DNA from: an uncultured bacterium
GTDB lineage: Bacteria; Bacillota_I; Bacilli_A; RFN20; CAG-826
Direction of reading: 5' to 3'
Assembly: GCA_949291375.1 (NCBI GenBank)
Contig: CASEVI010000002.1
Location: 166,069 to 230,068 of the forward strand
Length of the DNA: 64,000 bases
Below the pieces are notes generated by a model. The model made no database searches, had not been told where the DNA came from, and saw only the letters and a program-made list of their open reading frames with translations. A program made the position numbers and the translations under genes. Shown piece after piece: positions 1-64,000 of this stretch (position 1 is its first letter; the number at the start of each line of letters is the position of its first letter).

Positions 1-70
1 AAATACGATGCATTCTTCCATCATGTTTATATCCTTGAACTTCAATCCGTTTCTTTAATAAATTATCCAT
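1..70 (-). CDS. DUF402-family nucleotide phosphatase, N-terminal fragment (partial)
   Basis: Only the first 23 codons lie in the window; the gene continues beyond base 1. The N-terminus reads MDNLLKKRIEVQGYKHDGRM, followed by HRI. The block I-x-VQGYKHDG-x-MHR matches the conserved start of the Firmicutes DUF402 family (Ntdp/YgaC-like nucleoside tri- and diphosphatases, usually about 180 residues). A good ribosome binding site (AGGAGG) lies 10 bases before the ATG. The call rests on this short motif alone, so the function is inferred from the family and not from active-site residues, which are outside the window. Confidence 0.6.
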   Translation of the reverse strand, partial: MDNLLKKRIEVQGYKHDGRMHRI

Positions 71-90
71 ATTTTTATTTCCTCCTTTCT

Positions 91-125
91 TTTAAAAATT
101 TAAGAAAAAATCTTAAATTTTTAAA
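91..125. terminator. Perfect 15-bp inverted repeat between two minus-strand genes
   Basis: TTTAAAAATTTAAGA (91-105) and its exact complement (111-125) flank a five-base A loop. On the minus strand this hairpin follows the gene ending at 157 and directly precedes the AGGAGG of the DUF402 gene. It could be a weak terminator or a leader hairpin that controls ribosome access. The stem is almost all A-T. Confidence 0.45.
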
Positions 126-156
126 AATTAAATAAAGATAAAATAAAAATATAGCG

Positions 157-1212
157 TTATTTGATAGCTTCTCTTATTTCAATAACTTTTTCTAAGTCAG
201 CTTTACTTTTTGCAATATTTTTTAAATTAACAGATTCTTTTGTTGGAACATTGATAAAATCGTCAGCATAATCAATACCAACAAAAAGTTTTCCATTATT
301 AAGTGAAACAATTACATCAATAATTGTTTTATCAATTTTAAATTTTTTAACAATACTTAAAAGTTTACTATTTAAAATTTCTTTAACTCTTTCATCGTTA
401 ACATAAAAACTATATTTATCATTTCCATCAATTAATTTTAATCCGTCAAGATCATCGACTGGATAAGAATATTCTTTTCCTTTAAGTTGAAATAAACCTC
501 TTAAATTTAAATCAACTCCTTCAAGATCAAAAACAAACATTCTTCCTAAAAATCTTGGTTGTGGTCTATTTTTTACTAAAATTGATGCGGCACAATCAAA
601 AACTGTAAATGGTTTGTTATTAATAAAGCCACTTGAAACATTAATAGCTTTAAAAGTTTTAATATTCAAAAACATTTTTGATTCATCGAAAAGTGCTTTT
701 TCATCAGCTGTGATTGAAAAAGTTAAATCTTTAAATCTATCGCCAGAATAAATTTCTTTATTTGTTTCACCTAAAACAAATTGAACATATTCATTTCCAG
801 CAGCATCAAGTTTCTTTCTTTGAAATCTTGAAAAAATGAATGAACCGACTAAAAGAGCAATTGCACAGCATAAAACAACGATTGTTATCCAACTTTGGCC
901 TTCTTGATTACCTAAAGTTAAAGCAAGCACCAAAGCTAAAACTAAAACAATAAGTAAAACTGCAGTAACAACATAGTTCCACATTTTTAACTTTTTGCCG
1001 AATTTATTAAATTCTTCTCTTTTTTCGTCGATTCTTTTAGCTAAATCTTTTTCGCTTTCTTTAACGTTCAAAACTTCTTCTTCACCATTTTCAACTTCTT
1101 CAGGATTAAATACTTTTTCTTCATTAGCATTTTCTTCTCCCTCTTTTGAAATGGCGTTTTCTTGATTTAAAGGTGTAACTTCAACCTTTTTTTCTTCCTT
1201 TTTAAAACCCAT
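157..1212 (-). CDS. Two-TM membrane protein with large C-terminal soluble domain (DUF3137-like?)
   Basis: 351 residues. An acidic, Glu-rich N-terminal tail (about 1-70) is followed by two hydrophobic segments (about 78-100 and 107-127) joined by a short loop, then a soluble domain of about 220 residues. The soluble part contains NRPQPRFLGRMFVFDLEG and a terminal charged helix. The order two TM segments then soluble domain, with an FxG-type core, recalls DUF3137 proteins, but I cannot confirm membership. The start is supported by AGGAG upstream of the ATG. It is probably a single-gene unit, since 175 bases separate it from the ABC operon. The role is unknown. Confidence 0.75.
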   Translation of the reverse strand: MGFKKEEKKVEVTPLNQENAISKEGEENANEEKVFNPEEVENGEEEVLNVKESEKDLAKRIDEKREEFNKFGKKLKMWNYVVTAVLLIVLVLALVLALTLGNQEGQSWITIVVLCCAIALLVGSFIFSRFQRKKLDAAGNEYVQFVLGETNKEIYSGDRFKDLTFSITADEKALFDESKMFLNIKTFKAINVSSGFINNKPFTVFDCAASILVKNRPQPRFLGRMFVFDLEGVDLNLRGLFQLKGKEYSYPVDDLDGLKLIDGNDKYSFYVNDERVKEILNSKLLSIVKKFKIDKTIIDVIVSLNNGKLFVGIDYADDFINVPTKESVNLKNIAKSKADLEKVIEIREAIK

Positions 1213-1359
1213 AATTAATAATCTCCTAACAAAAATTCATTTATTATTATAAATGAATTAAATTTTAGTTAAAAATAAAATTAAAGTTTTACACGATATA
1301 AAAATAATAGATAAAGACAAAATGATTATTTATTTAAATTCTTCTTTACACGTGGTAAT

Positions 1360-1383
1360 AAAAAAGAGCGATTTTCATCGCTC
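1360..1383 (-). terminator. Rho-independent terminator after the ABC exporter operon
   Basis: On the minus strand GAGCGAT-GAAA-ATCGCTC is followed by TTTTTTATTA. It starts four bases past the TAA stop (1388) of the exporter gene, so it ends that operon. Confidence 0.85.
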
Positions 1384-1387
1384 AATG

Positions 1388-3217
1388 TTATTTATAATAC
1401 TTAGCTTGTGAATCAAATAATTCTTTATAAACGCCATTAGGTAGTTTCATTAAAGATTCGTGATTTCCACACTCAATTATCTTTCCTTTATCAATAACAA
1501 TGATATTATCGCAGAATTTAGTAGAAGACATACGATGAGAAATATAAATAGCTTTCTTATTATTAACTAACTTGTCAAATAAAGAATAAATTTCTGACTC
1601 ACTTATTGGATCAAGTGCCGAGGTTGGTTCATCTAAAAATACAAAATCACTATCTTTATAAAGCGCCCTAGCAATTGCAATCTTTTGAGCTTCACCTCCG
1701 CTAACTTCAACTCCTTCTTCTAAATATTTGTATAAAGGGGTATCAATTCCTTTATCAAACTTTTTATAGTCAAAATTAACATCATCTAAGTCTTTTTTAA
1801 TTAATTCTTCATCAATTTGTTTATTTGCGGCAACATTTTCTTTTATTGAAAAAGCAAAAAGAGTGAAATCTTGGAAAACAACAGCAAATAACTTTTGATA
1901 ATCTTTAAAATTAAAACGATTAATATTAATTCCATTAACTAAAATTTCTCCTTTTTCAGGTTTATAAAATCTAGCAATTAATTTAATAATCGTTGATTTT
2001 CCAGCTCCATTTTTACCAACAATTGCAGTTTTATCATAATTTCCTAATGTGAAGGAGACATCATCAAGAGCATATTCATCTGAATTCGGATACTTAAATG
2101 AGACATTTTTAAATTCGAAAATATATGGTGTTTTAACTTCATCAATACTAACCTCATCTTGAATCTTTTCATTATCTAAAGTCAAATAATCATAAAAATT
2201 AGATAAATAATTTGATTGAAGCATCATGTTTTGAATAGTATTAACTAAACTAATTAAAGCAGTTAATATATTTGTAACAGATCCAACAACTGAAACAATT
2301 GATCCAATATCAATTATTCCATAATAAGCTTTTAAAGTGACAAATAAATAAGAAATAAAAGTAACAAAAGTTGTAAAAACTGTTGTGATAAGCGTGATAT
2401 TTGCCGATTTTATTGAAGCTTTTCCAAATGAATCGTTTAAATGTTTATTGCACTCTTTCATTCTTTTAAAGACAATTTCTTTTAAATTAAAAATACGTGC
2501 ATCTTTTCCAAAACGATAATCTTCACTTAGCCTAAAAAAGTATAGAAAACGATGATTTGCATCAACATTTTCTTCAAATAGTTTTTCGTTAATTTTATAA
2601 ACCATTTTTAATACAAAAATAGAAAGAATAACAGCAAGAATCAAAACGACAATAATAATCAACCCGCTATACCGACTATTAGAAAATTTCATTAAATTAT
2701 CAGTATTTTCAATTGAATTATTATAAAAAAATAACTTCGAAACATAAAATAAGCCTAGAGCTAAAACAAAAATATTTTGAATGATAATAGAAAAATTTTG
2801 TATAAATGAGCCAACACCACCAGAAGAATTTTGGCCATCTCTAGCTCTTTGAAGTTTTAACTTATTTTCTTCTTTTTCTAAAATTTCATAATCCAAAGTT
2901 AAATTTCTTTTTGCTAATAAAATATCAGTATTCGAATAAAGAAACATTTTTATGCAATCAAAATATCTATTTAAAAGCAAATTTAAAATAGAAGCAATAA
3001 AAGTTAAAGAAACATAAATTAAAGCAACAATAAATATATCTATAAATTCAAAATTTTTTGCATCGTAAACTAAATTTAAAATTTTTTCTCCAAAAATTAA
3101 AGGTAAAAACATAATAATGCCGCCTAAAAGTCCAACAACTAAAGAGATTAAAATTGCAGCCTTATTAGTTTTAAGAGAGTATTTTAATATCTTAAGAAAA
3201 TTATTAAGCACCTTCAT
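1388..3217 (-). CDS. ABC exporter half-transporter (permease-ATPase fusion), second subunit
   Basis: About 609 residues from the chosen start. An N-terminal exporter-type membrane domain with about six helices is followed by a nucleotide-binding domain with Walker A GKNGAGKS, signature VSGGEAQKIAIARA, Walker B FVFLDEPTSALDP and the H-loop ISHRMSS. A longer reading frame begins at 3277, but the ATG at 3217 (MKVLNNFLKIL) has GGAGGG at proper spacing and is preferred. This start overlaps the stop of the upstream gene (3204) by 14 bases, which indicates translational coupling. It almost certainly forms a heterodimer with the upstream half-transporter and exports a peptide, lipid or drug; the substrate is not visible. 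Confidence 0.9.
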   Translation of the reverse strand: MKVLNNFLKILKYSLKTNKAAILISLVVGLLGGIIMFLPLIFGEKILNLVYDAKNFEFIDIFIVALIYVSLTFIASILNLLLNRYFDCIKMFLYSNTDILLAKRNLTLDYEILEKEENKLKLQRARDGQNSSGGVGSFIQNFSIIIQNIFVLALGLFYVSKLFFYNNSIENTDNLMKFSNSRYSGLIIIVVLILAVILSIFVLKMVYKINEKLFEENVDANHRFLYFFRLSEDYRFGKDARIFNLKEIVFKRMKECNKHLNDSFGKASIKSANITLITTVFTTFVTFISYLFVTLKAYYGIIDIGSIVSVVGSVTNILTALISLVNTIQNMMLQSNYLSNFYDYLTLDNEKIQDEVSIDEVKTPYIFEFKNVSFKYPNSDEYALDDVSFTLGNYDKTAIVGKNGAGKSTIIKLIARFYKPEKGEILVNGININRFNFKDYQKLFAVVFQDFTLFAFSIKENVAANKQIDEELIKKDLDDVNFDYKKFDKGIDTPLYKYLEEGVEVSGGEAQKIAIARALYKDSDFVFLDEPTSALDPISESEIYSLFDKLVNNKKAIYISHRMSSTKFCDNIIVIDKGKIIECGNHESLMKLPNGVYKELFDSQAKYYK

Positions 3218-5036
3218 AAGTTTCTTCACCCTCCTTTTTATCTTGATAATATTTGGCTTGTATATTAAACATTCCAAAATATTTGCCTTTTAAAGCCATT
3301 AGTTCATCATGGGTCCCCTCTTCAATGATTTTTCCATTTTCAATAAAATAAATTTTATCGCAAAATCTAGTTGACGAAAGACGATGAGAAATAAATATTG
3401 AAGTTTGATTTTTAGTTAAATCATTATATTTTTCATATAAATTTTTTTCAGCTACTGGATCTAATGCTGAAGTAGGTTCATCTAAAATTAAAAAAGATGA
3501 TTTTTTATATAAAGCTCTTGCTAAAAGCATTTTTTGAACCTCTCCTCCACTTAAATTAATACCGTTTTTATCAAAATTTTGAGTTAAAAAGGTATTTTCT
3601 TTATCTTTTAATGAATTAACTTTATCTTCTAAACCAGAATCTTTTAAACATTGTTTAAATTTTTCTTCATCGTATTCATAAGAACAAACAATATTATCTT
3701 TAATTGTAAATGCTAATGGACAAACATCCTGATTAATAATTGAGATAAATTTATAGTAATCATTAATATCAAATTCTTTTATATTATGATTATTTATTAA
3801 AATTTCTCCTTCAGTAGGAATATATAAACCGACTAAAAGTTTAGCTAAAGTTGTTTTCCCAGCACCATTAATTCCAACAATTGCAACTTTTTCATTTTTC
3901 TTAATTTTCAAAGAAAAATCTTTAAAAATATAATTTTCACTTCCTTTATATTTAAAGCTTATATTTTTAATTTCAATTTCAAATGGTGTAGATAAAACAT
4001 TGATATCTGTTTTATTTTCATGAGAAAAATCACCACAAATATCATAAAAACTACGATAATATTGAACACTTAATGAATAAGAAATATTATTATCGATTAA
4101 ATAAATTACTTGATCCATGTAGGAATTGAATGCCGTTAAAGATGCTAAAAGTGTAACAAATTCAGAAGCATTAATTGTTCCATTAATTGCTTCAGAAATT
4201 AAAATGGCATAAGCAAGTAAATCTCTAATTAAAGCAAATATAGTTAATTCTCCATCAGGAATAAACCATAAAAACTTTACTTTTAACATAACCTTTCTTA
4301 ATTCTTTCGAATATGAAGACAATAAATTGTTAAATTTTTTAGCTAAAGAATAATTTCTAATATCTTTTGAAGATACTTCATATTCACTTATATCCGAAAC
4401 ATATCTAATTTTATTATTAATTTTCGACCATTCATCATTTAAAATCTTATCTTTTTTCTTTATAAAATGAGCAATAATTAAATTTAAAATAAAACCAATT
4501 AAAACTATTAATAAAATTAATGGCGAAATAAAAAGCGAAGGAATTGCAAAAATAATTAAAGAAATAATTGCTGTTACTAATTTAGGAAAATCATGATAAA
4601 CTCCCTCCACCCCAGCATAATTAGAAGATACTGCATTTTGAGCTTCCATAAATTTATCTTTAACTTCTTTTTCTTCAAATTTTTGATAATCCATTTCTAA
4701 AGTTCTTTTTGTTAAATCATAAAAAGGGACAGTCGCTCTAGTAATTGTATAGCCCATATTTAAAACTTGTTCTAGATATGAATTTCCAACCTTAAAAATT
4801 AAAAATATTAAAGAAATTGATAATAAAAGAATTAATGCTCTATTTATTTCAAAACCATTTTCAATAAAATAAACAATCATTGAAGGTAAATATGTTGAAA
4901 CAACAGCCGCTAATATTCCCAAAGTCAAAGAGAAAGGAATTAAAAATCGATAACTTTTTTTAGCCTTAAAAAGTATTGAATAACAGAATTTTATATTCGA
5001 AAAAAAGCCATATTTTGTCTTTTTCTTTTTTTGCAT
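3204..5036 (-). CDS. ABC exporter half-transporter (permease-ATPase fusion), first subunit
   Basis: 610 residues. Membrane domain followed by an ATPase with Walker A GINGAGKT, signature LSGGEVQKMLLARA, Walker B FLILDEPTSALDP and H-loop ISHRLSS. It resembles its neighbour in length and order and ends in a Glu-rich tail (KKEGEETYEGA). The AT-rich promoter region lies in 5037-5147 with AGAGGG as a ribosome binding site. Together the two genes make one two-subunit exporter. The Q-loop region (INQDVCPLAFTI) is conserved in form. No dedicated substrate gene is adjacent, so the cargo is unknown. Confidence 0.9.
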   Translation of the reverse strand: MQKKKKTKYGFFSNIKFCYSILFKAKKSYRFLIPFSLTLGILAAVVSTYLPSMIVYFIENGFEINRALILLLSISLIFLIFKVGNSYLEQVLNMGYTITRATVPFYDLTKRTLEMDYQKFEEKEVKDKFMEAQNAVSSNYAGVEGVYHDFPKLVTAIISLIIFAIPSLFISPLILLIVLIGFILNLIIAHFIKKKDKILNDEWSKINNKIRYVSDISEYEVSSKDIRNYSLAKKFNNLLSSYSKELRKVMLKVKFLWFIPDGELTIFALIRDLLAYAILISEAINGTINASEFVTLLASLTAFNSYMDQVIYLIDNNISYSLSVQYYRSFYDICGDFSHENKTDINVLSTPFEIEIKNISFKYKGSENYIFKDFSLKIKKNEKVAIVGINGAGKTTLAKLLVGLYIPTEGEILINNHNIKEFDINDYYKFISIINQDVCPLAFTIKDNIVCSYEYDEEKFKQCLKDSGLEDKVNSLKDKENTFLTQNFDKNGINLSGGEVQKMLLARALYKKSSFLILDEPTSALDPVAEKNLYEKYNDLTKNQTSIFISHRLSSTRFCDKIYFIENGKIIEEGTHDELMALKGKYFGMFNIQAKYYQDKKEGEETYEGA

Positions 5037-5147
5037 AATTCATAACCCTCTTTCAAATTTATATACTTATTATAAAAAATTGAAAAGTAAAAATTTTTTG
5101 TTATACACAATAAATTTTCTTTACATAAAAAGTAAAATTTTCTTTTT

Positions 5148-5582
5148 TTATTCTCCAAGTACTTTTTTAAATATTTTTTTAATATCGTCATCACTTAAAT
5201 AAGGATAAAGTTGATTAACATCAATATCAATTTCATCATTTAAATAAGCTTCAACTATTTTAGATAATGTATCATCATCTAAAAAAGGTAACATTGAATA
5301 AATTTTTTCATCAAAATTATTATTTTTTATCGAATTTAAAACATATTCATCATAAGCATCTTCATCAATAAAAGGGAACATATAACTAACTTCTTTATTC
5401 TCTTTTAATTCATGTTTAAATAATTTTTCATAAATAAAATCTTCATCTAAGAAAGGTAAAAGCGTTTTTAAAGAGATGTCTTTAAAAGATCTATCTTCAT
5501 TTTCCAAACATTTTAAAGCCAATTTTTCTAAATCTTCATCATCTAAAAATGGTAATAAACTTTTAATACTTTTAATCTTCAT
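5148..5582 (-). CDS. LPFLDDD tandem-repeat protein
   Basis: 144 residues, all made of about five degenerate repeats of roughly 27 residues built around the core (L/M)-(L/F/Y)-P-(F/Y)-(L/I)-(D/S)-(D/E)-(D/E), for example SLLPFLDDEDLEKLAL and SMLPFLDDDTLSKIVE. Each repeat predicts two short helices, so the protein is probably a small acidic alpha-solenoid in the cytoplasm. It starts two bases after the stop of the XRE regulator gene, with AGGAGA inside that gene's end, so the two are co-transcribed. I know of similar repeat proteins beside XRE regulators in Firmicutes but no function; it may be a partner of the regulator. Confidence 0.8.
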   Translation of the reverse strand: MKIKSIKSLLPFLDDEDLEKLALKCLENEDRSFKDISLKTLLPFLDEDFIYEKLFKHELKENKEVSYMFPFIDEDAYDEYVLNSIKNNNFDEKIYSMLPFLDDDTLSKIVEAYLNDEIDIDVNQLYPYLSDDDIKKIFKKVLGE

Positions 5583-5584
5583 AT

Positions 5585-6058
5585 TTATTTTATTTTCTCC
5601 TTATTTTTTTCATTTATTAATCTATTAAAATAAACTTTTTCATCAATACTTATATTATCTATAAATCTATTCATATCGATATTTTTAATTCTTTTTTCTA
5701 CTATCGATTTAATAAGAAGAAACCTTTCTTCCTTATTAAATCGATAAAAGTTAGAAATAAAATCATATTTATATTCATTATTTAATAATGAAGAAATAAT
5801 ATAGTTTTTAGAATGAAATAAAAAATATTCGTCTAAAGAAACAAACGATTCATCAAGTAATAATAATCTTTCTATCGAAACATTAAATAATTTAGAAAGA
5901 TAAACAACATTATCAATTGAAGGGAATCCCTTTCCTTTTTCCCATAAAGAGATTGCTTGTCGAGATAAAAATAATTTTGAAGCTAACTCTTCTTGCGACA
6001 AATTATTTTCAATTCTTAATCTTTTTATATTATTTCCAATTCCTTCTAAATCAAGCAT
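5585..6058 (-). CDS. XRE-family transcriptional regulator
   Basis: 157 residues. An N-terminal Cro/CI helix-turn-helix (about residues 8-62) has the typical sequence LSQEELASKLFLSRQAISLW. The following roughly 95 residues are charged and helical and match no domain I recognise; they may bind the repeat protein encoded next. It lies between a 43-codon leader ORF (ending eight bases upstream) and the LPFLDDD-repeat gene (two bases downstream), so three genes form one tight unit. Its own ribosome binding site (GAGATAA) is weak, which suggests coupling to the leader ORF. Confidence 0.88.
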   Translation of the reverse strand: MLDLEGIGNNIKRLRIENNLSQEELASKLFLSRQAISLWEKGKGFPSIDNVVYLSKLFNVSIERLLLLDESFVSLDEYFLFHSKNYIISSLLNNEYKYDFISNFYRFNKEERFLLIKSIVEKRIKNIDMNRFIDNISIDEKVYFNRLINEKNKEKIK

Positions 6059-6065
6059 ATAAAAA

Positions 6066-6197
6066 TTATCTCATAAAATATAAATTTTTCTCATTATTAA
6101 GGTATAGTTTTATTCTATTTTCCTCAATATTTCTAGAAATAATTAAATAAGATAACAATCTTTTTCTTCTTTTTTCGCTATTTATTTTATTTTTCAT
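6066..6197 (-). CDS. Small basic ORF leading the XRE operon (43 aa)
   Basis: ATG at 6197 with a strong AAAAAAGGAGA upstream and a TAA at 6066-6068. The product is Lys/Arg-rich at its start (MKNKINSEKRRKRLLSYLII) with an amphipathic middle. It ends seven bases before the XRE start codon, whose own ribosome binding site is poor. It could be a leader peptide that couples translation or a short partner protein. I find no homologue by eye, so it rests on the ribosome binding site and position. Confidence 0.45.
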   Translation of the reverse strand: MKNKINSEKRRKRLLSYLIISRNIEENRIKLYLNNEKNLYFMR

Positions 6198-6284
6198 ATA
6201 AATTTAATCTCCTTTTTTATTTTTTATGACTATACTTTAATTAAAAAGAAAAGTTTTGTAACGCAACCTATACTTGCATAAAAT

Positions 6285-6312
6285 AAAAAATACGAAATTA
6301 ATCGTATTTTTT
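6285..6312. terminator. Bidirectional intrinsic terminator
   Basis: AAAAAATACGA and TCGTATTTTTT form an 11-bp stem with a six-base loop. It lies just past the stop of the thiT-like gene (6356, minus strand) and would serve that gene. Confidence 0.75.
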
Positions 6313-6355
6313 ACTTGTTTAGGATAATATAAGGAGAGGATAAAAATATAAATAA

Positions 6356-7459
6356 TTAAATAGTCATATAATCCCTTTTAAGTGGGAAAAGATGATTAAT
6401 TCTTAAAATTGCTGGAGATAAAATTAATGATAAAACTAAACACGTTAAAGCACTAACTCCAACATAAATATAATTATATAGGATAATATCAACAATATCG
6501 GTTAATCCATAAAGTAAATAGGAAGATAATCCACTTCCAAACATTCTAACGACAAAACCACAAATAGCCCCTAAAGTAAATGAAACCATTAGTGAAGGAA
6601 GTTCTTTATTTTTAAATGTTGTTTTAGAAAAAATAAAATAAAATAATCCAGGAAGAGCATAACCAAAAAAACCAATCATATAATCAAAAGGAAGCGTTTG
6701 AATACCCCATCCGTCAATTATATTTGTAATTACTCCAAAAAGAATTGAAGAAGCAAAAACTCCTTTAATAAATCCGATTCTGATTGAAAGAATCATTAAA
6801 GGAAGAGCTGAAGCATTAATGCTTCCTCCACTACTTCCAACTTGAATTTTTATTTTATCTAAAACAACTGCTAAAGCAACCATCATTGAAATTTCAGCAA
6901 TTTCTCTTGTTGTAAAAATAAGTTTCTTTAATTTTAATGAAGATGTAACTAAAACTAAAATAACCGCCTCTAAAACTAAATAACAAATAAATGAAGCTTC
7001 TGAAACAATTAATTTATCAAAATTTTCATACGAAGAAATTGAAGGATTAAATAAATCAAATCCATAAGAAATAACAACATAAAAAATTATTCCAGCAACC
7101 ACTGAAAAAGATGAAATTAAAAGTGGAATATTCTTTTTTTCATCTTTTAATAAAAGCGAAACTAAATAAGAAAGCAATCCTAAAATAACAAAAATAAATG
7201 ATATAAGGGCAAAAACATCTAAATTGATATTAAATCCATTAATTCCAACACTAAAAACCAAATTATAAAGATTAATTAAAACATTATCTTCACCACTTGT
7301 TAAAACAATTTCAAATGCTGGTAAAATTAAAAAGATAAAAGAACATAAAAATAAGATTATTGTAAGTAAAACCTTATAATCTAAATTAAATTTCTTTTCT
7401 TCTTTTTTTTCGTTTATAGAAGCATTTTCATTACTATTATTAATATGATTTTCTTCCAT
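6356..7459 (-). CDS. thiT: ECF transporter thiamine-binding S component with extra N-terminal membrane domain
   Basis: 367 residues. The C-terminal half (about 185-360) fits the ThiT S-component: EISMMVALAVVL, the substrate-loop region GGSINASALPLMILS, RIGFIKGVFASSILFGVI and a terminal NHLFPLKRD. ThiT alone is about 180-200 residues; here an additional region with a charged tail (1-27) and four or five hydrophobic segments (about 30-175) precedes it. The gene sits behind a TPP riboswitch, which independently supports thiamine or a precursor as substrate. The energising ECF subunits are not in the window, so a shared EcfA/T module elsewhere is implied. AGGAGG precedes the ATG. Confidence 0.85.
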   Translation of the reverse strand: MEENHINNSNENASINEKKEEKKFNLDYKVLLTIILFLCSFIFLILPAFEIVLTSGEDNVLINLYNLVFSVGINGFNINLDVFALISFIFVILGLLSYLVSLLLKDEKKNIPLLISSFSVVAGIIFYVVISYGFDLFNPSISSYENFDKLIVSEASFICYLVLEAVILVLVTSSLKLKKLIFTTREIAEISMMVALAVVLDKIKIQVGSSGGSINASALPLMILSIRIGFIKGVFASSILFGVITNIIDGWGIQTLPFDYMIGFFGYALPGLFYFIFSKTTFKNKELPSLMVSFTLGAICGFVVRMFGSGLSSYLLYGLTDIVDIILYNYIYVGVSALTCLVLSLILSPAILRINHLFPLKRDYMTI

Positions 7460-7487
7460 ATACTTCTTTTTCCTCCTAAAAAATTAA

Positions 7488-7521
7488 TAAATAAAATAAA
7501 AGCTACCTATTTTCTAGGTAG
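7488..7521 (-). terminator. Riboswitch-controlled terminator upstream of thiT
   Basis: On the minus strand CTACCTA-GAAAA-TAGGTAG is followed by CTTTTATTTTATT. It stands between the TPP aptamer and the thiT ribosome binding site. That is the expected place for the off-state terminator of a transcriptional thiamine riboswitch. Confidence 0.7.
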
Positions 7522-7603
7522 TAATAATCTTTTTTATTTAATTTTTAATTTTTAAATACTTTTTAAAAATTAAAAATTAATTTATAACTAGTATTATTTA
7601 AAA

Positions 7604-7692
7604 AAGTATTCCTACGCTAGAATTACCTAGATCAGGTTATAATGGTCAAAAGTAACTACTTTTATCTCAGCCAGTATCACTAGCACCCACAA
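7604..7692 (-). promoter_or_regulatory. TPP (thi-box) riboswitch
   Basis: The minus strand carries the conserved landmarks in order: GGGTGC near 7688, CTGAGA near 7668, ACCTGATCTAGGTAAT near 7640 and the 3' block TAGCGTAGGAA near 7612. Spacing agrees with a compact TPP aptamer. It controls the thiT gene starting at 7459; binding of thiamine pyrophosphate should favour the terminator at 7488-7521 and shut off uptake. Confidence 0.95.
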
Positions 7693-7733
7693 CAAATATA
7701 ATAAACTCAATTAAATGAAAATTAAACAAAAAT

Positions 7734-8402
7734 TTATTTAAATATTGTATTTTCCCATTTAATTTCTTTTAAATTATGTTCTTTTAAATAATTATTAGTT
7801 TTTTTAAACATATCGGTGTTAAAAAATCCACCCTTATTAGCTCCTAATGGGGAAGGATGGGTTGCTTTTATTAATAATCTATTTTTATTTAATATATATT
7901 TTTCATAACTTTTCGCTTTATTTCCCCGTAAAATAAAAACAATTGGCCGATCAATTTTATCTATAAATTTCATTAAATCTTCAAAAAATAATTGATATTC
8001 TTTATTGTTATGAGATAAAGGTTTTCCTTCAACAACACTTAAAATTGGATTTATTAAAAATACACCTTGTTTTGCAAGATAAGTTAAATCACCACTTTGA
8101 AAATTCATTATACATTTAAATTCATTTTCAATTTCTTTATAAATATTTTCTAAACTTGGAGGAAGTTTAACACCTTCTTTAACACTAAAAGCAAGGCCCA
8201 TTGCTTGATTTTTATTAAAATATGGATCTTGACCAATAATAACCACTTTTAAAGATGATAAAGAACATAACTTAAAAGCGTTATAAATTTCTTCTCTAGG
8301 TGGATAAATAACTTTACTTTTATATTCTTCATCCAAAAAATTATTTAATTTTATAAAATAATCCTTATTTTTTATTTCGTTAAAAAAATCATTCCATTCC
8401 AT
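7734..8402 (-). CDS. ung: Uracil-DNA glycosylase, family 1
   Basis: 222 residues, the usual length. It removes uracil from DNA as the first step of base excision repair. Family motifs are complete: water-activating VVIIGQDPYFNKNQAMGL (Asp in GQDPY), the SLENIYKEIENE segment, and the DNA-intercalation loop HPSPLGANKGGFF, with the usual Ser/Ala after HPSPL replaced by Gly-Ala. The minus-strand gene ends 39 bases from the riboswitch region and lies downstream of the SDR gene (36-base gap), possibly in the same transcript. Confidence 0.97.
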   Translation of the reverse strand: MEWNDFFNEIKNKDYFIKLNNFLDEEYKSKVIYPPREEIYNAFKLCSLSSLKVVIIGQDPYFNKNQAMGLAFSVKEGVKLPPSLENIYKEIENEFKCIMNFQSGDLTYLAKQGVFLINPILSVVEGKPLSHNNKEYQLFFEDLMKFIDKIDRPIVFILRGNKAKSYEKYILNKNRLLIKATHPSPLGANKGGFFNTDMFKKTNNYLKEHNLKEIKWENTIFK

Positions 8403-8438
8403 AAAATATTATTTTTATTTAAATAAAATAATTAATTT

Positions 8439-9215
8439 TTAAGCATCTTCTTTCATTGTTTTAGCACTTACAAAAGTAACAAAACTTCTTGGGAAAAGAC
8501 GAGTAATAAAAACAGTTAATTTATTTTTAAAACCAGTAATTAATAATTTTTTATTCTTTTTAGATGCTTTATAAGCTTTTAAAGCAACTTCTTTTGCTTC
8601 TAAAGGTTTGATTTTTTTAAAAGTATAGTCATTATGAGCATTATTAACAAAGTTTGAATTAAATGGACCTGGACAAAGAGTTAAAACATGAACATTATCT
8701 TTTTTGACTTCATAAGTAATTGCTTCGCTTAAAAGTAAAACATAAGCTTTAGTTGCGTGATATGTACACATATATGGGCCACTCATAAAACCGGCAATTG
8801 AAGAAACATTAATTATATGACCTTCTTTATTTTTAACCATATCTTCAATAAATACACGTGTTAAAAATAAAAGAGCATTACAATTAACTTCACTCATTTT
8901 GATTTGTTTATCAATGTCCATTTTTAAAAAATCTTCTCGATCTCCAAATCCTGCTGAATTAATTAAATTATTAACAAAATATTTTCTTTCTTTAACATAT
9001 TTTTCTAATTTCTTTAATTCTTCAATATTTGATAAATCACATTGATAAATATCAATAAGTAAATTTTTATTTTTATTTTCTAAAGAAGTTTTTAATTTTT
9101 CTAATCCATCTTTATTAACACCGACTAATAATAAATTATTATTATCTTTAAAATATAGCTCGCTAAATTCTTTACCTAATCCACTAGCTGCACCACTAAT
9201 TAATGTTACTTTCAT
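8439..9215 (-). CDS. Short-chain dehydrogenase/reductase
   Basis: 258 residues. Rossmann-fold NAD(P)-dependent oxidoreductase. The cofactor loop is TLISGAASGLGKEF, the structural motif NSAGFGD stands for NNAG, and the catalytic set is NVSSIAG (Ser) with YHATK (Tyr and Lys). Classical SDR subfamily; the substrate cannot be read from the sequence. It is transcribed away from a TetR regulator whose start is 437 bases off, and the gap holds several perfect inverted repeats, so repression by that regulator is likely. GAGGAAG precedes the ATG. Confidence 0.92.
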   Translation of the reverse strand: MKVTLISGAASGLGKEFSELYFKDNNNLLLVGVNKDGLEKLKTSLENKNKNLLIDIYQCDLSNIEELKKLEKYVKERKYFVNNLINSAGFGDREDFLKMDIDKQIKMSEVNCNALLFLTRVFIEDMVKNKEGHIINVSSIAGFMSGPYMCTYHATKAYVLLLSEAITYEVKKDNVHVLTLCPGPFNSNFVNNAHNDYTFKKIKPLEAKEVALKAYKASKKNKKLLITGFKNKLTVFITRLFPRSFVTFVSAKTMKEDA

Positions 9216-9260
9216 ATCTTCTTCCTCTTATATATATAATTCTATTTTAAAGAGATAGAA

Positions 9261-9340
9261 TAAATAAAAAAAGTTATTTTTCGATAGATATCGAAAAATC
9301 AAATATTTCTATTTTAAGTAGATTTAACTTTTTTTATTTA
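9261..9340. promoter_or_regulatory. Nested inverted repeats in the SDR/TetR intergenic region
   Basis: TAAATAAAAAAAGTTA (9261-9276) has its exact complement at 9325-9340. Between them sits a separate perfect 10-bp palindrome, ATTTTTCGAT-agat-ATCGAAAAAT (9276-9299). A direct repeat TCTATTTTAA occurs at 9241 and 9308. Such symmetry just upstream of the SDR gene fits operator sites for the divergently encoded TetR protein, or a cruciform. Confidence 0.5.
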
Positions 9341-9356
9341 TCGATAAAATAAGGTT

Positions 9357-9387
9357 AGTTAATAAAGTTTTAGCGTCTTTATTAACT
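9357..9387. promoter_or_regulatory. 11-bp inverted repeat, candidate TetR operator
   Basis: AGTTAATAAAG (9357-9367) and CTTTATTAACT (9377-9387) are exact complements with a nine-base spacer. No T-run follows, so an operator is more likely than a terminator. Confidence 0.4.
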
Positions 9388-9481
9388 ATCCCTAAATAGA
9401 TAAATTCTTATTTATATTAATAAAATAAAAATTATATAAATATTCGAATTTATCAAAAATATATAAAATACCCTCTTAAAG

Positions 9482-9520
9482 AAAAAAACTCTAAAGTAAT
9501 AAGATTATTAGAGTTTTTTT
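9482..9520. terminator. Bidirectional hairpin inside the divergent intergenic region
   Basis: AAAAAAACTCTAA (9482-9494) pairs with TTAGAGTTTTTTT (9508-9520). It has the form of an intrinsic terminator on both strands although no gene ends nearby, so it may insulate the two divergent promoters or end an unseen short transcript. Confidence 0.55.
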
Positions 9521-9652
9521 CATTAAAATAACATTACTTTTAGATTTCTATATATTTTAAATATAGAAAAATATGTTATTTTATTAATATAATATTCTCT
9601 TAAAGATAATTTTTCTTTAATAAATAAATTTTGTTATAGGGGCAGTTTTACT

Positions 9653-10270
9653 ATGTTTATTAGAGCAAGAAAAAAAGAAGAAATCGAATCAAGAAGAAAA
9701 GAAATTTGTGAATCTCTTGATATTTTATTTTGGAATAAAAGTTTAAAAGATATTTCAATGCAAGAAATCGCAGATAACACTTCAATTTCAAGAACATCAC
9801 TTTATTCTTATTATAAAAGTAAGGAAGAAATCTTACTTGAGTCAATGTCTAGACATTTAAAAGAAATTAATTCAAAAATGGAAGAATTAGCTAAAAATAA
9901 TCTTTTAAAAATTGAAGAAATGATTGAAGAACTTTTTAATCTTGGCAAAAAACATCGCATAACCTTAAAAATACTTTCTTCTTATTTTGACATGGAGAAA
10001 AAAGCAACTATTGAACAATATCAAGAATTTCATGAATTAATTCATGAATATAATCTCTATTTACATAATATTTATTTAAAATATCATGAAAACGCTAGTG
10101 AAGAAGAAATTAATCGTAAAAAATTTATTTTTGCTTCTACTTTATATGGTTTATATCCAATGACTCATTTAACTCCAAAACAAAAAGAAGCATTAATAAA
10201 TAACAATGATAATTTTGAGATTGAATTAGAAAAATTAGGAAGAGTAGTAATAGAAAATTTTTTATATTAA
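9653..10270 (+). CDS. TetR/AcrR-family transcriptional regulator
   Basis: 205 residues. The N-terminal DNA-binding domain (about 10-60) shows the typical MQEIADNTSISRTSLYSYYK followed by SKEEILLESM. The C-terminal ligand-sensing part is all-helical and family-specific. It is divergent from the SDR gene at 8439-9215, with inverted repeats between them, so that gene is the probable target. The ribosome binding site is poor (AGGGG eleven bases before the ATG). Confidence 0.92.
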   Translation: MFIRARKKEEIESRRKEICESLDILFWNKSLKDISMQEIADNTSISRTSLYSYYKSKEEILLESMSRHLKEINSKMEELAKNNLLKIEEMIEELFNLGKKHRITLKILSSYFDMEKKATIEQYQEFHELIHEYNLYLHNIYLKYHENASEEEINRKKFIFASTLYGLYPMTHLTPKQKEALINNNDNFEIELEKLGRVVIENFLY

Positions 10271-10462
10271 AAAAGATTTCCTTATTCTTAAAATAAAATA
10301 TAAAAGTAATTAACTTAAAAAAATAACCAATAACGTTGTTTTATTAGAGCCTTCTTTTTCAAGTTTTACTTCTTTTACCATTGTTACTTATTGTTATATG
10401 ATTTATATTTGAGACTCACAACACAAGTGAAGTTTTTCTTTTAAAAGTAATTCATATAAAAA

Positions 10463-10500
10463 CCCCATTTTTATCGTGCTCTATTTAGGCAAAAATGGGG
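10463..10500 (-). terminator. Terminator of the tRNA-Lys gene
   Basis: On the minus strand CCCCATTTTT and AAAAATGGGG form a ten-bp stem with an 18-base loop, followed by TTTTTATATG. It lies 16 bases beyond the tRNA 3' end. The 10271-10460 stretch beyond it holds no gene that I can see. Confidence 0.8.
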
Positions 10501-10515
10501 TAACTTTCATAGATG

Positions 10516-10591
10516 TGGTGATCCGCCGGAGACTCGAACTCCGGACCCACTGATTAAGAGTCAGTTGCTCTACCAACTGAGCTAGCGGACC
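10516..10591 (-). tRNA. tRNA-Lys (anticodon CTT)
   Basis: The minus strand reads GGTCCGC at the 5' end and GCGGATC plus an encoded ACCA at the 3' end, with one G-T pair in the acceptor stem. The D arm AGCTCAGTTGGTAGAGC, the anticodon stem ACTGA/TCAGT with loop CTCTTAA, and the T arm CCGGAGTTCGAGTCTCCGG are all standard. The anticodon CTT decodes AAG. Confidence 0.97.
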
Positions 10592-10712
10592 AAATATTCA
10601 TTTAATCTTTATTTAATGCCTAATAAATATATCAAAATTTATTAGAAAAATAAAGATTAAATGAACTGTTCTTAGATTTTTAAACGACTTCAAATTTATT
10701 TATCTAAAAAGA

Positions 10713-11228
10713 TTAGTTATTACTATCTTTTTTCTTATAAGAGAATAAACTTCTTTTGTTAATTAAGAAATCTTCTCCTAAAATATGTATTTTTTCAGTT
10801 TCTCCTACAATTCCAGTAGATAAAGTAATTGTATCTATATTATTAAATCCTAAAGAATGATAAAGCTTTAAAGCTTTATCATTAGAAGGATTTACTTCTA
10901 TTTGTACTCTTCCTTGGGAAGGTAAAATTATTTTTTTAATTTCTTCTAATGCTAATGAACCTAATCCTTTACCTCTAAATTCTTTTTTAACATAAAGATA
11001 TTCAATATTATTGTTATAACCATATTTTTCATTAACATAAATAAAACCGGCAATTTTATCTTCATCCATAATTAAATATGAATAACATTTTGGGTTAAGT
11101 AAGCGACGAACATCTTCTAAAATATCCGCTTTCGTAGCATCATAAAGTTGGGTAGTCCAAAAATCTTTTAACATAATTTGAAGTTCTTTTAAATCATCTA
11201 ATTCGATTTCCTTTAAGTATCTTTTCAT
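10713..11228 (-). CDS. GNAT-family N-acetyltransferase
   Basis: 171 residues. The acetyl-CoA loop is VKKEFRGKGLGSLALEEI (R/Q-x-x-G-x-G form) and the next motif is EVNPSNDKALKLYHSLGF, both diagnostic of the GNAT fold. A C-terminal extension of about 30 residues, rich in Lys and Ser, follows the fold. The acceptor substrate is not apparent. AGGAGG stands ten bases before the ATG. It is a single gene, with a CACGTG-containing repeat element in its upstream region at 11318-11402. Confidence 0.92.
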   Translation of the reverse strand: MKRYLKEIELDDLKELQIMLKDFWTTQLYDATKADILEDVRRLLNPKCYSYLIMDEDKIAGFIYVNEKYGYNNNIEYLYVKKEFRGKGLGSLALEEIKKIILPSQGRVQIEVNPSNDKALKLYHSLGFNNIDTITLSTGIVGETEKIHILGEDFLINKRSLFSYKKKDSNN

Positions 11229-11317
11229 TTTTTTCTATTCCTCCTTTTTAACACTTAATAAAATTTTAACATTTTAAAATTTAGCTTTCTAATTTAGTAA
11301 TAATTTTTTTAATTTTT

Positions 11318-11402
11318 AAAAAATTAAAACGTGAAAACTAATAATAAAGATAAATAATGCGATTTATAAAAAATAATCTATTAATATTTTCCACGTGGAA
11401 AT
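11318..11402. promoter_or_regulatory. CACGTG composite element, copy 1
   Basis: The block AAAAATTAAAACGTGAAAACT (ending at 11339) is followed about 64 bases on by the palindrome TTTCCACGTGGAAA (11388-11401). The same arrangement recurs at 16007-16089. It lies between the end of the cyd-like operon and the GNAT gene start. The palindrome resembles ParB parS sites but could equally be a regulator site. Confidence 0.55.
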
Positions 11403-11443
11403 AATTAATGATTATTATTGAATTTAAAAACTTAGTTTAAAAA

Positions 11444-11650
11444 CTAGTTTTCATTATCATCACTTTCTTTATTATTTATTTTACTTTTTTTCTTTTTTAT
11501 TAGATATCTAAGTAAAATAATTAATAAAAAAATTAAAGCTAAAACTAAAGTAATATAAGCTATAATACGGGGAATTGATAAATAATCAAAACTCTCATTA
11601 ACCTCATTAAATATATTAATTAAATTCATCAATATTATCTTTAATTTCAT
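11444..11650 (-). CDS. Small single-pass membrane protein at the end of the cyd-like operon
   Basis: 68 residues from the ATG at 11650, chosen because GGAG stands six bases upstream; a longer frame to 11662 lacks this. One hydrophobic span (IIAYITLVLALIFLLIILL) is followed by a basic and then acidic tail (KKKKSKINNKESDDNEN), giving an N-out/C-in orientation. It overlaps the 3' end of the CydC-like gene by 35 bases, so it is co-translated with the transporter and may be a small accessory subunit. No family recognised. Confidence 0.65.
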   Translation of the reverse strand: MKLKIILMNLINIFNEVNESFDYLSIPRIIAYITLVLALIFLLIILLRYLIKKKKSKINNKESDDNEN

Positions 11651-13331
11651 ATAATTCTCCATTTTTTAGTTCATATATAACATCGGCAATTTTTAAAGTT
11701 GATTCTTTATGGGTGATTATAATAATACTCATATCTTTTTTTATTAATTTTAAAGAATTTAAGAATAATACTTCATTTCCTAAATCAATATTTGCGGTCG
11801 GTTCATCTAAAAGTAATAATTTTGGTTTTCTTAAAATTACTCTTGCTAATCCTAATCTTTGCTTTTCTCCTAACGAAACATTTAATTTTTGAGGATCTAT
11901 AAGAGTATTTAAATTTTCTTTTAAAGAAAATACAAAATTATATATCGATGCTTTTTTTAAAGCATCGATAACTTCTTCATTACTAGCATTTATATTAGAA
12001 ATTTTTAAATTATTTAAAATAGTATCATTAAAAAGATAAGTAGATTGTGAAAACATCGTTATATTATCAAGTAAAGATAATGTATTTATTTTATTTATAG
12101 AAATATCGTTATACTTAATCATCTTATCATCATCAACCTTATAATATCTAAGTAAAAGTTTAAGTAAGGTTGATTTTCCTATTCCAGACTCTCCTTTAAT
12201 AACAATAATTTTATTTTCATTTAAATTTAAATTAATATTTTTTAATATTTCTTGATCATTTTCACGATATTTAAATGATAAAGAATTAATTTTTAAAGAC
12301 TTATAAGATAAATTAACTCCATCATTTATTTCATTTAAAGAAGGCTTTTCATCAAGTAAATCTAATATCCTATTTCCACTAGAAAAAGTTTGAACTAAAT
12401 TTAAAGGTAGTGCACTTAAAGCAATTAAGGGACCAAATGAAGATAAAGAAATAACAACTGCAATAATTAGTTCATAAGGTTTAATAAATAAAGAAGGTAT
12501 TAAAGAATAAGAATTAATTAAATAAGAAACTAGAATAATAGATAAGGCTGAAAGAATAATTAACGATGAAGAAATTGCTTTAAATATTGATGCTTTATTA
12601 TTAGATTTAACACGTTTTTTGTCTAATAAAGTAGATTCTTCATCAATTTTTTCTTTCTTTTCATTAATTTTATTAAAGAATTTAAGTTCTTTTATTCCTT
12701 TTAAAGCATCTAAAAAGAAAGAATTAAAATTAGCAAGTTCATAACGATAACTTCTTCCATCTTTTTCTAAAAATTTATATGAAATTAAAGGAATTATTAT
12801 TCCTACTAAAATATAAAAGAAAAGTAAAACTAAAGATAAAACAAAATTAGTAATTAATCCTAAAATTGTTAAATTTACTATACTAACGATCAAAGCAATC
12901 AAAGTTGGAGAAACAGTATGGGCATAAAATACTTCTAAAGTTTCAATATCTGAAGTTATCATTTCCATCATATTGCCTTTTTCTTTATCATCAATATCAC
13001 TTATTGATAAACTTTCTAATTTTTTAAAAACTTTATGACGAATAATCGCTAAAATTTTAAAAGCAATATAATGATTAGAATATTGTTCGAAATATCGAAC
13101 AATTCCTCTTAAAATCCCACAAATTGCAATAATAATTAAAAGGGTTGTAAAAGAAATAGAAATTTCTAAACCAAGAAGTGAAGCTAAAGCTATAACGCTT
13201 AAAGTTGATATTGAAACCGCTAATAAATTTCCGATTGCTCCATTTAAAACAGCTAAAAATAGAACGATAACAAATTTATCAACAAGTTTTAATAAAGAAA
13301 GAACGACTTTAAAAACACTTCTTTTTTTCAT
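11616..13331 (-). CDS. cydC: CydC-like ABC exporter subunit
   Basis: 571 residues, membrane domain plus ATPase. The membrane part has the CydC-type sequence YFEQYSNHYIAFKILAIIRH followed by SDIETLEVFYAHTVSPTLIA. The ATPase has Walker A GESGIGKS, signature VSLGEKQRLGLARV and Walker B LLLDEPTANID. CydDC exports cysteine and glutathione, and binds haem in E. coli, to support cytochrome bd assembly. No bd oxidase is in this window, so a thiol, haem or nitric-oxide-linked role is more likely. It starts two bases after the CydD-like stop. The orthology call is by motif resemblance. Confidence 0.8.
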   Translation of the reverse strand: MKKRSVFKVVLSLLKLVDKFVIVLFLAVLNGAIGNLLAVSISTLSVIALASLLGLEISISFTTLLIIIAICGILRGIVRYFEQYSNHYIAFKILAIIRHKVFKKLESLSISDIDDKEKGNMMEMITSDIETLEVFYAHTVSPTLIALIVSIVNLTILGLITNFVLSLVLLFFYILVGIIIPLISYKFLEKDGRSYRYELANFNSFFLDALKGIKELKFFNKINEKKEKIDEESTLLDKKRVKSNNKASIFKAISSSLIILSALSIILVSYLINSYSLIPSLFIKPYELIIAVVISLSSFGPLIALSALPLNLVQTFSSGNRILDLLDEKPSLNEINDGVNLSYKSLKINSLSFKYRENDQEILKNINLNLNENKIIVIKGESGIGKSTLLKLLLRYYKVDDDKMIKYNDISINKINTLSLLDNITMFSQSTYLFNDTILNNLKISNINASNEEVIDALKKASIYNFVFSLKENLNTLIDPQKLNVSLGEKQRLGLARVILRKPKLLLLDEPTANIDLGNEVLFLNSLKLIKKDMSIIIITHKESTLKIADVIYELKNGELYEIKDNIDEFN

Positions 13332-13333
13332 AA

Positions 13334-15058
13334 TTAAAGTAATCCTCCTTCTTTTTGTAATTGATAAATCTTTCGATACTCACTATTTTTATTAATTAAT
13401 TCATCATTACTTCCTTTAATTAAATGATGAGAAGAATCAATAAAGAAAATTTCATCAGCATTTATAATATTTTTAAATGAATGCGATATAAAAAGAATGA
13501 TTGAATCTTTTCTTAGGGAATAAATTATATCCCTAATAACATCTTCACTTTCTTTATCAATTGATGAAGTTGCTTCATCAAAAATATAAAAATCTCTTTT
13601 TTTAACAAGATTTATTGCCAAAATTAATCTTTGTTTTTCTCCTCCACTCAAATTAGATGAATCTTCTTTAATTTTAAAATTTATACCCTCTTTATTTTTA
13701 ATAACTAAATATTCAAGTTTTACTAATTTTAAATATTTTAAAATTTCTTCTTCACTTATATCGTCTTTAATTAATTTAAAATTATTTAAAATTGTATCGT
13801 TAAAAAGATAAGAATCATAAGAAATATAACAAATATTTGAATAATATGAAGATAATTTAATTTTATCAAAATCGATATCGTTAATTTTTATATCTCCTTT
13901 ATCAACTCTTTCGTCTTTAATTAATATTTTTGTTAAAGAAGATTTTCCACTCCCTGAAAGACCAACTAAACCATAAAGTTTATTTTTATTTAAAGAAAAA
14001 GAAACATTATCTAAAACAAGTTTTGGATTATCATCTTTATAAGAAAAAGAAACATTATTTAAACAAATTTGATCAATTGAAGTTAAAACTTCCTCTCCTT
14101 GAGTAATATTTTCTTTATTTAAAATATCTAAAATTTTATTTCCAGCCGTTTCACCATTCATTGCCATATGGAAAGCGCTACCTAAACTTCTTAAAGGTAA
14201 AAAGAATTCCGCACCAACTAAAATAATAAATAAAACTAAATAGAAAGAATCAATTAAATAATTATTATAATAACAATATAAAGAAACAACGATTCCTATC
14301 GCACTTCCTCCATAAGCAACTAAATCCATAATTGTTGTTGAAAATAGTTGCATAATTAATACTTTCATCGTTATTTTTCTAAATTCTTCATTATTATCAT
14401 CTAACTCTTTTCCTTTTAAAGAACTCGCTTTAAAAAGTTTAAGCTCTTTTAATCCATTTAAACAATCTAAAAAAGAACCACCCATTTTTATATATTTATC
14501 CCAATAAACATTAAAGATCTTTTTCGCGTATTTACTCATTAAAATAATTGATAAAGGAATTAGTGGAATACAAATTAAAAAGATCAAGGCGACAATATAA
14601 TTAATAAATAAAAAGATTATAAAAAGAATTATTGGGGCAATTAAAGCATAAAAAAATTGGGGAATATAAACAGTATAATATAAATTTAATTGTTCAATTC
14701 CTTCCACCCCAAGTTGAGAAATTTCACTTACTCTTTCTTTAGAAGTTTTAGATAATTTATCAAATAAATCACTCCTTAATTTAATTAATATTTTTGAAGC
14801 AAATTTATTAATAATTTTATCTATTAAAATAGATAGAATTATTCTAAATATTAATACTAATAATATTGATAAAATGGAGAATATTATCATATTAGAAGTA
14901 TTAAAATCATTATTTAAATCAAAAAAGAAAGATAATGAATAAATAATTAAAGATGTTATTAAAAGAGATAAAAATAAAAGAACTATATTTAAAATAACAA
15001 TATAAATAATATAAATTTTATTTTTATTTAATAATTCAACTAATCTTTTATTAATCAT
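13334..15058 (-). CDS. cydD: CydD-like ABC exporter subunit
   Basis: 574 residues. The membrane half contains VEGIEQLNLYYTVYIPQFFY and AEFFLPLRSLGSAFHMAMNG, both strongly reminiscent of CydD. The ATPase half has GLSGSGKS, LSGGEKQRLILAI and FYIFDEATSSID. It pairs with the CydC-like subunit encoded next. The gene is third in the run ygbA, DUF454, cydD-like, cydC-like, small membrane protein, all on the minus strand with short gaps. Confidence 0.82.
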   Translation of the reverse strand: MINKRLVELLNKNKIYIIYIVILNIVLLFLSLLITSLIIYSLSFFFDLNNDFNTSNMIIFSILSILLVLIFRIILSILIDKIINKFASKILIKLRSDLFDKLSKTSKERVSEISQLGVEGIEQLNLYYTVYIPQFFYALIAPIILFIIFLFINYIVALIFLICIPLIPLSIILMSKYAKKIFNVYWDKYIKMGGSFLDCLNGLKELKLFKASSLKGKELDDNNEEFRKITMKVLIMQLFSTTIMDLVAYGGSAIGIVVSLYCYYNNYLIDSFYLVLFIILVGAEFFLPLRSLGSAFHMAMNGETAGNKILDILNKENITQGEEVLTSIDQICLNNVSFSYKDDNPKLVLDNVSFSLNKNKLYGLVGLSGSGKSSLTKILIKDERVDKGDIKINDIDFDKIKLSSYYSNICYISYDSYLFNDTILNNFKLIKDDISEEEILKYLKLVKLEYLVIKNKEGINFKIKEDSSNLSGGEKQRLILAINLVKKRDFYIFDEATSSIDKESEDVIRDIIYSLRKDSIILFISHSFKNIINADEIFFIDSSHHLIKGSNDELINKNSEYRKIYQLQKEGGLL

Positions 15059-15103
15059 AATTTTTATTTAACACCCTTAAAAAAATCAATAATAAAAAAT
15101 TGA

Positions 15104-15565
15104 TTATTCTTCATCAATAACAATTTTATTTTTAGATAATTCTTCTTTTTTAATAGAAATATTTTTTCTTAATTTTAAATATGTTTTTCGATCAACTGTT
15201 TTAATTTTAAAAATAAAATAAGTATATTTTAAAATTACTAAAATCATTAAAATTATTGATACAGTTAAGTTATTTAAAATAAACATTGTCATAAAAAGCA
15301 ATAAACTAACAAAAGAAAGCAAAATTAACTCTCCATAAATAGTCATAACTTTGTTTTTAGAAAAATTTTCTAAATACTTTTTATATATTTTTGAAGATAA
15401 AAACCAATCATTAAATCTTTTTGATCCTTTCATAAAGAAAAATGATGTTAAAAGTAAAAATGGTGTTGTTGGAAGAATTGGAAGAATTATTCCAAAAACC
15501 CCTATTCCTAAACATATAAATCCTAAAATAATACATATAACTCGAAGAATTTTTGATTTTAACAT
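15104..15565 (-). CDS. DUF454 (YbaN-like) inner-membrane protein
   Basis: 153 residues. The N-terminal half shows the DUF454 pattern: LRVICIILGFICLGIGVFG, then ILPTTPFLLLTSFFFMKGSK, then RFNDWFLSSKIYKKYLENF. Two or three membrane helices. The family has no established biochemical function but often sits near haem, nitric-oxide or cyd genes. Here it is ten bases downstream of ygbA and 45 bases before the cydD-like gene. Confidence 0.88.
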   Translation of the reverse strand: MLKSKILRVICIILGFICLGIGVFGIILPILPTTPFLLLTSFFFMKGSKRFNDWFLSSKIYKKYLENFSKNKVMTIYGELILLSFVSLLLFMTMFILNNLTVSIILMILVILKYTYFIFKIKTVDRKTYLKLRKNISIKKEELSKNKIVIDEE

Positions 15566-15575
15566 ATTTAACTAC

Positions 15576-15899
15576 CTACTTTTTATTAATCATTTTTTTA
15601 TTTTTATTAGATTCAATTACATGTTTTATTGCAATTAATGGATGATAAATAATCATTCTTGGACCACTATAACGCATAACTTTTTTTATTAATTCTTGAT
15701 GAATTTTGTCATAACAATGAATTTTACAATTAGAACAAAAAGGTTTTTTATCTTTAAAAGGACATAAAGATAAACGATAGGCACAATATTTTTTTAAATC
15801 TTCTTTTTCAACTTTTTTTGAGCTATCCTTTTTAATTTTCATCTTATAATAAATGTCAATCATTAAATCGACGACTTCTTTTTCTTTATATAACTTCAT
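15576..15899 (-). CDS. ygbA: YgbA-like nitrous-oxide-stimulated promoter family protein
   Basis: 107 residues. A cysteine-rich core, CAYRLSLCPF, CSNCKIHCYD and VMRYSGPRMIIYHPLIAIKH, matches the family named after nitrous-oxide-stimulated expression (E. coli YgbA, linked to recovery from nitrosative stress). The clustered Cys and His suggest metal binding. It is the first gene of the cyd-like operon; the CACGTG element copy 2 lies upstream at 16007-16089. This context suggests the operon answers nitrosative or redox stress (inference). Confidence 0.88.
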   Translation of the reverse strand: MKLYKEKEVVDLMIDIYYKMKIKKDSSKKVEKEDLKKYCAYRLSLCPFKDKKPFCSNCKIHCYDKIHQELIKKVMRYSGPRMIIYHPLIAIKHVIESNKNKKMINKK

Positions 15900-16006
15900 A
15901 AAAATAATTGTTAGTTTTATCTAACAGCGATTATTTTATAATAAAAGTTAGTTAAAAACAACATAAAAGTAAGTTATTGCTAACAAATAAGAAAGTATAA
16001 AGATTT

Positions 16007-16089
16007 TAAAAATTAAAACGTGAAAACTTTTAATAGTGACAAACTTAAATATATTCAAAAAATTACCTAAAATTATTTCACGTGAAAAC
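16007..16089. promoter_or_regulatory. CACGTG composite element, copy 2
   Basis: AAAAATTAAAACGTGAAAACT (ending near 16027) is followed about 62 bases on by TTTCACGTGAAA (16076-16087), the exact 12-bp core of bacterial parS. It lies between the divergent ygbA operon and nrdG, and matches copy 1 at 11318-11402 in order, spacing and sequence of the first block. Confidence 0.55.
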
Positions 16090-16261
16090 TTACTTATTTG
16101 ATACTAATTTAATACTACTTTTTGACTTTAAACGACTTATTAAAACAACCAAATTTTTATAGGAAAATTCTTCAAAAATCTTAATAAAAAAATAATGAAC
16201 AAAAGGATATTTTTGATGTATCATAATGTTTGTTAGTGCTTAAAAAAGCATTCAAATTTTT

Positions 16262-16301
16262 AAAACACTTTAATAATAAAATTATTAAAAAAGCGTTTTA
16301 A
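16262..16301 (+). other. Imperfect leader hairpin before nrdG
   Basis: AAAACACTTTAATAAT pairs imperfectly with ATTATTAAAAAAGCGTTTT, ending about 20 bases before the nrdG ATG, which lacks a Shine-Dalgarno sequence. It may modulate translation. I see no NrdR box in the upstream 400 bases. Confidence 0.3.
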
Positions 16302-16319
16302 TAACCTCTAATTTAATTT

Positions 16320-17012
16320 ATGAAAATAGCTGGAATTCAAAAACTTACATTGCTCGATTTCCCAGGACTAATGGCTGCAACAATCTTCACAAATGGCTGC
16401 AACTTTATGTGCCCATTTTGTCATAATAGTGCCTTAGTTATCGATTCTTCTTTAAATGAATTAATCGATGAAAAAAAGATATTAGAATTCTTAGAGTCTA
16501 GAAAAGGTAAATTAGATGGGGTTTGTATTAGTGGAGGAGAACCACTCCTTCAAAAAGATATAATCGATTTTATAAAAAAGGTTAAAGAAATGGGTTATAA
16601 AGTTAAACTTGATACTAATGGTTACTTATTCCCTAAACTTAAAGATATAATTGATTTAAATATCATCGATTATGTTGCAATGGATGTTAAAAACTCAATC
16701 AAAAAATATCCATTAACTTGTGGGGTAAATCAACTTATTATTGATAATATCTTAAAAAGTATCAACTACTTAAAAGAAAATCATGTTGATTATGAATTTA
16801 GAACAACAATTGTTAAAGAATTACATGATTTTGATGATATTAAAGAAATTGGTGAACTTTTAAAAGGTGCTAAAAGATATTATCTTCAACAATTTGAAAA
16901 CACTGAAAATAACATTAAAAAAGGTTATTCAGCACATGATCCAGAAACCTTGATTAATTATAAAAACTACTTAAATTCAATCAATATTTATACAGAAATT
17001 CGTGGTATTTAA
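16320..17012 (+). CDS. nrdG: Anaerobic ribonucleotide reductase activating enzyme (radical SAM)
   Basis: 230 residues. It installs the glycyl radical on NrdD using S-adenosylmethionine and a 4Fe-4S cluster. The cluster motif is CNFMCPFCH (CxxxCxxC form), followed by the SAM-binding ISGGEPLL and DTNGY. The start MKIAGIQKLTLLDFPG is characteristic of the longer NrdG type. No Shine-Dalgarno is visible before the ATG. The nrdD gene follows after 17 bases in the same operon. Confidence 0.95.
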   Translation: MKIAGIQKLTLLDFPGLMAATIFTNGCNFMCPFCHNSALVIDSSLNELIDEKKILEFLESRKGKLDGVCISGGEPLLQKDIIDFIKKVKEMGYKVKLDTNGYLFPKLKDIIDLNIIDYVAMDVKNSIKKYPLTCGVNQLIIDNILKSINYLKENHVDYEFRTTIVKELHDFDDIKEIGELLKGAKRYYLQQFENTENNIKKGYSAHDPETLINYKNYLNSINIYTEIRGI

Positions 17013-17029
17013 TAAAGAAAGGAGAAATT

Positions 17030-19462
17030 ATGTATAAGGTCATAAAAAGAGATGGCAAAATAACATCATTTGACATTAATAAAATATCAAATGCAATCTC
17101 ACTTGCATTTGATAGTGTTTCAAGAGAACATGAAAAAACTCAAATCGATTTACTTGCTCTTTTAGTTACATCTAAATTTGATTCTAAAATTAAAAATGGA
17201 TTTATTGCCGTTGAAGATATTCAAGATTTAGTTGAAGAAACATTAATGGAAAGTGGTTTTGCTGATGTTGCTAAATCTTATATTCTTTATAGAAAGAATA
17301 GAGAATCAATTAGAAACATCAAAGCTACTACTTTAGATTATAAAAAGACAGTCGACCAATATTTAGATTCAATCGATTGGAGAGTTAAAGAAAATTCAAC
17401 TGTTACCTATTCAATTGGTGGCCTTATTCTTTCTAACAGTGGTGCTATTACTGCTAACTATTGGCTACACGAAATTTATGATAAAGAAATTGCCGATGCT
17501 CATCGAAATGCTGATATTCATATTCATGATTTATCAATGTTAAGTGGATATTGTGCAGGATGGTCTTTAAAACAATTAATTAAAGAAGGTCTTGGTGGAG
17601 TTAGAGGAAAAATTACTTCTGCTCCTGCAAAACATTTAGCTACATTATGTAACCAAATGGTTAACTTCTTAGGAATAATGCAAAATGAATGGGCTGGCGC
17701 TCAAGCTTTTTCATCATTTGATACTTACCTTGCTCCTTTTGTTAAAGCTGATAATTTAACATATGAAGAAACCAAAAAATGTATTGAATCTTTCGTTTTT
17801 GGCCTTAATATTCCTTCAAGATGGGGTACACAAGCGCCATTTACAAATATCACACTCGATTGGGTTGTTCCTTCTGATTTAGCTGAAGAATATTGTATTG
17901 TTGGCGGAAAACTTATGGACTATAAATATAAAGACTGTAAGAAAGAAATGGATATGATTAATAAAGCATTCCTTGAAACAATGATTGAAGGCGATGCTAA
18001 TGGAAGAGGCTTCCAATATCCAATTCCAACATATTCAATTACTCGTGATTTTGATTGGAGCGAAACTGAAAATAATAAATTATTATTTGAAATGACTGCT
18101 AAATATGGCACTCCTTACTTCTCTAATTATATTAATTCTGATATGAAACCAAGCGATGTTAGAAGTATGTGCTGTAGATTAAGACTTGATTTAAGAGAAT
18201 TAAGAAAAAAGAGTGGCGGTTTCTTTGGAAGTGGCGAATCTACAGGTAGTGTTGGTGTTGTTACAATCAACCTTCCTCGTATCGCTTATTTAGCTAAAGA
18301 TAAAGAAGACTTCTATAACCGTTTAGATAAATTAATGGATATCTCTGCTAGAAGTTTAAAAATTAAAAGAGATGTTATTACTAAACTTTTAGATGCAGGA
18401 TTATATCCTTATACAAAGCACTATTTAGGAACATTTAAAAATCATTTCTCAACAATCGGACTTGTTGGAATGAATGAAGTTGGTTTAAATGCTAAATGGT
18501 TGCAAAAAGATTTAACTCATAAAGAAACTCAAGATTTCGCTGTTGAAGTTTTAAATCATATGAGAGATAGACTCGTTCAATATCAAGAACAATATGGTGA
18601 TTTATATAACCTTGAAGCAACTCCTGCTGAATCTACCTCTTATCGATTAGCAAAACACGATAAAGAAAAATATCCAGATATTAAAACTGCAACAAGTGAT
18701 TGTAATACTCCTTATTACACTAACTCATCTCATCTTCCAGTTTCTTATACTGATGATGTATTTAGTGCCCTTGATGTTCAAGATAGACTTCAAACTTTAT
18801 ATACTTCAGGAACTGTTTTCCATACATTCTTAGGAGAAAAATTGCCTGATTGGAAAGCAACAGCTAATTTAGTTAGAAAGATTGCTGAAAATTATCGTCT
18901 TCCTTATTACACAATTTCTCCAACCTATTCAGTATGTAAAGATCATGGTTATATAGCTGGGGAAGTTTATGAATGTCCACACTGTCATAAACCTACTGAA
19001 GTTTATTCTCGTATTACTGGTTATTATCGCCCAGTTCAAAACTGGAATGCTGGTAAAACTCAAGAATTTAAAGAAAGAAAAACTTATAACATTAATACAT
19101 CAGTTTTAAAACATAAAGGTGTTTTAAAAGAAGAAAATGATACTTCATTAACTTCTTCTATTAAAAATGATGATATTAAAAAAAGTAATGAAGTTAAATT
19201 AGAAACAGAAAAGAATGAAGTAACAAATGAAAATACATTTAAATTATTTGTAACTTCTACTTGTTCTAACTGTAAGATGGTTGAAGAAATCTTAAAAGAA
19301 AAAGATATTTCTTTTATTGAAATTGATGCTAATGAAAACCAAGACTTAGTTAATAAATATAATATTATGAGTGCTCCTACATTAATTGTTAATAATAATG
19401 GTAAGGAAGAAGCAATTACTTCATTATCAAATATTGTTGATTATATTGATAATATTAAATAA
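17030..19462 (+). CDS. nrdD: Anaerobic ribonucleoside-triphosphate reductase with C-terminal glutaredoxin-like domain
   Basis: 810 residues. Reduces NTPs to dNTPs without oxygen. In order: ATP-cone (about 1-90, MYKVIKRDGKITSFDINKI), catalytic barrel with the CAGWSLKQL segment, a zinc-type cysteine region (VCKDHGYIAGEVYECPHC), and the glycyl radical loop RITGYYRPVQNWN. After the usual end (YNINTSVL) comes a charged linker and then a thioredoxin-fold domain of about 74 residues starting KLFVTSTCSNCKM, with a CxxC pair and the cis-proline SAPTL. Such a domain could deliver electrons directly. GGAG precedes the ATG. Functional role of the fusion is inference. Confidence 0.96.
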   Translation: MYKVIKRDGKITSFDINKISNAISLAFDSVSREHEKTQIDLLALLVTSKFDSKIKNGFIAVEDIQDLVEETLMESGFADVAKSYILYRKNRESIRNIKATTLDYKKTVDQYLDSIDWRVKENSTVTYSIGGLILSNSGAITANYWLHEIYDKEIADAHRNADIHIHDLSMLSGYCAGWSLKQLIKEGLGGVRGKITSAPAKHLATLCNQMVNFLGIMQNEWAGAQAFSSFDTYLAPFVKADNLTYEETKKCIESFVFGLNIPSRWGTQAPFTNITLDWVVPSDLAEEYCIVGGKLMDYKYKDCKKEMDMINKAFLETMIEGDANGRGFQYPIPTYSITRDFDWSETENNKLLFEMTAKYGTPYFSNYINSDMKPSDVRSMCCRLRLDLRELRKKSGGFFGSGESTGSVGVVTINLPRIAYLAKDKEDFYNRLDKLMDISARSLKIKRDVITKLLDAGLYPYTKHYLGTFKNHFSTIGLVGMNEVGLNAKWLQKDLTHKETQDFAVEVLNHMRDRLVQYQEQYGDLYNLEATPAESTSYRLAKHDKEKYPDIKTATSDCNTPYYTNSSHLPVSYTDDVFSALDVQDRLQTLYTSGTVFHTFLGEKLPDWKATANLVRKIAENYRLPYYTISPTYSVCKDHGYIAGEVYECPHCHKPTEVYSRITGYYRPVQNWNAGKTQEFKERKTYNINTSVLKHKGVLKEENDTSLTSSIKNDDIKKSNEVKLETEKNEVTNENTFKLFVTSTCSNCKMVEEILKEKDISFIEIDANENQDLVNKYNIMSAPTLIVNNNGKEEAITSLSNIVDYIDNIK

Positions 19463-19488
19463 TTAGTTAATATTAACTAAAAAATTAT

Positions 19489-19519
19489 GGCTTATCTATC
19501 AACTAGATAAGCCGTTTTT
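19489..19519 (+). terminator. Intrinsic terminator of the nrdG-nrdD operon
   Basis: GGCTTATCTA-tcaac-TAGATAAGCC followed by GTTTTT, 27 bases after the nrdD stop. Confidence 0.9.
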
Positions 19520-19555
19520 ACTATATAATAATTAAATTTTAATAATATATCTTTT

Positions 19556-20464
19556 TTATTTTATAATTTTCTTTAGTTCTTCATTAATAGTTTTTAACTC
19601 ATGCATTAAAACTTCATAATCAACTGGATGCCAAAGCAATAAAGAACCATTTGCTAAATAATCTTCTTTATATGTATTTTCTTTAATTAATTCATCAATT
19701 AAAGAAGTTATTTCGACACCTTCTACTGCTGAATAACACGTTACATTGTTTTGACGATCTTTTCTTACTTTATTAAATAAATCAAAAAAATTAGAATTCA
19801 ATTTTATCGAAGGATAGATTTTACAAATATCATAAATATGACGTGATTGACGATCGATTTTTTTGGAAATATGATAATCACAAATTGCAAAAATTTTATC
19901 AATAAATGTTCTTTCTAATTATTGTGTTTTTAATTTAAAACATTCAATATCAAATAATTTTATTGCTTCAAATTGTCCTTTATTTTTTAAATAAGAGGTT
20001 ATTAAAGATTCGATATAATTTTCTTCTGTAGGATATGAATCGGATTGAAATGCGGCTTCAACGATTAAATTTTGCTTTAACGTATTATCAATGAAATTCT
20101 TATTATATTCAAAAATATATCTATTAAAAGATCTTCTACTTCTTGTTTCTTCTAAATTTTTAATTTTTCCTATTTTATTGCCTACATTTAATATATCTTG
20201 CTTAATATGTTTCCTTCTTCCAACTGTTAATAAATTAATTGGATAACTTAAATCAATATCTTCAGAAAAACGATCAATTATTTTATAAGCTTTAAATAAA
20301 CATGTACCACCTTTAAAAATGTAATTATCATCTATTTTTAATAATTCATTTAAAAAATAAGTAATATAATAATCTTTTTCAATAAAAGCATTAGGTATAT
20401 TAAAATAATCACTACATAAAGTTATTAATTTATTAAAGTTTTCTTTTTTTAGATGTAAATTCAT
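19556..20464 (-). pseudogene. abiEii: AbiEii-family nucleotidyltransferase toxin with in-frame stop
   Basis: One frame of 303 codons, the expected length, is interrupted by a single TAA at 19919-19921 (codon 182). The N-terminal part has YIFKGGTCLFKAY and RFSEDIDLSY, the nucleotidyltransferase G-x-S/T and D-x-D type signature of the AbiEii/AbiGii family. After the stop the same frame continues with LERTFIDKIFAICDYHISKK and RQSRHIYDI, the conserved second half. The toxin of a type IV toxin-antitoxin pair, it would modify tRNA. Nonsense mutation, read-through or sequence error are all possible. It overlaps the antitoxin gene by 32 bases. Confidence 0.85.
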
Positions 20465-21071
20465 ATATTAACCCACTCCTTATTAATTTATCCATAGTTG
20501 ATTTTGGGCAAAACTTAATATAGTTTTCAACATCTTGTCTAGAAAACTTATTAGTTTTTATATATTTAATGAATCCTTTCTTATTCTCATCAATAAAGTA
20601 TTCACTAATAAATCTAAAAACATCTAAAAACTGTAAAATTTTATAATTATCTTTTGTAATTTTAACTTTACACTTGTTTAATAATGCAGCACGACGATTC
20701 TTAACAAAAGCAAATCGTTTTTTTGACGAAGTGTTATTAGTAACAATATTAGGAGTTGCAACAATTTGTTCAGATAAACCAATTAAATTTAAAAACATTA
20801 ATCCAGTATAAAAACCATATATTTCTTTTCCGTTAGAAATATATTTTTTATATACAATTTCATCAAGATTTAATGTAGATCTACCAAAAATTGTTTCGGT
20901 TGGTAAATAATAAACGCCTTGAGAATATCTTGCTATTTTATCCTTTTTCTCAAGAGAATATAAAAGTTGCTTAAGGTTTTTATCCTTAACTTCTTCTTTT
21001 TCTTTTAATTCGGATAAAATAATCGGTTTATCGTATCCATAATTTGATTCTAAATAGGAATAAAGAGTCAT
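20433..21071 (-). CDS. abiEi: AbiEi-like type IV antitoxin / repressor
   Basis: 212 residues. An N-terminal winged-helix part (about 1-70, including KQLLYSLEKKDKIARYSQGV followed by YYLP) and a C-terminal antitoxin domain (DUF6088-like). AbiEi proteins neutralise AbiEii and repress their own promoter by binding inverted repeats. AGGAGG precedes the ATG and a promoter with TATAAT at 21107-21112 sits between inverted repeat arms (21090-21128), consistent with autoregulation. It remains intact although the toxin frame is interrupted. Confidence 0.85.
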   Translation of the reverse strand: MTLYSYLESNYGYDKPIILSELKEKEEVKDKNLKQLLYSLEKKDKIARYSQGVYYLPTETIFGRSTLNLDEIVYKKYISNGKEIYGFYTGLMFLNLIGLSEQIVATPNIVTNNTSSKKRFAFVKNRRAALLNKCKVKITKDNYKILQFLDVFRFISEYFIDENKKGFIKYIKTNKFSRQDVENYIKFCPKSTMDKLIRSGLIYEFTSKKRKL

Positions 21072-21089
21072 TTTTTACCTCCTAAAATA

Positions 21090-21128
21090 TTTTACTTTTT
21101 TTAACCATTATAGTCAAATAAAGTAAAA
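21090..21128 (-). promoter_or_regulatory. AbiE promoter and probable operator
   Basis: TTTTACTTT (21090-21098) and AAAGTAAAA (21120-21128) are exact complements and flank the -10 box TATAAT (minus strand, 21107-21112). Repressor bound at both arms would cover the promoter. Confidence 0.6.
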
Positions 21129-21142
21129 ATTAATTGTTTAAC

Positions 21143-21185
21143 TATATTTTTATATATTTAACAGAGTTAAATATATAAAAATATA
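21143..21185. repeat. 43-base perfect palindrome (20-bp arms)
   Basis: A 20-bp arm (21143-21162), ending in ATATATTTAAC, has an exact complement at 21166-21185, with the spacer AGA. It lies just upstream of the abiE promoter. No T-run follows, so it is more like a cruciform or protein-binding site than a terminator. The rest of 21186-21362 is AT-rich without a gene. Confidence 0.6.
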
Positions 21186-21362
21186 TATTAATTGTCAAGA
21201 AAAAATAGAATAATAAGAAAAATATTTTTATAATCATTTAATTAATAATAAAATTGTCATTATTTAATAAAATATAGATTTTTTATATTTTTGTTTATTT
21301 TTATTCATCCCTTCTATTAATAAACAATGTATAATTCTTAATATAAGGATTAAATTAAAAAA

Positions 21363-21875
21363 ATGGATATAAAAGAAATAAATGAGAAAATAATAAAACT
21401 TCAAGATATTAAAGCTTCTTTTTTTAAAAAGATTAAATTAAGAAAAGAAATTAATGATTTATATATTAAAAGAGATTTATTATTACCTAATAAGAATCAA
21501 GTTTTAAATGAATTAAATAAAATATTAAACGTAGGTTCTTTAAATGAATTAAATAATTTTTTAAGAGATCATGAGGATTATTATGGAAAAACATTTATTA
21601 ATGAATATCAAGATTTTGATCCTACTATAAAAGAAATTATTTATTATTCATATTTATTAAAATATGTAAAATTAGATTTAAAAAGAAAAGAAAAAACAGA
21701 AGAATTACTTAAAGATGCTAAAGGAGACTATTCTCTTTATCAATTAGGAAATAAATCGATGATAAAATTAACTAACTATTTAATGAATAAATCAATGGAA
21801 TTATTTTTTAATCAAATAAAAAACTTAGATTTTATCGATCATTTCGCTCTTTATGATATATTTAAAGATGAATAA
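21363..21875 (+). CDS. Hypothetical protein with N-terminal coiled coil
   Basis: 170 residues, no signal peptide or membrane span. The first 60 residues are heptad-like and Lys/Glu/Ile-rich (MDIKEINEKIIKLQDIKASF); the rest is predicted helical with Tyr-rich stretches (EIIYYSYLLKYVKLDL). I do not recognise a family. Start supported by AAGGAT 12 bases upstream, which is a weak match. It lies alone between the abiE locus and the GH13 gene, whose 3' end it faces. Confidence 0.7.
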   Translation: MDIKEINEKIIKLQDIKASFFKKIKLRKEINDLYIKRDLLLPNKNQVLNELNKILNVGSLNELNNFLRDHEDYYGKTFINEYQDFDPTIKEIIYYSYLLKYVKLDLKRKEKTEELLKDAKGDYSLYQLGNKSMIKLTNYLMNKSMELFFNQIKNLDFIDHFALYDIFKDE

Positions 21876-21898
21876 ATAAAAAATATTATTAAAATTGA

Positions 21899-23671
21899 CT
21901 ATCTATATATAACTAATCCTTCTTTTTTAATTATTTTTTCTTTTATATCATAGTTAGATGATAAAAGAATTAACTTGTTATCATCGATAAGTTTAGCGAT
22001 ATTTATATCCATAGTAGATAAATTAATTAATTCATTAATAATTATTTCTTTATCGTTAAATTTATTATAAATACTTACTTTTAATAATTTATATTCTTTT
22101 AAATAATCTAATTTAAAAGAATAATCTTCATTATTTAAATCTAAATTTTTATGTATATCAATTAATGATTTAATAAAAATAAATCTAGATATATTCCATT
22201 TATTTTTATCCCAAATAAACATCTTTCGACAATCAGGATCATTATTTCCATCTAACCCTATTTCATCAGCATAATAAATCATTGGAATTCCTGGATATAA
22301 AAAGAGTAAGGAATAACCAATTAAAGCTAAATTTTCATTATTATTACAATCATTAATAAAACGAGCTTTATCATGAGAAGAAACTAAATTAAGTACATTA
22401 TTTAAACTAGCTTCTTTATATCTAACTAATAATTCATTAATTCGATAAATAAATTCGATTTCATCGATTCTTTTATATCCTAAAAGATCGATTAAAGCGC
22501 TAGTGAAAGGATAATTCATTACACTATCAAATTCACTTCCATCATCTAAAGATAAATGAGCATTATGCCAATTTTCACTTATTAAAAAGACATTTTCATC
22601 AATATTTTTTAATTCAAATCTTAACTTTTTAAAAAATGTATGAGCTATTTCATCAGCTACATCCATTCTATATCCATCTACTTTATAATTTTTTAAATAA
22701 TATTTACAGATATTAATAACATATTCTTGAACACTTCCATTTGATAAATTAAGTTTAGGCATATGTTTACTAAACCCAAACGATTCATAATTTTTATTTT
22801 CTAAATCAATTTTTTCATCATCATTATGAATAATAAACCAAGAATAATATTTACTCTTTTTTCCATTTTTAATAACATCTTTAAAAATAGGAGAATAATA
22901 TGCTAGATGATTAAAAACTCCATCTAAAATAATTAGAATATCTCTTTTATGAGCTTCAGCAATTAATTCTTTAAAAGTGGTTTCATCTCCAAAATCTTTA
23001 GCAATCTTATAATAATCATAAGTTTCATATTTATGATTACTATAAGATTCAAAGATTGGAGTTAAATATATTGCAGAAATTCCTAATTCTTCTTTTAAAT
23101 AATCTAATTTTTTTATGATTCCTTTTAAATTTCCTCCAGCAAAAGTATTAGAAGTTATATTGTTATTATCTCCCCAAATTATATTTATTTTATCGTTTAT
23201 TATATTTCCTTCTTCTTTTTCACCATCAAAAAACCTATCAACAAAGATTTGATAAAAAATACGATTATTAAATTTTTTATTAACTTTAACAATATCTATT
23301 TTATTTATATAAGGAAGCTGAAAATAATCAAAATCACATTTATCAAATTCATATTCTTTATTAATTAATATATTATTTTCACTATAATAATAAAAATTAT
23401 CATTATTATCGATAATTTTAAAAATATAACCAATTCTTACATCTTCTACTTTTAAATAAATATAGTAATAATCATTATATTTAGTAGAAATTTTATTTTT
23501 AATTTCTACTAAATATCTTTCTTTTTTAAATAAATATTTAGAGTTATATAATAGATAAATATTTTTAATATCATCATCTTTTTTAGTTCTTAAAGTAATT
23601 TTTATAATATTTTCTTTTAAAGGATATGAATAATTAGATTCACATTCATGATAAAGTGCGCTTATTTCCAT
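21899..23671 (-). CDS. Glycoside hydrolase family 13 (neopullulanase/cyclomaltodextrinase-like)
   Basis: 590 residues, no signal peptide, so cytoplasmic. An N-terminal beta domain (about 1-125, CBM34-like) precedes a TIM barrel with the GH13 regions: DGVFNH, GYRMDVADEI (nucleophile Asp), LISENWH (acid/base Glu) and VSSHDKARF. A C-terminal beta domain follows. It should cleave alpha-1,4-glucans or imported maltodextrins; exact specificity is not readable. The converging gene at 21363 ends 23 bases away. Confidence 0.93.
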   Translation of the reverse strand: MEISALYHECESNYSYPLKENIIKITLRTKKDDDIKNIYLLYNSKYLFKKERYLVEIKNKISTKYNDYYYIYLKVEDVRIGYIFKIIDNNDNFYYYSENNILINKEYEFDKCDFDYFQLPYINKIDIVKVNKKFNNRIFYQIFVDRFFDGEKEEGNIINDKINIIWGDNNNITSNTFAGGNLKGIIKKLDYLKEELGISAIYLTPIFESYSNHKYETYDYYKIAKDFGDETTFKELIAEAHKRDILIILDGVFNHLAYYSPIFKDVIKNGKKSKYYSWFIIHNDDEKIDLENKNYESFGFSKHMPKLNLSNGSVQEYVINICKYYLKNYKVDGYRMDVADEIAHTFFKKLRFELKNIDENVFLISENWHNAHLSLDDGSEFDSVMNYPFTSALIDLLGYKRIDEIEFIYRINELLVRYKEASLNNVLNLVSSHDKARFINDCNNNENLALIGYSLLFLYPGIPMIYYADEIGLDGNNDPDCRKMFIWDKNKWNISRFIFIKSLIDIHKNLDLNNEDYSFKLDYLKEYKLLKVSIYNKFNDKEIIINELINLSTMDINIAKLIDDNKLILLSSNYDIKEKIIKKEGLVIYR

Positions 23672-23766
23672 AAATAAATAATCTTCTTTCTAACTTTAAA
23701 AATTATATAGAAAAAAGTAAGCTTATTAAATATTAAGTTTTATTTATTTAAAAAATAAATAAAAAA

Positions 23767-24288
23767 TTAATTATTTTTAGTTTTATCAATAATTACTTTT
23801 AAAGCTACTTCATCATTTATTACTTTATAAGGATTTGAAGCAAAAAATATTGTAATTATATCATTTCGAGTAATAAGTTCATTATCATAAGCTTCTTTTA
23901 AAGAATATATTTCTTTTCCATTTTTTAAATAAATATTTACTTCGTAATTATTAAAAAATACACAATCTTCGATAATATAAGAATTAATTAAATATTCATT
24001 TTCATCAATAAGTGGAACATTATTGATGAAAATAGAAAAAGAAATAAAAAATGGATTATCTAAATATAGATAAAAATAAACATCATCTTCTTCTTTTATA
24101 GTTAAATTATTATTTTTTAAATATAAAGAAGTAATATCTTGATATTCTTTATTAGTTAAAAAATAGGAAGATGATAAAGAGATAAAAGATAATGAATTAT
24201 TTTTACAAGACGAAACAAGGGTGGAAGAGATAAATAAAAATAAACTTAATATTATAGTTTTTATTTTCAAAAATCTTTTTTTCATCAT
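23767..24288 (-). CDS. Lipoprotein downstream of the secreted subtilase (second)
   Basis: 173 residues. Basic start, hydrophobic core and lipobox TLVSSC place it on the outer face of the membrane. The C-terminal half contains VNIYLKNGKEIYSLKEAYDN followed by ELITRNDIITIF, a pattern that also appears in degenerate form in the neighbouring lipoprotein at 24317, so the two are probably old paralogues. It is the third gene of the subtilase operon, 28 bases after the previous one. Function unknown; an inhibitor or binding partner of the peptidase is possible. Confidence 0.78.
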   Translation of the reverse strand: MMKKRFLKIKTIILSLFLFISSTLVSSCKNNSLSFISLSSSYFLTNKEYQDITSLYLKNNNLTIKEEDDVYFYLYLDNPFFISFSIFINNVPLIDENEYLINSYIIEDCVFFNNYEVNIYLKNGKEIYSLKEAYDNELITRNDIITIFFASNPYKVINDEVALKVIIDKTKNN

Positions 24289-24316
24289 AATAAAATAATT
24301 CCTTTTTTATCTATTT

Positions 24317-24787
24317 TTACTCCATAAAATGTCCAAAATCATATGGATAATCTCGATAATCTTTATAACATAGTTCTTTTAAAATTGAATCACTAACTAA
24401 AGAAGCTTCATAAGCATCAATAAGCAACATCATCTTATCTTCATTTTCAAAATAAATGTAAAATTTTTCATTATTTTCAAAATAATAATTTCCAATTTTT
24501 ATATATTCAATAACTCCTGTTATAGCGTCTCCTGTTAAATTAGGTTCTTTAAATTTAAAAATATATAAATCATTATCATTTTCATCAACAAAATAATATA
24601 ACTTATAAATTTCATAACCTTCTACTTTTTCATGAGTTTCAAAATATTTCTCGCTAATTTTATTAATTATCTCTAGATTTACACCATTAAAATAATCAAT
24701 ATTTGAATCAACTTTTAAAGATGAACATGAAGAAAAAATAAAAGCAATAAATATAATAATTAGTTGAAAAAAGTGTTTTTTATTCAT
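24317..24787 (-). CDS. Lipoprotein overlapping the secreted subtilase gene
   Basis: About 156 residues from the ATG at 24787 (MNKKHFFQLIIIFIAFIF), chosen over a longer frame because it has GGAG and a proper signal peptide with lipobox FSSC. It overlaps the subtilase stop by eight bases, so the two are translationally coupled. The mature part is rich in Tyr, Glu and Asp and predicts mostly beta strands plus a final helix (LIDAYEASLVSDSILKEL). No family recognised. Position suggests a role with the peptidase. Confidence 0.78.
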   Translation of the reverse strand: MNKKHFFQLIIIFIAFIFSSCSSLKVDSNIDYFNGVNLEIINKISEKYFETHEKVEGYEIYKLYYFVDENDNDLYIFKFKEPNLTGDAITGVIEYIKIGNYYFENNEKFYIYFENEDKMMLLIDAYEASLVSDSILKELCYKDYRDYPYDFGHFME

Positions 24788-26318
24788 TAACAAAATCTCC
24801 ATTTTTAAAGGAAATATAATCTTCATAAGAAAGATTCAAAACATGATCAATATATTTCGTTTCTTTAGAATAATATTCACCATTAATATAATCGAAATTA
24901 TCAATTAATGAAATATTTGAACTTCTTCCCGAAACAACAAAACCCATTTCTGCTTCGCCACCACAAAGTAAGCATGTCGCATACCTTTGGCCATCACTAA
25001 AAGAACCTCCGGCCACAACGTGTCCACTTTTGACCTTTTCTCCACAAGCACAAATAGAATAATGATATTTTTTGTCCAAATATTTATATTCATCATAAAC
25101 ATGTTGGTGAATAGACGAAAAAGCATTAATTAAACCACCAGTTTTACATAGACCATCTAGAGAATTTATTTTAGTTGTGGAATTCATAATTTTAGATTTG
25201 ATTTGGTTAATAGAAAACGTAGGATTATTAGACATTGCTAAAGCAGCAATTCCGCTAACAATAGGAGCAGCAGCAGATGTTCCGGTGTAAGGATTGTATT
25301 TTCCGTAAAATTTGGATTCGTAACCAGATGCAGCAGTCGACATAACACCAACTCCAGGAGCAAATAAATCAACACTTTTTGTTCCGTAACTTGAAGAATT
25401 ATACTTAAATCCAGTATGAGCGAAACCACCAACAACAATCATATTATCGGTATTAAAACAAGCAGGATACGTTGGGTTAACATCAAGGTTAGTATTGCTA
25501 TTTCCTGCAATCGTTATAAAAAGACCAGGAAAATCTTCAATTGTTGATTTCATAGCTTCAGAATATGGAAAATTGTATCCACTAAAGTTGATTATATCAA
25601 CATTTTTGGATGTACAATAATTAATAGCTTCGATTGTAGCATTGTAATCAAAGTAAGTTTCCCCATTAGATTCATATCCAACATTAATTGAGATAACATC
25701 AACTTTTGGAGCGATTCCTGCTACGCCTAAATTATTATGCGGTGCATTAATAATACCAGCAACCATAGTACCATGATCATCAACAAAAAATTCTTTATCG
25801 CTTGATTCCGGAGATAAAGATATAGATAAGTTTTTGTTTATATTTAAATCTTCATGATCCATGTCAACGCCAGAATCAATAATGGCGACCCTTATGCCAT
25901 TGTTTCCTTTCGTTTCATCCCGCGCTTCTTCAATATATATGTCTTCATTAAACCAATTATAATCATAATATTTATCACTAGGAATATATCCACTTATACC
26001 ACAACCACCTTCTTCTAGATAATATTTGTCATTGCTAACTGATAGATTCTTTAAAGTATCAAAACTTACAGTAGAATATCCTCTAAAAACAATATTTTTT
26101 TCTCTTTCTGGATTCAATGTAATTCTTTCAATTTGATAAATACCAATTTCGTTTAAAGAATTAAATAAATTGTTATTAATTTGATTTTTATTTTTTATAG
26201 TAACAAAAACAACGTTTTCATTATCAAAAAATGTTTTCGCCATTCTAAAAGAACAGCATAATATGGAAGCCCCAATAATCAAAATTATTTTAATTTTTTT
26301 ATTATTTATCAATTCCAT
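24780..26318 (-). CDS. Secreted subtilisin-like serine peptidase with C-terminal Cys/His domain
   Basis: 512 residues. A signal or anchor segment (about 9-27), a propeptide-like stretch (to about 130), then an S8 catalytic domain with Asp148 (AIIDSGVD), His182 (DDHGTMVAG), the oxyanion Asn273 (TIAGNS) and Ser348 (GTSAAAP). After it comes a domain of about 50 residues with ligand-like His and Cys: KYHYSICACG, GHVVAGG and QRYATCLLC (404-452). The same domain is found at the C-termini of the peptidases at 43861 and 50062. The tail VLNLSYEDY is shared with the 43861 protein. Two lipoprotein genes follow. Confidence 0.93.
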   Translation of the reverse strand: MELINNKKIKIILIIGASILCCSFRMAKTFFDNENVVFVTIKNKNQINNNLFNSLNEIGIYQIERITLNPEREKNIVFRGYSTVSFDTLKNLSVSNDKYYLEEGGCGISGYIPSDKYYDYNWFNEDIYIEEARDETKGNNGIRVAIIDSGVDMDHEDLNINKNLSISLSPESSDKEFFVDDHGTMVAGIINAPHNNLGVAGIAPKVDVISINVGYESNGETYFDYNATIEAINYCTSKNVDIINFSGYNFPYSEAMKSTIEDFPGLFITIAGNSNTNLDVNPTYPACFNTDNMIVVGGFAHTGFKYNSSSYGTKSVDLFAPGVGVMSTAASGYESKFYGKYNPYTGTSAAAPIVSGIAALAMSNNPTFSINQIKSKIMNSTTKINSLDGLCKTGGLINAFSSIHQHVYDEYKYLDKKYHYSICACGEKVKSGHVVAGGSFSDGQRYATCLLCGGEAEMGFVVSGRSSNISLIDNFDYINGEYYSKETKYIDHVLNLSYEDYISFKNGDFVNE

Positions 26319-26551
26319 AATTCATTTTTTCATATTTAATAAAAAATGTCAAATATTTCTATAGAGTAAAATTATGATAATTCTCGAAAAATTATAGTTA
26401 TATAAAGTTGTTAAATAATTGATGATGTCAACTATAATTTCAAGTTTCGTTTTTAAAAATAATTGAGATACTTTTTAAACTCTTAATAATAAATTGATTG
26501 TCGAAAGAAATCTTAAAAGGATTAATAAAACAATACTAGATAAATATATAA

Positions 26552-26764
26552 ATTAAAGTTCTTACCGCACAATTTAATTATTTTAAATATGATAAAAAAC
26601 TTTTTGATATTATGTAAACAAATGTTAAATTAATTCAAACAACACCTACACTTTATAAAGAAGATACAAAAGATATAAATAGAGAAGCTCTTACTGTTCC
26701 TAGAAAAGAAGCTATTAAAAGAAACGAAAAACTTTTAAAAGATTTAAAAAATCCTTATCAATGA
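26552..26764 (+). pseudogene. Degenerate remnant of an unidentified gene
   Basis: One frame reads through 70 codons with a single TAA near codon 22 and ends at TGA 26762. Its C-terminal part is clearly protein-like, with TTPTLYKEDTKDINREALTV followed by PRKEAIKRNEKLLKDLK, while upstream the frame decays into stops. I do not recognise the family. The rest of 26319-26551 is AT-rich with further stop-ridden traces. Confidence 0.4.
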
Positions 26765-26768
26765 TTAA

Positions 26769-28057
26769 CTAATTTAATAAATATTTACTATTTATCTTTC
26801 TTAACTTCTTTTTTTCTTTATTAATATTTATCTCATCAAAATATAATTTTATATTATTTTTTAAGATTATATATCCTTCAAAATGAGTATTTATAACCAT
26901 AAATACTTTTAATCTTTTAGGAATAAAAAGTGCATAGATTCCTAAAGTAATAATAGAAAGAAAAAACCATAAAATATACTTAATAAATAGATCTATAAAC
27001 CTTCCTTTAAACTTAAGTTTAAAGGAAGAATAATAAGTAGTATTTATTTTATATTCTTCTAATTTTAAATATTTTAATGAAGAAAGTAATCCTAAAGAAA
27101 TATATGAAATAAATGAATAAAAGATATTAATAATAAAATAATAAAAAGAGTTATAAGTAGTATAAGATTTATTATTAATAATTTTTATATTATCATCTAT
27201 AAAATAAGTATTGTTTATTGGATAAATCCTAAATTTATTATTGATAATAAAAGAAAAAAGAAAGAATGTTAAAATGTTTAAAAGATAATATAAAAAGTAA
27301 AGTGGATATAAATCTTTAATTTTACTCTAAAAATTAAAGATTTATTATCAATAGTTGTATGATTAACTATATATCTTTCTTTAATAATAAAAAATATTGG
27401 ATAAAATAAAAATAGCGTTACTAAATTAAAAATAATACTAAATATATTAAAAATAATGATAAATACATAAGATCCATTAAATGAAGATTTAATATTTTTA
27501 TTTAAATATTTTTCATTATATTCTTCTTTTCTTTTATCAATTATTTTTTCTATATATTTAATTTCTTCATTTCTTTTTTTAATTAATAATAAATAATTAT
27601 CATTTATTAAATCTAATTCTTTTTTTATTAAGTTTAATTTATTTATATTTTTCTTTTTTATTTCTATTATCTTATTTATTTTATTTAAAAATTCATAAAG
27701 TTCACTTTTAAAATAAATAAAGTGAACTTTATATATTACTTTATATAAATAAAATTTAATTTTTAAATTAAATAAATAAATTAAAATAAAAATGAAAAAT
27801 ATAAATAAAGAAATAAAAAGAAGAATATAAAATATATTAAATATTGTTTCATTATTAATAATAAATCCATTAGAAGGATCATTACTATCTTTAATAACTA
27901 CTTCATTGATAATATTAAAATGAGTTAAAAGTAAAATAGTTAAAGAAATAATAAAAAGAAGAAAAGATGCAATTAAAAATATGATTATATATAAGTCATA
28001 TTTTAATAATTTAGCCTTTAAATTATCTAATTTTAATTTAACCACTTCTTTTTTCAT
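26769..28057 (-). pseudogene. DUF898-like membrane protein, frameshifted
   Basis: An intact frame of 259 codons from 28057 stops at 27278, but the adjacent frame continues the protein to a TAG at 26769. Inserting one base in the T3 run at about 27315-27317 restores a product of about 429 residues: TTIDNKSLIFRVKLK joins to DLYPLYFLYYLLNILTF. The C-terminal half contains SSFKLKFKGRFIDLF and LSIITLGIYALFIPKRLK, like DUF898 (YjgN-type) proteins. The N-terminal half has two membrane spans and a Lys/Glu coiled coil. Either a recent mutation or an assembly error. Confidence 0.7.
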
Positions 28058-28161
28058 TTATATTTAAAATTTTAGTATAAAAGCGACAAATAATTAATTA
28101 AATTAAGTATTTATATCGATAATAAAATGATTTTCTTTAAGTTTTGTATTATATTTTAGAT

Positions 28162-31008
28162 ATGGATCAAAAAATAAATCCCGAATATGATAGTTTAACT
28201 AAAGAAATTTATAAATCGATTGGTGATTATAAATTTATTTATAATGATAAAAACAAGGGAAAAGAAGTTTTAAGTTCAATCACAATGAATCTATCAAAAT
28301 GTGATGAATTTTTATTTTCGGTCGCTTTTATTACTGATGATGGTATTGCTAAATTAAAGTTAATCTTAAAAGAAATCGCATCTAAAGGTATAAAAGGAAG
28401 AATTATTACAACAAATTACTTAAATTTTACAAACCCTAAAGCTTTAGAAGAGTTAGAAAAAATGAATAACATCGAAGTAAAAATGTATTATGTACCTTCA
28501 GGGAAGGGAAACGCAGGTCTTCATACAAAAGGATATATTTTTAAAAAAGGGGAGAAATACGATATTATTATTGGCTCTTCAAATATTACTCAAAAAGCTT
28601 TAACTTTAAATAAAGAATGGAATCAGCTTGTTTCTTCAACAAAAGATTCTTTAGTTGTAAAAGAAATTTTAGAAGAATTTGAAGAAATGCGGGAAAATTC
28701 TAAGCCAATAAAAGAAATTATTGAACAATACAAAATTGATTATAAAAATAGTTTAACTTTAAGAAAAAAAGAAAACGAATTTATAATAAGCGAGAAACCA
28801 AAACCAAATTCAATGCAAATAATGCATATAAATAATCTAAATAAATTAATTTCTGAAGGAAAAACTAGAGCTCTTTTAATTTCAGCTACCGGAACAGGAA
28901 AAACTTTTGCATCAGCTTTTGGAATAAAATATTTAAATAAATCATTAATAAATGTTAAAAAACTTTTATATGTGACGCATCGTGAAAACATTTTAATTTC
29001 TGCATTGAATACCTTTAATTATGTATTTGAAGGCAAGATAAAATGCGCACTTTTTACAGGAAACAATAAAGATATTGCAAATGCAGATTTTATTTTTGCA
29101 ACTACTGCTTTTATTCAAAAAGAAGAAATTTATAAAAAATTCCCACCAAATTATTTTGATTTTATAATTGTCGACGAAGCTCATCGAATTGGTGAAAACA
29201 AATACCAAGGATTATTATCTTATTTCAAAACAAAATTCTTACTTGGTATGACTGCAACGCCAGATCGTACTGATGGATATAATCTTTACGAATTTTTTGA
29301 TTACAATAAAACTTATGAAATTCGATTAAGAGATGCTTTGGAGGCAAATATGCTCGCACCTTTTAATTATTTTGGAATCACTGATATCATGATTAATGAT
29401 AAACCACTCGATACATTGGATATTAACGTTTTAACATGTGATGAAAGAGTTAAACATATTGTTGAAGAATCTAATTATTATGGTGCTTCAGGAAATCGTA
29501 TAAAGTGTTTAATGTTTGTGAATTCAATCGAAGTCGGTGAAATTATAGCAAAAAAACTAAATAAATTAGGTTATAAATCTAAATTTTTGGATGGTAGAGA
29601 CTCTCCTGAAGCAAGAGAAAAAGCTATGAGCGAACTTGCAGAAGACGACATTATTAACAAACCATATTTAACCTATTTAATTACAGTAAATATTTTTAAT
29701 GAAGGTATCGATATCCCGCCAGTTAATCAAGTTATTTTGCTAAGACCAACTGAATCTTCTATTATTTTTATTCAACAAATTGGTAGAGGTTTGCGTATTT
29801 ATCCTGATAAAGATTATGTTAATATTCTCGATTTTATCGGCAATTATGAAAATAACTATTTAATTGCTTCGGCTTTTAATAACGGGAAAGAAAATAAAGA
29901 TGGTGATGCAAAAGCTGTTAACAGTATTCTTCCTGGTGTTTCGACAATTCAGTTTGATGAAATTTCACGTTCTTTAATTTATAAATCTATCGACAAAGCT
30001 TTAATTAATTCGAAAAGATATATTTATGAAAAATATAGAAATTTCAAAAATAGTCTTGGACATATACCAACCTTATCTGAAATAGAAAATGATTCTTCGA
30101 TAGATACAGATGTTTTTTCAGATTCGACGATTTACTCTTCTTACTATAAATTTTTAGTAGATAAAAAAGAAATTAATAATATTTTTGATGAAAACGAAAC
30201 AAAAATTATTAATTATTTATCAATTTATCTTGGAAGAGCGAGAAGGCATATAGAAGCCAATATATTAAAAACACTTATTGAAAAGGATTTTTATGATACA
30301 GAAGTTTTAAGCAAAAATAAAATAAATTCAGTTATTTCTATTTTGGATAAAGGTTTTGCTATTAAAAACGAATCCGCAAATCTTATTTACTTTAATAATA
30401 AAAAATTTTATAAAACAGATTTCTTTTGCAATTTATTAAAGAATGAAAATTTTAAAAAATACTTGATGATGTTTTTAGATTTTGTAATTCTTAAAAACAA
30501 AACAACTTTTGAAGGTAAAGATGATTTTGTTCTTTATCAAAGGTATACAAGAAGAGATGTTTGTCAGCTCATCAACCACACAAAAAATGAAGAGGGAACC
30601 ATTTTTGGTTATAAATTATTTAAAAATTTAAAAGTTCTTCCACTATTTATTTCTTATCATAAAGATCCAACGAATACATCGGCAATTGACTATGAAGATC
30701 AATTTATGGACGAAGAAAAATTAATTTGGTTCTCTAAAAAACCAAGAAATTTAAATTCGAGTGAAATTATTGATATATTAAATTTAAATAAAGACTCAGA
30801 AGGTCGATTTGAAGTATTTATTCAAAAAACTAGTCCAACTTTAAGCCTTGAAGATGAAAAATCATTCACGTATTTTGGAAGAGCTAAAATAATAAATAAA
30901 ACGCAAGCAAAAACAAAAAACGGAAAAGAGGTTGTTAAATTCCTTTTGAAATTAGAAAATCCTGTAAAAGAGGATATTTATTCTTATTTTACTACTCCTG
31001 TTGATTAG
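28162..31008 (+). CDS. PLD-DEAD/DEAH helicase with DUF3427 C-terminal domain
   Basis: About 948 residues from the first ATG (28162); an upstream TTG at 28144 is possible and no clear ribosome binding site is present. Order: phospholipase-D-like nuclease domain (HTKGYIF and IGSSNIT, about 120-160), superfamily 2 helicase with SATGTGKT, DEAH box VDEAHRIG, GMTATPDRTDGY and helicase C motif QQIGRGLRIYPDK, then a DUF3427-type C-terminus. Such proteins occur in defence and mobile regions and act on nucleic acid. The gene converges on and overlaps a NUDIX gene by 17 bases. Confidence 0.92.
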   Translation: MDQKINPEYDSLTKEIYKSIGDYKFIYNDKNKGKEVLSSITMNLSKCDEFLFSVAFITDDGIAKLKLILKEIASKGIKGRIITTNYLNFTNPKALEELEKMNNIEVKMYYVPSGKGNAGLHTKGYIFKKGEKYDIIIGSSNITQKALTLNKEWNQLVSSTKDSLVVKEILEEFEEMRENSKPIKEIIEQYKIDYKNSLTLRKKENEFIISEKPKPNSMQIMHINNLNKLISEGKTRALLISATGTGKTFASAFGIKYLNKSLINVKKLLYVTHRENILISALNTFNYVFEGKIKCALFTGNNKDIANADFIFATTAFIQKEEIYKKFPPNYFDFIIVDEAHRIGENKYQGLLSYFKTKFLLGMTATPDRTDGYNLYEFFDYNKTYEIRLRDALEANMLAPFNYFGITDIMINDKPLDTLDINVLTCDERVKHIVEESNYYGASGNRIKCLMFVNSIEVGEIIAKKLNKLGYKSKFLDGRDSPEAREKAMSELAEDDIINKPYLTYLITVNIFNEGIDIPPVNQVILLRPTESSIIFIQQIGRGLRIYPDKDYVNILDFIGNYENNYLIASAFNNGKENKDGDAKAVNSILPGVSTIQFDEISRSLIYKSIDKALINSKRYIYEKYRNFKNSLGHIPTLSEIENDSSIDTDVFSDSTIYSSYYKFLVDKKEINNIFDENETKIINYLSIYLGRARRHIEANILKTLIEKDFYDTEVLSKNKINSVISILDKGFAIKNESANLIYFNNKKFYKTDFFCNLLKNENFKKYLMMFLDFVILKNKTTFEGKDDFVLYQRYTRRDVCQLINHTKNEEGTIFGYKLFKNLKVLPLFISYHKDPTNTSAIDYEDQFMDEEKLIWFSKKPRNLNSSEIIDILNLNKDSEGRFEVFIQKTSPTLSLEDEKSFTYFGRAKIINKTQAKTKNGKEVVKFLLKLENPVKEDIYSYFTTPVD

Positions 31009-31396
31009 AAAAATATTTATAAATTAATGGTATAACTTTAACATCGGCTGGTAAAAAATCTACTTTTTCTAAATCTTCCACCTTTACAAATTTTTTATCC
31101 TCGTGTTCATTTAAATTAAAGTTATTCGAAATAAATTTTGCTAAAAAGCAATGCATAATTAAATGAAAATTAGGGTAATCGTGTTCCACTGTTCCTAAAA
31201 AATAAAATGGATCGATATCCGCAGACATTTCTTCTTTTATTTCTCTTTTTATGCATTCTTCTTTGGTTTCGTTTTTTTCAATTTTACCTCCAGGAAATTC
31301 CCACCAATCTTTGAATTCCCCATATCCTCTTTCAACTACGAGTATTTCTTTTTTATTATTTATAATAATTGCAGCACAAACTTCAATGTTTTTCAT
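30992..31396 (-). CDS. NUDIX hydrolase, MutT-like (deoxy)nucleoside triphosphatase
   Basis: 134 residues. The Nudix box is complete: GGKIEKNETKEECIKREIKE followed by EM. The preceding WWEFPGGK is typical of 8-oxo-dGTP or dCTP pyrophosphohydrolases of the MutT group. The 3' end overlaps the convergent helicase gene by 17 bases, so both coding ends constrain each other. NUDIX domains are often found beside or fused to DUF3427 helicases, which supports a functional pair. Confidence 0.93.
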   Translation of the reverse strand: MKNIEVCAAIIINNKKEILVVERGYGEFKDWWEFPGGKIEKNETKEECIKREIKEEMSADIDPFYFLGTVEHDYPNFHLIMHCFLAKFISNNFNLNEHEDKKFVKVEDLEKVDFLPADVKVIPLIYKYFSNQQE

Positions 31397-31403
31397 AATT
31401 TAA

Positions 31404-31955
31404 TTAATACACCCCTTCAATATCAATATTAAAATTTCTTTTATCAAATGTTTCAAAAACATCATTAAATAATTCCTGTTCTTCTTTTGTTAACATTTCA
31501 AAAGGAAATATTATTTTAAAGTTAAATTTAAAAATTTCATTCATTTTTAAATTTAACGTTTTAAACATTAATATTTCCTCTTCTTTTATAATTAACATTC
31601 TTTCATTTAAAATATGTCCTGCATAAACTAAAAACTGTAATAACATATCTTTAAATTTTTGAATATTAGATAAATAAAACATTAAATCATGTCTATTTAT
31701 ACTTGTTAAAATAGTTAAATGATTATTATCTTCTTCATCTTTACTTTTTAACATCGCTTTTACTTTAAATGAATCATTTATATCTTTATTAATTAATTTG
31801 TTATAAGTTTTTAATGAAGAAGTTTCTTCTTTATTAAAAACTTTAACAAATAAATATGTATAAACTAGTTTAGTAGTGAATGGAAGGTCAATAAAAAGAA
31901 ATGGAAGTGTATTATTATTAATAAGACTATATAATGTTCCTTTTAATTCATTCAT
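31404..31955 (-). CDS. Hypothetical cytoplasmic protein
   Basis: 183 residues without signal peptide or membrane span. Hydrophobic beta-like segments (LPFLFIDLPFTTKLVYTYLF) alternate with charged ones; no motif I recognise. No clear ribosome binding site precedes the ATG at 31955. It ends eight bases upstream of the NUDIX gene start, so they are probably co-transcribed. Could be related to nucleotide or DNA damage metabolism by context only. Confidence 0.65.
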   Translation of the reverse strand: MNELKGTLYSLINNNTLPFLFIDLPFTTKLVYTYLFVKVFNKEETSSLKTYNKLINKDINDSFKVKAMLKSKDEEDNNHLTILTSINRHDLMFYLSNIQKFKDMLLQFLVYAGHILNERMLIIKEEEILMFKTLNLKMNEIFKFNFKIIFPFEMLTKEEQELFNDVFETFDKRNFNIDIEGVY

Positions 31956-32068
31956 ATATTTACTTTAATAGTTAAATAAAATGTTTTTTATTTAACTAAT
32001 TATATAATAGAAATTTATAATATAAATATAAAAAAATATTTATTTTGTTAAAATATATATAGAAATAT

Positions 32069-33049
32069 ATGAATATAAATCTTAATATTAAACCTATAAC
32101 TTCTTTATTATTTAAAACATTGTCGTTATTAGAAATATCTAATACTTCATTTTTATATTATTTTCTTTCATATATTTATCTATTTATGATTGGAAGTATG
32201 ATCGGTTATATTTTAGAAGTATTATTTAGAAGATTTGTTTCAATGAAAAGATGGATTAATCCTGGATTTTTAAAAGGACCTTATTTACCTTTATATGGTT
32301 TTGGAACATGTATATTATATTTTTTAAGTGATTTAGGAATTAGATATGTTTCTTCTTTATCTTCTCTTCCTTCTTATTATTCATTTTTTATTAATTTAAG
32401 TAATATAGAAATTAAGGGAACACTTAATTTCTATATTACTAGTTTAATAATTATTTTAATTATTGGAATCTCAATGACTTTAATAGAATTAATTGCTGGA
32501 ATTATCTTTATTAAAGGATTACATATTAAATTATGGGATTATTCATCTCTAAAAGGTAATTATAAAGGAATAATCGCTCCATTATTTTCATTTATTTGGA
32601 TGATGATAGGTGCTTTATACTTTTTCTTTTTACATCCGCTTATTTATGAAATGATTAATATATTTAATAATCATTTATTAGGTTTAACCTTTATTTTAGG
32701 TTTATTTAGTGCAACATTTTTACTTGATTTTTATAATTCGATGAAATTATCTATTTCGCTTAACAAAGAAGCAAAAGCAAAAAATATTCTTATTGATTTT
32801 GAAAAATTAAAGCTAAATGCTAAAAAATATAAACTAAAAGTTAAACGAATTGAAGAAATTAAAAAGATTTTAGATGAAGCTAGTCAACCTTTAAAAGAAA
32901 AAATAACTAAATTTCATAATGAAGCAAGAAGACATTTATATATAAATAATGAAATTCCTGCTAAAAGCGCTAAAGAAATTGATGAAACTCCAAGAATGAA
33001 AAAAGAAAGATTAGAAAAAGAAAATAAGAATGAAAATATAGATTCTTAA
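32069..33049 (+). CDS. Putative ABC transporter permease (ABC_trans_CmpB type)
   Basis: 326 residues. The family core is clear: YIYLFMIGSMIGYILEVLFR, then WINPGFLKGPYLPLYGFGT, in the first two membrane helices of about six. The C-terminal 100 residues are a soluble Lys/Glu coiled coil. The family is common in Firmicutes and despite its name often occurs without an ATPase; the function is not settled. Transcribed alone. Confidence 0.85.
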   Translation: MNINLNIKPITSLLFKTLSLLEISNTSFLYYFLSYIYLFMIGSMIGYILEVLFRRFVSMKRWINPGFLKGPYLPLYGFGTCILYFLSDLGIRYVSSLSSLPSYYSFFINLSNIEIKGTLNFYITSLIIILIIGISMTLIELIAGIIFIKGLHIKLWDYSSLKGNYKGIIAPLFSFIWMMIGALYFFFLHPLIYEMINIFNNHLLGLTFILGLFSATFLLDFYNSMKLSISLNKEAKAKNILIDFEKLKLNAKKYKLKVKRIEEIKKILDEASQPLKEKITKFHNEARRHLYINNEIPAKSAKEIDETPRMKKERLEKENKNENIDS

Positions 33050-33149
33050 TAAAATTCTTATTTAATTTTTTTAAAAATGGTCGCATTTTATGAGCGATTA
33101 TTTCATGTTTTCTCATATTTTAAGAGGCATCTATAATTACAAAAAAATT

Positions 33150-33534
33150 TAAATGTTGATGAGAATTTAGCTCTTGCTCTTGCTAAACTAACTAATGGCT
33201 ATACTTATGTATATCAAGTTTTAGGTTATTTATTCTATGATAAGAAAAAAAGATTGATGATAAATTAATAAATGATTTTGATCAGTATTTAAAAGAATAT
33301 ATTTATGATAAAGCGTTTAGTAAATTATCAAAAAAGAACAAAAAATAGTTTTAGCGTTTAATAGTAATTATTATATAAAACTATATCTCTTATAAGTGAA
33401 AAATTAAATATAAATACTAAAAAATTAAGTGTTTACCGAGATAGGTTAATAAAAAGGGTGCAATTATTCCAATTTCTTATGGAATTCTATCTTTTACTCT
33501 ACCTCGTTTTAAAGAATATTTATCATATAAGTAA
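33150..33534 (+). pseudogene. C-terminal remnant of an AAA ATPase, several frameshifts
   Basis: Fragments in all three forward frames join into one protein tail: ENLALALAKLTNGYTYVYQV, then DKLINDFDQYLKEYIYDKAF, then EQKIVLAFNSN, SEKLNINTKKLSVYRDRLIK and GAIIPISYGILSFTLPRF. This is the winged-helix end of a P-loop ATP-binding protein. At least three single-base shifts (near 33250, 33342 and 33460) and loss of the N-terminal part mark it as dead. Confidence 0.7.
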
Positions 33535-33565
33535 AAAATCTTCTCTATTTGTAGAGAAGATTTTT
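33534..33565. terminator. Bidirectional terminator
   Basis: AAAAATCTTCTCTA-tttg-TAGAGAAGATTTTT, a 14-bp stem. It separates the decayed ATPase (plus strand) from the B-repeat lipoprotein gene, whose stop is at 33591. Confidence 0.88.
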
Positions 33566-33590
33566 ACTATATTAAACAATCATTTATTAA

Positions 33591-34877
33591 TTAATAAATA
33601 TAAGGTAATGAATTAGTTTCAAAATATGTTGCTGCATTCATTGATAACATGGATAGAGCATAACTAAGTTCATTATCTGAATTAACAATATATTTAGATA
33701 ATGTTTCATTATTTTCAACTCCGTCATGATCTAAATTTTTTGGTGCAGTTAACATTGGTGGTTCTCCATAACTAGAAACATTAAATCTAGTATTTATATC
33801 ACCCAATTCATCAGATATATGATAAATAAAATTACCAACTACTCCCCCACTTTCTTTTAATTCATTATAATCAAAAGTAATAGTTAATGAAATTGAAGGA
33901 ATAACACGATGATTATCAATTAATAGATAAGAGAATGCTTCTTTTTCTACTCTTAAAGAGAAATCACGATTAGTTTTTGAATAACCTAAATAATAATTAT
34001 TTGATAATAAAACATAATTATAACTATCTTTGTCATAATTTGGGTTATAGTGCGAAAGAATATATTCTCTTACTGTTGTTCGATCACTAGGAAGTTCATT
34101 ACTTTCATATTGAGCAATAAAATTAGTGTCCGCTAAAATTTGGGTAGTAGCTTCACTTTTATCCCATCCCTTAAAAGTATAAACGGTTTTTGTTTCTCCA
34201 TTAGAAGAGATTTCATCAGCTTTTGTTGGTGTTGGTCCTTCATATTTAGCATAACTTCCAGCATCAACTTCTGTTTCATAAAGAATAGTTGTTTCATCTT
34301 CATCGTAATATCTAACAACATATTTAATAGTTGATGGTTTAAAATCAGGTTTTAATGTTAAATTTGAGATAACATTATCTAAAGATGAACCATTAACACC
34401 TTCATTATCTTCAATAATCCATCCTCCAGTCCATTCCCAAGAAGTTGTTTCATCAGGTAATCTTGAAGGAATTGGATGTAAAGATGAATTATAAGTAACA
34501 CTACCTTCCGCTTCAACACTAGTTTCCCATAAAAGTGAGTTATCATCATTTAAAAATTTAACTGTATAAGTTCTTCTTGTTTCATTAAAAATAGGCCTAA
34601 AAGTTAAATCGCTAGTAATATTATCAAGCGAATTATCCCATCCACTAAAAGTATATGAATGAGTTGAAGTTTCTTCTTTTGTTGGTGTTTCTCCATTATA
34701 TGTATAATTTTGATGTTCAAAAACAGTATCTTTTAAAAGAACACTTCCATCATTATTTAAAAAAGTAAGATTATATTTTTTAACTAAAGCATTTAAAAAT
34801 GGATAAGAAGCTTCACTACAACTAGTTAAAGTTAAAATAGTTCCAAGTGTTAAAGCAATTAAACTAATTTTTTTCAT
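33591..34877 (-). CDS. B-repeat (InlB/Flg_new-like) lipoprotein, cassette 1
   Basis: 428 residues. Signal peptide with lipobox LTLTSC anchors it outside. Three to four repeats of about 65 residues follow, built on YTVKFLNDD...LLWET and YTFKGWD, the Listeria-Bacteroides B-repeat pattern of surface proteins. The C-terminal 150 residues are unlike the repeats (SDRTTVREYILSHYN). It lies 26 bases downstream of a 4-TM SHOCT protein gene. The same pair recurs at 37300-39555. Likely surface adhesion or binding; partner of the membrane protein by context. Confidence 0.88.
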   Translation of the reverse strand: MKKISLIALTLGTILTLTSCSEASYPFLNALVKKYNLTFLNNDGSVLLKDTVFEHQNYTYNGETPTKEETSTHSYTFSGWDNSLDNITSDLTFRPIFNETRRTYTVKFLNDDNSLLWETSVEAEGSVTYNSSLHPIPSRLPDETTSWEWTGGWIIEDNEGVNGSSLDNVISNLTLKPDFKPSTIKYVVRYYDEDETTILYETEVDAGSYAKYEGPTPTKADEISSNGETKTVYTFKGWDKSEATTQILADTNFIAQYESNELPSDRTTVREYILSHYNPNYDKDSYNYVLLSNNYYLGYSKTNRDFSLRVEKEAFSYLLIDNHRVIPSISLTITFDYNELKESGGVVGNFIYHISDELGDINTRFNVSSYGEPPMLTAPKNLDHDGVENNETLSKYIVNSDNELSYALSMLSMNAATYFETNSLPYIY

Positions 34878-34903
34878 TTTTCTTTTTCCTCCTTTTATTC
34901 TAA

Positions 34904-35944
34904 TTATTTAGAAAATGTTGATGAAGAAGAAAAATGTTCTTCAATCATTGCTTCTTTATATTTTTTATATTCAGCTTCACTGATTTTATTTTCTTCTCTT
35001 AACTTATTCAAATTTGCTAGCTTTTCTTCTAAAGTCTTTTTCTTTGTTTCAACTTTAGGTGTTTCAATATTTTCACTTTTATTTTCATCTAAAAGAGATT
35101 CATTAAGTGAAGAATCTTTAATTTCTTCACTAGTTTTATTAACTTCAATATTTTCTTCCTCATTTAATAATGAAGAAGAATTATTATCATCGATAATATT
35201 TACTCCTTGAGTAGTTATATTATTAGTTTCATTATTTTCATTATTTAAAGATTCATCATTATCAATAATTTTTTCTTTTTTATGGAAGAATAATCTTTTT
35301 ACTTCTTTTTCTCCTTCTAGTAAATATGGATCTTTAGTTAAATCAACATTACCTTTAAATGTTGGATAAGGAGAAGAATTTTTAATTTCGTTACGATAAT
35401 CAAAAAATGAAATTAAAGCTAAAACTAAAGCTAAAATTCCTAAAACAAAAGAACAAATAGCAGTGATTATCGCTCCAAATCCAATTCCTTCACTCACTAC
35501 TCCTCCAATTAATATCCCGCCTTGATTAAAACCAATTTCGCCATCTAAAGTAATATTCATTATTTTATTAGAAAAAGATGATAAAAAACCAATTGTTAAA
35601 GCTAAAATAGAGAATATTAAATTAGTCGATATAAATAAAACTGAGTTTTTTCTTTTTATAAATATGGAAACAAGAGAAAAAACAAAGGCAATTATAAGTA
35701 AAATTAAAATAACCATTGCAATAGGTTGACGAATTACTCTTATAACAGAATTAAAAAATGAATCAGTTCCGATAGCATCAAAACCAAAAGCAAATGCTAA
35801 ACCAGTAATTGAAATTGATCCTTGAAGCAAATAAGAACCATAGACTTGAGAAATATAACAAGTAAAAAACGGAAAAACTAATCCTCCTAACGCTAATAAA
35901 CTAGCAAGAATCATTAAACTATTAAAAACATATTTTTTAGCCAT
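34904..35944 (-). CDS. Four-TM protein with C-terminal SHOCT domain, cassette 1
   Basis: 346 residues. Four hydrophobic segments (about 8-30, 76-98, 104-125 and 155-180) form an N-terminal membrane domain with an extracellular loop between 1 and 2. A long acidic, Asn-rich cytoplasmic linker follows. The end is a SHOCT-like hairpin: LEEKLANLNKLREENKISEA and EYKKYKEAMI. It is the first gene of a two-gene unit with the B-repeat lipoprotein. A paralogue of the same length class and order stands at 38662. Confidence 0.85.
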   Translation of the reverse strand: MAKKYVFNSLMILASLLALGGLVFPFFTCYISQVYGSYLLQGSISITGLAFAFGFDAIGTDSFFNSVIRVIRQPIAMVILILLIIAFVFSLVSIFIKRKNSVLFISTNLIFSILALTIGFLSSFSNKIMNITLDGEIGFNQGGILIGGVVSEGIGFGAIITAICSFVLGILALVLALISFFDYRNEIKNSSPYPTFKGNVDLTKDPYLLEGEKEVKRLFFHKKEKIIDNDESLNNENNETNNITTQGVNIIDDNNSSSLLNEEENIEVNKTSEEIKDSSLNESLLDENKSENIETPKVETKKKTLEEKLANLNKLREENKISEAEYKKYKEAMIEEHFSSSSTFSK

Positions 35945-36159
35945 ATCTATCTAATATCCCTTTCTTTAAATAAAAATAAAATACTCTTATATATTTAATT
36001 AATTTTAATAATTATTAAAATTAAGAATTTATATAATCTTTACTCTTATTATTTTATATCAAAAGCATAATAGAATTAACCTAAAAATTATGGAAATGAT
36101 GAAAAAATATTCTTGAATAAATTATAAATTATGTATATTGAACGTAAAAATATCTAAAT

Positions 36160-37246
36160 AAGTTAATTTAAAAAATTAATGATAATCGAATAAAGATTAT
36201 AACTGGCTTAAGAAGATCGGATAAATCTGTTCTTTTAAATGAACTTTTTATAACTATTTAATTAAAAATGGTATTTTTCAAGATCATATTATTCGTATTG
36301 AACTTGACGATTATAAAAATAAAGAATTTTTATATCCTAATAAATTATATAAATTTGTTAAAGAAACGATTTAAGATGATTCAACTTACTTTTTATTACT
36401 TGATGAAATACAACTTGTTGATGATTTTATTCATTTATTATTAGTTTTTATCTTATTAAAAACTTAAATGTTTATGTAACTCTTTCAAATGTCAAATTTC
36501 TTTCTAAAGATATTATTAGTGAATTTAATGATTATGGAGTTGAAATAAAAATATATCTTTTAAGTTTTAAAGAATATTATGATTTAATAAATAAAAATAT
36601 TAATGAAACTTATCAAAATTATATTAAATTTAGTAGATTACCTAAATTAATAGAATTTAATGATGAAAATGATAAAGAAGAATACCTTTATAGTGCTTTA
36701 AAAGAAACTTATTTAAAAGATATTTATGCTAGATATAAAATAAAAGATAAAGATGAGTTTAATGAATTAACTTCATTTTTAGCTTCTTCTATCGGATGTA
36801 AATTTTCACCTTTAAAACTTTCTAATTCTTTTAATTCTTTAAAAAAAGAAAAAATTACTACTTATACTTTAAATAAATATCTTTCATATATAATGGATTC
36901 TTTTTTAATCGACGAGATTAAAAAAGATAACTTAAAAGGTAAAAATTTAATTAACCCTCCTAAAAAATATTTTTTTAATGATTTAGAGGAAACTCATTTA
37001 ATGGAAAATTTAATTTATAATGAACTCATTAAAAGAGGCTATAAAGTTAGTTTAGGAGGTTTAATTTATAATGGTAAAAACGAATATAATATTAGTTATC
37101 GTAAAGAATTAGAAATAGATTTCATCGCTAAAAAGAATAATAAAACTTATTATATTCAAAACGCTTATCAAATATATAATGAGGATAAAAAATATCAAGA
37201 AATAAGACCTTTTACTTTATTAAATGAAGATAGTTTAGATTTATAA
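36160..37246 (+). pseudogene. Decayed DUF4143 AAA ATPase
   Basis: The protein can be followed through several frame breaks: DNRIKIITGLRRSDKSVLLN (Walker A with the Gly before Lys changed to Asp), FQDHIIRIELDDYKNKEFLY, FLLLDEIQLVDDFI, then a long intact stretch to the stop at 37246 with the DUF4143 end ETHLMENLIYNELIKRGYKV, ELEIDFIAKK and YYIQNAY. Loss of the P-loop glycine plus frame breaks (near 36250, 36375 and 36445) show it is not functional. Confidence 0.78.
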
Positions 37247-37261
37247 AAGTAAGCAATATTT

Positions 37262-37292
37262 AAAAAATCTCATAAAATTTATGAGATTTTTT
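37262..37292. terminator. Bidirectional terminator
   Basis: AAAAAATCTCAT-aaaattt-ATGAGATTTTTT between the dead ATPase (stop 37246) and the convergent lipoprotein gene (stop 37300). Confidence 0.88.
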
Positions 37293-37299
37293 ACTTTTT

Positions 37300-38643
37300 T
37301 TATAAATAGAGATTAAATCCATCTGGAAGAAGATTACCTAATCTAGAAATATATCCTCTAAGTTGAACATTATGTTCTGGAATAATATTTTCAGTTAATC
37401 TATTTTCACATGATGATAAATATCCATTAACATCTCCACTTACACTACGTCTAATATTAATTGCTTTAACAACATTAAGTTCCGAAGCATTCATTCCAAA
37501 TGTGAAAAGAATTTCTCCTTTTCCATTAGGGAAAGTGAAACGACAAGTTCCAGTAGCTTCAGCAATTTTTTTATATTCAAATGGTACTAAATACTCAACT
37601 TCAACTGCTTCTTTATTGTTATTATTATCAAAAACTTCAACAGTGTTTTTATATTGTAATAAATAGTAATTATGAGAATCTTCATACCCTAAATAATATC
37701 CAGAGAATGTTGCATCTTTTCCAATAAAGACAGTTTTATATTTAATTTCTTCCTTATCACCATCTTCATCATCGCTTCCAGGCTTATCAGCATCGACATT
37801 TCCAGTTTCTCCTGTGGTATTTCCGCTACCTCCATCAACAAGATCACCAAATTCAAATCTATCAGATAATTCTTGTCTACTTGTAAAATTAGCATCAACA
37901 ACTAAATCAGAAGTAACAACAGTCGTTAATAAATTAACGCTCCATCCAGTAAAAACATATACTTTTTTATACATTGAAGAAATTTCTTCATCTGGTTTTG
38001 AAGGTGTTGGGCCTGTATAGGTTCCAATAGTTTTTCCTTTTTCAACCATTTGAGAATGAATAGTTTTTCCATCAACATTAAATGAAACTTGATATTTTCT
38101 AACACTCTTATCAAAAATAGGAGAGACAGTCATATCTCCAGTAACTTCACTAACATCTGAAGTCCATCCATTGAATGTATAATCATAATCATCATCAGAT
38201 GGTTTTGTTGGTGTTGCTCCACTATATTTAGCCTCTTCACCAGCTTTAACAGGTACTTTTTCTAAAACTTGTCCATCTTCACCAATAAAAGTAACATAAT
38301 ATGTTCTAACAGACTCACTATATTCAGGATAAAAATCAGTTGATTTAGTTATATTATCTAAAGATTCACTCCAACCTGTAAAAGTATATTCGTTATAAGT
38401 TGTAGGATTTTTTTCAGGTAAACTTCCTTCAAATTTAACATTTTCATGCTCTTTTACTTTTGTTTCATAAACTACTTTAGTTCCAGTTGCATCAAAAAAT
38501 CTACATGTATAAGTTTCAAAAATAGGTTCAACAAATGGTGATTTTGAATCTGAACTATTTGAAACCCCGCATGAAGCAAGAGAAATTGAGCCAACAAATA
38601 AAGGAGCAACTAATAAAATTTTTAACATTTTGCTTTTTTTCAT
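37300..38643 (-). CDS. B-repeat lipoprotein, cassette 2
   Basis: 447 residues. Lipoprotein signal with lipobox SLASC, then four B-repeats of about 65 residues (for example YYVTFIGEDGQVLEKVPVKA followed by GEEAKYSG, and YTFNGWTSDVSEVTGDM). A Gly/Asp-rich spacer (GGSGNTTGETGNVDADKPGS) and a non-repeat C-terminal domain follow, ending RLGNLLPDGFNLYL. It is the partner of the 4-TM SHOCT gene 18 bases upstream. Paralogue of the 33591 product; the C-terminal domains resemble each other in having YYLGY-type segments. Confidence 0.88.
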   Translation of the reverse strand: MKKSKMLKILLVAPLFVGSISLASCGVSNSSDSKSPFVEPIFETYTCRFFDATGTKVVYETKVKEHENVKFEGSLPEKNPTTYNEYTFTGWSESLDNITKSTDFYPEYSESVRTYYVTFIGEDGQVLEKVPVKAGEEAKYSGATPTKPSDDDYDYTFNGWTSDVSEVTGDMTVSPIFDKSVRKYQVSFNVDGKTIHSQMVEKGKTIGTYTGPTPSKPDEEISSMYKKVYVFTGWSVNLLTTVVTSDLVVDANFTSRQELSDRFEFGDLVDGGSGNTTGETGNVDADKPGSDDEDGDKEEIKYKTVFIGKDATFSGYYLGYEDSHNYYLLQYKNTVEVFDNNNNKEAVEVEYLVPFEYKKIAEATGTCRFTFPNGKGEILFTFGMNASELNVVKAINIRRSVSGDVNGYLSSCENRLTENIIPEHNVQLRGYISRLGNLLPDGFNLYL

Positions 38644-38661
38644 ATTTTTTCCTCCTAAAAA

Positions 38662-39555
38662 CTATTTATTTTTATCAGCATAGTGTTTTTCAACCAATGC
38701 TTGACGGAATTTTTTATATTCAGCATCAGAAATTTGATGATTGTTATGAAGTTTTTCTAAATCAGCAAGTTTTTCTTGTAAACTCTTTTCCTTATTTGGT
38801 TTAACTTCTTCTTCCTTTATATCGTCTTCTTTAACTTCTTCATTATTTTCTAAAGAAGGCACTTCTTCTTTATCTTCTTTTTTAAAGAAACCAAGTAATT
38901 TACCAACATATTTATTTTCTAATAATTTTGAACCGTTAAATCCTAATTTTAATTTCTTTTCTTCTTCAATTAATGGACCAGCATAACCTTTTCTCTTATT
39001 AAGCTTAGCAGCAATTCGATAACCAAAAAATGAAAGGAAAGTTAAAACTAAAGCTAAAACACCATAAATTCCACTTCCAACAATAGAAATTAAAGCGCCA
39101 TAAGCTAAACCTTCATTTTGAATTAAGCTTTCATAACCAACTAATTCTCCTTTTAAAGAGATATTAGAAATTTTTAAAGAGAAAATAAGTAAAAACATTG
39201 AAACTATACCAATTATTCCGGCAGCTAAATTTAAAAAATGGTACATAACGGAATCTTTATGTTTCAAGCAAATTGAAATAATTGCTAAAACTAATAAAGC
39301 AATTGCTAAAATTCCAATAACCATAAATAAAATACTTTGTTGAACAAAAATATTTTTTTCAACAAAATAACCAGTCTTTATAGCACTTAATCCAAAAATA
39401 AAACCAATTCCACTAGCACTTAAAGAGCCGTTTACATTTTGAGAACCTAAACTACCGACAATATTTGCGCTATAAAAAGGTAAAAAGAATCCTCCTAAAA
39501 AAAGAATTCCAAAAAAAATCATTAATCCTGTTAAAACGTATTTTGTTTTTGTCAT
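38662..39555 (-). CDS. Four-TM protein with C-terminal SHOCT domain, cassette 2
   Basis: 297 residues. Four membrane segments (about 7-30, 70-92, 100-125 and 150-175) as in the 34904 protein; the first loop has the shared GSLSASGIGFIFGLSAI (compare GSISITGLAFAFGFDAI). The cytoplasmic part is Glu/Lys-rich and ends with the SHOCT-like LQEKLADLEKLHNNHQISDA and EYKKFRQALV. SHOCT hairpins usually mediate oligomerisation. Function unknown. Confidence 0.85.
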   Translation of the reverse strand: MTKTKYVLTGLMIFFGILFLGGFFLPFYSANIVGSLGSQNVNGSLSASGIGFIFGLSAIKTGYFVEKNIFVQQSILFMVIGILAIALLVLAIISICLKHKDSVMYHFLNLAAGIIGIVSMFLLIFSLKISNISLKGELVGYESLIQNEGLAYGALISIVGSGIYGVLALVLTFLSFFGYRIAAKLNKRKGYAGPLIEEEKKLKLGFNGSKLLENKYVGKLLGFFKKEDKEEVPSLENNEEVKEDDIKEEEVKPNKEKSLQEKLADLEKLHNNHQISDAEYKKFRQALVEKHYADKNK

Positions 39556-39680
39556 ATTCTATATATCCTTTTGCTAAAAAAATTAGCTAATAAAATAACT
39601 CTAAATTGCACAAATTTTCTTTTCTTCTAAACAACTAGATTAATTATAACATTTATATCCTTATTTTAAAGTTAATAACT

Positions 39681-41204
39681 TTAAAATTCTTTATTATAGT
39701 AAGAAATAAAGTCTTTAGATATTTCATTAAATTCACTTCTTAAATTAATAATTCTTAATCTTAACTTAGTTATTTCATCATTTTCTTCTAAACTTCCTTT
39801 TAAATTTGAAGATTTAACAAAATAGGAATCATCATCGATAAAATAATTAAAAACATTATTTACAAACTTCGCAAATAAAATAAATCCATCTTCAATCATT
39901 TTATCGATATTTTCAATATTAAAAAACGCTAAAAAGATTGAAGCATGAGATAAATCAATAGCATTTTTATATATTGATAAATAGGAAGAGACTATTTCTT
40001 CGTTATTATCAAAATATTTATTTAGCATATTTAAAACTGATTCAGTAAAAGTTTGATCTTTAAGATAAATTGCATATTGAGGTGAACTAATCATTTTTGT
40101 ATATAAAAAATTTTTACTTTTTTTATATTTATTTTTATATTCTTCTAACAGCTCATCTTTTTCAGAATAAAAATTTTCATAAATAAAATCACTTTTAGCA
40201 CTATAAGCATAAACTATTGAAAAAAATGAAAATAAAGAATAAGTTTTAAAATTTAAAACGGTTTCATCACCCTTAACATTAGAAATTAAATAATCATAAA
40301 GAGCAGTTCTTTCAAACATAAATTTAAAATAATTAATAATATATTTTTTAAATCCTTTTTTATAATAAAAAAGGAAAACTTTTAAACTAAGTTGAATAAA
40401 GGTAAAAAAATCACTCATTAAATTAGATTCATCAAACATAAAAACAACATCAAGATGATATAATCTATTTAAATCCATCCAAAAATCAATAGTTTTATCA
40501 TAAAGTTCATTGTAAACGGGGTCTTCTTCATCTTTAATAATTGGTAATTTTTTAATTTTTGATAAAAGAAAAGAAAATTGGTTAGTTAAATCCATTGAAC
40601 TTTTAACAAAACATTCTTTTAATTTTGGAATAAAATCTAAGGAATTTAATGAAGCTTGATGAATTATTACTCCTAAAGCATCATAATAAGCCGCCCCTTC
40701 AACATCAAAAGCTTTAAAAATTATATTTCGATAATGAGAATAATCTTCTACTATTCCAAATAAATAAATAGGAGTGTAATCTAAAAGCATATTTTCTAAA
40801 GTCTCGATTTTAACATGTAATTGTTTAGATATTTTTAACTTTTCATTTTTACCAATCTTTTTTAAAGCTTGTAATTTAAAAAGTCGAAAGTTAAGTGGTA
40901 AAAATAGTTTTTCTTTATATAAAGTAAAAATTGCTAAAAGTTCTAAAAGCCTTCTAACAATCAAAAACACACTTATTTCAAAGTCTTCAGGGTTTTTGGA
41001 TAATAAATGAAAATAATAAATTTTTAAAGATTCAGCTATTTCATAATTTAAAGAAAAAAGAAAAAATTCTTCATCATCGAGACCTTTTTCATTTAAACTA
41101 CTTTTAGAAATATTGGCAAACTCTTCAGCTTGTCTATAATATCTTAAAGGGTTTTTAATATATCCATTCGCATTAAATATGTTAAAAGAGAATTCTTTAT
41201 TCAT
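39681..41204 (-). CDS. Hypothetical helical protein downstream of the LRR regulator
   Basis: 507 residues, no signal peptide, predicted almost entirely alpha-helical. Segments such as FLIVRRLLELLAIFTLYKEK and SHYRNIIFKAFDVEGAAYYD recall DUF5677-like proteins but I cannot confirm this. Its gene starts 12 bases after the stop of the double-HTH/LRR membrane regulator, so it is in the same operon and may be its output or partner. The cysteine content is very low and no catalytic motif is visible. Confidence 0.75.
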   Translation of the reverse strand: MNKEFSFNIFNANGYIKNPLRYYRQAEEFANISKSSLNEKGLDDEEFFLFSLNYEIAESLKIYYFHLLSKNPEDFEISVFLIVRRLLELLAIFTLYKEKLFLPLNFRLFKLQALKKIGKNEKLKISKQLHVKIETLENMLLDYTPIYLFGIVEDYSHYRNIIFKAFDVEGAAYYDALGVIIHQASLNSLDFIPKLKECFVKSSMDLTNQFSFLLSKIKKLPIIKDEEDPVYNELYDKTIDFWMDLNRLYHLDVVFMFDESNLMSDFFTFIQLSLKVFLFYYKKGFKKYIINYFKFMFERTALYDYLISNVKGDETVLNFKTYSLFSFFSIVYAYSAKSDFIYENFYSEKDELLEEYKNKYKKSKNFLYTKMISSPQYAIYLKDQTFTESVLNMLNKYFDNNEEIVSSYLSIYKNAIDLSHASIFLAFFNIENIDKMIEDGFILFAKFVNNVFNYFIDDDSYFVKSSNLKGSLEENDEITKLRLRIINLRSEFNEISKDFISYYNKEF

Positions 41205-41215
41205 TTTTTTACTTT

Positions 41216-42973
41216 CTAATTTTTATTATTATCATTTTTTATATTATTCCATTCTCCTTCAAAAAGAACATTACTATCAGTGAATTCTTCATCAAAGGAA
41301 GAAGGCAAAGTAGGATATTCTAAATAAACATCACTATTTTTACATCCATAAATACTTCTATATTTAAAGTTTTTAGCCCCTTTTTTAATTAAAATAGATT
41401 CCAAAGGTTCGTTATAACAAATACTTCTATCTTTAGCAAGTTGAATAGTTGAAGGTAAAACCAATGACTCTAAATTAACCAAATTGTTAAAAGCAAACAT
41501 TTCGATATTTTTAACTCCTTCGGGAAGAATAAAACTATTTTCTTTATATAAAGAAGGGAAGGTATAAATACTAGATAAATCTTTTGAATATAATATATTA
41601 TCGATAGTAGTGAAATAGTTATTTTCACTACTAATATTAATCTCTTTTAAATGAGGAGAGTTATAAAAAGGATTGCCTTCCATATTTTTTAAAGTTGATG
41701 GTAAATTAATTATTCTTAATGATTTATTTGATCCTGTAAAAGCATTAACACTTAAAGTTTCTAACCCTTCATTAAAATTAAGTTTATTTATTAAATAACA
41801 ATCATTGAAAGCATTAGAGTTTATCGTTTTTAAAGATGAAGAAAAAGTAATATCTATTAAAGTATAGTTTGAATCAAATGCCCCACCCTTAATTATTTCA
41901 ACACCTTCTAAAACTTTATATGAAGAATAATTATTTAAAGGTAAAACTCGATATAATTCTTTTTTATCAAATGAATATAAATTACCATCTTCATCAAGAG
42001 AAAAATACTTATTATTTTTATCTAAATGGATACTTTTTAAGGAATAAGAAATACTAAAAGCGTTCTCTCCTAAAATTTTTAATGTAGAAGGAAGATAAAC
42101 TTCTTCTAAAGAAGAGATGAAATTGAAAGCACTACTTTCAATTTCTTCAATTCCTTCACTTATATATATTTTTTTAAATAAATCTTTATTATCAAAAGCA
42201 TTAGAAGCAATTTTATATATTTTTTTATCATCTATAGAAGAAGGAATTACAATTTCTTCATTCATTTTTCCTTTATAATCAGTAATAATTAATCCTTTTT
42301 CATCACTAGTATAAATAAAATCATCATTAGAATTTAAAGAAGAATCATTATTAAATAATGATAAAGGAATTGTAATAATTAATGCTAAAACAATAATTAA
42401 AACTATCGATAAAGGGATATAAATAGATGGTTTTTTTATTTCTTCTTTTAAAGGAATTCTTTTATTTTTATTATTTTCAATAATTAAATTTTCTTTTTCT
42501 ATTAAATTTTTATTTAACTCATCTTCACTCATTCCAAAATAAAGAGAAGAATAAGAACAATTAAAAAAATTTGCAAATGATAAAAATTCTTCAACCTTTA
42601 AATTAGCATTCCCTTTTTCTAATTTAGAAATTCTAGAAGAAGAAATATTAACTTGTTTTGCTAATTCTTTTTGGGTAATACTTTTTTTCTCTCTTAAATA
42701 ATTTAATTTATTTAAAAATTTAGTATAGTCAAATTCTAAATAATCACAATAATTATTATTTTTTTCATATTTTTTAGCTAAAAAAGAGTCTAAATCTACT
42801 TTTAATACTTTAGCAAGTTTTGAGATTAAAGAAATATCAACTTTAACAGAATTATTTTCGTATTTAGAAATAGCTTGATATGAACAAGATAAAACATTAG
42901 CTAAATCGGATTGAGATAGATTTAACTCAACTCTTCTTTTTTTAATGTATTCTCCATAATTAATCTTATCCAT
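41216..42973 (-). CDS. Membrane-anchored regulator: tandem XRE HTH domains plus extracellular BspA-type LRR
   Basis: 585 residues. Two Cro/CI helix-turn-helix domains are encoded in series (about 8-62: LSQSDLANVLSCSYQAISKY; about 84-137: ITQKELAKQVNISSSRISKL). A basic linker precedes one membrane helix (about 189-210, YIPLSIVLIIVLALIITIPL). The outer half (about 230-570) has BspA/LRR_5 repeats of the form aF...L..i.lp..l..I (IEEIESSAFNFISSLEEVYL, LKTINSNAFNDCYLINKLNF). This places a ligand-binding surface outside and DNA-binding heads inside one polypeptide. Target promoters unknown. Confidence 0.9.
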   Translation of the reverse strand: MDKINYGEYIKKRRVELNLSQSDLANVLSCSYQAISKYENNSVKVDISLISKLAKVLKVDLDSFLAKKYEKNNNYCDYLEFDYTKFLNKLNYLREKKSITQKELAKQVNISSSRISKLEKGNANLKVEEFLSFANFFNCSYSSLYFGMSEDELNKNLIEKENLIIENNKNKRIPLKEEIKKPSIYIPLSIVLIIVLALIITIPLSLFNNDSSLNSNDDFIYTSDEKGLIITDYKGKMNEEIVIPSSIDDKKIYKIASNAFDNKDLFKKIYISEGIEEIESSAFNFISSLEEVYLPSTLKILGENAFSISYSLKSIHLDKNNKYFSLDEDGNLYSFDKKELYRVLPLNNYSSYKVLEGVEIIKGGAFDSNYTLIDITFSSSLKTINSNAFNDCYLINKLNFNEGLETLSVNAFTGSNKSLRIINLPSTLKNMEGNPFYNSPHLKEINISSENNYFTTIDNILYSKDLSSIYTFPSLYKENSFILPEGVKNIEMFAFNNLVNLESLVLPSTIQLAKDRSICYNEPLESILIKKGAKNFKYRSIYGCKNSDVYLEYPTLPSSFDEEFTDSNVLFEGEWNNIKNDNNKN

Positions 42974-43111
42974 ATATTTTATCTATTTTCAATTATCTTA
43001 ATGTTAAAAAATATTGTCTTTTTATTATTAATAAAAAGACTAAAAATATTATATAACAAAGGAAATTTTTTTAGTTGAAAATTAAATATACATTAAATAA
43101 ATATATATAAA

Positions 43112-43810
43112 TTATTTTATAATTTCTATATCTTCATTATATTTAAAATTGTATTCGATAGAATGACTTGTATGAGTTTTTTCATCAATAATATTAATAA
43201 AAGTATTTTTGTAATTTAATAAAAATCCATCTAAATTAAACGAGTATTCATATAAATTTATTGAAGCATTTGTAAGAACTAAACCATATAAGCCTAAATA
43301 AGAATCATTTTTAAAATATCTTTTGTTATAAATTGTATTAATTTTTGTTTTTAAATAATTTTTAAAACAATATAAATCTAAATATGAAGATAAATCAATG
43401 TTTTTATCAAAAAAATCTAAATTACTCTTTGTTCCATTATTATCTTCAATAAAAGTTGATAATAAAGGATCATAAAAAATTGAATAATAAGATTGATCAT
43501 TATTTTCTTTTCGATAATAAGGATAATTATTAGTTAAATTTTCAACTCCAATTGTTAAACTATTTTTATTAATTAAATTATCATATTCTTCATATTGAAT
43601 AAAATTCATTAAATAAATATTTTTAAAGTCATAGTTAAATTCTTGAGAAGTTTTGTTAAATTCATCTTCATTAATTTCTTCTTTTAAATCAAAAGAAGGT
43701 TTATCAATTAAATAGTCAAATTTAAAATTACTTTCAACATTATTACTACATGAAGTAATTGCCAAAAAGAACGATAAAATAGCATATTTTTTTATAGTTG
43801 TTTTCTTCAT
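43112..43810 (-). CDS. Lipoprotein divergent from the NlpC/CHAP-like peptidase gene
   Basis: 232 residues. Signal peptide with lipobox LAITSC, then an Asn/Tyr-rich, beta-predicted body with no recognised domain. It is transcribed away from the secreted peptidase at 43861, with only 50 bases between the starts, so the two promoters overlap and may be co-regulated. By analogy with the lipoproteins next to the other two peptidases, it may bind or inhibit the peptidase; this is inference. Confidence 0.78.
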   Translation of the reverse strand: MKKTTIKKYAILSFFLAITSCSNNVESNFKFDYLIDKPSFDLKEEINEDEFNKTSQEFNYDFKNIYLMNFIQYEEYDNLINKNSLTIGVENLTNNYPYYRKENNDQSYYSIFYDPLLSTFIEDNNGTKSNLDFFDKNIDLSSYLDLYCFKNYLKTKINTIYNKRYFKNDSYLGLYGLVLTNASINLYEYSFNLDGFLLNYKNTFINIIDEKTHTSHSIEYNFKYNEDIEIIK

Positions 43811-43860
43811 TAAAATTATTATATGATATAAAAAAATAGTATATCAAGGAGCTTTTTATA

Positions 43861-44796
43861 ATGTTAGTTACTTTGGCATCTTTAATTTCTATTTCTCTTT
43901 CAACATCAATTCCTTTGCCATACAATATTACTGAATATGGGTTGATAGGCGACCAAACAGTTGATTGGGAAAGAATTGGAGAACCTGAAACTGTGACTTT
44001 AAAGACACCTAATGGAAAAACGGTTTATGCCTATAAATACAAAAATGACTTAAACCAATCAGAAATTGATTATTCTATTAACTGGCTAGATTCCCTATAC
44101 CCAGAAGCATCTTTGTTGAGAAATCCCACAGTACAATATAATTGTCATTCATATGAATGGTATGATACTTCTCCACTAAACAGATATTGGGTTGATACTC
44201 CATCTCCTTATTATTTAGATAACAATTTAGTTCGACTCAGCACAGGTGAAATCGGTGATATTGTTGTTTATTTTAATGACTATGGTTATGCAATTCACTC
44301 TGGAATTATTGCATATAGAATAAGGGATTATGCCGGAGATATTTTGACTGATAATTATACAAAGACTATTAAAGATTTAGAAAATATAGTAATTAATTCA
44401 AAGTGGGGGTATCATGGTCTTTATACACATATTGGAAATGATTGTCCTTACAAAACTGCAAAATCAATAAAATATTATAAGTTTTTAGGCCATAACCATG
44501 CCTATAATTTTAATTACGAATATATTGATAATAAATATCATACATCATTTTGTTCTTGTGGCGTTTCTATTACTCAAGGTCACGTAGTCGCTAGTGGCTC
44601 CTTCCAAAACGATCAAAGATATGCTACGTGCTTACTGTGTAAAGGAATTGCTTCAATGGGTTTTACCATCTTACAACCGGAAAGTAATTCTTTAAATATA
44701 AATAACCAGTATTTTTTTAATAAAACGACAATGAAAAATGGTGTTCTTAATTTATCTTATGACGATTATAAATATTATATGGAGAATTATGTATGA
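43861..44796 (+). CDS. Secreted NlpC/CHAP-like cysteine peptidase with C-terminal Cys/His domain
   Basis: 311 residues, AAGGAG before the ATG. Signal peptide (about 1-18). The catalytic domain has Cys95 in YNCHSYEWYD, His146 in YAIHSGII after GDIVVYF, and a final SKWGYHGLYTH, the Cys/His arrangement of NlpC/P60 or CHAP amidases acting on cell-wall peptides. Residues 211-260 form the Cys/His domain (NKYHTSFCSCG, GHVVASG, QRYATCLLC), nearly identical in pattern to the subtilase at 24780. The tail VLNLSYDDY is also shared. A lipoprotein gene overlaps by four bases. Confidence 0.87.
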   Translation: MLVTLASLISISLSTSIPLPYNITEYGLIGDQTVDWERIGEPETVTLKTPNGKTVYAYKYKNDLNQSEIDYSINWLDSLYPEASLLRNPTVQYNCHSYEWYDTSPLNRYWVDTPSPYYLDNNLVRLSTGEIGDIVVYFNDYGYAIHSGIIAYRIRDYAGDILTDNYTKTIKDLENIVINSKWGYHGLYTHIGNDCPYKTAKSIKYYKFLGHNHAYNFNYEYIDNKYHTSFCSCGVSITQGHVVASGSFQNDQRYATCLLCKGIASMGFTILQPESNSLNINNQYFFNKTTMKNGVLNLSYDDYKYYMENYV

Positions 44797-45281
44797 AAAA
44801 GACATCAACTTTATTTGCCTTAATATTAAGTTTATTTTTGACATCTTGTTCTATGGAAACTTTTCATGAGTATTATATTTTTGATGGAAAGGGAAACAAT
44901 ACTTACACTTTTTCGGAGAAACAAATTGAAGAGCCAACATACGCTTTATTTTTAAATTCCTTAACTTTAAATGTCACTCATGTAGTTAAAGGTAAAGATT
45001 TATTCGAATCTTTAAATATAAAATCCCCGATTAAAATTAATAAAATAAGTGAGGAAGAAACAAATAATATTAAGTTTTTAAAAGACGAAAATATTTTTTA
45101 CTTCATTTACACAAAAACAATTAGCTATCCATTTTTATTTTCCGAAGATTTCGAAAATTTAATCTTAAAAAAAGGCAATTCATATTATAAATTAGATTTA
45201 ACATCCTCATCCGTTCCATCAATATATAATTATGTTATTGAATATGGAGCTTTTGTTTCTAATACAAGTTTTTTATTTTAA
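44793..45281 (+). CDS. Lipoprotein coupled to the NlpC/CHAP-like peptidase
   Basis: 162 residues. Signal peptide with lipobox LFLTSC. ATGA overlap (TGA stop of the peptidase, ATG start here) couples translation. Mature part is mostly beta, no family recognised; a late segment NLILKKGNSYYKLDLTSSSV resembles the ILKNG-type strands of the lipoproteins after the subtilase. Probable partner or immunity-type protein of the peptidase (inference). Confidence 0.8.
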   Translation: MKKTSTLFALILSLFLTSCSMETFHEYYIFDGKGNNTYTFSEKQIEEPTYALFLNSLTLNVTHVVKGKDLFESLNIKSPIKINKISEEETNNIKFLKDENIFYFIYTKTISYPFLFSEDFENLILKKGNSYYKLDLTSSSVPSIYNYVIEYGAFVSNTSFLF

Positions 45282-45286
45282 ATTCT

Positions 45287-46147
45287 TTAATACCCATATC
45301 TACTTTTTAAATAATCTGATGCTTCTTTAATTTTTTTCTTATTATCAAATAAAATATGTGAAATCTTATTATTTTCATCAATTACTAAAATGTTTATATG
45401 ATAGAAGGAATCTAAACAAATATTATTTTCACCAAAATAAATATTATAAGGATCATCAATATTAAAATGATGAACATATAAATGACCATGAATTACTTTG
45501 TTAAAATTATGTTTATCAAATAAAACATTGCTTGAAGGGTCAATCACATGATTTTTTAAAAGTGGAATAATACATGAAAAAGTTTCTTTTTCTAATTTTT
45601 CAAGATTATATAAAGAATATGGTTCCATATTTGTAGCACCACTATGACATAATAAATATGTATTATTTAAAACATAATAGGGTTTTAATGAAGAAAAATA
45701 AAAATTTAATTCGTTAAATTTTTTTAATTTTTCAAATAAAGGTTTAACTATTTCATCAACTAATCCATATTTAAAGAAATTAAAAAATGATGTTCCTTCA
45801 ATAGATTCTAATCTTTTTTTGTTATTTAAATATGTTAAAAAATCATAAATTGTAATATTTGTTCCATTAATATTTAAAACATTACTCCATCTTTTAAAAG
45901 AAGAATCTATAAATTCTTTTAACATTACTTCATGATTCCCCCATAAAACTATCATTCTATTTTTCTTAATCATCTCATTAACAAAAAATAAAAGATTTAA
46001 ATTATCATCACCTCGATCAAATAAATCACCTAAAGAAATTAAAATATGTTCTTCATTATTTATATCAAATGAGGCAAATTTTAATTCTTTTAATAATGAA
46101 TTTAATTTTCTACCATGAATATCGCTAAAAATAAAATATTTTTTCAT
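45287..46147 (-). CDS. PPP-type metallophosphatase
   Basis: 286 residues. All five calcineurin-like blocks are present: FSDIHG, GDLFDRG, WGNHE, the later HSGATN and VIHGHLYVHHFN. Two-metal hydrolase of the protein phosphatase / diadenosine tetraphosphatase group. Possible promoter TTGTTG-17-TATAAG lies just upstream (about 46162-46190). A broken second copy of this family lies at 55333-55580. Confidence 0.93.
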   Translation of the reverse strand: MKKYFIFSDIHGRKLNSLLKELKFASFDINNEEHILISLGDLFDRGDDNLNLLFFVNEMIKKNRMIVLWGNHEVMLKEFIDSSFKRWSNVLNINGTNITIYDFLTYLNNKKRLESIEGTSFFNFFKYGLVDEIVKPLFEKLKKFNELNFYFSSLKPYYVLNNTYLLCHSGATNMEPYSLYNLEKLEKETFSCIIPLLKNHVIDPSSNVLFDKHNFNKVIHGHLYVHHFNIDDPYNIYFGENNICLDSFYHINILVIDENNKISHILFDNKKKIKEASDYLKSRYGY

Positions 46148-46552
46148 TTAAAAATCCGAATCTTTTTCTTATAATAATAGCATAAAAGCTCAACAAAAAA
46201 AGAGCAAAAAAATCCTACATATTTAGATAAAAATTTTTAGTGAATCCTCCATTTACTTAACTTAGTAATCAAAAGATTATCTAACAAAAATTCCCTATCT
46301 AAAGACCTCCTTTTTTAAAATTTTCATAATTGTTGTAGGATTAAAAAAAGATGCAGATTTAATACTTTGCTGCATCTTTTTATTTGTTTATTATTAAAAT
46401 CTTATTAAATGTTTTTTAAAAGTGAATAATTTACATCTTTTGTAGCATTCTTGTCTTGTAGACGTCGACGTTAATGGGTGGGAGGGAGATAATTAAATTT
46501 ATTCCCTTAATATATATAGTTTTCATAAATTATTATATTAAGATTATAAATA
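46148..46552. other. Intergenic region with hairpins and a short GC-rich patch
   Basis: 405 bases without a gene. It holds a distant inverted repeat AATCCTACA (46211) / TGTAGGATT (46334), two GGAGG runs on the minus strand without a good start codon, the terminator at 46344-46382, and a GC-rich patch GACGTCGACGTTAATGGGTG (starting near 46461) that stands out from the local base composition. It could include a small RNA or the edge of an old insertion. Confidence 0.4.
46344..46382 (-). terminator. Intrinsic terminator
   Basis: GATGCAG and CTGCATC with a 13-base loop; on the minus strand followed by TTTTTTT, on the plus strand by TTTTTATTTG. Probably ends the cyclophilin-like transcript from 46910. 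Confidence 0.7.
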
Positions 46553-46910
46553 TTATTCTTCTGCTACAGATAATTTAAAATCAACACCAATTCTATCAAA
46601 ATCTTCTATGCCTGATTCAATAGCTCCTAAATAAACTAAATTACTGCTCTGTTCACTATCTTCATAAAATATTGCAATGCTTCCATATGGAAGATAATAA
46701 CAAATATCGCCTTTTTTAGGTTCCCAACCTTTATCTTCATCTTTAACTAATAATCTTCTTTTTGGATAACCAATCTTTTCAGTGTTGTTAATATCGTAAA
46801 AAAGAATATTCCATTGGTAATAAAGATAAAAAATCGTTTGCAGTTTCATTATCAGTTAAATTAACTTTATATTTCTTATTATTAAAATTAATATAAACAG
46901 CCCTAGACAT
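46553..46910 (-). pseudogene. Cyclophilin-like fold protein, frameshifted
   Basis: The true start is the ATG at 46910 (GGGGG ribosome site nine bases upstream), giving MSRAVYINFNNKKYKVNLTD followed by NETANDFLSLLPMEYSF. That frame then stops, while the adjacent frame continues YDINNTEKIGYPKRRLL, GDICYYLPYGSIAIFY and LVYLGAIESG to 46553. Removing one base from the six-T run (46798-46803) restores a product of about 118 residues of the cyclophilin-like family often found in gut Firmicutes. Homopolymer slippage, mutation or sequence error. Confidence 0.75.
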
Positions 46911-47368
46911 AATTTCCCCCTTTTACACTTATAAAGTTTTAAATAATAAGTCTTTTAAAATTAAAATATTCACCACAAAATATTATCTAATAATTAATTA
47001 GACATTGTTTTAAATTTTTAAAACAAGATTAGTATAAAAATTGAAGCAATAAAATTAAATAAATATAAAAATCTTGTTTTTAAATTTAAAAAATCTAATT
47101 ACTTTAAATAATATTTTGATTAATAAAGAATAATTCTCCTTTATTGATTATATTTTAAAAAGTTAGAAATATAATTTTAATAGTTAATTAAAAATAATAA
47201 CTACATTTTATACATAAAAATAAATGTCACTTATAATATATACAAAAATAGGCCATTTTTGTGAAAAAATGTGAAAAAATAAAATTCAAAATTAATCAAA
47301 AATTATGTCTAAAAATGGTTTATTTTTAAAATAAATAACAAAATTTTAGAAAAATTGTAAAAAAATAT
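46911..47368. other. AT-rich intergenic region
   Basis: 458 bases without a supported gene. The only structure I see is GCCATTTTT (47252) paired with AAAAATGG (47312), and repeated GTGAAAAAA words around 47260-47280. It separates the cyclophilin-like gene from the 3' end of the amidohydrolase gene. Confidence 0.4.
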
Positions 47369-48541
47369 CTAAAGTTTATTTACTTCAATATTACCATTAA
47401 GCATTACAAAAACAATATAAGAATCATATCTCAAAGGATCTTTATCATAAATAACTATATCGGCATCTTTATCTTTTTTTATTGAACCAACAATATCATC
47501 GACACCAATTATTTTTGCAGCATAAATTGTATTTGCTTTTAAAGCTTCTAAATAAGGTAAACCTGCTTTAACAAATAAACCAGTTTGAGCTAAAGTAGTA
47601 TTAAGTGTTATAACCGGATGGTCACTCATAAAAGCAAAAGGAATATTATTTTCATATAAAACTTTTGCTGAATTAAAAGACTTGGCTTTTAATTCATATT
47701 TAGATTTATCTCCTAAAGTAGGACCTAAAATACATTTAACATGATGCTCTTTTAAAAACTCTGGAATTAAATATCCTTCAGTAGCATGTTCAATAGTATA
47801 ATCTAAGTTAAATTCTTCACTTATTTTAACAGCAGTAACAATATCATCAGCTTGATGAGCATGAATTTTTACCTTTAAACCTTCAAATACACGTTTTAAG
47901 CTTTCATATTTTTGATTAAAAGAAGGTTTTGTTAATTCTTTTCCTTCTTTTATTTCTTTATAATAATTGTCCCAAGATTCTTTATATAATTTAGCTTCAG
48001 TTAAAGCGTTTCTTAAAATTGCAGCATTAGCCATACGTGTAGAAGGGCCTTTATCTTTATAACATCTTTTAGGATTTTCTCCTAAAGCCATCTTCATAGC
48101 AACTTCTTCTTTTACCATCATATCAAAAACAGTTTTACCTTTAGTTTTTAATATAGTAAAAGTTCCTCCAATAATGTTTGCACTGCCTGGACCAGTGCAA
48201 ACAGTAGTTACACCATTTTCTAAAGCTTCTTTAAAAGATGCATCATGTGGTTTTATAGATTCAATTCCTTTAAGTTCTGGAGTAATGGGATTAGTAATTT
48301 CGTTAGTATCACTTCCTGGCCAACCATAAATTTGTTCCATCATTCCAATATGACAATGTGGATCAACTATTCCTGGCATTACAAATAAATTTTTAGCATC
48401 AATTACTTTTATAGAAGGATATTTAATAGATAAATCTTCTTTACTTACTTCAACAATCTTTTTACCATCAATTAAAATACTTCCTTTTTCATTATTTATA
48501 TCTTCCATTGTCCATAAATTACAATTTTTAATTACTATCAT
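47369..48541 (-). CDS. Amidohydrolase-family metal-dependent hydrolase
   Basis: 390 residues. A small beta domain (residues 1-55 and the C-terminus) flanks a TIM barrel with the metal ligands in VMPGIVDPHCHIG (H-x-H), KIHAHQADDI (His), TIEHATEGY (His) and FMSDHPV (Asp). It resembles imidazolonepropionase/YtcJ-like amidohydrolases acting on cyclic amides or N-acyl compounds. No signal peptide. It is transcribed alone. Substrate not identifiable. Confidence 0.9.
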   Translation of the reverse strand: MIVIKNCNLWTMEDINNEKGSILIDGKKIVEVSKEDLSIKYPSIKVIDAKNLFVMPGIVDPHCHIGMMEQIYGWPGSDTNEITNPITPELKGIESIKPHDASFKEALENGVTTVCTGPGSANIIGGTFTILKTKGKTVFDMMVKEEVAMKMALGENPKRCYKDKGPSTRMANAAILRNALTEAKLYKESWDNYYKEIKEGKELTKPSFNQKYESLKRVFEGLKVKIHAHQADDIVTAVKISEEFNLDYTIEHATEGYLIPEFLKEHHVKCILGPTLGDKSKYELKAKSFNSAKVLYENNIPFAFMSDHPVITLNTTLAQTGLFVKAGLPYLEALKANTIYAAKIIGVDDIVGSIKKDKDADIVIYDKDPLRYDSYIVFVMLNGNIEVNKL

Positions 48542-48674
48542 AAGTTTTTATCTCCAATTCTTTTTTATTAATATAAATTTTAACATAGTTAATAAAAAAT
48601 AATTTTTTTAATAAAAATTTCTTATATTTTTTCCTTTTTTTAATGTAGATTTTTTTCTAAAAAAGTTATTATTT

Positions 48675-48700
48675 AAAAACACGATAATTATCGTGTTTTT
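48675..48700. terminator. 26-base perfect palindrome, probable terminator
   Basis: AAAAACACGATAA / TTATCGTGTTTTT. On the minus strand it is followed by AAATAATAAC and lies 76 bases past the stop of the serpin gene (48776). Confidence 0.65.
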
Positions 48701-48775
48701 AAAATGTTTATACAAAAATAGGATAGTATTTTTTAAAAATATGCAAGAAATTGTACACTAAATTTAAAGAAAAAA

Positions 48776-50056
48776 TTACTCTAAATTAGTGATTTTCATT
48801 GAGAATATAGGAGTATTATAATCATCATTTAAAACAGAAAAGAGATAATGAGGTGAATCGATTATAAATTTTTGATCATAAATAGTTTCATCAACTCCTC
48901 CACTAGGTCCTAAAATAGTTACGCTTTTTCCTTTTACACCTTTTTCATTGAATTCAAATTCATTAAATTGCTTAGTAATCATTGTTGAATAACTTGCTAA
49001 TAAAGTATTATTTTTAACTACTTTTTTAAATAATGTATTAGTATCTATTTTATGAGAAGCAAATACTTCATCTATTGAAGTAGTTGAGTTTTGACTATCT
49101 AATTTAAAACTAGGTAGATAAACTTCAAAACCATGATCTTTTATATTTGTAGTAATTAATTCAAATTTAACATTAGAAAGATCTAAAGAGGAAATATCAA
49201 TACCATTGATATTTCCATTATTATTAACTACATATATTAAAGAAGTATTATTAATATTAAATTTATATGCTGTAGCATTAATATCATCTAAAGAAGCTTT
49301 ATAAAGAATAGAAGTCTTAATATAAACATAATCTTTATTATTAGTTACACTTCCATTTAGATTATTAAACTTCTCTTTTTTAATTTCTTTTTCATTTTTA
49401 AAACTATCTTCAATATTTAAAGCGTTAATTGCAAAAGCATAAGGTTCTTCAAACTGATATTGATCTTTTCCTAAATCAATATTAGTTTTATCTTTAATTA
49501 TTTCATTAATATATTCTGCACTACTTACCTTATTATTAGCCTTATTATTAGCAAAACTAGCTATATTTAATGTTTTATTTAGCGTTTCTAAATAAGAAAT
49601 ATCTAAATCTTTATTTTTATCTTCTATTGGACTAATAAAATAAAAGTTATAATTTTTAAAATCACTAACTAATTCATTTTCTTCATATAATTTAGAATTA
49701 AATAATGAAACTAAAGAATTATACATTTCTTTAGTTTCATCTATTGATGAAAAATTATATGAAGAATAAAAATCTTCTTTGTTAGAAGAAAAACCTAATG
49801 ATAAATAATCAATTAAAAAACAAATAGGAGAATAAATTTTATTATTAGAAGAAGAATAATTATTATCTTTTAAAGATAAATAACTATCTTTATATAATGA
49901 TGAAGATAATTTTTCATTTAAAAATGAAAAATTTAATTCATCATTTATCTGAATATTACTATCAAAAACTTCAACATCTTTATAAGAAACATTATTTTCT
50001 ACTTTACACGAAACAACAAATGGTAAAAGAACTAAAACTTTTATAAATTTTTTCAT
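48776..50056 (-). CDS. Serpin-family lipoprotein
   Basis: 426 residues. Signal peptide with lipobox FVVSC at Cys17. The body follows serpin landmarks: NKIYSPICFLIDYLSLGF (helix B start), FEVYLPSFKLDSQNSTT, the reactive-loop hinge FNEFEFNEKGVKGKSVT, and the C-terminal FIIDSPHYLFSVLNDDYN followed by TPIFSMKITN. The hinge is less alanine-rich than in inhibitory serpins, so inhibition is likely but not proven. It starts five bases after the cysteine peptidase gene in the same operon, suggesting protection from that or a related enzyme. Confidence 0.85.
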   Translation of the reverse strand: MKKFIKVLVLLPFVVSCKVENNVSYKDVEVFDSNIQINDELNFSFLNEKLSSSLYKDSYLSLKDNNYSSSNNKIYSPICFLIDYLSLGFSSNKEDFYSSYNFSSIDETKEMYNSLVSLFNSKLYEENELVSDFKNYNFYFISPIEDKNKDLDISYLETLNKTLNIASFANNKANNKVSSAEYINEIIKDKTNIDLGKDQYQFEEPYAFAINALNIEDSFKNEKEIKKEKFNNLNGSVTNNKDYVYIKTSILYKASLDDINATAYKFNINNTSLIYVVNNNGNINGIDISSLDLSNVKFELITTNIKDHGFEVYLPSFKLDSQNSTTSIDEVFASHKIDTNTLFKKVVKNNTLLASYSTMITKQFNEFEFNEKGVKGKSVTILGPSGGVDETIYDQKFIIDSPHYLFSVLNDDYNTPIFSMKITNLE

Positions 50057-50061
50057 AAATT

Positions 50062-51324
50062 TTACCTTACATTCTTAATATAATAAATCTCATCTTCTTC
50101 TGTTTCTAGAATTATTGCGTGGAAATCGAAAGAAGATGAAAGTGTATTAACTTTACTTAAATTTACATAATCATCTACAGTAATGGCCATATCTATATTT
50201 AAATCAAGTAGCTGGCCACACTCGATACAATTAACATAACGATGAATGCCAGAAGAAACAACATCTTTTAATCTTACAGCGTGCATACAAACGATATTAT
50301 TACCACATTGACAATACATAGTATGATTTCTTTTTCCGTTGGTTTTTGCATTAAAAGTATAAAAATGTTTAGAGTGAGAGGTAATAAATTTATTCCCGCT
50401 GGAATCAAAACATTTTTTACTATAATCATTTGAATGTTCGTGTTTTAGATATTTTGGAACAAAAACATATGCACCCCTAAGTTCATTGTATTCATCTCCA
50501 AATTTAACGTGAGTAGAGTTAGGAGCTAAAGAAAAAGAGTTATAATAAATGTTATTATTTGAATCTACATCATAAGCAATTGCTGAATGACCTATTCTTT
50601 TTCCCTTCTTTCCTATATCAATTACTACCGGATAATTTTTATTTATATTTTCAATAATAAAATCTTTCACTTCCTCTTCACTATTTCCACCAAATTGACT
50701 TCTTACATCAACATAATTAAAATAATAGCCCTTTTCAAAAATATTATTTTTATTTGCAAACTCTTTTATAACTTCTAAAGCTTCCACATTGTAAAGACCT
50801 AATTTATCCTCATTATTTTTGAAATCAATATAATTTTTATTATCAGCGATACTTAGTAATTCACCAATTATATTGTTTTCTTTGTTATCCGTATAATAAT
50901 CAAAATAATCAGTCCATGATTTTTTATTTAAAGCATTATAATCATCTATGATTCCTGGAGAAAAATAGTTTCCATATATAATCGAATCATTATTACCAAT
51001 AAATTCTGCTGATAATTCATTATATTTAGTGCTTACTATGTCATCGCTATAAAAAGTATCATAGTACATCAATAAATTAGTTATGGAAATATAAGAGCAA
51101 TTATTATGAACATTCGAATACATTAAATGCCCTTGTCCATCAAAAAATGTTTCAAGGAAATATTTATAGTTAGGTTTACTAGATGATAATAAAATTGAAT
51201 TAGAAGATTGATCACAGCCAGATATTCCTTGTTCGTTGTTTTTCCTTAGTCCAATTGTTGGAAAACAAAACAAAATTGTTGCAATAAAGCTTACATTTAA
51301 ACTATTTTTTATAACTTGAATCAT
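50062..51324 (-). CDS. Secreted papain/C39-like cysteine peptidase with C-terminal Cys/His domain
   Basis: 420 residues. Signal peptide (about 5-25). Catalytic Cys76 in NNCSYISITNLLMYYDTFY, His247 in GHSAIAYD and a following Asn263 (YYNSF) fit a C39/papain-type fold. Residues about 318-370 carry a Cys/His domain related to those of the peptidases at 24780 and 43861 (RNHTMYCQCG, CMHAVRL, IHRYVNCIEC). The serpin lipoprotein gene follows after five bases. Probably acts outside the cell or at its surface. Confidence 0.87.
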   Translation of the reverse strand: MIQVIKNSLNVSFIATILFCFPTIGLRKNNEQGISGCDQSSNSILLSSSKPNYKYFLETFFDGQGHLMYSNVHNNCSYISITNLLMYYDTFYSDDIVSTKYNELSAEFIGNNDSIIYGNYFSPGIIDDYNALNKKSWTDYFDYYTDNKENNIIGELLSIADNKNYIDFKNNEDKLGLYNVEALEVIKEFANKNNIFEKGYYFNYVDVRSQFGGNSEEEVKDFIIENINKNYPVVIDIGKKGKRIGHSAIAYDVDSNNNIYYNSFSLAPNSTHVKFGDEYNELRGAYVFVPKYLKHEHSNDYSKKCFDSSGNKFITSHSKHFYTFNAKTNGKRNHTMYCQCGNNIVCMHAVRLKDVVSSGIHRYVNCIECGQLLDLNIDMAITVDDYVNLSKVNTLSSSFDFHAIILETEEDEIYYIKNVR

Positions 51325-51431
51325 AAAAAAGCTCCTTCCATCTTATTTTCCTTATTATCCAAATATTAAAAAATAGTGTAAAGAAACTAGAAATATACAT
51401 TGTCAATTAAAAATAGAAAACATTGATTTTA

Positions 51432-52468
51432 TTAATAAGAAACCCTATAAGATCTGTTTATATTAAAGTTATATAATGAAAAATCAAAAGGACTATTTCC
51501 TTGTTCCAATATAGATATTAAAAAATCAGCATTTATATCATAATCAATAGTTTTTCTAGAAAAAAAAGCGCAATGAGAAAGTTGAACTGTAGAGGATTTA
51601 GCATATTCAACATCAACACCACTATTTCCGTTTGAATTAACATATTCAAAATTTGTTCCAATATTCCATTTATCTATAAGAACTAACGTTATTAAAGGAC
51701 TGTGTTTAATAGCATTATACTCATAATAAAACTCGTTCCCTGGAGAAGTAAATACTCTTCCTTCAACCTTTCCGTCTATATTTTTCGGAATTGAAGTGGA
51801 ATTAATAACACGTTCTAAATCGCTTGCTGAATAAATGGTTTTTATATTATTTGTTCTATAATTATTTTTCGGAGTTACTAAAGTGCTTGTTACTACAGCG
51901 TCATCATAATTTTCATTGTCAATAGTGTTATATTTATAACGATATGTTTTTGCTAAAAACTTGCATATACCACATAATCCATTTTCTGTACTCAGCATTT
52001 CATAAGCTATATAAGAATCTTTGATATCCCGTTCATTATTTTCTTTAATAGTATAATATTCATAATCTGTATAAACAGAAGAATATAAATCATTTTTTAT
52101 ATGTTGAATTAGATTGTCTATATGTTCGGCAGTAGAAAAATTAGTAGCAAGCAAGTCACCATATAAGTATAAGAATCATCTTCATTCCTTTTAGTAAAAT
52201 TTGCAAAAACAAATGAATCAATTATATTTTCATTATCATTTGTATAACCGTTATTGTTTTTTTCTAAAAAAGATAAATCTGTAAACGTAATTTTTAAAGA
52301 TTTGCCAAAATTTAATTCTCCATCTTTAATATTGTATTTTTTTGTTAAATCATCCAATGTAAAATTTTTTTCTTGAGGATTTTCTTCTTTTTCTATGTAA
52401 CAACTAACTAACGACAATAAAGGGAAAAAGATCATTGAAATACTAAATAATTTTCTTTTTGATAACAT
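51432..52468 (-). pseudogene. Lipoprotein gene split by a frameshift
   Basis: The ATG at 52468 (GGAGG upstream) gives a lipoprotein signal (lipobox SLVSC) and about 105 residues ending DDSYTYMV. The adjacent frame then continues from LLATNFSTAEHIDNLIQHIK to 51432. One extra G in the GG before 52147 would join them (SYTYMGDLLATNF) into a product of about 345 residues. No domain recognised; the second half has LCGICKF and a Ser/Asn-rich end. It overlaps the membrane XRE gene by 26 bases and lies upstream of the cysteine peptidase/serpin pair. Confidence 0.65.
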
Positions 52469-52988
52469 AAATTATCCTCCAAATTAGTAAAATAAAAGAC
52501 AACAAGAATAAGATTGCAAAAATGATAAAAAAAACTAAAAATGTAGTTGATTCACCAGTTGAAATAAAAACATACCAAAAAATAGGATTAAATGTGAAAT
52601 TATAATAGATTGGATTTAAAAAAGAATAAATGATTTGTGAAATTAAAATAAATAAAGAAACAAGTAAAATACAAAACAAAGGAATTATTATTTTATCTTT
52701 ATAAATCTTCTTAATTATGTTTTTATTATTATTGTTATATTCATTTTTAATTTCTTCAATTTCGTTAGAATTTTCATAAATCTCGCCATATAAAAGATAA
52801 TTTACATCGGTTTTAAAAATTTCATGAAGTTTATCAATTGTTTCTATAGTTAAAGAATTCTTACCTGTTTCTAAAGCAGATATACTTTGACGAGTAAGAC
52901 CAAGTTTTTCCCCAAATTCTTCTTGAGATAAATTTGAAGAAATTCTTATCTCTTTGATTCTATTTGCAATCTCATTTTTGTTAATCAT
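52443..52988 (-). CDS. XRE regulator with two C-terminal membrane helices
   Basis: 181 residues. N-terminal helix-turn-helix (about 8-62; LSQEEFGEKLGLTRQSISAL) followed by a charged linker and two hydrophobic segments (about 98-120 and 147-172), giving a membrane-tethered repressor. Co-transcribed and overlapping with the lipoprotein gene at 52468. Membrane XRE proteins of this shape often sense envelope or peptide signals; the ligand is unknown. Confidence 0.87.
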   Translation of the reverse strand: MINKNEIANRIKEIRISSNLSQEEFGEKLGLTRQSISALETGKNSLTIETIDKLHEIFKTDVNYLLYGEIYENSNEIEEIKNEYNNNNKNIIKKIYKDKIIIPLFCILLVSLFILISQIIYSFLNPIYYNFTFNPIFWYVFISTGESTTFLVFFIIFAILFLLSFILLIWRIIYVIKKKII

Positions 52989-53640
52989 AACTAAATAATT
53001 TTAAGTTCTTTTTCTATGTTTATTCAAGAAATTATAAATTGCATCTTGTCAATTTATAATTTACATAAAAATTTTAACTTTTATAAATTAATTTTATATT
53101 TTTTAAATGAAAAACACGCTAAAAATAAAATTAAAGCTGGAAAATTCAAATTTGTCTAAATGATTGTATACCAATTTATTCAAAATTTTTTATGTTAAAA
53201 ATATGATGATTATGCCATTATTTACTTTTTCAATTTAAAAAATACTCAAAAATCAGTAGCAAATGTCAAACTAAGAAACAAAAATATAGACTATATTGTT
53301 AATCGCCAAAATTTTTAAAGATAATTTATTCAAATTGTTTAAAGAAATTTACTCATCCAAAGTTAGTATTTTTTATTAAAATTTAAATCAAAAAAACTAA
53401 AGTTATTTCTGATTGTAGTCCGACTTAACTTTAGTTACGTATTTGAGGAAAATTAATGATATTAATTTTAAGTGGAGACACTTTTAAAGAAATTGAATAA
53501 AAAACATAGTAATTTCACCAAAAGTGTAAAAGCTTCTAAAATTAATCAATAGGAATCGTATTGAAATAAAAAAAGATTTAAATAAAATTGTTAAAAAATA
53601 AATAATTCAATAGTTAAAGTTATTACTGGCATTATTAACT
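52989..53640. other. Gene-free region with terminator and degraded sequence
   Basis: 652 bases without a gene I can support. Short open stretches on both strands are broken by stops. The one clear element is the terminator at 53389-53436. Confidence 0.4.
53389..53436 (-). terminator. Intrinsic terminator downstream of hipA
   Basis: On the minus strand AACTAAAGTTA pairs with TAACTTTAGTT across a 20-base loop and is followed by a seven-base T run. It lies about 205 bases past the hipA stop. Confidence 0.7.
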
Positions 53641-54747
53641 CTATCTACCATTTATAATTTTTAAGATATTTTCAATAACTTCATTACAATAACGACTAGA
53701 TAGTTTTATTATTTTTCCAACATCCTTTAAATCTTTTATTTCTGGTTTCCCATTACCATTAACGCTCATTTCATGTTCTAATTTAAAGGGAGTTTTTGTT
53801 GTGTCGTAAGCGGGCGATAATACATATCCTTTTTTAATTTCATCATATAAAAAAGAAAAGTTTTTACCATGATCATCTTTATTCCCATATAAAACATTAA
53901 AACACATTCTTTTATAAGCTTCTTTTTTATTTTCTTCTTTATCGACACATATTGCATTTATTACTTCAAATAGATGAATATAATCTAAGTTTGGAATTGT
54001 ATGAGTTGTTTCGAGTAAAGAAGAAAGAGATATGACATGAACTCTTTTATTGCCTAATCGATCAAACCTTTTGCTCGCAAAATAGCCTTGGCAGATATTA
54101 GAATCAAAAAGTTTAAATTCGTTAACATTAATACCACATCTTTTTGCTAAATTATTAGCATTGAATTCTTCTATTCCCATATTATCACTATCATAACGAG
54201 TTGGAAATTTAATAATCCGCCATTCCTCGCCTATTTTTAAATGAATTTTTGGCCTAGCTCCACCCGAACTTCCACCTAATTTAAAAATAGTATCGAGATC
54301 TTGATTTTCAGTTGATCCATCATATATTTCTTTTGCATATTTAGATAAAAGATCTAAATCAATATTTATATTATTTTTCTCTATTTGATTAAACGGTTCA
54401 AAAGAAAGGCCACCTAAACCGCTTTCGTCAATTAACGATAATTTTGTAAGAGGTAATAATTTATTGTAATCAACACCATATTTTTGTAGTGCTCTAATCA
54501 TTAAAAGTGCACCCCATCCATCTGGGAGGCAGTCTCTAAAAACACCATACAAGCCATCGAAGTTTCTTTTTTTATTTATATAAACTTTATCTGATAGAGG
54601 CAAAGAAAAAGGCGAAATAGAAAAACCATTTTTAATCCAAACATCATTATATTGAAAAGCGATATTTTCTTCATCTAGTTGAACTAAATAACCTACAATT
54701 TCATTATTATATTTAATAGTTAATTTATTTATATTGTTTATCTTCAT
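53641..54747 (-). CDS. hipA: HipA-family serine/threonine kinase toxin
   Basis: 368 residues. N-terminal HipA domain (LSDKVYINKKRNFDGLYGVF and RDCLPDGWG, about 50-80), then the kinase core with the Gly-rich loop SGGARPKIHLKI, a Lys-type strand (WRIIKFPT), catalytic YGNKDDHGKNFSF and metal-binding LSPAYDTT. Phosphorylates a cytoplasmic target such as glutamyl-tRNA synthetase in studied members. ATGA overlap with the upstream antitoxin gene couples translation. Confidence 0.93.
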   Translation of the reverse strand: MKINNINKLTIKYNNEIVGYLVQLDEENIAFQYNDVWIKNGFSISPFSLPLSDKVYINKKRNFDGLYGVFRDCLPDGWGALLMIRALQKYGVDYNKLLPLTKLSLIDESGLGGLSFEPFNQIEKNNINIDLDLLSKYAKEIYDGSTENQDLDTIFKLGGSSGGARPKIHLKIGEEWRIIKFPTRYDSDNMGIEEFNANNLAKRCGINVNEFKLFDSNICQGYFASKRFDRLGNKRVHVISLSSLLETTHTIPNLDYIHLFEVINAICVDKEENKKEAYKRMCFNVLYGNKDDHGKNFSFLYDEIKKGYVLSPAYDTTKTPFKLEHEMSVNGNGKPEIKDLKDVGKIIKLSSRYCNEVIENILKIINGR

Positions 54748-55031
54748 TTAATCTCCTTCAACGACAAAATTTTAGGGTTTTTGAATAAATCATAAAAATC
54801 TTCTAAACAATCAATAAATTGAGCTAGTTTAAGTAAGGATTTTAAAGATATTTCCCCGCTATTTTCAAATCTTCTTATGCTTGAGTAAGAAACACCAGAT
54901 TTTATAGAAAGTTTTCTTTGAGAAAGTTTCAACTCTTTTCTTCTTTTAACAAATCGATTAACTAAATCATATGTAGTTTTTTCTATCGTTAAAGCCGAGA
55001 CAAAATCACTTATATCTAATAAATTTTTCAT
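54744..55031 (-). CDS. hipB: HipB-like XRE antitoxin
   Basis: 95 residues. Helix-turn-helix (about 30-85): LSQRKLSIKSGVSYSSIRRF. Neutralises HipA and represses the operon. The gene has no Shine-Dalgarno sequence; the promoter -10 box ends only nine bases before the ATG, so the message is nearly leaderless. The stop overlaps the hipA start (ATGA). Confidence 0.9.
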   Translation of the reverse strand: MKNLLDISDFVSALTIEKTTYDLVNRFVKRRKELKLSQRKLSIKSGVSYSSIRRFENSGEISLKSLLKLAQFIDCLEDFYDLFKNPKILSLKEIK

Positions 55032-55040
55032 AGTGTTAAT

Positions 55041-55069
55041 ATTTTAGCATTTATTGCTTATCATTTCAA
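55041..55069 (-). promoter_or_regulatory. hipBA promoter with overlapping operator-like repeat
   Basis: Minus strand: TTGAAA (55064-55069), 17 bases, TAAAAT (55041-55046). The near-palindrome TTAGCATTTATTGCTTA (55044-55060) overlaps the -10 and spacer, a fitting place for HipB. Confidence 0.65.
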
Positions 55070-55332
55070 TAAATTGACAATATATTAGCAGTTTTATTTA
55101 AAACTATCACAATATTTTTATTTTTCAAAATTTTCTTTGTCTCTATTCTAAACTTTTAATAATTTCATTACTAAAACCTATCTTTAATAGTTAAATTGCT
55201 TTTATTCAATGTTATTTCCCATAATATTAATATTCATCATTACTTAAGAAATTAATAAAAGATAAATTTATAAATATGATTTTATTAAAAATGATGGAGA
55301 AATTATTGGTTGAAGATGAAACATAGTCATTA

Positions 55333-55580
55333 ATAATCAAACTTAGTAACAATCCAAATAAATCTTTACCAAAAGTATCATTTAATACATTTAATTATGA
55401 TAAAGTAATTCATGGTCATTTATATGTGTCTCATTTTAATAAAGGTAATCCCTATAATATTTATTTTTGAAAAGAAAATATATGTTTGATTCACCATATT
55501 TCATTAATATTTTAGTTATTAATGAAGATAATTCTTTCTCATTTAATAAATATAAATACAAGTTAATCAATAAATTCTTT
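55333..55580 (+). pseudogene. Metallophosphatase remnant (paralogue of 45287-46147)
   Basis: VSFNTFNYDKVIHGHLYVSH followed by FNKGNPYNIYF aligns with VLFDKHNFNKVIHGHLYVHH of the intact gene. An in-frame TGA at 55468 and a frame change then lead to FDSPYFINILVINEDNSFSF, matching LDSFYHINILVIDENN. Only the C-terminal third remains. The surrounding 55070-55332 has no gene. Confidence 0.75.
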
Positions 55581-55584
55581 ATAA

Positions 55585-56577
55585 CTAATACCTCTTATAT
55601 CGTTTATAAGCATCGCTATAAAAATATTCCATCTTCTTTCTTAAAGATAAGGGTGAAACAATAAAAGCTTCTTTTCCAAATCTTCGAAAATACTGAATAA
55701 TTTGTTCATAAGGACCATAAAAAATGTAAACATTATTAGTAACCTCTTCATAATCTGGGCGATAAAGATAAATTCGATTATATAATTTTATTCCCTTAGA
55801 AGATAAAGCGATTTTAACTGGTTCATTTTCATTATCTTCCAACAAATATTGAACACCATATTTAATGCTTTTTTTAAACAAAATTATATTTTTATCTAAA
55901 AATGAAGCAGGAGATAATAAAACAATAACTTGTTTAATTTTACATAATCTAACAGTTACTCTTATTCCATTATTAGTTTCAAATAAAACATAATTATAAA
56001 ATTCATCTTTAGGAGTTTTAATATCATATATTGATGCATTTTTATAGATTGCACCACTTTTAAATTCAATAAAAGTTTCTTTTCTTTCTTTTATTGAATT
56101 TAAAATATTATTATATGTTTCTTTAAAAATTATTTTTTCTCTTTCGTTTTTAATTTTTTTAGAATAACTAGTTAATAAACGACGATAAAAAGAAGAAATC
56201 GATTCTCCATTAATTAAATAATTTGTAATATGTACTACTGCTTTTTCAATTAATTTTGTCGGTCTAAAAGAAAAAGACTTAGTTTTCTCTTTCTTTTTTA
56301 ATAAAGAATCCGAATTATTTACTGTTTGAATAATTCTTTTAATTAATTCTGGGTCATCATTATTAATGATTTTAGAAATATTTTTATTGATAGATAAGTC
56401 AATTTTTGAAAAATCTTCATAATAATTAGCAATTAAAATATTTAAAAAGAGGTTTAAATTTATCTTTTTATTTTTATGAGTAACATCAAAATCAAATGAA
56501 TCTTTTTTTAATAATTCATATATTTCTTCACTTATACTTATTTTAATTTTTTCTTCCATATAATTAATTGTACTCAA
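55585..56577 (-). CDS. WYL-like transcriptional regulator
   Basis: 330 residues. The N-terminal part (about 8-60, KIKISISEEIYELLKKDSFD) resembles a ribbon-helix-helix or HTH head. The C-terminal half has WYL-type features: EFKSGAIYKNASIYDIKTPK for the strand region and the typical end FRRFGKEAFIVSPLSLRKKM with EYFYSDAYKRYK. WYL proteins sense nucleic acid or nucleotides and often control defence genes. It is divergent from the 56722 gene with 144 bases between starts. No strict W-Y-L triplet is visible, so the family call is tentative. Confidence 0.6.
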   Translation of the reverse strand: MSTINYMEEKIKISISEEIYELLKKDSFDFDVTHKNKKINLNLFLNILIANYYEDFSKIDLSINKNISKIINNDDPELIKRIIQTVNNSDSLLKKKEKTKSFSFRPTKLIEKAVVHITNYLINGESISSFYRRLLTSYSKKIKNEREKIIFKETYNNILNSIKERKETFIEFKSGAIYKNASIYDIKTPKDEFYNYVLFETNNGIRVTVRLCKIKQVIVLLSPASFLDKNIILFKKSIKYGVQYLLEDNENEPVKIALSSKGIKLYNRIYLYRPDYEEVTNNVYIFYGPYEQIIQYFRRFGKEAFIVSPLSLRKKMEYFYSDAYKRYKRY

Positions 56578-56721
56578 AAAGGGTTCAAAATCTATATAAA
56601 TTTTAAATTAAATGATGATATTTATCAACTATTTCTGGGGTCAAAAAATATAAATAATTTGACACCTTTTTTAAATAAGAATACATTCTTATAATGTTAT
56701 TAATGAAAGGAGAAAACGGGT

Positions 56722-58839
56722 ATGACAAAAGAAATTCTTTATTTATTATTAAAAAATAACATTATTTATATTGATAATCTTCCTTTATCTGAAAATGAAG
56801 AAATGGATAATTTAAATAAAGATGAAGTTATTTTAAAGCTAAAGACTAGTTTTTTAAGTCTAGGATATATACTTGATGAAAAAGATGTAAATTTGAGTTC
56901 ATATCCTATTTCTCTATTAAAAAGATTTTATAATCGCAATTTTAATCTACTTAAAGAAATTAAAGGAAGTAAAAAACATGTTATTTTTTATCCAAATTTT
57001 CCAAAGGTTGATAATATTAATGAAGAAGAAATGTATTTTAGAGCAGCTTTACATTATTTAACTGCTACTAAAAATGAAATCGGTTTTTTAAACGATGATT
57101 TAAAAGAAGAAAAAAGGCTAAAGGATAAAATTGAAAAGATTAATTATGAAACCTTAAAAGTTTTAAATGAAAAAGCAGCTATTAAATTTTTAGCACACTA
57201 TTTTAAAACTCTTTTTGAAGGAAACTCTCCAATTATTTATGCAGCAAAATGCCCTTTATTAGCATTTACTAATAAATATAAAATAGAAGAAATCGAAGAT
57301 ATTCCTTTTAAAGAGAATATTTATTTATATATTAGAACTAAAAAAAATAATAAAAGAATTTCTTATAATCATTTAAAATTTTGTAAAAATGTAAATGATG
57401 TTTTAAGAGTTTATCAAGCTTTAATTGAGGATAATCCAATTTTTTATAATAACCATTTAAAATCTATTCCTCGATATACTCGAAGAGTTTTAATAAGAAA
57501 ATTAGAAGAACTTATTCAAAATAATAAATATGCGATTGAAGATTTTAATCGTTATAAAGAATTTTGGAAAAAAGCTTTTAAATATTTACATGTTTTTGAA
57601 TATAAAACTATTGCCCCTAATTTATATGATGTAGCTTATAAAATTAGAAACGAAAAAATCGAAACATACAATTCTAAATTGAACAAATATTTAGTTGATC
57701 AAAATAAATACTTATCTTTAATTAAAGTAAAACCTGGTGAATTTGCAAGGAAACTCTTTTATACTTTATCAATAAAAGATTTTAATGAAGATTTAACTTT
57801 AGAAGCGTTTAAAGAAATTGCTTTTAAAGTTTCAACTAAAGTATTATTAGAACTTTATACTTACGCTTTAAATCGTAATAAATTTAATAAACGTGTTTTT
57901 AAAATAATATCACCTACCGTTTTTAAAATGCATTTAGAAATAGAAAACAGAGATAAAGTTAATGATGAATTATTAGTTAAAGTAGAAAAGTTAATTAAAG
58001 AGGCTTTAACATTAAAATTTTCGTCTTATCCAAAAATAGAAAAGAAAGTTTATATAGATGAAGCTTTAAAAGATGTTGTTATTCCTCCAGTAATTAGAAA
58101 TTCTTCTTTGACTTTTTCTAATCTTTTATATGGAAGTCGTGTTAAATTAGATAATAAAAATTACTTAAGATGTTTCACTACTTGGAAAAATACTAAAAAC
58201 GAGAGAATTGATATTGACTTATCAATGGAAGTTTTTGATGAAAATTTAAATCAAACAGCATCTTTAGCTTGGCATAATTTAAAAGGTGGCAAAAAATATG
58301 ACGCTTATCATAGTGGCGATATAACTTCTGCTCCTTCTAAAGATGGAGCTAGTGAATTTATTGATATTAACTTAGCTAAAGCACGCTTAACTGCTCGTTA
58401 TTTAGCAATTTGTAATACAATTTATTCAGGAGTTCCATTTGATAAAATAGAATATTGTTATAGCGGAATAATGTTAACTGAGAATCGATTAAATTCATTA
58501 TACCGAGAAGATTTAGTTAATATTAAAGCAAAATTAAATCAGAAAAACGGAAATATGAATTTAGCATTTGTTATTGATTTAAAATCAAATGAATTAATTT
58601 GGTTAGATGTTCCTATTTCTGAAAATTATTATAGTATTTCAGAGGACAATCTAAGCATATTTGGTGCATTAATTGATGGTTTAAAAACAAGAATGAATTT
58701 TTATGATTTTATCACATTACATCAAAATCATGTAAACTTCGTTCAAAATAAAGAAGATGCAGATTTAATCATTGGGAATGATATTAATGATGATATAAAC
58801 CCAATCGATCTAAATAACTTCTCAATAAATTGGTTTTAA
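56722..58839 (+). CDS. MXAN_6230/SCO0854-like protein
   Basis: 705 residues, AAAGGAG before the ATG, no signal peptide. The N-terminal 470 residues are helical with repeated charged helices. The C-terminal 250 carry the family core: RIDIDLSMEVFDENLNQTAS, YDAYHSGDITSAPSKDGASE followed by FIDINLAKARLTARYLAICN, and a final block NLAFVIDLKSNELIWLDVPI, like the beta-rich TerD-neighbour domain of that family. The RING-type end of actinobacterial members is absent. A WYL-like regulator is encoded divergently. Function unknown; stress or phage response is plausible. Confidence 0.7.
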   Translation: MTKEILYLLLKNNIIYIDNLPLSENEEMDNLNKDEVILKLKTSFLSLGYILDEKDVNLSSYPISLLKRFYNRNFNLLKEIKGSKKHVIFYPNFPKVDNINEEEMYFRAALHYLTATKNEIGFLNDDLKEEKRLKDKIEKINYETLKVLNEKAAIKFLAHYFKTLFEGNSPIIYAAKCPLLAFTNKYKIEEIEDIPFKENIYLYIRTKKNNKRISYNHLKFCKNVNDVLRVYQALIEDNPIFYNNHLKSIPRYTRRVLIRKLEELIQNNKYAIEDFNRYKEFWKKAFKYLHVFEYKTIAPNLYDVAYKIRNEKIETYNSKLNKYLVDQNKYLSLIKVKPGEFARKLFYTLSIKDFNEDLTLEAFKEIAFKVSTKVLLELYTYALNRNKFNKRVFKIISPTVFKMHLEIENRDKVNDELLVKVEKLIKEALTLKFSSYPKIEKKVYIDEALKDVVIPPVIRNSSLTFSNLLYGSRVKLDNKNYLRCFTTWKNTKNERIDIDLSMEVFDENLNQTASLAWHNLKGGKKYDAYHSGDITSAPSKDGASEFIDINLAKARLTARYLAICNTIYSGVPFDKIEYCYSGIMLTENRLNSLYREDLVNIKAKLNQKNGNMNLAFVIDLKSNELIWLDVPISENYYSISEDNLSIFGALIDGLKTRMNFYDFITLHQNHVNFVQNKEDADLIIGNDINDDINPIDLNNFSINWF

Positions 58840-58870
58840 TTCTTTATTATGTAAAGAATTAAAAATAAAT

Positions 58871-58935
58871 GAGGCTTTGATAGACTTACTTCTAGTTATA
58901 CATAACTTGTTTTGACCCAGTCTATCGCTTCCCTC
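58871..58935. other. Structured inverted repeat after the MXAN_6230-like gene
   Basis: GAGG...GATAGAC (58871-58885) pairs with GTCTATC...CCTC (58920-58935); an inner AGTTA/TAACT hairpin fills the loop. The sequence is richer in G and C than its surroundings and continues with AGGGGCGG. No T run follows. It may be a structured RNA or the end of a lost mobile element. Confidence 0.4.
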
Positions 58936-59028
58936 ATTAGGGGCGGAATTAAAAAACATCCATTTATTACTTACTTCTAAACTTCTCTAAGTAGATTATT
59001 TATAGTAATAAGCTTTCCCCAAATTAAA

Positions 59029-59077
59029 TAAAAAGAGCTAAAAGAAGGAAAATAGAAAACCTTCTATAGCTCTTTTC
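59029..59077. terminator. Long bidirectional terminator
   Basis: AAAAGAGCTA (59031) with TAGCTCTTTT (59067) enclosing a second stem GAAGG/CCTTC. It can end the plus-strand gene from 56722 and the minus-strand pyrophosphatase gene. The rest of 58940-59354 holds no gene. Confidence 0.75.
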
Positions 59078-59354
59078 TATTAACGTAATTCAAAATTGCA
59101 ACACAATAAGAATATGAAATCAAAAAATTATTTTTTTAAAACTATTGTTAAAAAATCTAAATGTTCAATCAAAGTATGAAAACTTGAATCAAAATTTAAC
59201 ATCTTTTCGTTAAAAAAGCATTAGGTATTAATTTCAAAATGAAAATGTACACTTTTTATATGATATTCATGATAACATACAACGCTTTTAATACATTGCA
59301 TACTCTTATAACGACAACAAAAATAATTTATCATTTTTTATTCATTAGTTATTT

Positions 59355-59708
59355 TTAAACTATTATAGTAATGATCTCATGCTTGAAATACTTTTCTTGA
59401 AAATTAATTGCTTCTTCTATTTCTTTTATTGATAAATATCCATAGTTATAAACTACTAATTTATCTTCGTTATCATCTAAACGATGAACAATCGCAATAA
59501 CTTTACCACTATATCTCATTAAAGGTCTATTTTCCCCTAAAATATATACATCCTGAAATTCATTGTCTCCACCATAAAAACCATCAATATAACCATAATT
59601 AACTGAATATAATGTGTCTTTATATTTTGGATGAGTTGTTCCTATAGGTCGATCAACGATAACATCAATTTCTTTTCCTATTAATCTTTTAAGAATATCT
59701 AAATTCAT
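59355..59708 (-). CDS. Small inorganic pyrophosphatase-like protein
   Basis: 117 residues. IGKEIDVIVDRPIGTTHPKY, LYSVNYGYIDGFYGGDNEFQ, DVYILG and IVHRLDDNEDKLVV match the short pyrophosphatase family of Firmicutes, with the Asp-rich EFQDVYILG segment in the place of the metal site. The ATG overlaps the stop of the upstream gene remnant (TAATG). Confidence 0.8.
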   Translation of the reverse strand: MNLDILKRLIGKEIDVIVDRPIGTTHPKYKDTLYSVNYGYIDGFYGGDNEFQDVYILGENRPLMRYSGKVIAIVHRLDDNEDKLVVYNYGYLSIKEIEEAINFQEKYFKHEIITIIV

Positions 59709-59973
59709 TATTTAAAATCTTTTTCCTTTTCTTCTGTAACTTCCAAATATCCGTTTTTGTTTTCGCCAATACGTTTTATAAATCCGTTATTTCTTAAATA
59801 CCGTATATTATTATCAATTGCAGTATCGCCAATACCGATTAAAACGACTAGTTCAGACTTAGTAATATTTGGATTATGTCTCATTTCAAAAAGTATTCTT
59901 TCTCTTGTTGAATTTAAGTCATGTTTTCTTGTTGTAATAGTTTTGTCACCAACTTTATTACCAATTTAATTTT
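59708..59973 (-). pseudogene. C-terminal winged-helix remnant of an AlbA-type ATP-binding/helicase protein
   Basis: An open frame of about 87 codons with no start codon, bounded upstream by a stop near 59975. It encodes STRERILFEMRHNPNITKSE, LVVLIGIGDTAIDNNIRYLR and NNGFIKRIGENKNGYLEV, the usual C-terminal winged helix of AlbA_2-type putative DNA-binding ATPases. The N-terminal part is missing, so this is the tail of a truncated gene. Confidence 0.65.
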
Positions 59974-60330
59974 AGAAAATAGTTGGTAATAAATCAATTT
60001 TGAGAGTAAATAAAATGACGAGTATCGTTTATCTAGCAGAACCAAAATTCAAAAATTCTCGAGTTCAAACCAATTTTCATCTACTATTAATTTCAAGATA
60101 AAATTGTACATTTTCATCTTGAAATGTTTATACACATAAATCTTAATATTAATAAGAAAAAAAGAACCCGGTTAAGGGTTTAAATATATACATAGATGGA
60201 ATACCTCAACCTATCTATGTAAGTTTTACCTACTCGAATCTTGCGAGATTTGTCTTTCGAACAACGAATCTAAGCGTTGTCATAGATCAGTTTAACGACA
60301 TGTCTAAGTCCGGTCAATCTTTTATAAATG
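59974..60330. other. Hairpin-rich region downstream of the GIY-YIG gene
   Basis: Contains, on the minus strand, AACCC-TTAACC-GGGTT followed by CTTTTTTTC (60155-60180), a good terminator for the DUF6150/GIY-YIG operon, and a second stem ACATAGAT/ATCTATGT (60190/60213). A small CTCG/CGAG hairpin lies near 60235. An open frame at 60270-60527 is present only because it overlaps the real gene. Confidence 0.55.
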
Positions 60331-61107
60331 TTAATCGCAATAGCTTGCTGGGTTTTGTCTCTTTCTAAAACGTTCAGGAATTTTCTTATTAATAAATATT
60401 TTTTTAATCTCTTCGGGAGCTTCGATTCCATCAAAATAAGCACGATTAGAATTTTCAACTTGTTTCCAACCATCCGCATTAACTTGATAGACACCGACAA
60501 CAATTCCATATCGTACAGCAAGAACATATCGATAATTATTTGCTCTACTAGGTTTTATTTTCCAACACCATCGAACAGCTTTATAAATACCATTGTTTTC
60601 AAGGCCACCATTTTTATTAATGTTATAATCGTTGATTTTAATCAAAATAAATTTAGGGCAATTAGGATAATCATCAAACGTTTTTGCAGTGAATTGTTGT
60701 TCTAATTCATCTGTCCATCGCATACCCCTTTCATCATCGTGTCCTTTAATCTTATTGGTTAGATTTTCCAACCCAAAAAAGTCGATAAAAGCAGATTCGA
60801 CTTCAAAAGCAGTTTTTTTGTCCATCCCCCGTCTTTGAATAATGTGAATTACATCTAAACCTTTACTTTTAATTAAAGCAATTCTTTGAATTTTTAAAGG
60901 ATCTTTATCATCAATAGAAGGCTTTTCTTCCTCTTTTAAAAAATCACAATTTTGATAAAAAGACATATCGACCGCATTCGCATGATTAAAAACACGATTT
61001 CCACATCCTTCGCCAACATAAAATGTTTGACCATTACGAGGATCTACTAATCGATAGACATAATGCTTAAGTTTTACGATTACCTCACTACTGAATTCAT
61101 TAATCAT
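60331..61107 (-). CDS. LEM-3-like GIY-YIG nuclease domain protein
   Basis: 258 residues, no signal peptide. N-terminal KHYVYRLVDPRNGQTFYVGE followed by GCGNRVFNH is the GIY-YIG motif of LEM-3-type proteins; later QRRGMDKKTAFEVESAFIDF with FGLENLTN completes the nuclease domain. The C-terminal half (KFILIKIND, YRYVLAVRYGIVVGVYQV, AYFDGIEAPEEI) is the associated sugar- or ligand-like domain and ends NPASYCD. No ribosome binding site is clear. It is second in an operon with the DUF6150 gene 20 bases upstream. Confidence 0.85.
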   Translation of the reverse strand: MINEFSSEVIVKLKHYVYRLVDPRNGQTFYVGEGCGNRVFNHANAVDMSFYQNCDFLKEEEKPSIDDKDPLKIQRIALIKSKGLDVIHIIQRRGMDKKTAFEVESAFIDFFGLENLTNKIKGHDDERGMRWTDELEQQFTAKTFDDYPNCPKFILIKINDYNINKNGGLENNGIYKAVRWCWKIKPSRANNYRYVLAVRYGIVVGVYQVNADGWKQVENSNRAYFDGIEAPEEIKKIFINKKIPERFRKRQNPASYCD

Positions 61108-61127
61108 TTTATAAATTTTATTTTATT

Positions 61128-61337
61128 TTATTTTGGAAAATTTTGTCTAGTTATTAAAATGTCTGCATCATATTTACTACTAGAAATCCAAACTTTTACA
61201 TCAGCATTATATTTGCTTGTTGCTAACTTACATCCTTTAATTATATCGGCATTTTTTTCTTGAGATCTACTATCTACAAAAAACACTTTATAGTCAGCAT
61301 CATATTTACTACTAGAAATCCAAACTTTACCTGCCAT
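61128..61337 (-). CDS. DUF6150-like small repeat protein
   Basis: 69 residues with two near-identical VWISSSKYDAD repeats and the family words YKVFFVDSRSQ and ATSKYNADVKV. Such proteins consist of short S-K-Y-x-A-D beta repeats; function unknown. AGGAG precedes the ATG. First gene of the operon, driven by the promoter at 61372-61399 with a ten-G spacer. Confidence 0.8.
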   Translation of the reverse strand: MAGKVWISSSKYDADYKVFFVDSRSQEKNADIIKGCKLATSKYNADVKVWISSSKYDADILITRQNFPK

Positions 61338-61371
61338 AATTTTTCTCCTTGATATAATCTATTTTTTAAAA

Positions 61372-61399
61372 ATTTTATCCCCCCCCCCTTAAAAGTCAA
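61372..61399 (-). promoter_or_regulatory. Promoter with a G10 tract in its spacer (probable phase-variable switch)
   Basis: Minus strand: -35 TTGACT (61394-61399), then TTTAA, ten G (plus-strand C 61379-61388), A, and -10 TAAAAT (61372-61377). Spacer is 16 bases; one G more gives the 17-base optimum. This is the classic layout for slipped-strand control of transcription. It precedes the DUF6150 and GIY-YIG genes. Confidence 0.7.
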
Positions 61400-61749
61400 G
61401 AACTTTCACAGAAAGTAAACTATTCTTTTTCAATTTGTGCACGGATTTATGAAAATAATGATTTGTTTAACTATTTAAATCATAAAAAATAAGTCCAAAA
61501 AATTGTCTGCATCCCCATTTGGTTAAATTAATTTTACCTATATCATGAGTTAAACAACAAGTAAAAAAAAACCGACCAACCTAGTGATATTTACTTTTAG
61601 AAGTCTATGAATGGGCAATTATTTATAAAATAAAATTTGATAACACTAGCCAAGTGTAAAATTAAGTAAAATTGTTTGAATTTTTTCCATAACAAAAAAT
61701 TATCTAATTTACTAGATGCTTTAATTTTTAATAAAAGACATTTAAAATG
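61400..61749. other. Gene-free region between the DUF6150 promoter and the IS110 remnant
   Basis: About 350 bases without a supported gene or clear repeat. It probably includes the 3' end of the IS110-type element, whose boundary I cannot place. Confidence 0.4.
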
Positions 61750-62878
61750 TTATTGTTGAGTTTCGGAATATAACGTTCCGTGTGATAGCATTGAATAAAT
61801 TATTCGCAGTAATTTATTACATCCTGCTATCTTGGCGGCTTTGGGATGAAGGCCGTCATTTTTCTTTTTAGAGACATATAAAGCTATTTTATTTCTTGGT
61901 TATATGCATATGTTCACCTGATTGTTTACCTGACTGCATTACCATCGGATCTAAACCTGCATAGGCTATCAAGGCTTTTGAAGAATTATATTTAGAGATA
62001 TCACCTATTTCGGCTAATAATCTTATTGAGAGCTTTTCTCCTACTGAAGGAATTGATTTAATTACTTCAAATTCAGGTAATTGCAAACATAGTTTATTCA
62101 TCTCATTTAATAACGTTTTTAGTGCTAAAGATGTATTATTAATTCTATCGACTAATGAAACAAGTTCATTGACCATATAAGAATCTTTATTACCACCTGA
62201 ATTATGGAATTTAACATATTCAAATATTTTCATAGCCATCTTTTCTTTTGAACCACTTCTACCTGTATAACATTCGTCTAAAACTGTTAATATTCCTTTA
62301 ATAGTTTTAACATTAGAAGGGTGTTTATATTTCTTGATAATGGTTAATTCTATTTCTGAATCATACTCATTGACTTCATCAAATATAGGCCAAATAGCAT
62401 CTAAACAGCGATGATATCGGTTCTTTTCAATAGTAAATTGTGAAATGAGAAACCTATAATGACGAGACATCTCCTTTAAGTCTTCATATACTTTATCTTG
62501 TTTATTAAACTCCCTTAATTCTTTAGTGTAATAAACTTTAGCTATTGTATTAGTGTCTAGCGAATCATTTTTAACAGGTCTAACTTCAGCCTTCCTCATC
62601 TTTGCTGATTCTAATGGTGATATTTGATAAATCTTAAAATCTTCTTCTATAAAGAACGATAATAAAGGTAAAGCATAAACACCTGTAAATTCATAAACCA
62701 CAGCAGGTTTTAAATCAGTTTTCTCTTCAATTAACTTTACTAATTCTTTAATAGCGTTGTAACCATCTAAATCATGATTGATCTTAATGGCTTTACCTAT
62801 AGGCTTGTTGACATTGATAAAGCCTCTCATGTGAGATGAATTCTTAGACACATCAAAACTTATTATTGGACCATCCAT
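61750..62878 (-). mobile_element. IS110-family transposase, frameshifted
   Basis: The start MDGPIISFDVSKNSS (ATG 62878) has AAGGAGG five bases before it; a longer frame to 62896 is less likely. N-terminal DEDD domain (ISFDVSK, VVYEFTG, VKNDSLDTNTIAKV) and C-terminal Transposase_20 part (IKSIPSVGEKLSIRLLAEIG and YAGLDPMVMQSG). The frame stops at 61889 after EHMHITKK, but the +1 frame continues NKIALYVSKKKNDGLHPKAA and NKLLRIIYSMLSHG to 61750. About 20 usual residues seem lost. Element probably inactive. Confidence 0.8.
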
Positions 62879-63354
62879 AGTAACCTCCTTGTACATAAGA
62901 TATCTTGCTAGTTATAATAACGACATTTTAGATTTGCATTCTTCTATACTTGGTTATATTGGTTATTAGCAACAAGAAGCTGTAATATCGATGAATTATG
63001 TAAAAACCTCAAAAAAATAATTAATTCAAAAACGTTATATTGCCATTGCTAGCATAGTTAATAAAAATAAATATTAAAATTTTTAAAAGCATTTTTATGT
63101 AAATCAAATGTTGTCATGAATTTTTCGTGAACATCAATTTCCTTATCAGCTGAAATATTTATATTGATTTTGCTTATAAAGAAATGTTTAGCGGAATAGA
63201 ATGAAAATATATTATATTTATTAAAAAATTTAATAAAAAATACAAATTATTTAATTATTTAATATTTTAATTTAGTTAAAATTTTTAAATAAATATATTA
63301 ACCTCTACTATAAATTAAGATGAATTATTAAAGATTAAGGAGTAAACTTACAAT
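62879..63354. other. Non-coding flank of the IS110 transposase and upstream region of the LRR lipoprotein
   Basis: About 475 bases without a gene. In IS110-group elements the region before the transposase start encodes the bridge RNA; 62879-63060 is in that position but I cannot recognise its loops. The last 50 bases contain AAGGAG for the next gene. Confidence 0.4.
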
Positions 63355-64000
63355 ATGAATATTAAGTTTTATAAAAAAATAACATTAGGCTTAGCTTTAT
63401 TTTTTTCGGCTATAAGTATGAGTAGCTGTGGTAATAATCAAGAGGAAATTATTGAACCATGCAATCATAATTGGGTTAGCAAAATAACAAATGAAGGAAG
63501 TTGCCTTGAAAAAGAAGAGATAACAATTTATTGTTCAAATTGTAATGAAATTAAAGAGGTTATAGAAGGCGAATATAAAGATCATATTATAGAAAAATCT
63601 TATAATAAAAATTTAGAATTCGAAGATAATACTCATTTTATTTTAGAATCAAGATGTAAAGTTTGTAATCAAGTAATCGATAAAGAAGAAGTAGCCTTAA
63701 AAGACCATTTCTTTATATTTGATTCTAAAGAAGGAAATGATGTTAATTATATAAAACGCTATAAATGCTTAATATGTGAAAAAACATATGAATATGTTTT
63801 TTCTTTATCTGATTATAAATATAATTTAGATAACAAAAATAAAATAATCTCTTTATATAGTTATAATGGAAAAGATTCATCAATATATGTTCCTAATATA
63901 ATTCGATATCTTAATGAAGATTATAAAGTTGAATTAAATAGTGAAAGTGAAACATATAATAACAATTCATATATTAAAAATATAAAAATCGATACTAATA
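63355..64000 (+). CDS. Lipoprotein with Cys-pair repeats and LRR start (partial)
   Basis: The first 215 codons; the gene runs off the window. AAGGAG precedes the ATG. Signal peptide with lipobox SMSSC. Three Cys-pair modules follow (CNHNWV...CSNCNEI; CKVCNQV; CLICEKT), each with a downstream His-containing strand, as in Zn-ribbon-like repeats of Firmicutes surface proteins. From about residue 175 the sequence IYVPNIIRYLNEDYKVEL looks like the first BspA-type LRR_5 unit. A large surface protein is expected. Confidence 0.75.
   Translation, partial: MNIKFYKKITLGLALFFSAISMSSCGNNQEEIIEPCNHNWVSKITNEGSCLEKEEITIYCSNCNEIKEVIEGEYKDHIIEKSYNKNLEFEDNTHFILESRCKVCNQVIDKEEVALKDHFFIFDSKEGNDVNYIKRYKCLICEKTYEYVFSLSDYKYNLDNKNKIISLYSYNGKDSSIYVPNIIRYLNEDYKVELNSESETYNNNSYIKNIKIDTN

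What the first reader, a model, noticed from the sequence alone, without database searches (positions are those of the whole stretch)
24317..51324. Three exported peptidases of unrelated folds share one C-terminal Cys/His domain and each has an adjacent lipoprotein gene
The subtilase (24780), the NlpC/CHAP-like enzyme (43861) and the C39/papain-like enzyme (50062) end in the same pattern: H-x(2-3)-C-x-CG, then H-(V/A)-x, then RY-x-x-C-x-x-C. The first two also share a VLNLSY(E/D)DY tail. Each peptidase gene is directly followed by, or overlaps, a lipoprotein gene. Seen in sequence: the motif and the gene order. Inference: the domain is a metal-binding targeting or partner-docking module and the lipoproteins are anchors, inhibitors or immunity proteins. 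I do not know a named domain for it.
Basis: partly seen in the sequence, partly recalled or inferred. Interest (0 to 1): 0.82.

Follow-up and report, generated by a model that had tools for sequence, protein, structure and literature searches.

The report
Exported peptidases paired with lipoproteins
A small, apparently wall-less bacterium exports several unrelated enzymes that share one metal-binding-type tail domain, and each enzyme gene is tied to a gene for its own membrane-anchored partner protein (in one case a serpin, a known protease-trap fold), which looks like an attack-and-self-protection kit resembling one known from Tannerella but built from different parts.

Summary
Three exported enzymes (S8 subtilase, NlpC/P60-like, C39/papain-like) end in one homologous Cys4/His3 domain that matches nothing in Pfam, NCBIfam or PDB sequences, and each is followed at -8 to +5 bp by a lipoprotein gene. 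Two findings change the interpretation. (1) The lipoprotein follows the catalytic domain, not the shared tail: lipoprotein similarity tracks catalytic class (10/11 links, p=1.5e-4) while the tail shuffles freely (p=0.08), and tail-less small subtilases keep their lipoprotein. (2) The lipoprotein behind the C39-like enzyme has a serpin fold (top 50 PDB matches all serpins). Best explanation: a KLIKK/potempin-like arrangement, in which unrelated exported peptidases carry a common surface-address domain and each has a co-translated membrane-anchored partner that probably restrains it at the producer's surface. Inhibition is inferred, not shown. Functionally analogous to KLIKK/potempin, not a member of it.

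The parts
24780..26318 (-). S8 subtilase (512 aa) with signal/TM N-terminus, catalytic triad motifs (IIDSG, HGT, GTSAAAP) and C-terminal Cys/His domain
   Evidence: PF00082 E=4e-37; motifs
24954..25109 (-). Cys4/His3 C-terminal domain of the subtilase (residues 404-455), followed by VLNLSYEDY tail
24317..24787 (-). Partner lipoprotein 1 of the subtilase (MNKKHFF...FSSC); start codon overlaps the subtilase stop by 8 bp; belongs to the YYG/EAY-domain lipoproteins
23767..24288 (-). Second lipoprotein of the subtilase locus, also YYG/EAY-like (E=1e-6)
43861..44796 (+). NlpC/P60-like exported enzyme (311 aa): YNCHS and IHSGI motifs, then Cys/His domain
   Evidence: (best structural neighbours NlpC/P60, Z 5.9)
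44491..44652 (+). Cys4/His3 domain of the NlpC-like enzyme (residues 211-264), followed by VLNLSYDDY tail
44793..45281 (+). Partner lipoprotein of the NlpC-like enzyme (4-bp overlap ATGA)
43112..43810 (-). Divergent lipoprotein upstream of the NlpC-like gene; link to the system uncertain
50062..51324 (-). C39/papain-like exported cysteine peptidase (420 aa): NNCSY and GHSAI motifs, then Cys/His domain
   Evidence: (Mplas_Cys_pep E=0.0045, below cut-off)
50200..50373 (-). Cys4/His3 domain of the C39-like enzyme (residues 318-375); lacks the LNLSYxDY tail
48776..50056 (-). Partner lipoprotein of the C39-like enzyme: 426-aa lipid-anchored divergent serpin-fold protein, 5 bp downstream
51432..52468 (-). 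Large upstream lipoprotein of the four-gene cassette, frameshifted here near 52118-52154 (ORFs 52118-52468 and 51432-52154)
52443..52988 (-). XRE-type regulator with C-terminal membrane segments, first gene of the cassette

Best explanation
This is a modular set of exported hydrolases with dedicated membrane-anchored partners. Each unit is an exported enzyme (subtilase, NlpC/P60-like, C39-like, in relatives also metallopeptidase-like) with a plug-in C-terminal Cys4/His3 domain, probably zinc-binding, that gives enzymes of different folds a common address at or near the cell surface. A lipoprotein gene, usually overlapping or within a few bases of the enzyme gene, makes a lipid-anchored partner that acts on the catalytic part. 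The most likely role is a cognate inhibitor or restrainer that protects the producer's own surface, as potempins do for KLIKK peptidases; for the C39-like enzyme the partner is a serpin. Shown: domain homology, adjacency and its statistics, partner-class correlation, serpin fold, fusions, absence of PBP and SEDS families from the own genome. Inferred: metal binding, surface targeting, inhibition and self-protection.
For: Shared domain on unrelated enzymes. Tight downstream lipoprotein in 15/17 genus loci versus 24/424 background genes (Fisher p~1e-15), versus 5/100 other signal/TM genes and versus 0/17 large subtilases. Elsewhere in the order and class the partner is usually upstream on the same strand. 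Lipoprotein similarity stays within catalytic class (10/11 links, expected 3.5, p=1.5e-4) while tail-domain similarity does not (99/297, expected 94, p=0.08), so the partner most likely meets the catalytic domain. Small subtilases lacking the tail keep the lipoprotein. One partner is a serpin fold: profile-profile probability 99% to lipoprotein serpins that pass PF00079, all 6 PDB profile hits serpins (best E=2.6e-4), AlphaFold model (pLDDT 68) with top 50 Foldseek matches all serpins, best E=5e-18. In genome G002 a 3-kb deletion removed the subtilase but left its lipoprotein intact with low dN/dS (0.097, same as a neighbouring gene) while the peptidase remnant carries mostly amino-acid-changing differences. 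Two relatives fuse lipobox + YYG/EAY domain to the subtilase. Precedent: KLIKK/potempin (PMC4404884, PMC7296668) and Bacteroides C10/Bfi (PMC2873492).
Against: No inhibition was or could be measured. The YYG/EAY domain of subtilase partners is common in lipoproteins of the class that are mostly not beside a subtilase, so it may have a general role. In the fusions the domain stays in cis with the enzyme precursor, which equally suits a tether or pro-domain. The own genome lacks PBP and SEDS families, so a wall-less producer would not need protection from an NlpC/P60 enzyme if that enzyme cuts peptidoglycan. The serpin's reactive-loop hinge is atypical (EKGVKGKSVT) and most serpins of the genus are not beside exported peptidases. 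Two genus loci have no downstream lipoprotein (G014 metallopeptidase-like; G003 second subtilase, which has a multi-TM protein instead). Deletion timing in G002 is unknown and the counts there are small.
Confidence: 0.5

Rival explanations
1. Tether or co-factor model: the lipoprotein anchors its enzyme at the membrane of a cell without a wall, or assists its folding, and does not inhibit it.
For: Own genome lacks PBP and SEDS genes. Most large subtilases of the genus carry C-terminal TM-plus-basic anchors and none has a tight downstream lipoprotein (0/17), as if anchor and lipoprotein were alternatives. Two natural lipobox-subtilase fusions.
Against: One general anchor would suffice, yet lipoproteins differ by catalytic class. 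A serpin fold is a strange tether. The lipoprotein outlives the enzyme in G002.
Confidence: 0.22
2. Foreign-protease defence: the serpin and other lipoproteins defend against host or competitor proteases, and operon linkage to the own peptidase is only co-regulation.
For: The genus has many lipoprotein serpins, most not beside exported peptidases; [quoted passage not shown]
Against: Gene overlaps and class-specific pairing across unrelated families point to a specific partner.
Confidence: 0.15
3. Substrate-capture model as in MIB-MIP of mycoplasmas: the lipoprotein binds a target protein and presents it to the exported peptidase.
For: MIB binds antibody and recruits the serine protease MIP at the mycoplasma surface (PMC8593674). 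Lipoproteins here are diverse and sometimes tandem.
Against: Partner type follows enzyme class. The serpin partner suggests protease trapping. No homology to MIB or MIP was tested.
Confidence: 0.13

Closest known systems
KLIKK proteases and potempins of Tannerella forsythia (PMC4404884, PMC7296668)
   Same: Secreted peptidases of unrelated catalytic types share one C-terminal domain; each gene is tied to a small lipoprotein gene; the lipoproteins are mutually dissimilar and reported (as data to be published) to inhibit the co-expressed protease. The same organism also has a serpin, miropin.
   Different: Other phylum. The shared domain there is a type IX secretion signal ending in KLIKK; here it is a Cys4/His3 domain without that ending. 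The lipoprotein gene lies upstream there, downstream in this genus. Inhibition not shown here. One partner here is itself a serpin fold.
Bacteroides fragilis C10 proteases Bfp and inhibitors Bfi (PMC2873492); SpeB-Spi and staphopain-staphostatin
   Same: Cysteine protease gene adjacent to and co-transcribed with a small predicted inhibitor, lipid-anchored in some Bacteroides cases.
   Different: One protease family each, no domain shared across folds; staphostatin-like or propeptide-like inhibitors, not a serpin.
MIB-MIP of mycoplasmas (PMC8593674)
   Same: Surface pair of a binding protein and a serine protease in wall-less relatives.
   Different: Partner recruits substrate; a shared Cys/His tail is not described; homology not tested here.
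H...CxCG...H...CxxCG repeats of Firmicutes surface proteins (seen here in L015)
   Same: Part of the domain weakly matches such repeats (E=2e-4).
   Different: The domain here is usually single, C-terminal, has an added CLLCGG segment and conserved tail, and sits mainly on hydrolases.

Membership tests
Serpin superfamily (window 48776-50056) | Serpin fold over the whole chain | tested here: met
   AlphaFold model (mean pLDDT 68.4, pTM 0.76, 17-row alignment); Foldseek top 50 all serpins, prob 1.00; PDB profile hits all serpins
Serpin superfamily (window 48776-50056) | Score above Pfam PF00079 (a detection criterion rather than a defining trait) | tested here: not met
   No Pfam hit up to E=10; the link runs through the profile-profile match to PF00079-positive relatives. 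I therefore call it a divergent serpin-fold protein.
Serpin superfamily (window 48776-50056) | Reactive-loop hinge of inhibitory serpins (E-x-G at P17-P15, small residues P12-P9) | tested here: inconclusive
   Sequence EKGVKGKSVTILGPSGG: P17 E, P15 G, P12 G, P10 S present, but P11 is K and P14 is V
Serpin superfamily (window 48776-50056) | Forms a complex with a target protease | not testable with these tools
   Needs biochemistry
Peptidase S8 (window 24780-26318) | PF00082 match and Asp/His/Ser triad motifs | tested here: met
   E=4e-37; motifs at residues 146, 182, 346
NlpC/P60 (window 43861-44796) | NlpC/P60 fold with catalytic Cys and His | tested here: inconclusive
   Model pLDDT 73.7; best VIA matches are NlpC/P60 proteins but Z only 5.9; YNCHS and IHSGI motifs; no Pfam hit, relative L054 hits DUF7689 at E=0.003 below cut-off
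C39 / Mplas_Cys_pep cysteine peptidases (window 50062-51324) | Score above the curated family cut-off | tested here: not met
   Mplas_Cys_pep 16.9 bits vs cut-off 45, E=0.0045; relative L199 C39_2 17.1 vs 24 bits. The label 'C39/papain-like' is a lead, not a membership.
KLIKK-potempin system | Peptidases of unrelated fold share one C-terminal domain | tested here: met
KLIKK-potempin system | Lipoprotein gene adjacent to each peptidase gene, lipoproteins dissimilar across enzyme classes | tested here: met
KLIKK-potempin system | Shared domain ends in KLIKK (type IX secretion CTD) | tested here: not met
   Here a Cys4/His3 domain with other endings; hence functional analogue, not a member
KLIKK-potempin system | Lipoprotein inhibits its co-encoded peptidase | not testable with these tools
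   Needs biochemistry
MIB-MIP system | Homology to MIB or MIP | not tested
   Considered from literature only

The most novel reading that the evidence does not exclude
In a wall-less lineage of Bacilli, one Cys/His domain works as an exchangeable surface-address tag shared by several hydrolase folds, and each tagged enzyme is co-translated with a private, membrane-anchored restrainer. One of these restrainers is a serpin encoded in the same operon as its own target cysteine peptidase.
Probability: 0.3. Interest if true: 0.8.

Novelty: new variant of a known kind. Interest (0 to 1): 0.62.

Why it matters
If true, the logic of the Tannerella KLIKK/potempin kit (a common tail on unrelated peptidases plus a private lipoprotein inhibitor) arose independently in Bacillota that appear to lack a cell wall, with a different tail domain. 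It would give a new family of enzyme-inhibitor pairs, an unnamed Cys/His domain with a testable address function, and a case where the natural target of a bacterial serpin could be read from its operon.

Tried and rejected
Rejected: lipoprotein as docking receptor for the shared domain. Rejected: chance adjacency. Led nowhere: Pfam and NCBIfam scans of domain and small lipoproteins; PDB profile search of the domain gave only a zinc finger at E=0.095; viral contigs gave no relatives; genome contigs gave five loci already covered by genome searches; Foldseek of the NlpC-like model gave nothing under E=0.05 and tested the Cys/His domain poorly, so that domain's fold is open. Iterated HMMs including signal peptides drifted, so I repeated with mature sequences and shuffled decoys. 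I considered the YYG/EAY domain as a subtilase-only inhibitor; a class-wide search showed it is widespread elsewhere, so specificity is not claimed. The serpin loop has GG at the predicted P2-P1, tempting as C39 bait, but other serpin loops of the genus are also glycine-rich, so I give it no weight.

Full report
Observation. The three ORFs and their adjacent lipoprotein genes are as described. The C-terminal domains are homologous: the subtilase and NlpC-like copies are 51% identical (E=3e-30), and an alignment of 14 members keeps four Cys and two His invariant with a third His nearly so. The own genome holds only these three copies. Pfam, NCBIfam and the PDB sequences give no significant match to the domain.

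Distribution of the domain. In the genus 9 of 26 genomes have it; in a class-wide sample 31 of 395 genomes, 14 of 193 genera; in a phylum-wide sample all 13 matching genomes belong to the same class. Hosts outside the genus are subtilases, NlpC-like, C39-like, a second Cys-motif type (YNCYAF/Y), M10-like and HEYFH metallopeptidase-like proteins, plus one BspA-type LRR protein. The class labels without a Pfam hit are my reading of motifs, not curated assignments.

Lipoprotein linkage. In the genus 15 of 17 complete domain-bearing enzymes have a same-strand lipoprotein gene directly downstream, at -56 to +24 bp as called with first-start ORFs (one lipobox, G015, was judged by eye). Background in the same loci is 24 of 424 genes, 5 of 100 for other signal/TM genes, and 0 of 17 for the large 1,200-1,480-aa subtilases, most of which end in a TM-plus-basic anchor. 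Outside the genus the lipoprotein is usually upstream. Of 18 loci with usable flanks, by my reading have an adjacent same-strand lipoprotein within about 130 bp (two lipoboxes judged by eye), two are fusions and two have none (L189, L193).

What the lipoprotein pairs with. Across 26 enzyme-lipoprotein pairs, significant lipoprotein similarities fall within one catalytic class in 10 of 11 cases (expected 3.5, p=1.5e-4), whereas similarity of the Cys/His domain is nearly independent of class (99 of 297, expected 94, p=0.08). Common descent of whole operons contributes to the first number, but the contrast with the tail domain of the same operons is informative. Two small subtilases of the genus that lack the domain (L138, L139) still have a tight downstream lipoprotein. 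The subtilase partners share a YYG/EAY domain: with mature sequences, non-seed members reach E of 7e-11 to 7e-4 against a best decoy of 0.002. In L197 and L200 this domain, with its lipobox, is fused in front of the subtilase. The same domain is, however, common in other lipoproteins of the class.

The serpin. The 426-aa lipoprotein behind the C39-like gene gives no Pfam hit, but its single-sequence PDB search returned only a serpin (E=0.048), its four-member profile hits six PDB sequences, all serpins, and it matches PF00079-positive lipoprotein serpins of the genus at 99% probability over 392 columns. The AlphaFold model (pLDDT 68) has serpins as its 50 best Foldseek matches. An almost identical pair (serpin 97% identical) sits in G021. 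The reactive-loop hinge is atypical, so inhibitory activity is open.

Cassette and natural deletion. The XRE regulator and a large lipoprotein upstream of the C39-like gene recur upstream of subtilases in G002 and G023 and beside a remnant in G002. In the window the large lipoprotein is frameshifted, and in G021 it is frameshifted at a different place. Between G023 and G002 a syntenic deletion of about 3 kb removed regulator, large lipoprotein and most of the subtilase; the partner lipoprotein is retained with 3 amino-acid differences and dN/dS 0.097, equal to a neighbouring gene (0.10), while the about 55-codon enzyme remnant shows mostly amino-acid-changing differences and a 12-bp deletion. 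This suggests independent value of the lipoprotein; numbers are small.

Cell envelope. The own genome (96.7% complete) lacks the PBP transpeptidase and SEDS families, consistent with the peptidoglycan-deficient families described among uncultured Bacilli orders (PMC10868615). The taxonomic name of the organism was not established.

Interpretation. The arrangement is that of Tannerella KLIKK peptidases and potempins, where peptidases of unrelated class share one C-terminal domain and each follows a gene for a small lipoprotein reported to inhibit it (PMC4404884, PMC7296668). Here the shared domain is different and inhibition is unproven. I rate cognate restraint at 0.5, tether or co-factor at 0.22, defence against foreign proteases at 0.15 and substrate capture at 0.13. 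The shared domain is most simply an address module; metal binding follows from the invariant Cys/His pattern only.

Noticed in passing
G000:C1:303988-305115, G000:C1:211944-212273 and loci L094-L109: The genus is rich in lipid-anchored serpins (PF00079 in 13 of 26 genomes); most do not sit beside exported peptidases. In L101 two serpins directly follow a gene whose C-terminus looks like a PepC-type (C1) aminopeptidase.
   Followed up: partly
L144-L157, L063 (large subtilases): Many of the 1,200-1,480-aa subtilases are followed by a gene for a roughly 130-150-aa multi-TM protein, often with an ACDG motif, possibly another enzyme partner.
   Followed up: no
window 51432-52468 and L045 6377-7420: Large upstream lipoprotein frameshifted at different places in the own genome and in G021.
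   Followed up: partly
window 33591-39555: Two tandem units of a repeat-containing lipoprotein and a multi-TM protein (33591/34904 and 37300/38662), apparently duplicated.
   Followed up: no
L189 6974-8942, L193 2011-3394: Sigma-factor and anti-sigma-like gene pairs lie upstream of Cys/His-domain enzymes that lack a lipoprotein neighbour; the L189 anti-sigma-like protein carries a YYG/EAY match (G294:C21:12833-13132).
   Followed up: no
L186 151-6159: C39-like peptidase, lipoprotein and BspA-type LRR protein in one row, both outer proteins carrying the Cys/His domain; the only clear non-enzyme host found.
   Followed up: no
L199 3152-4390: Lipoprotein beside a C39-like enzyme itself begins with an H/C-rich motif like the first half of the shared domain.
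   Followed up: no
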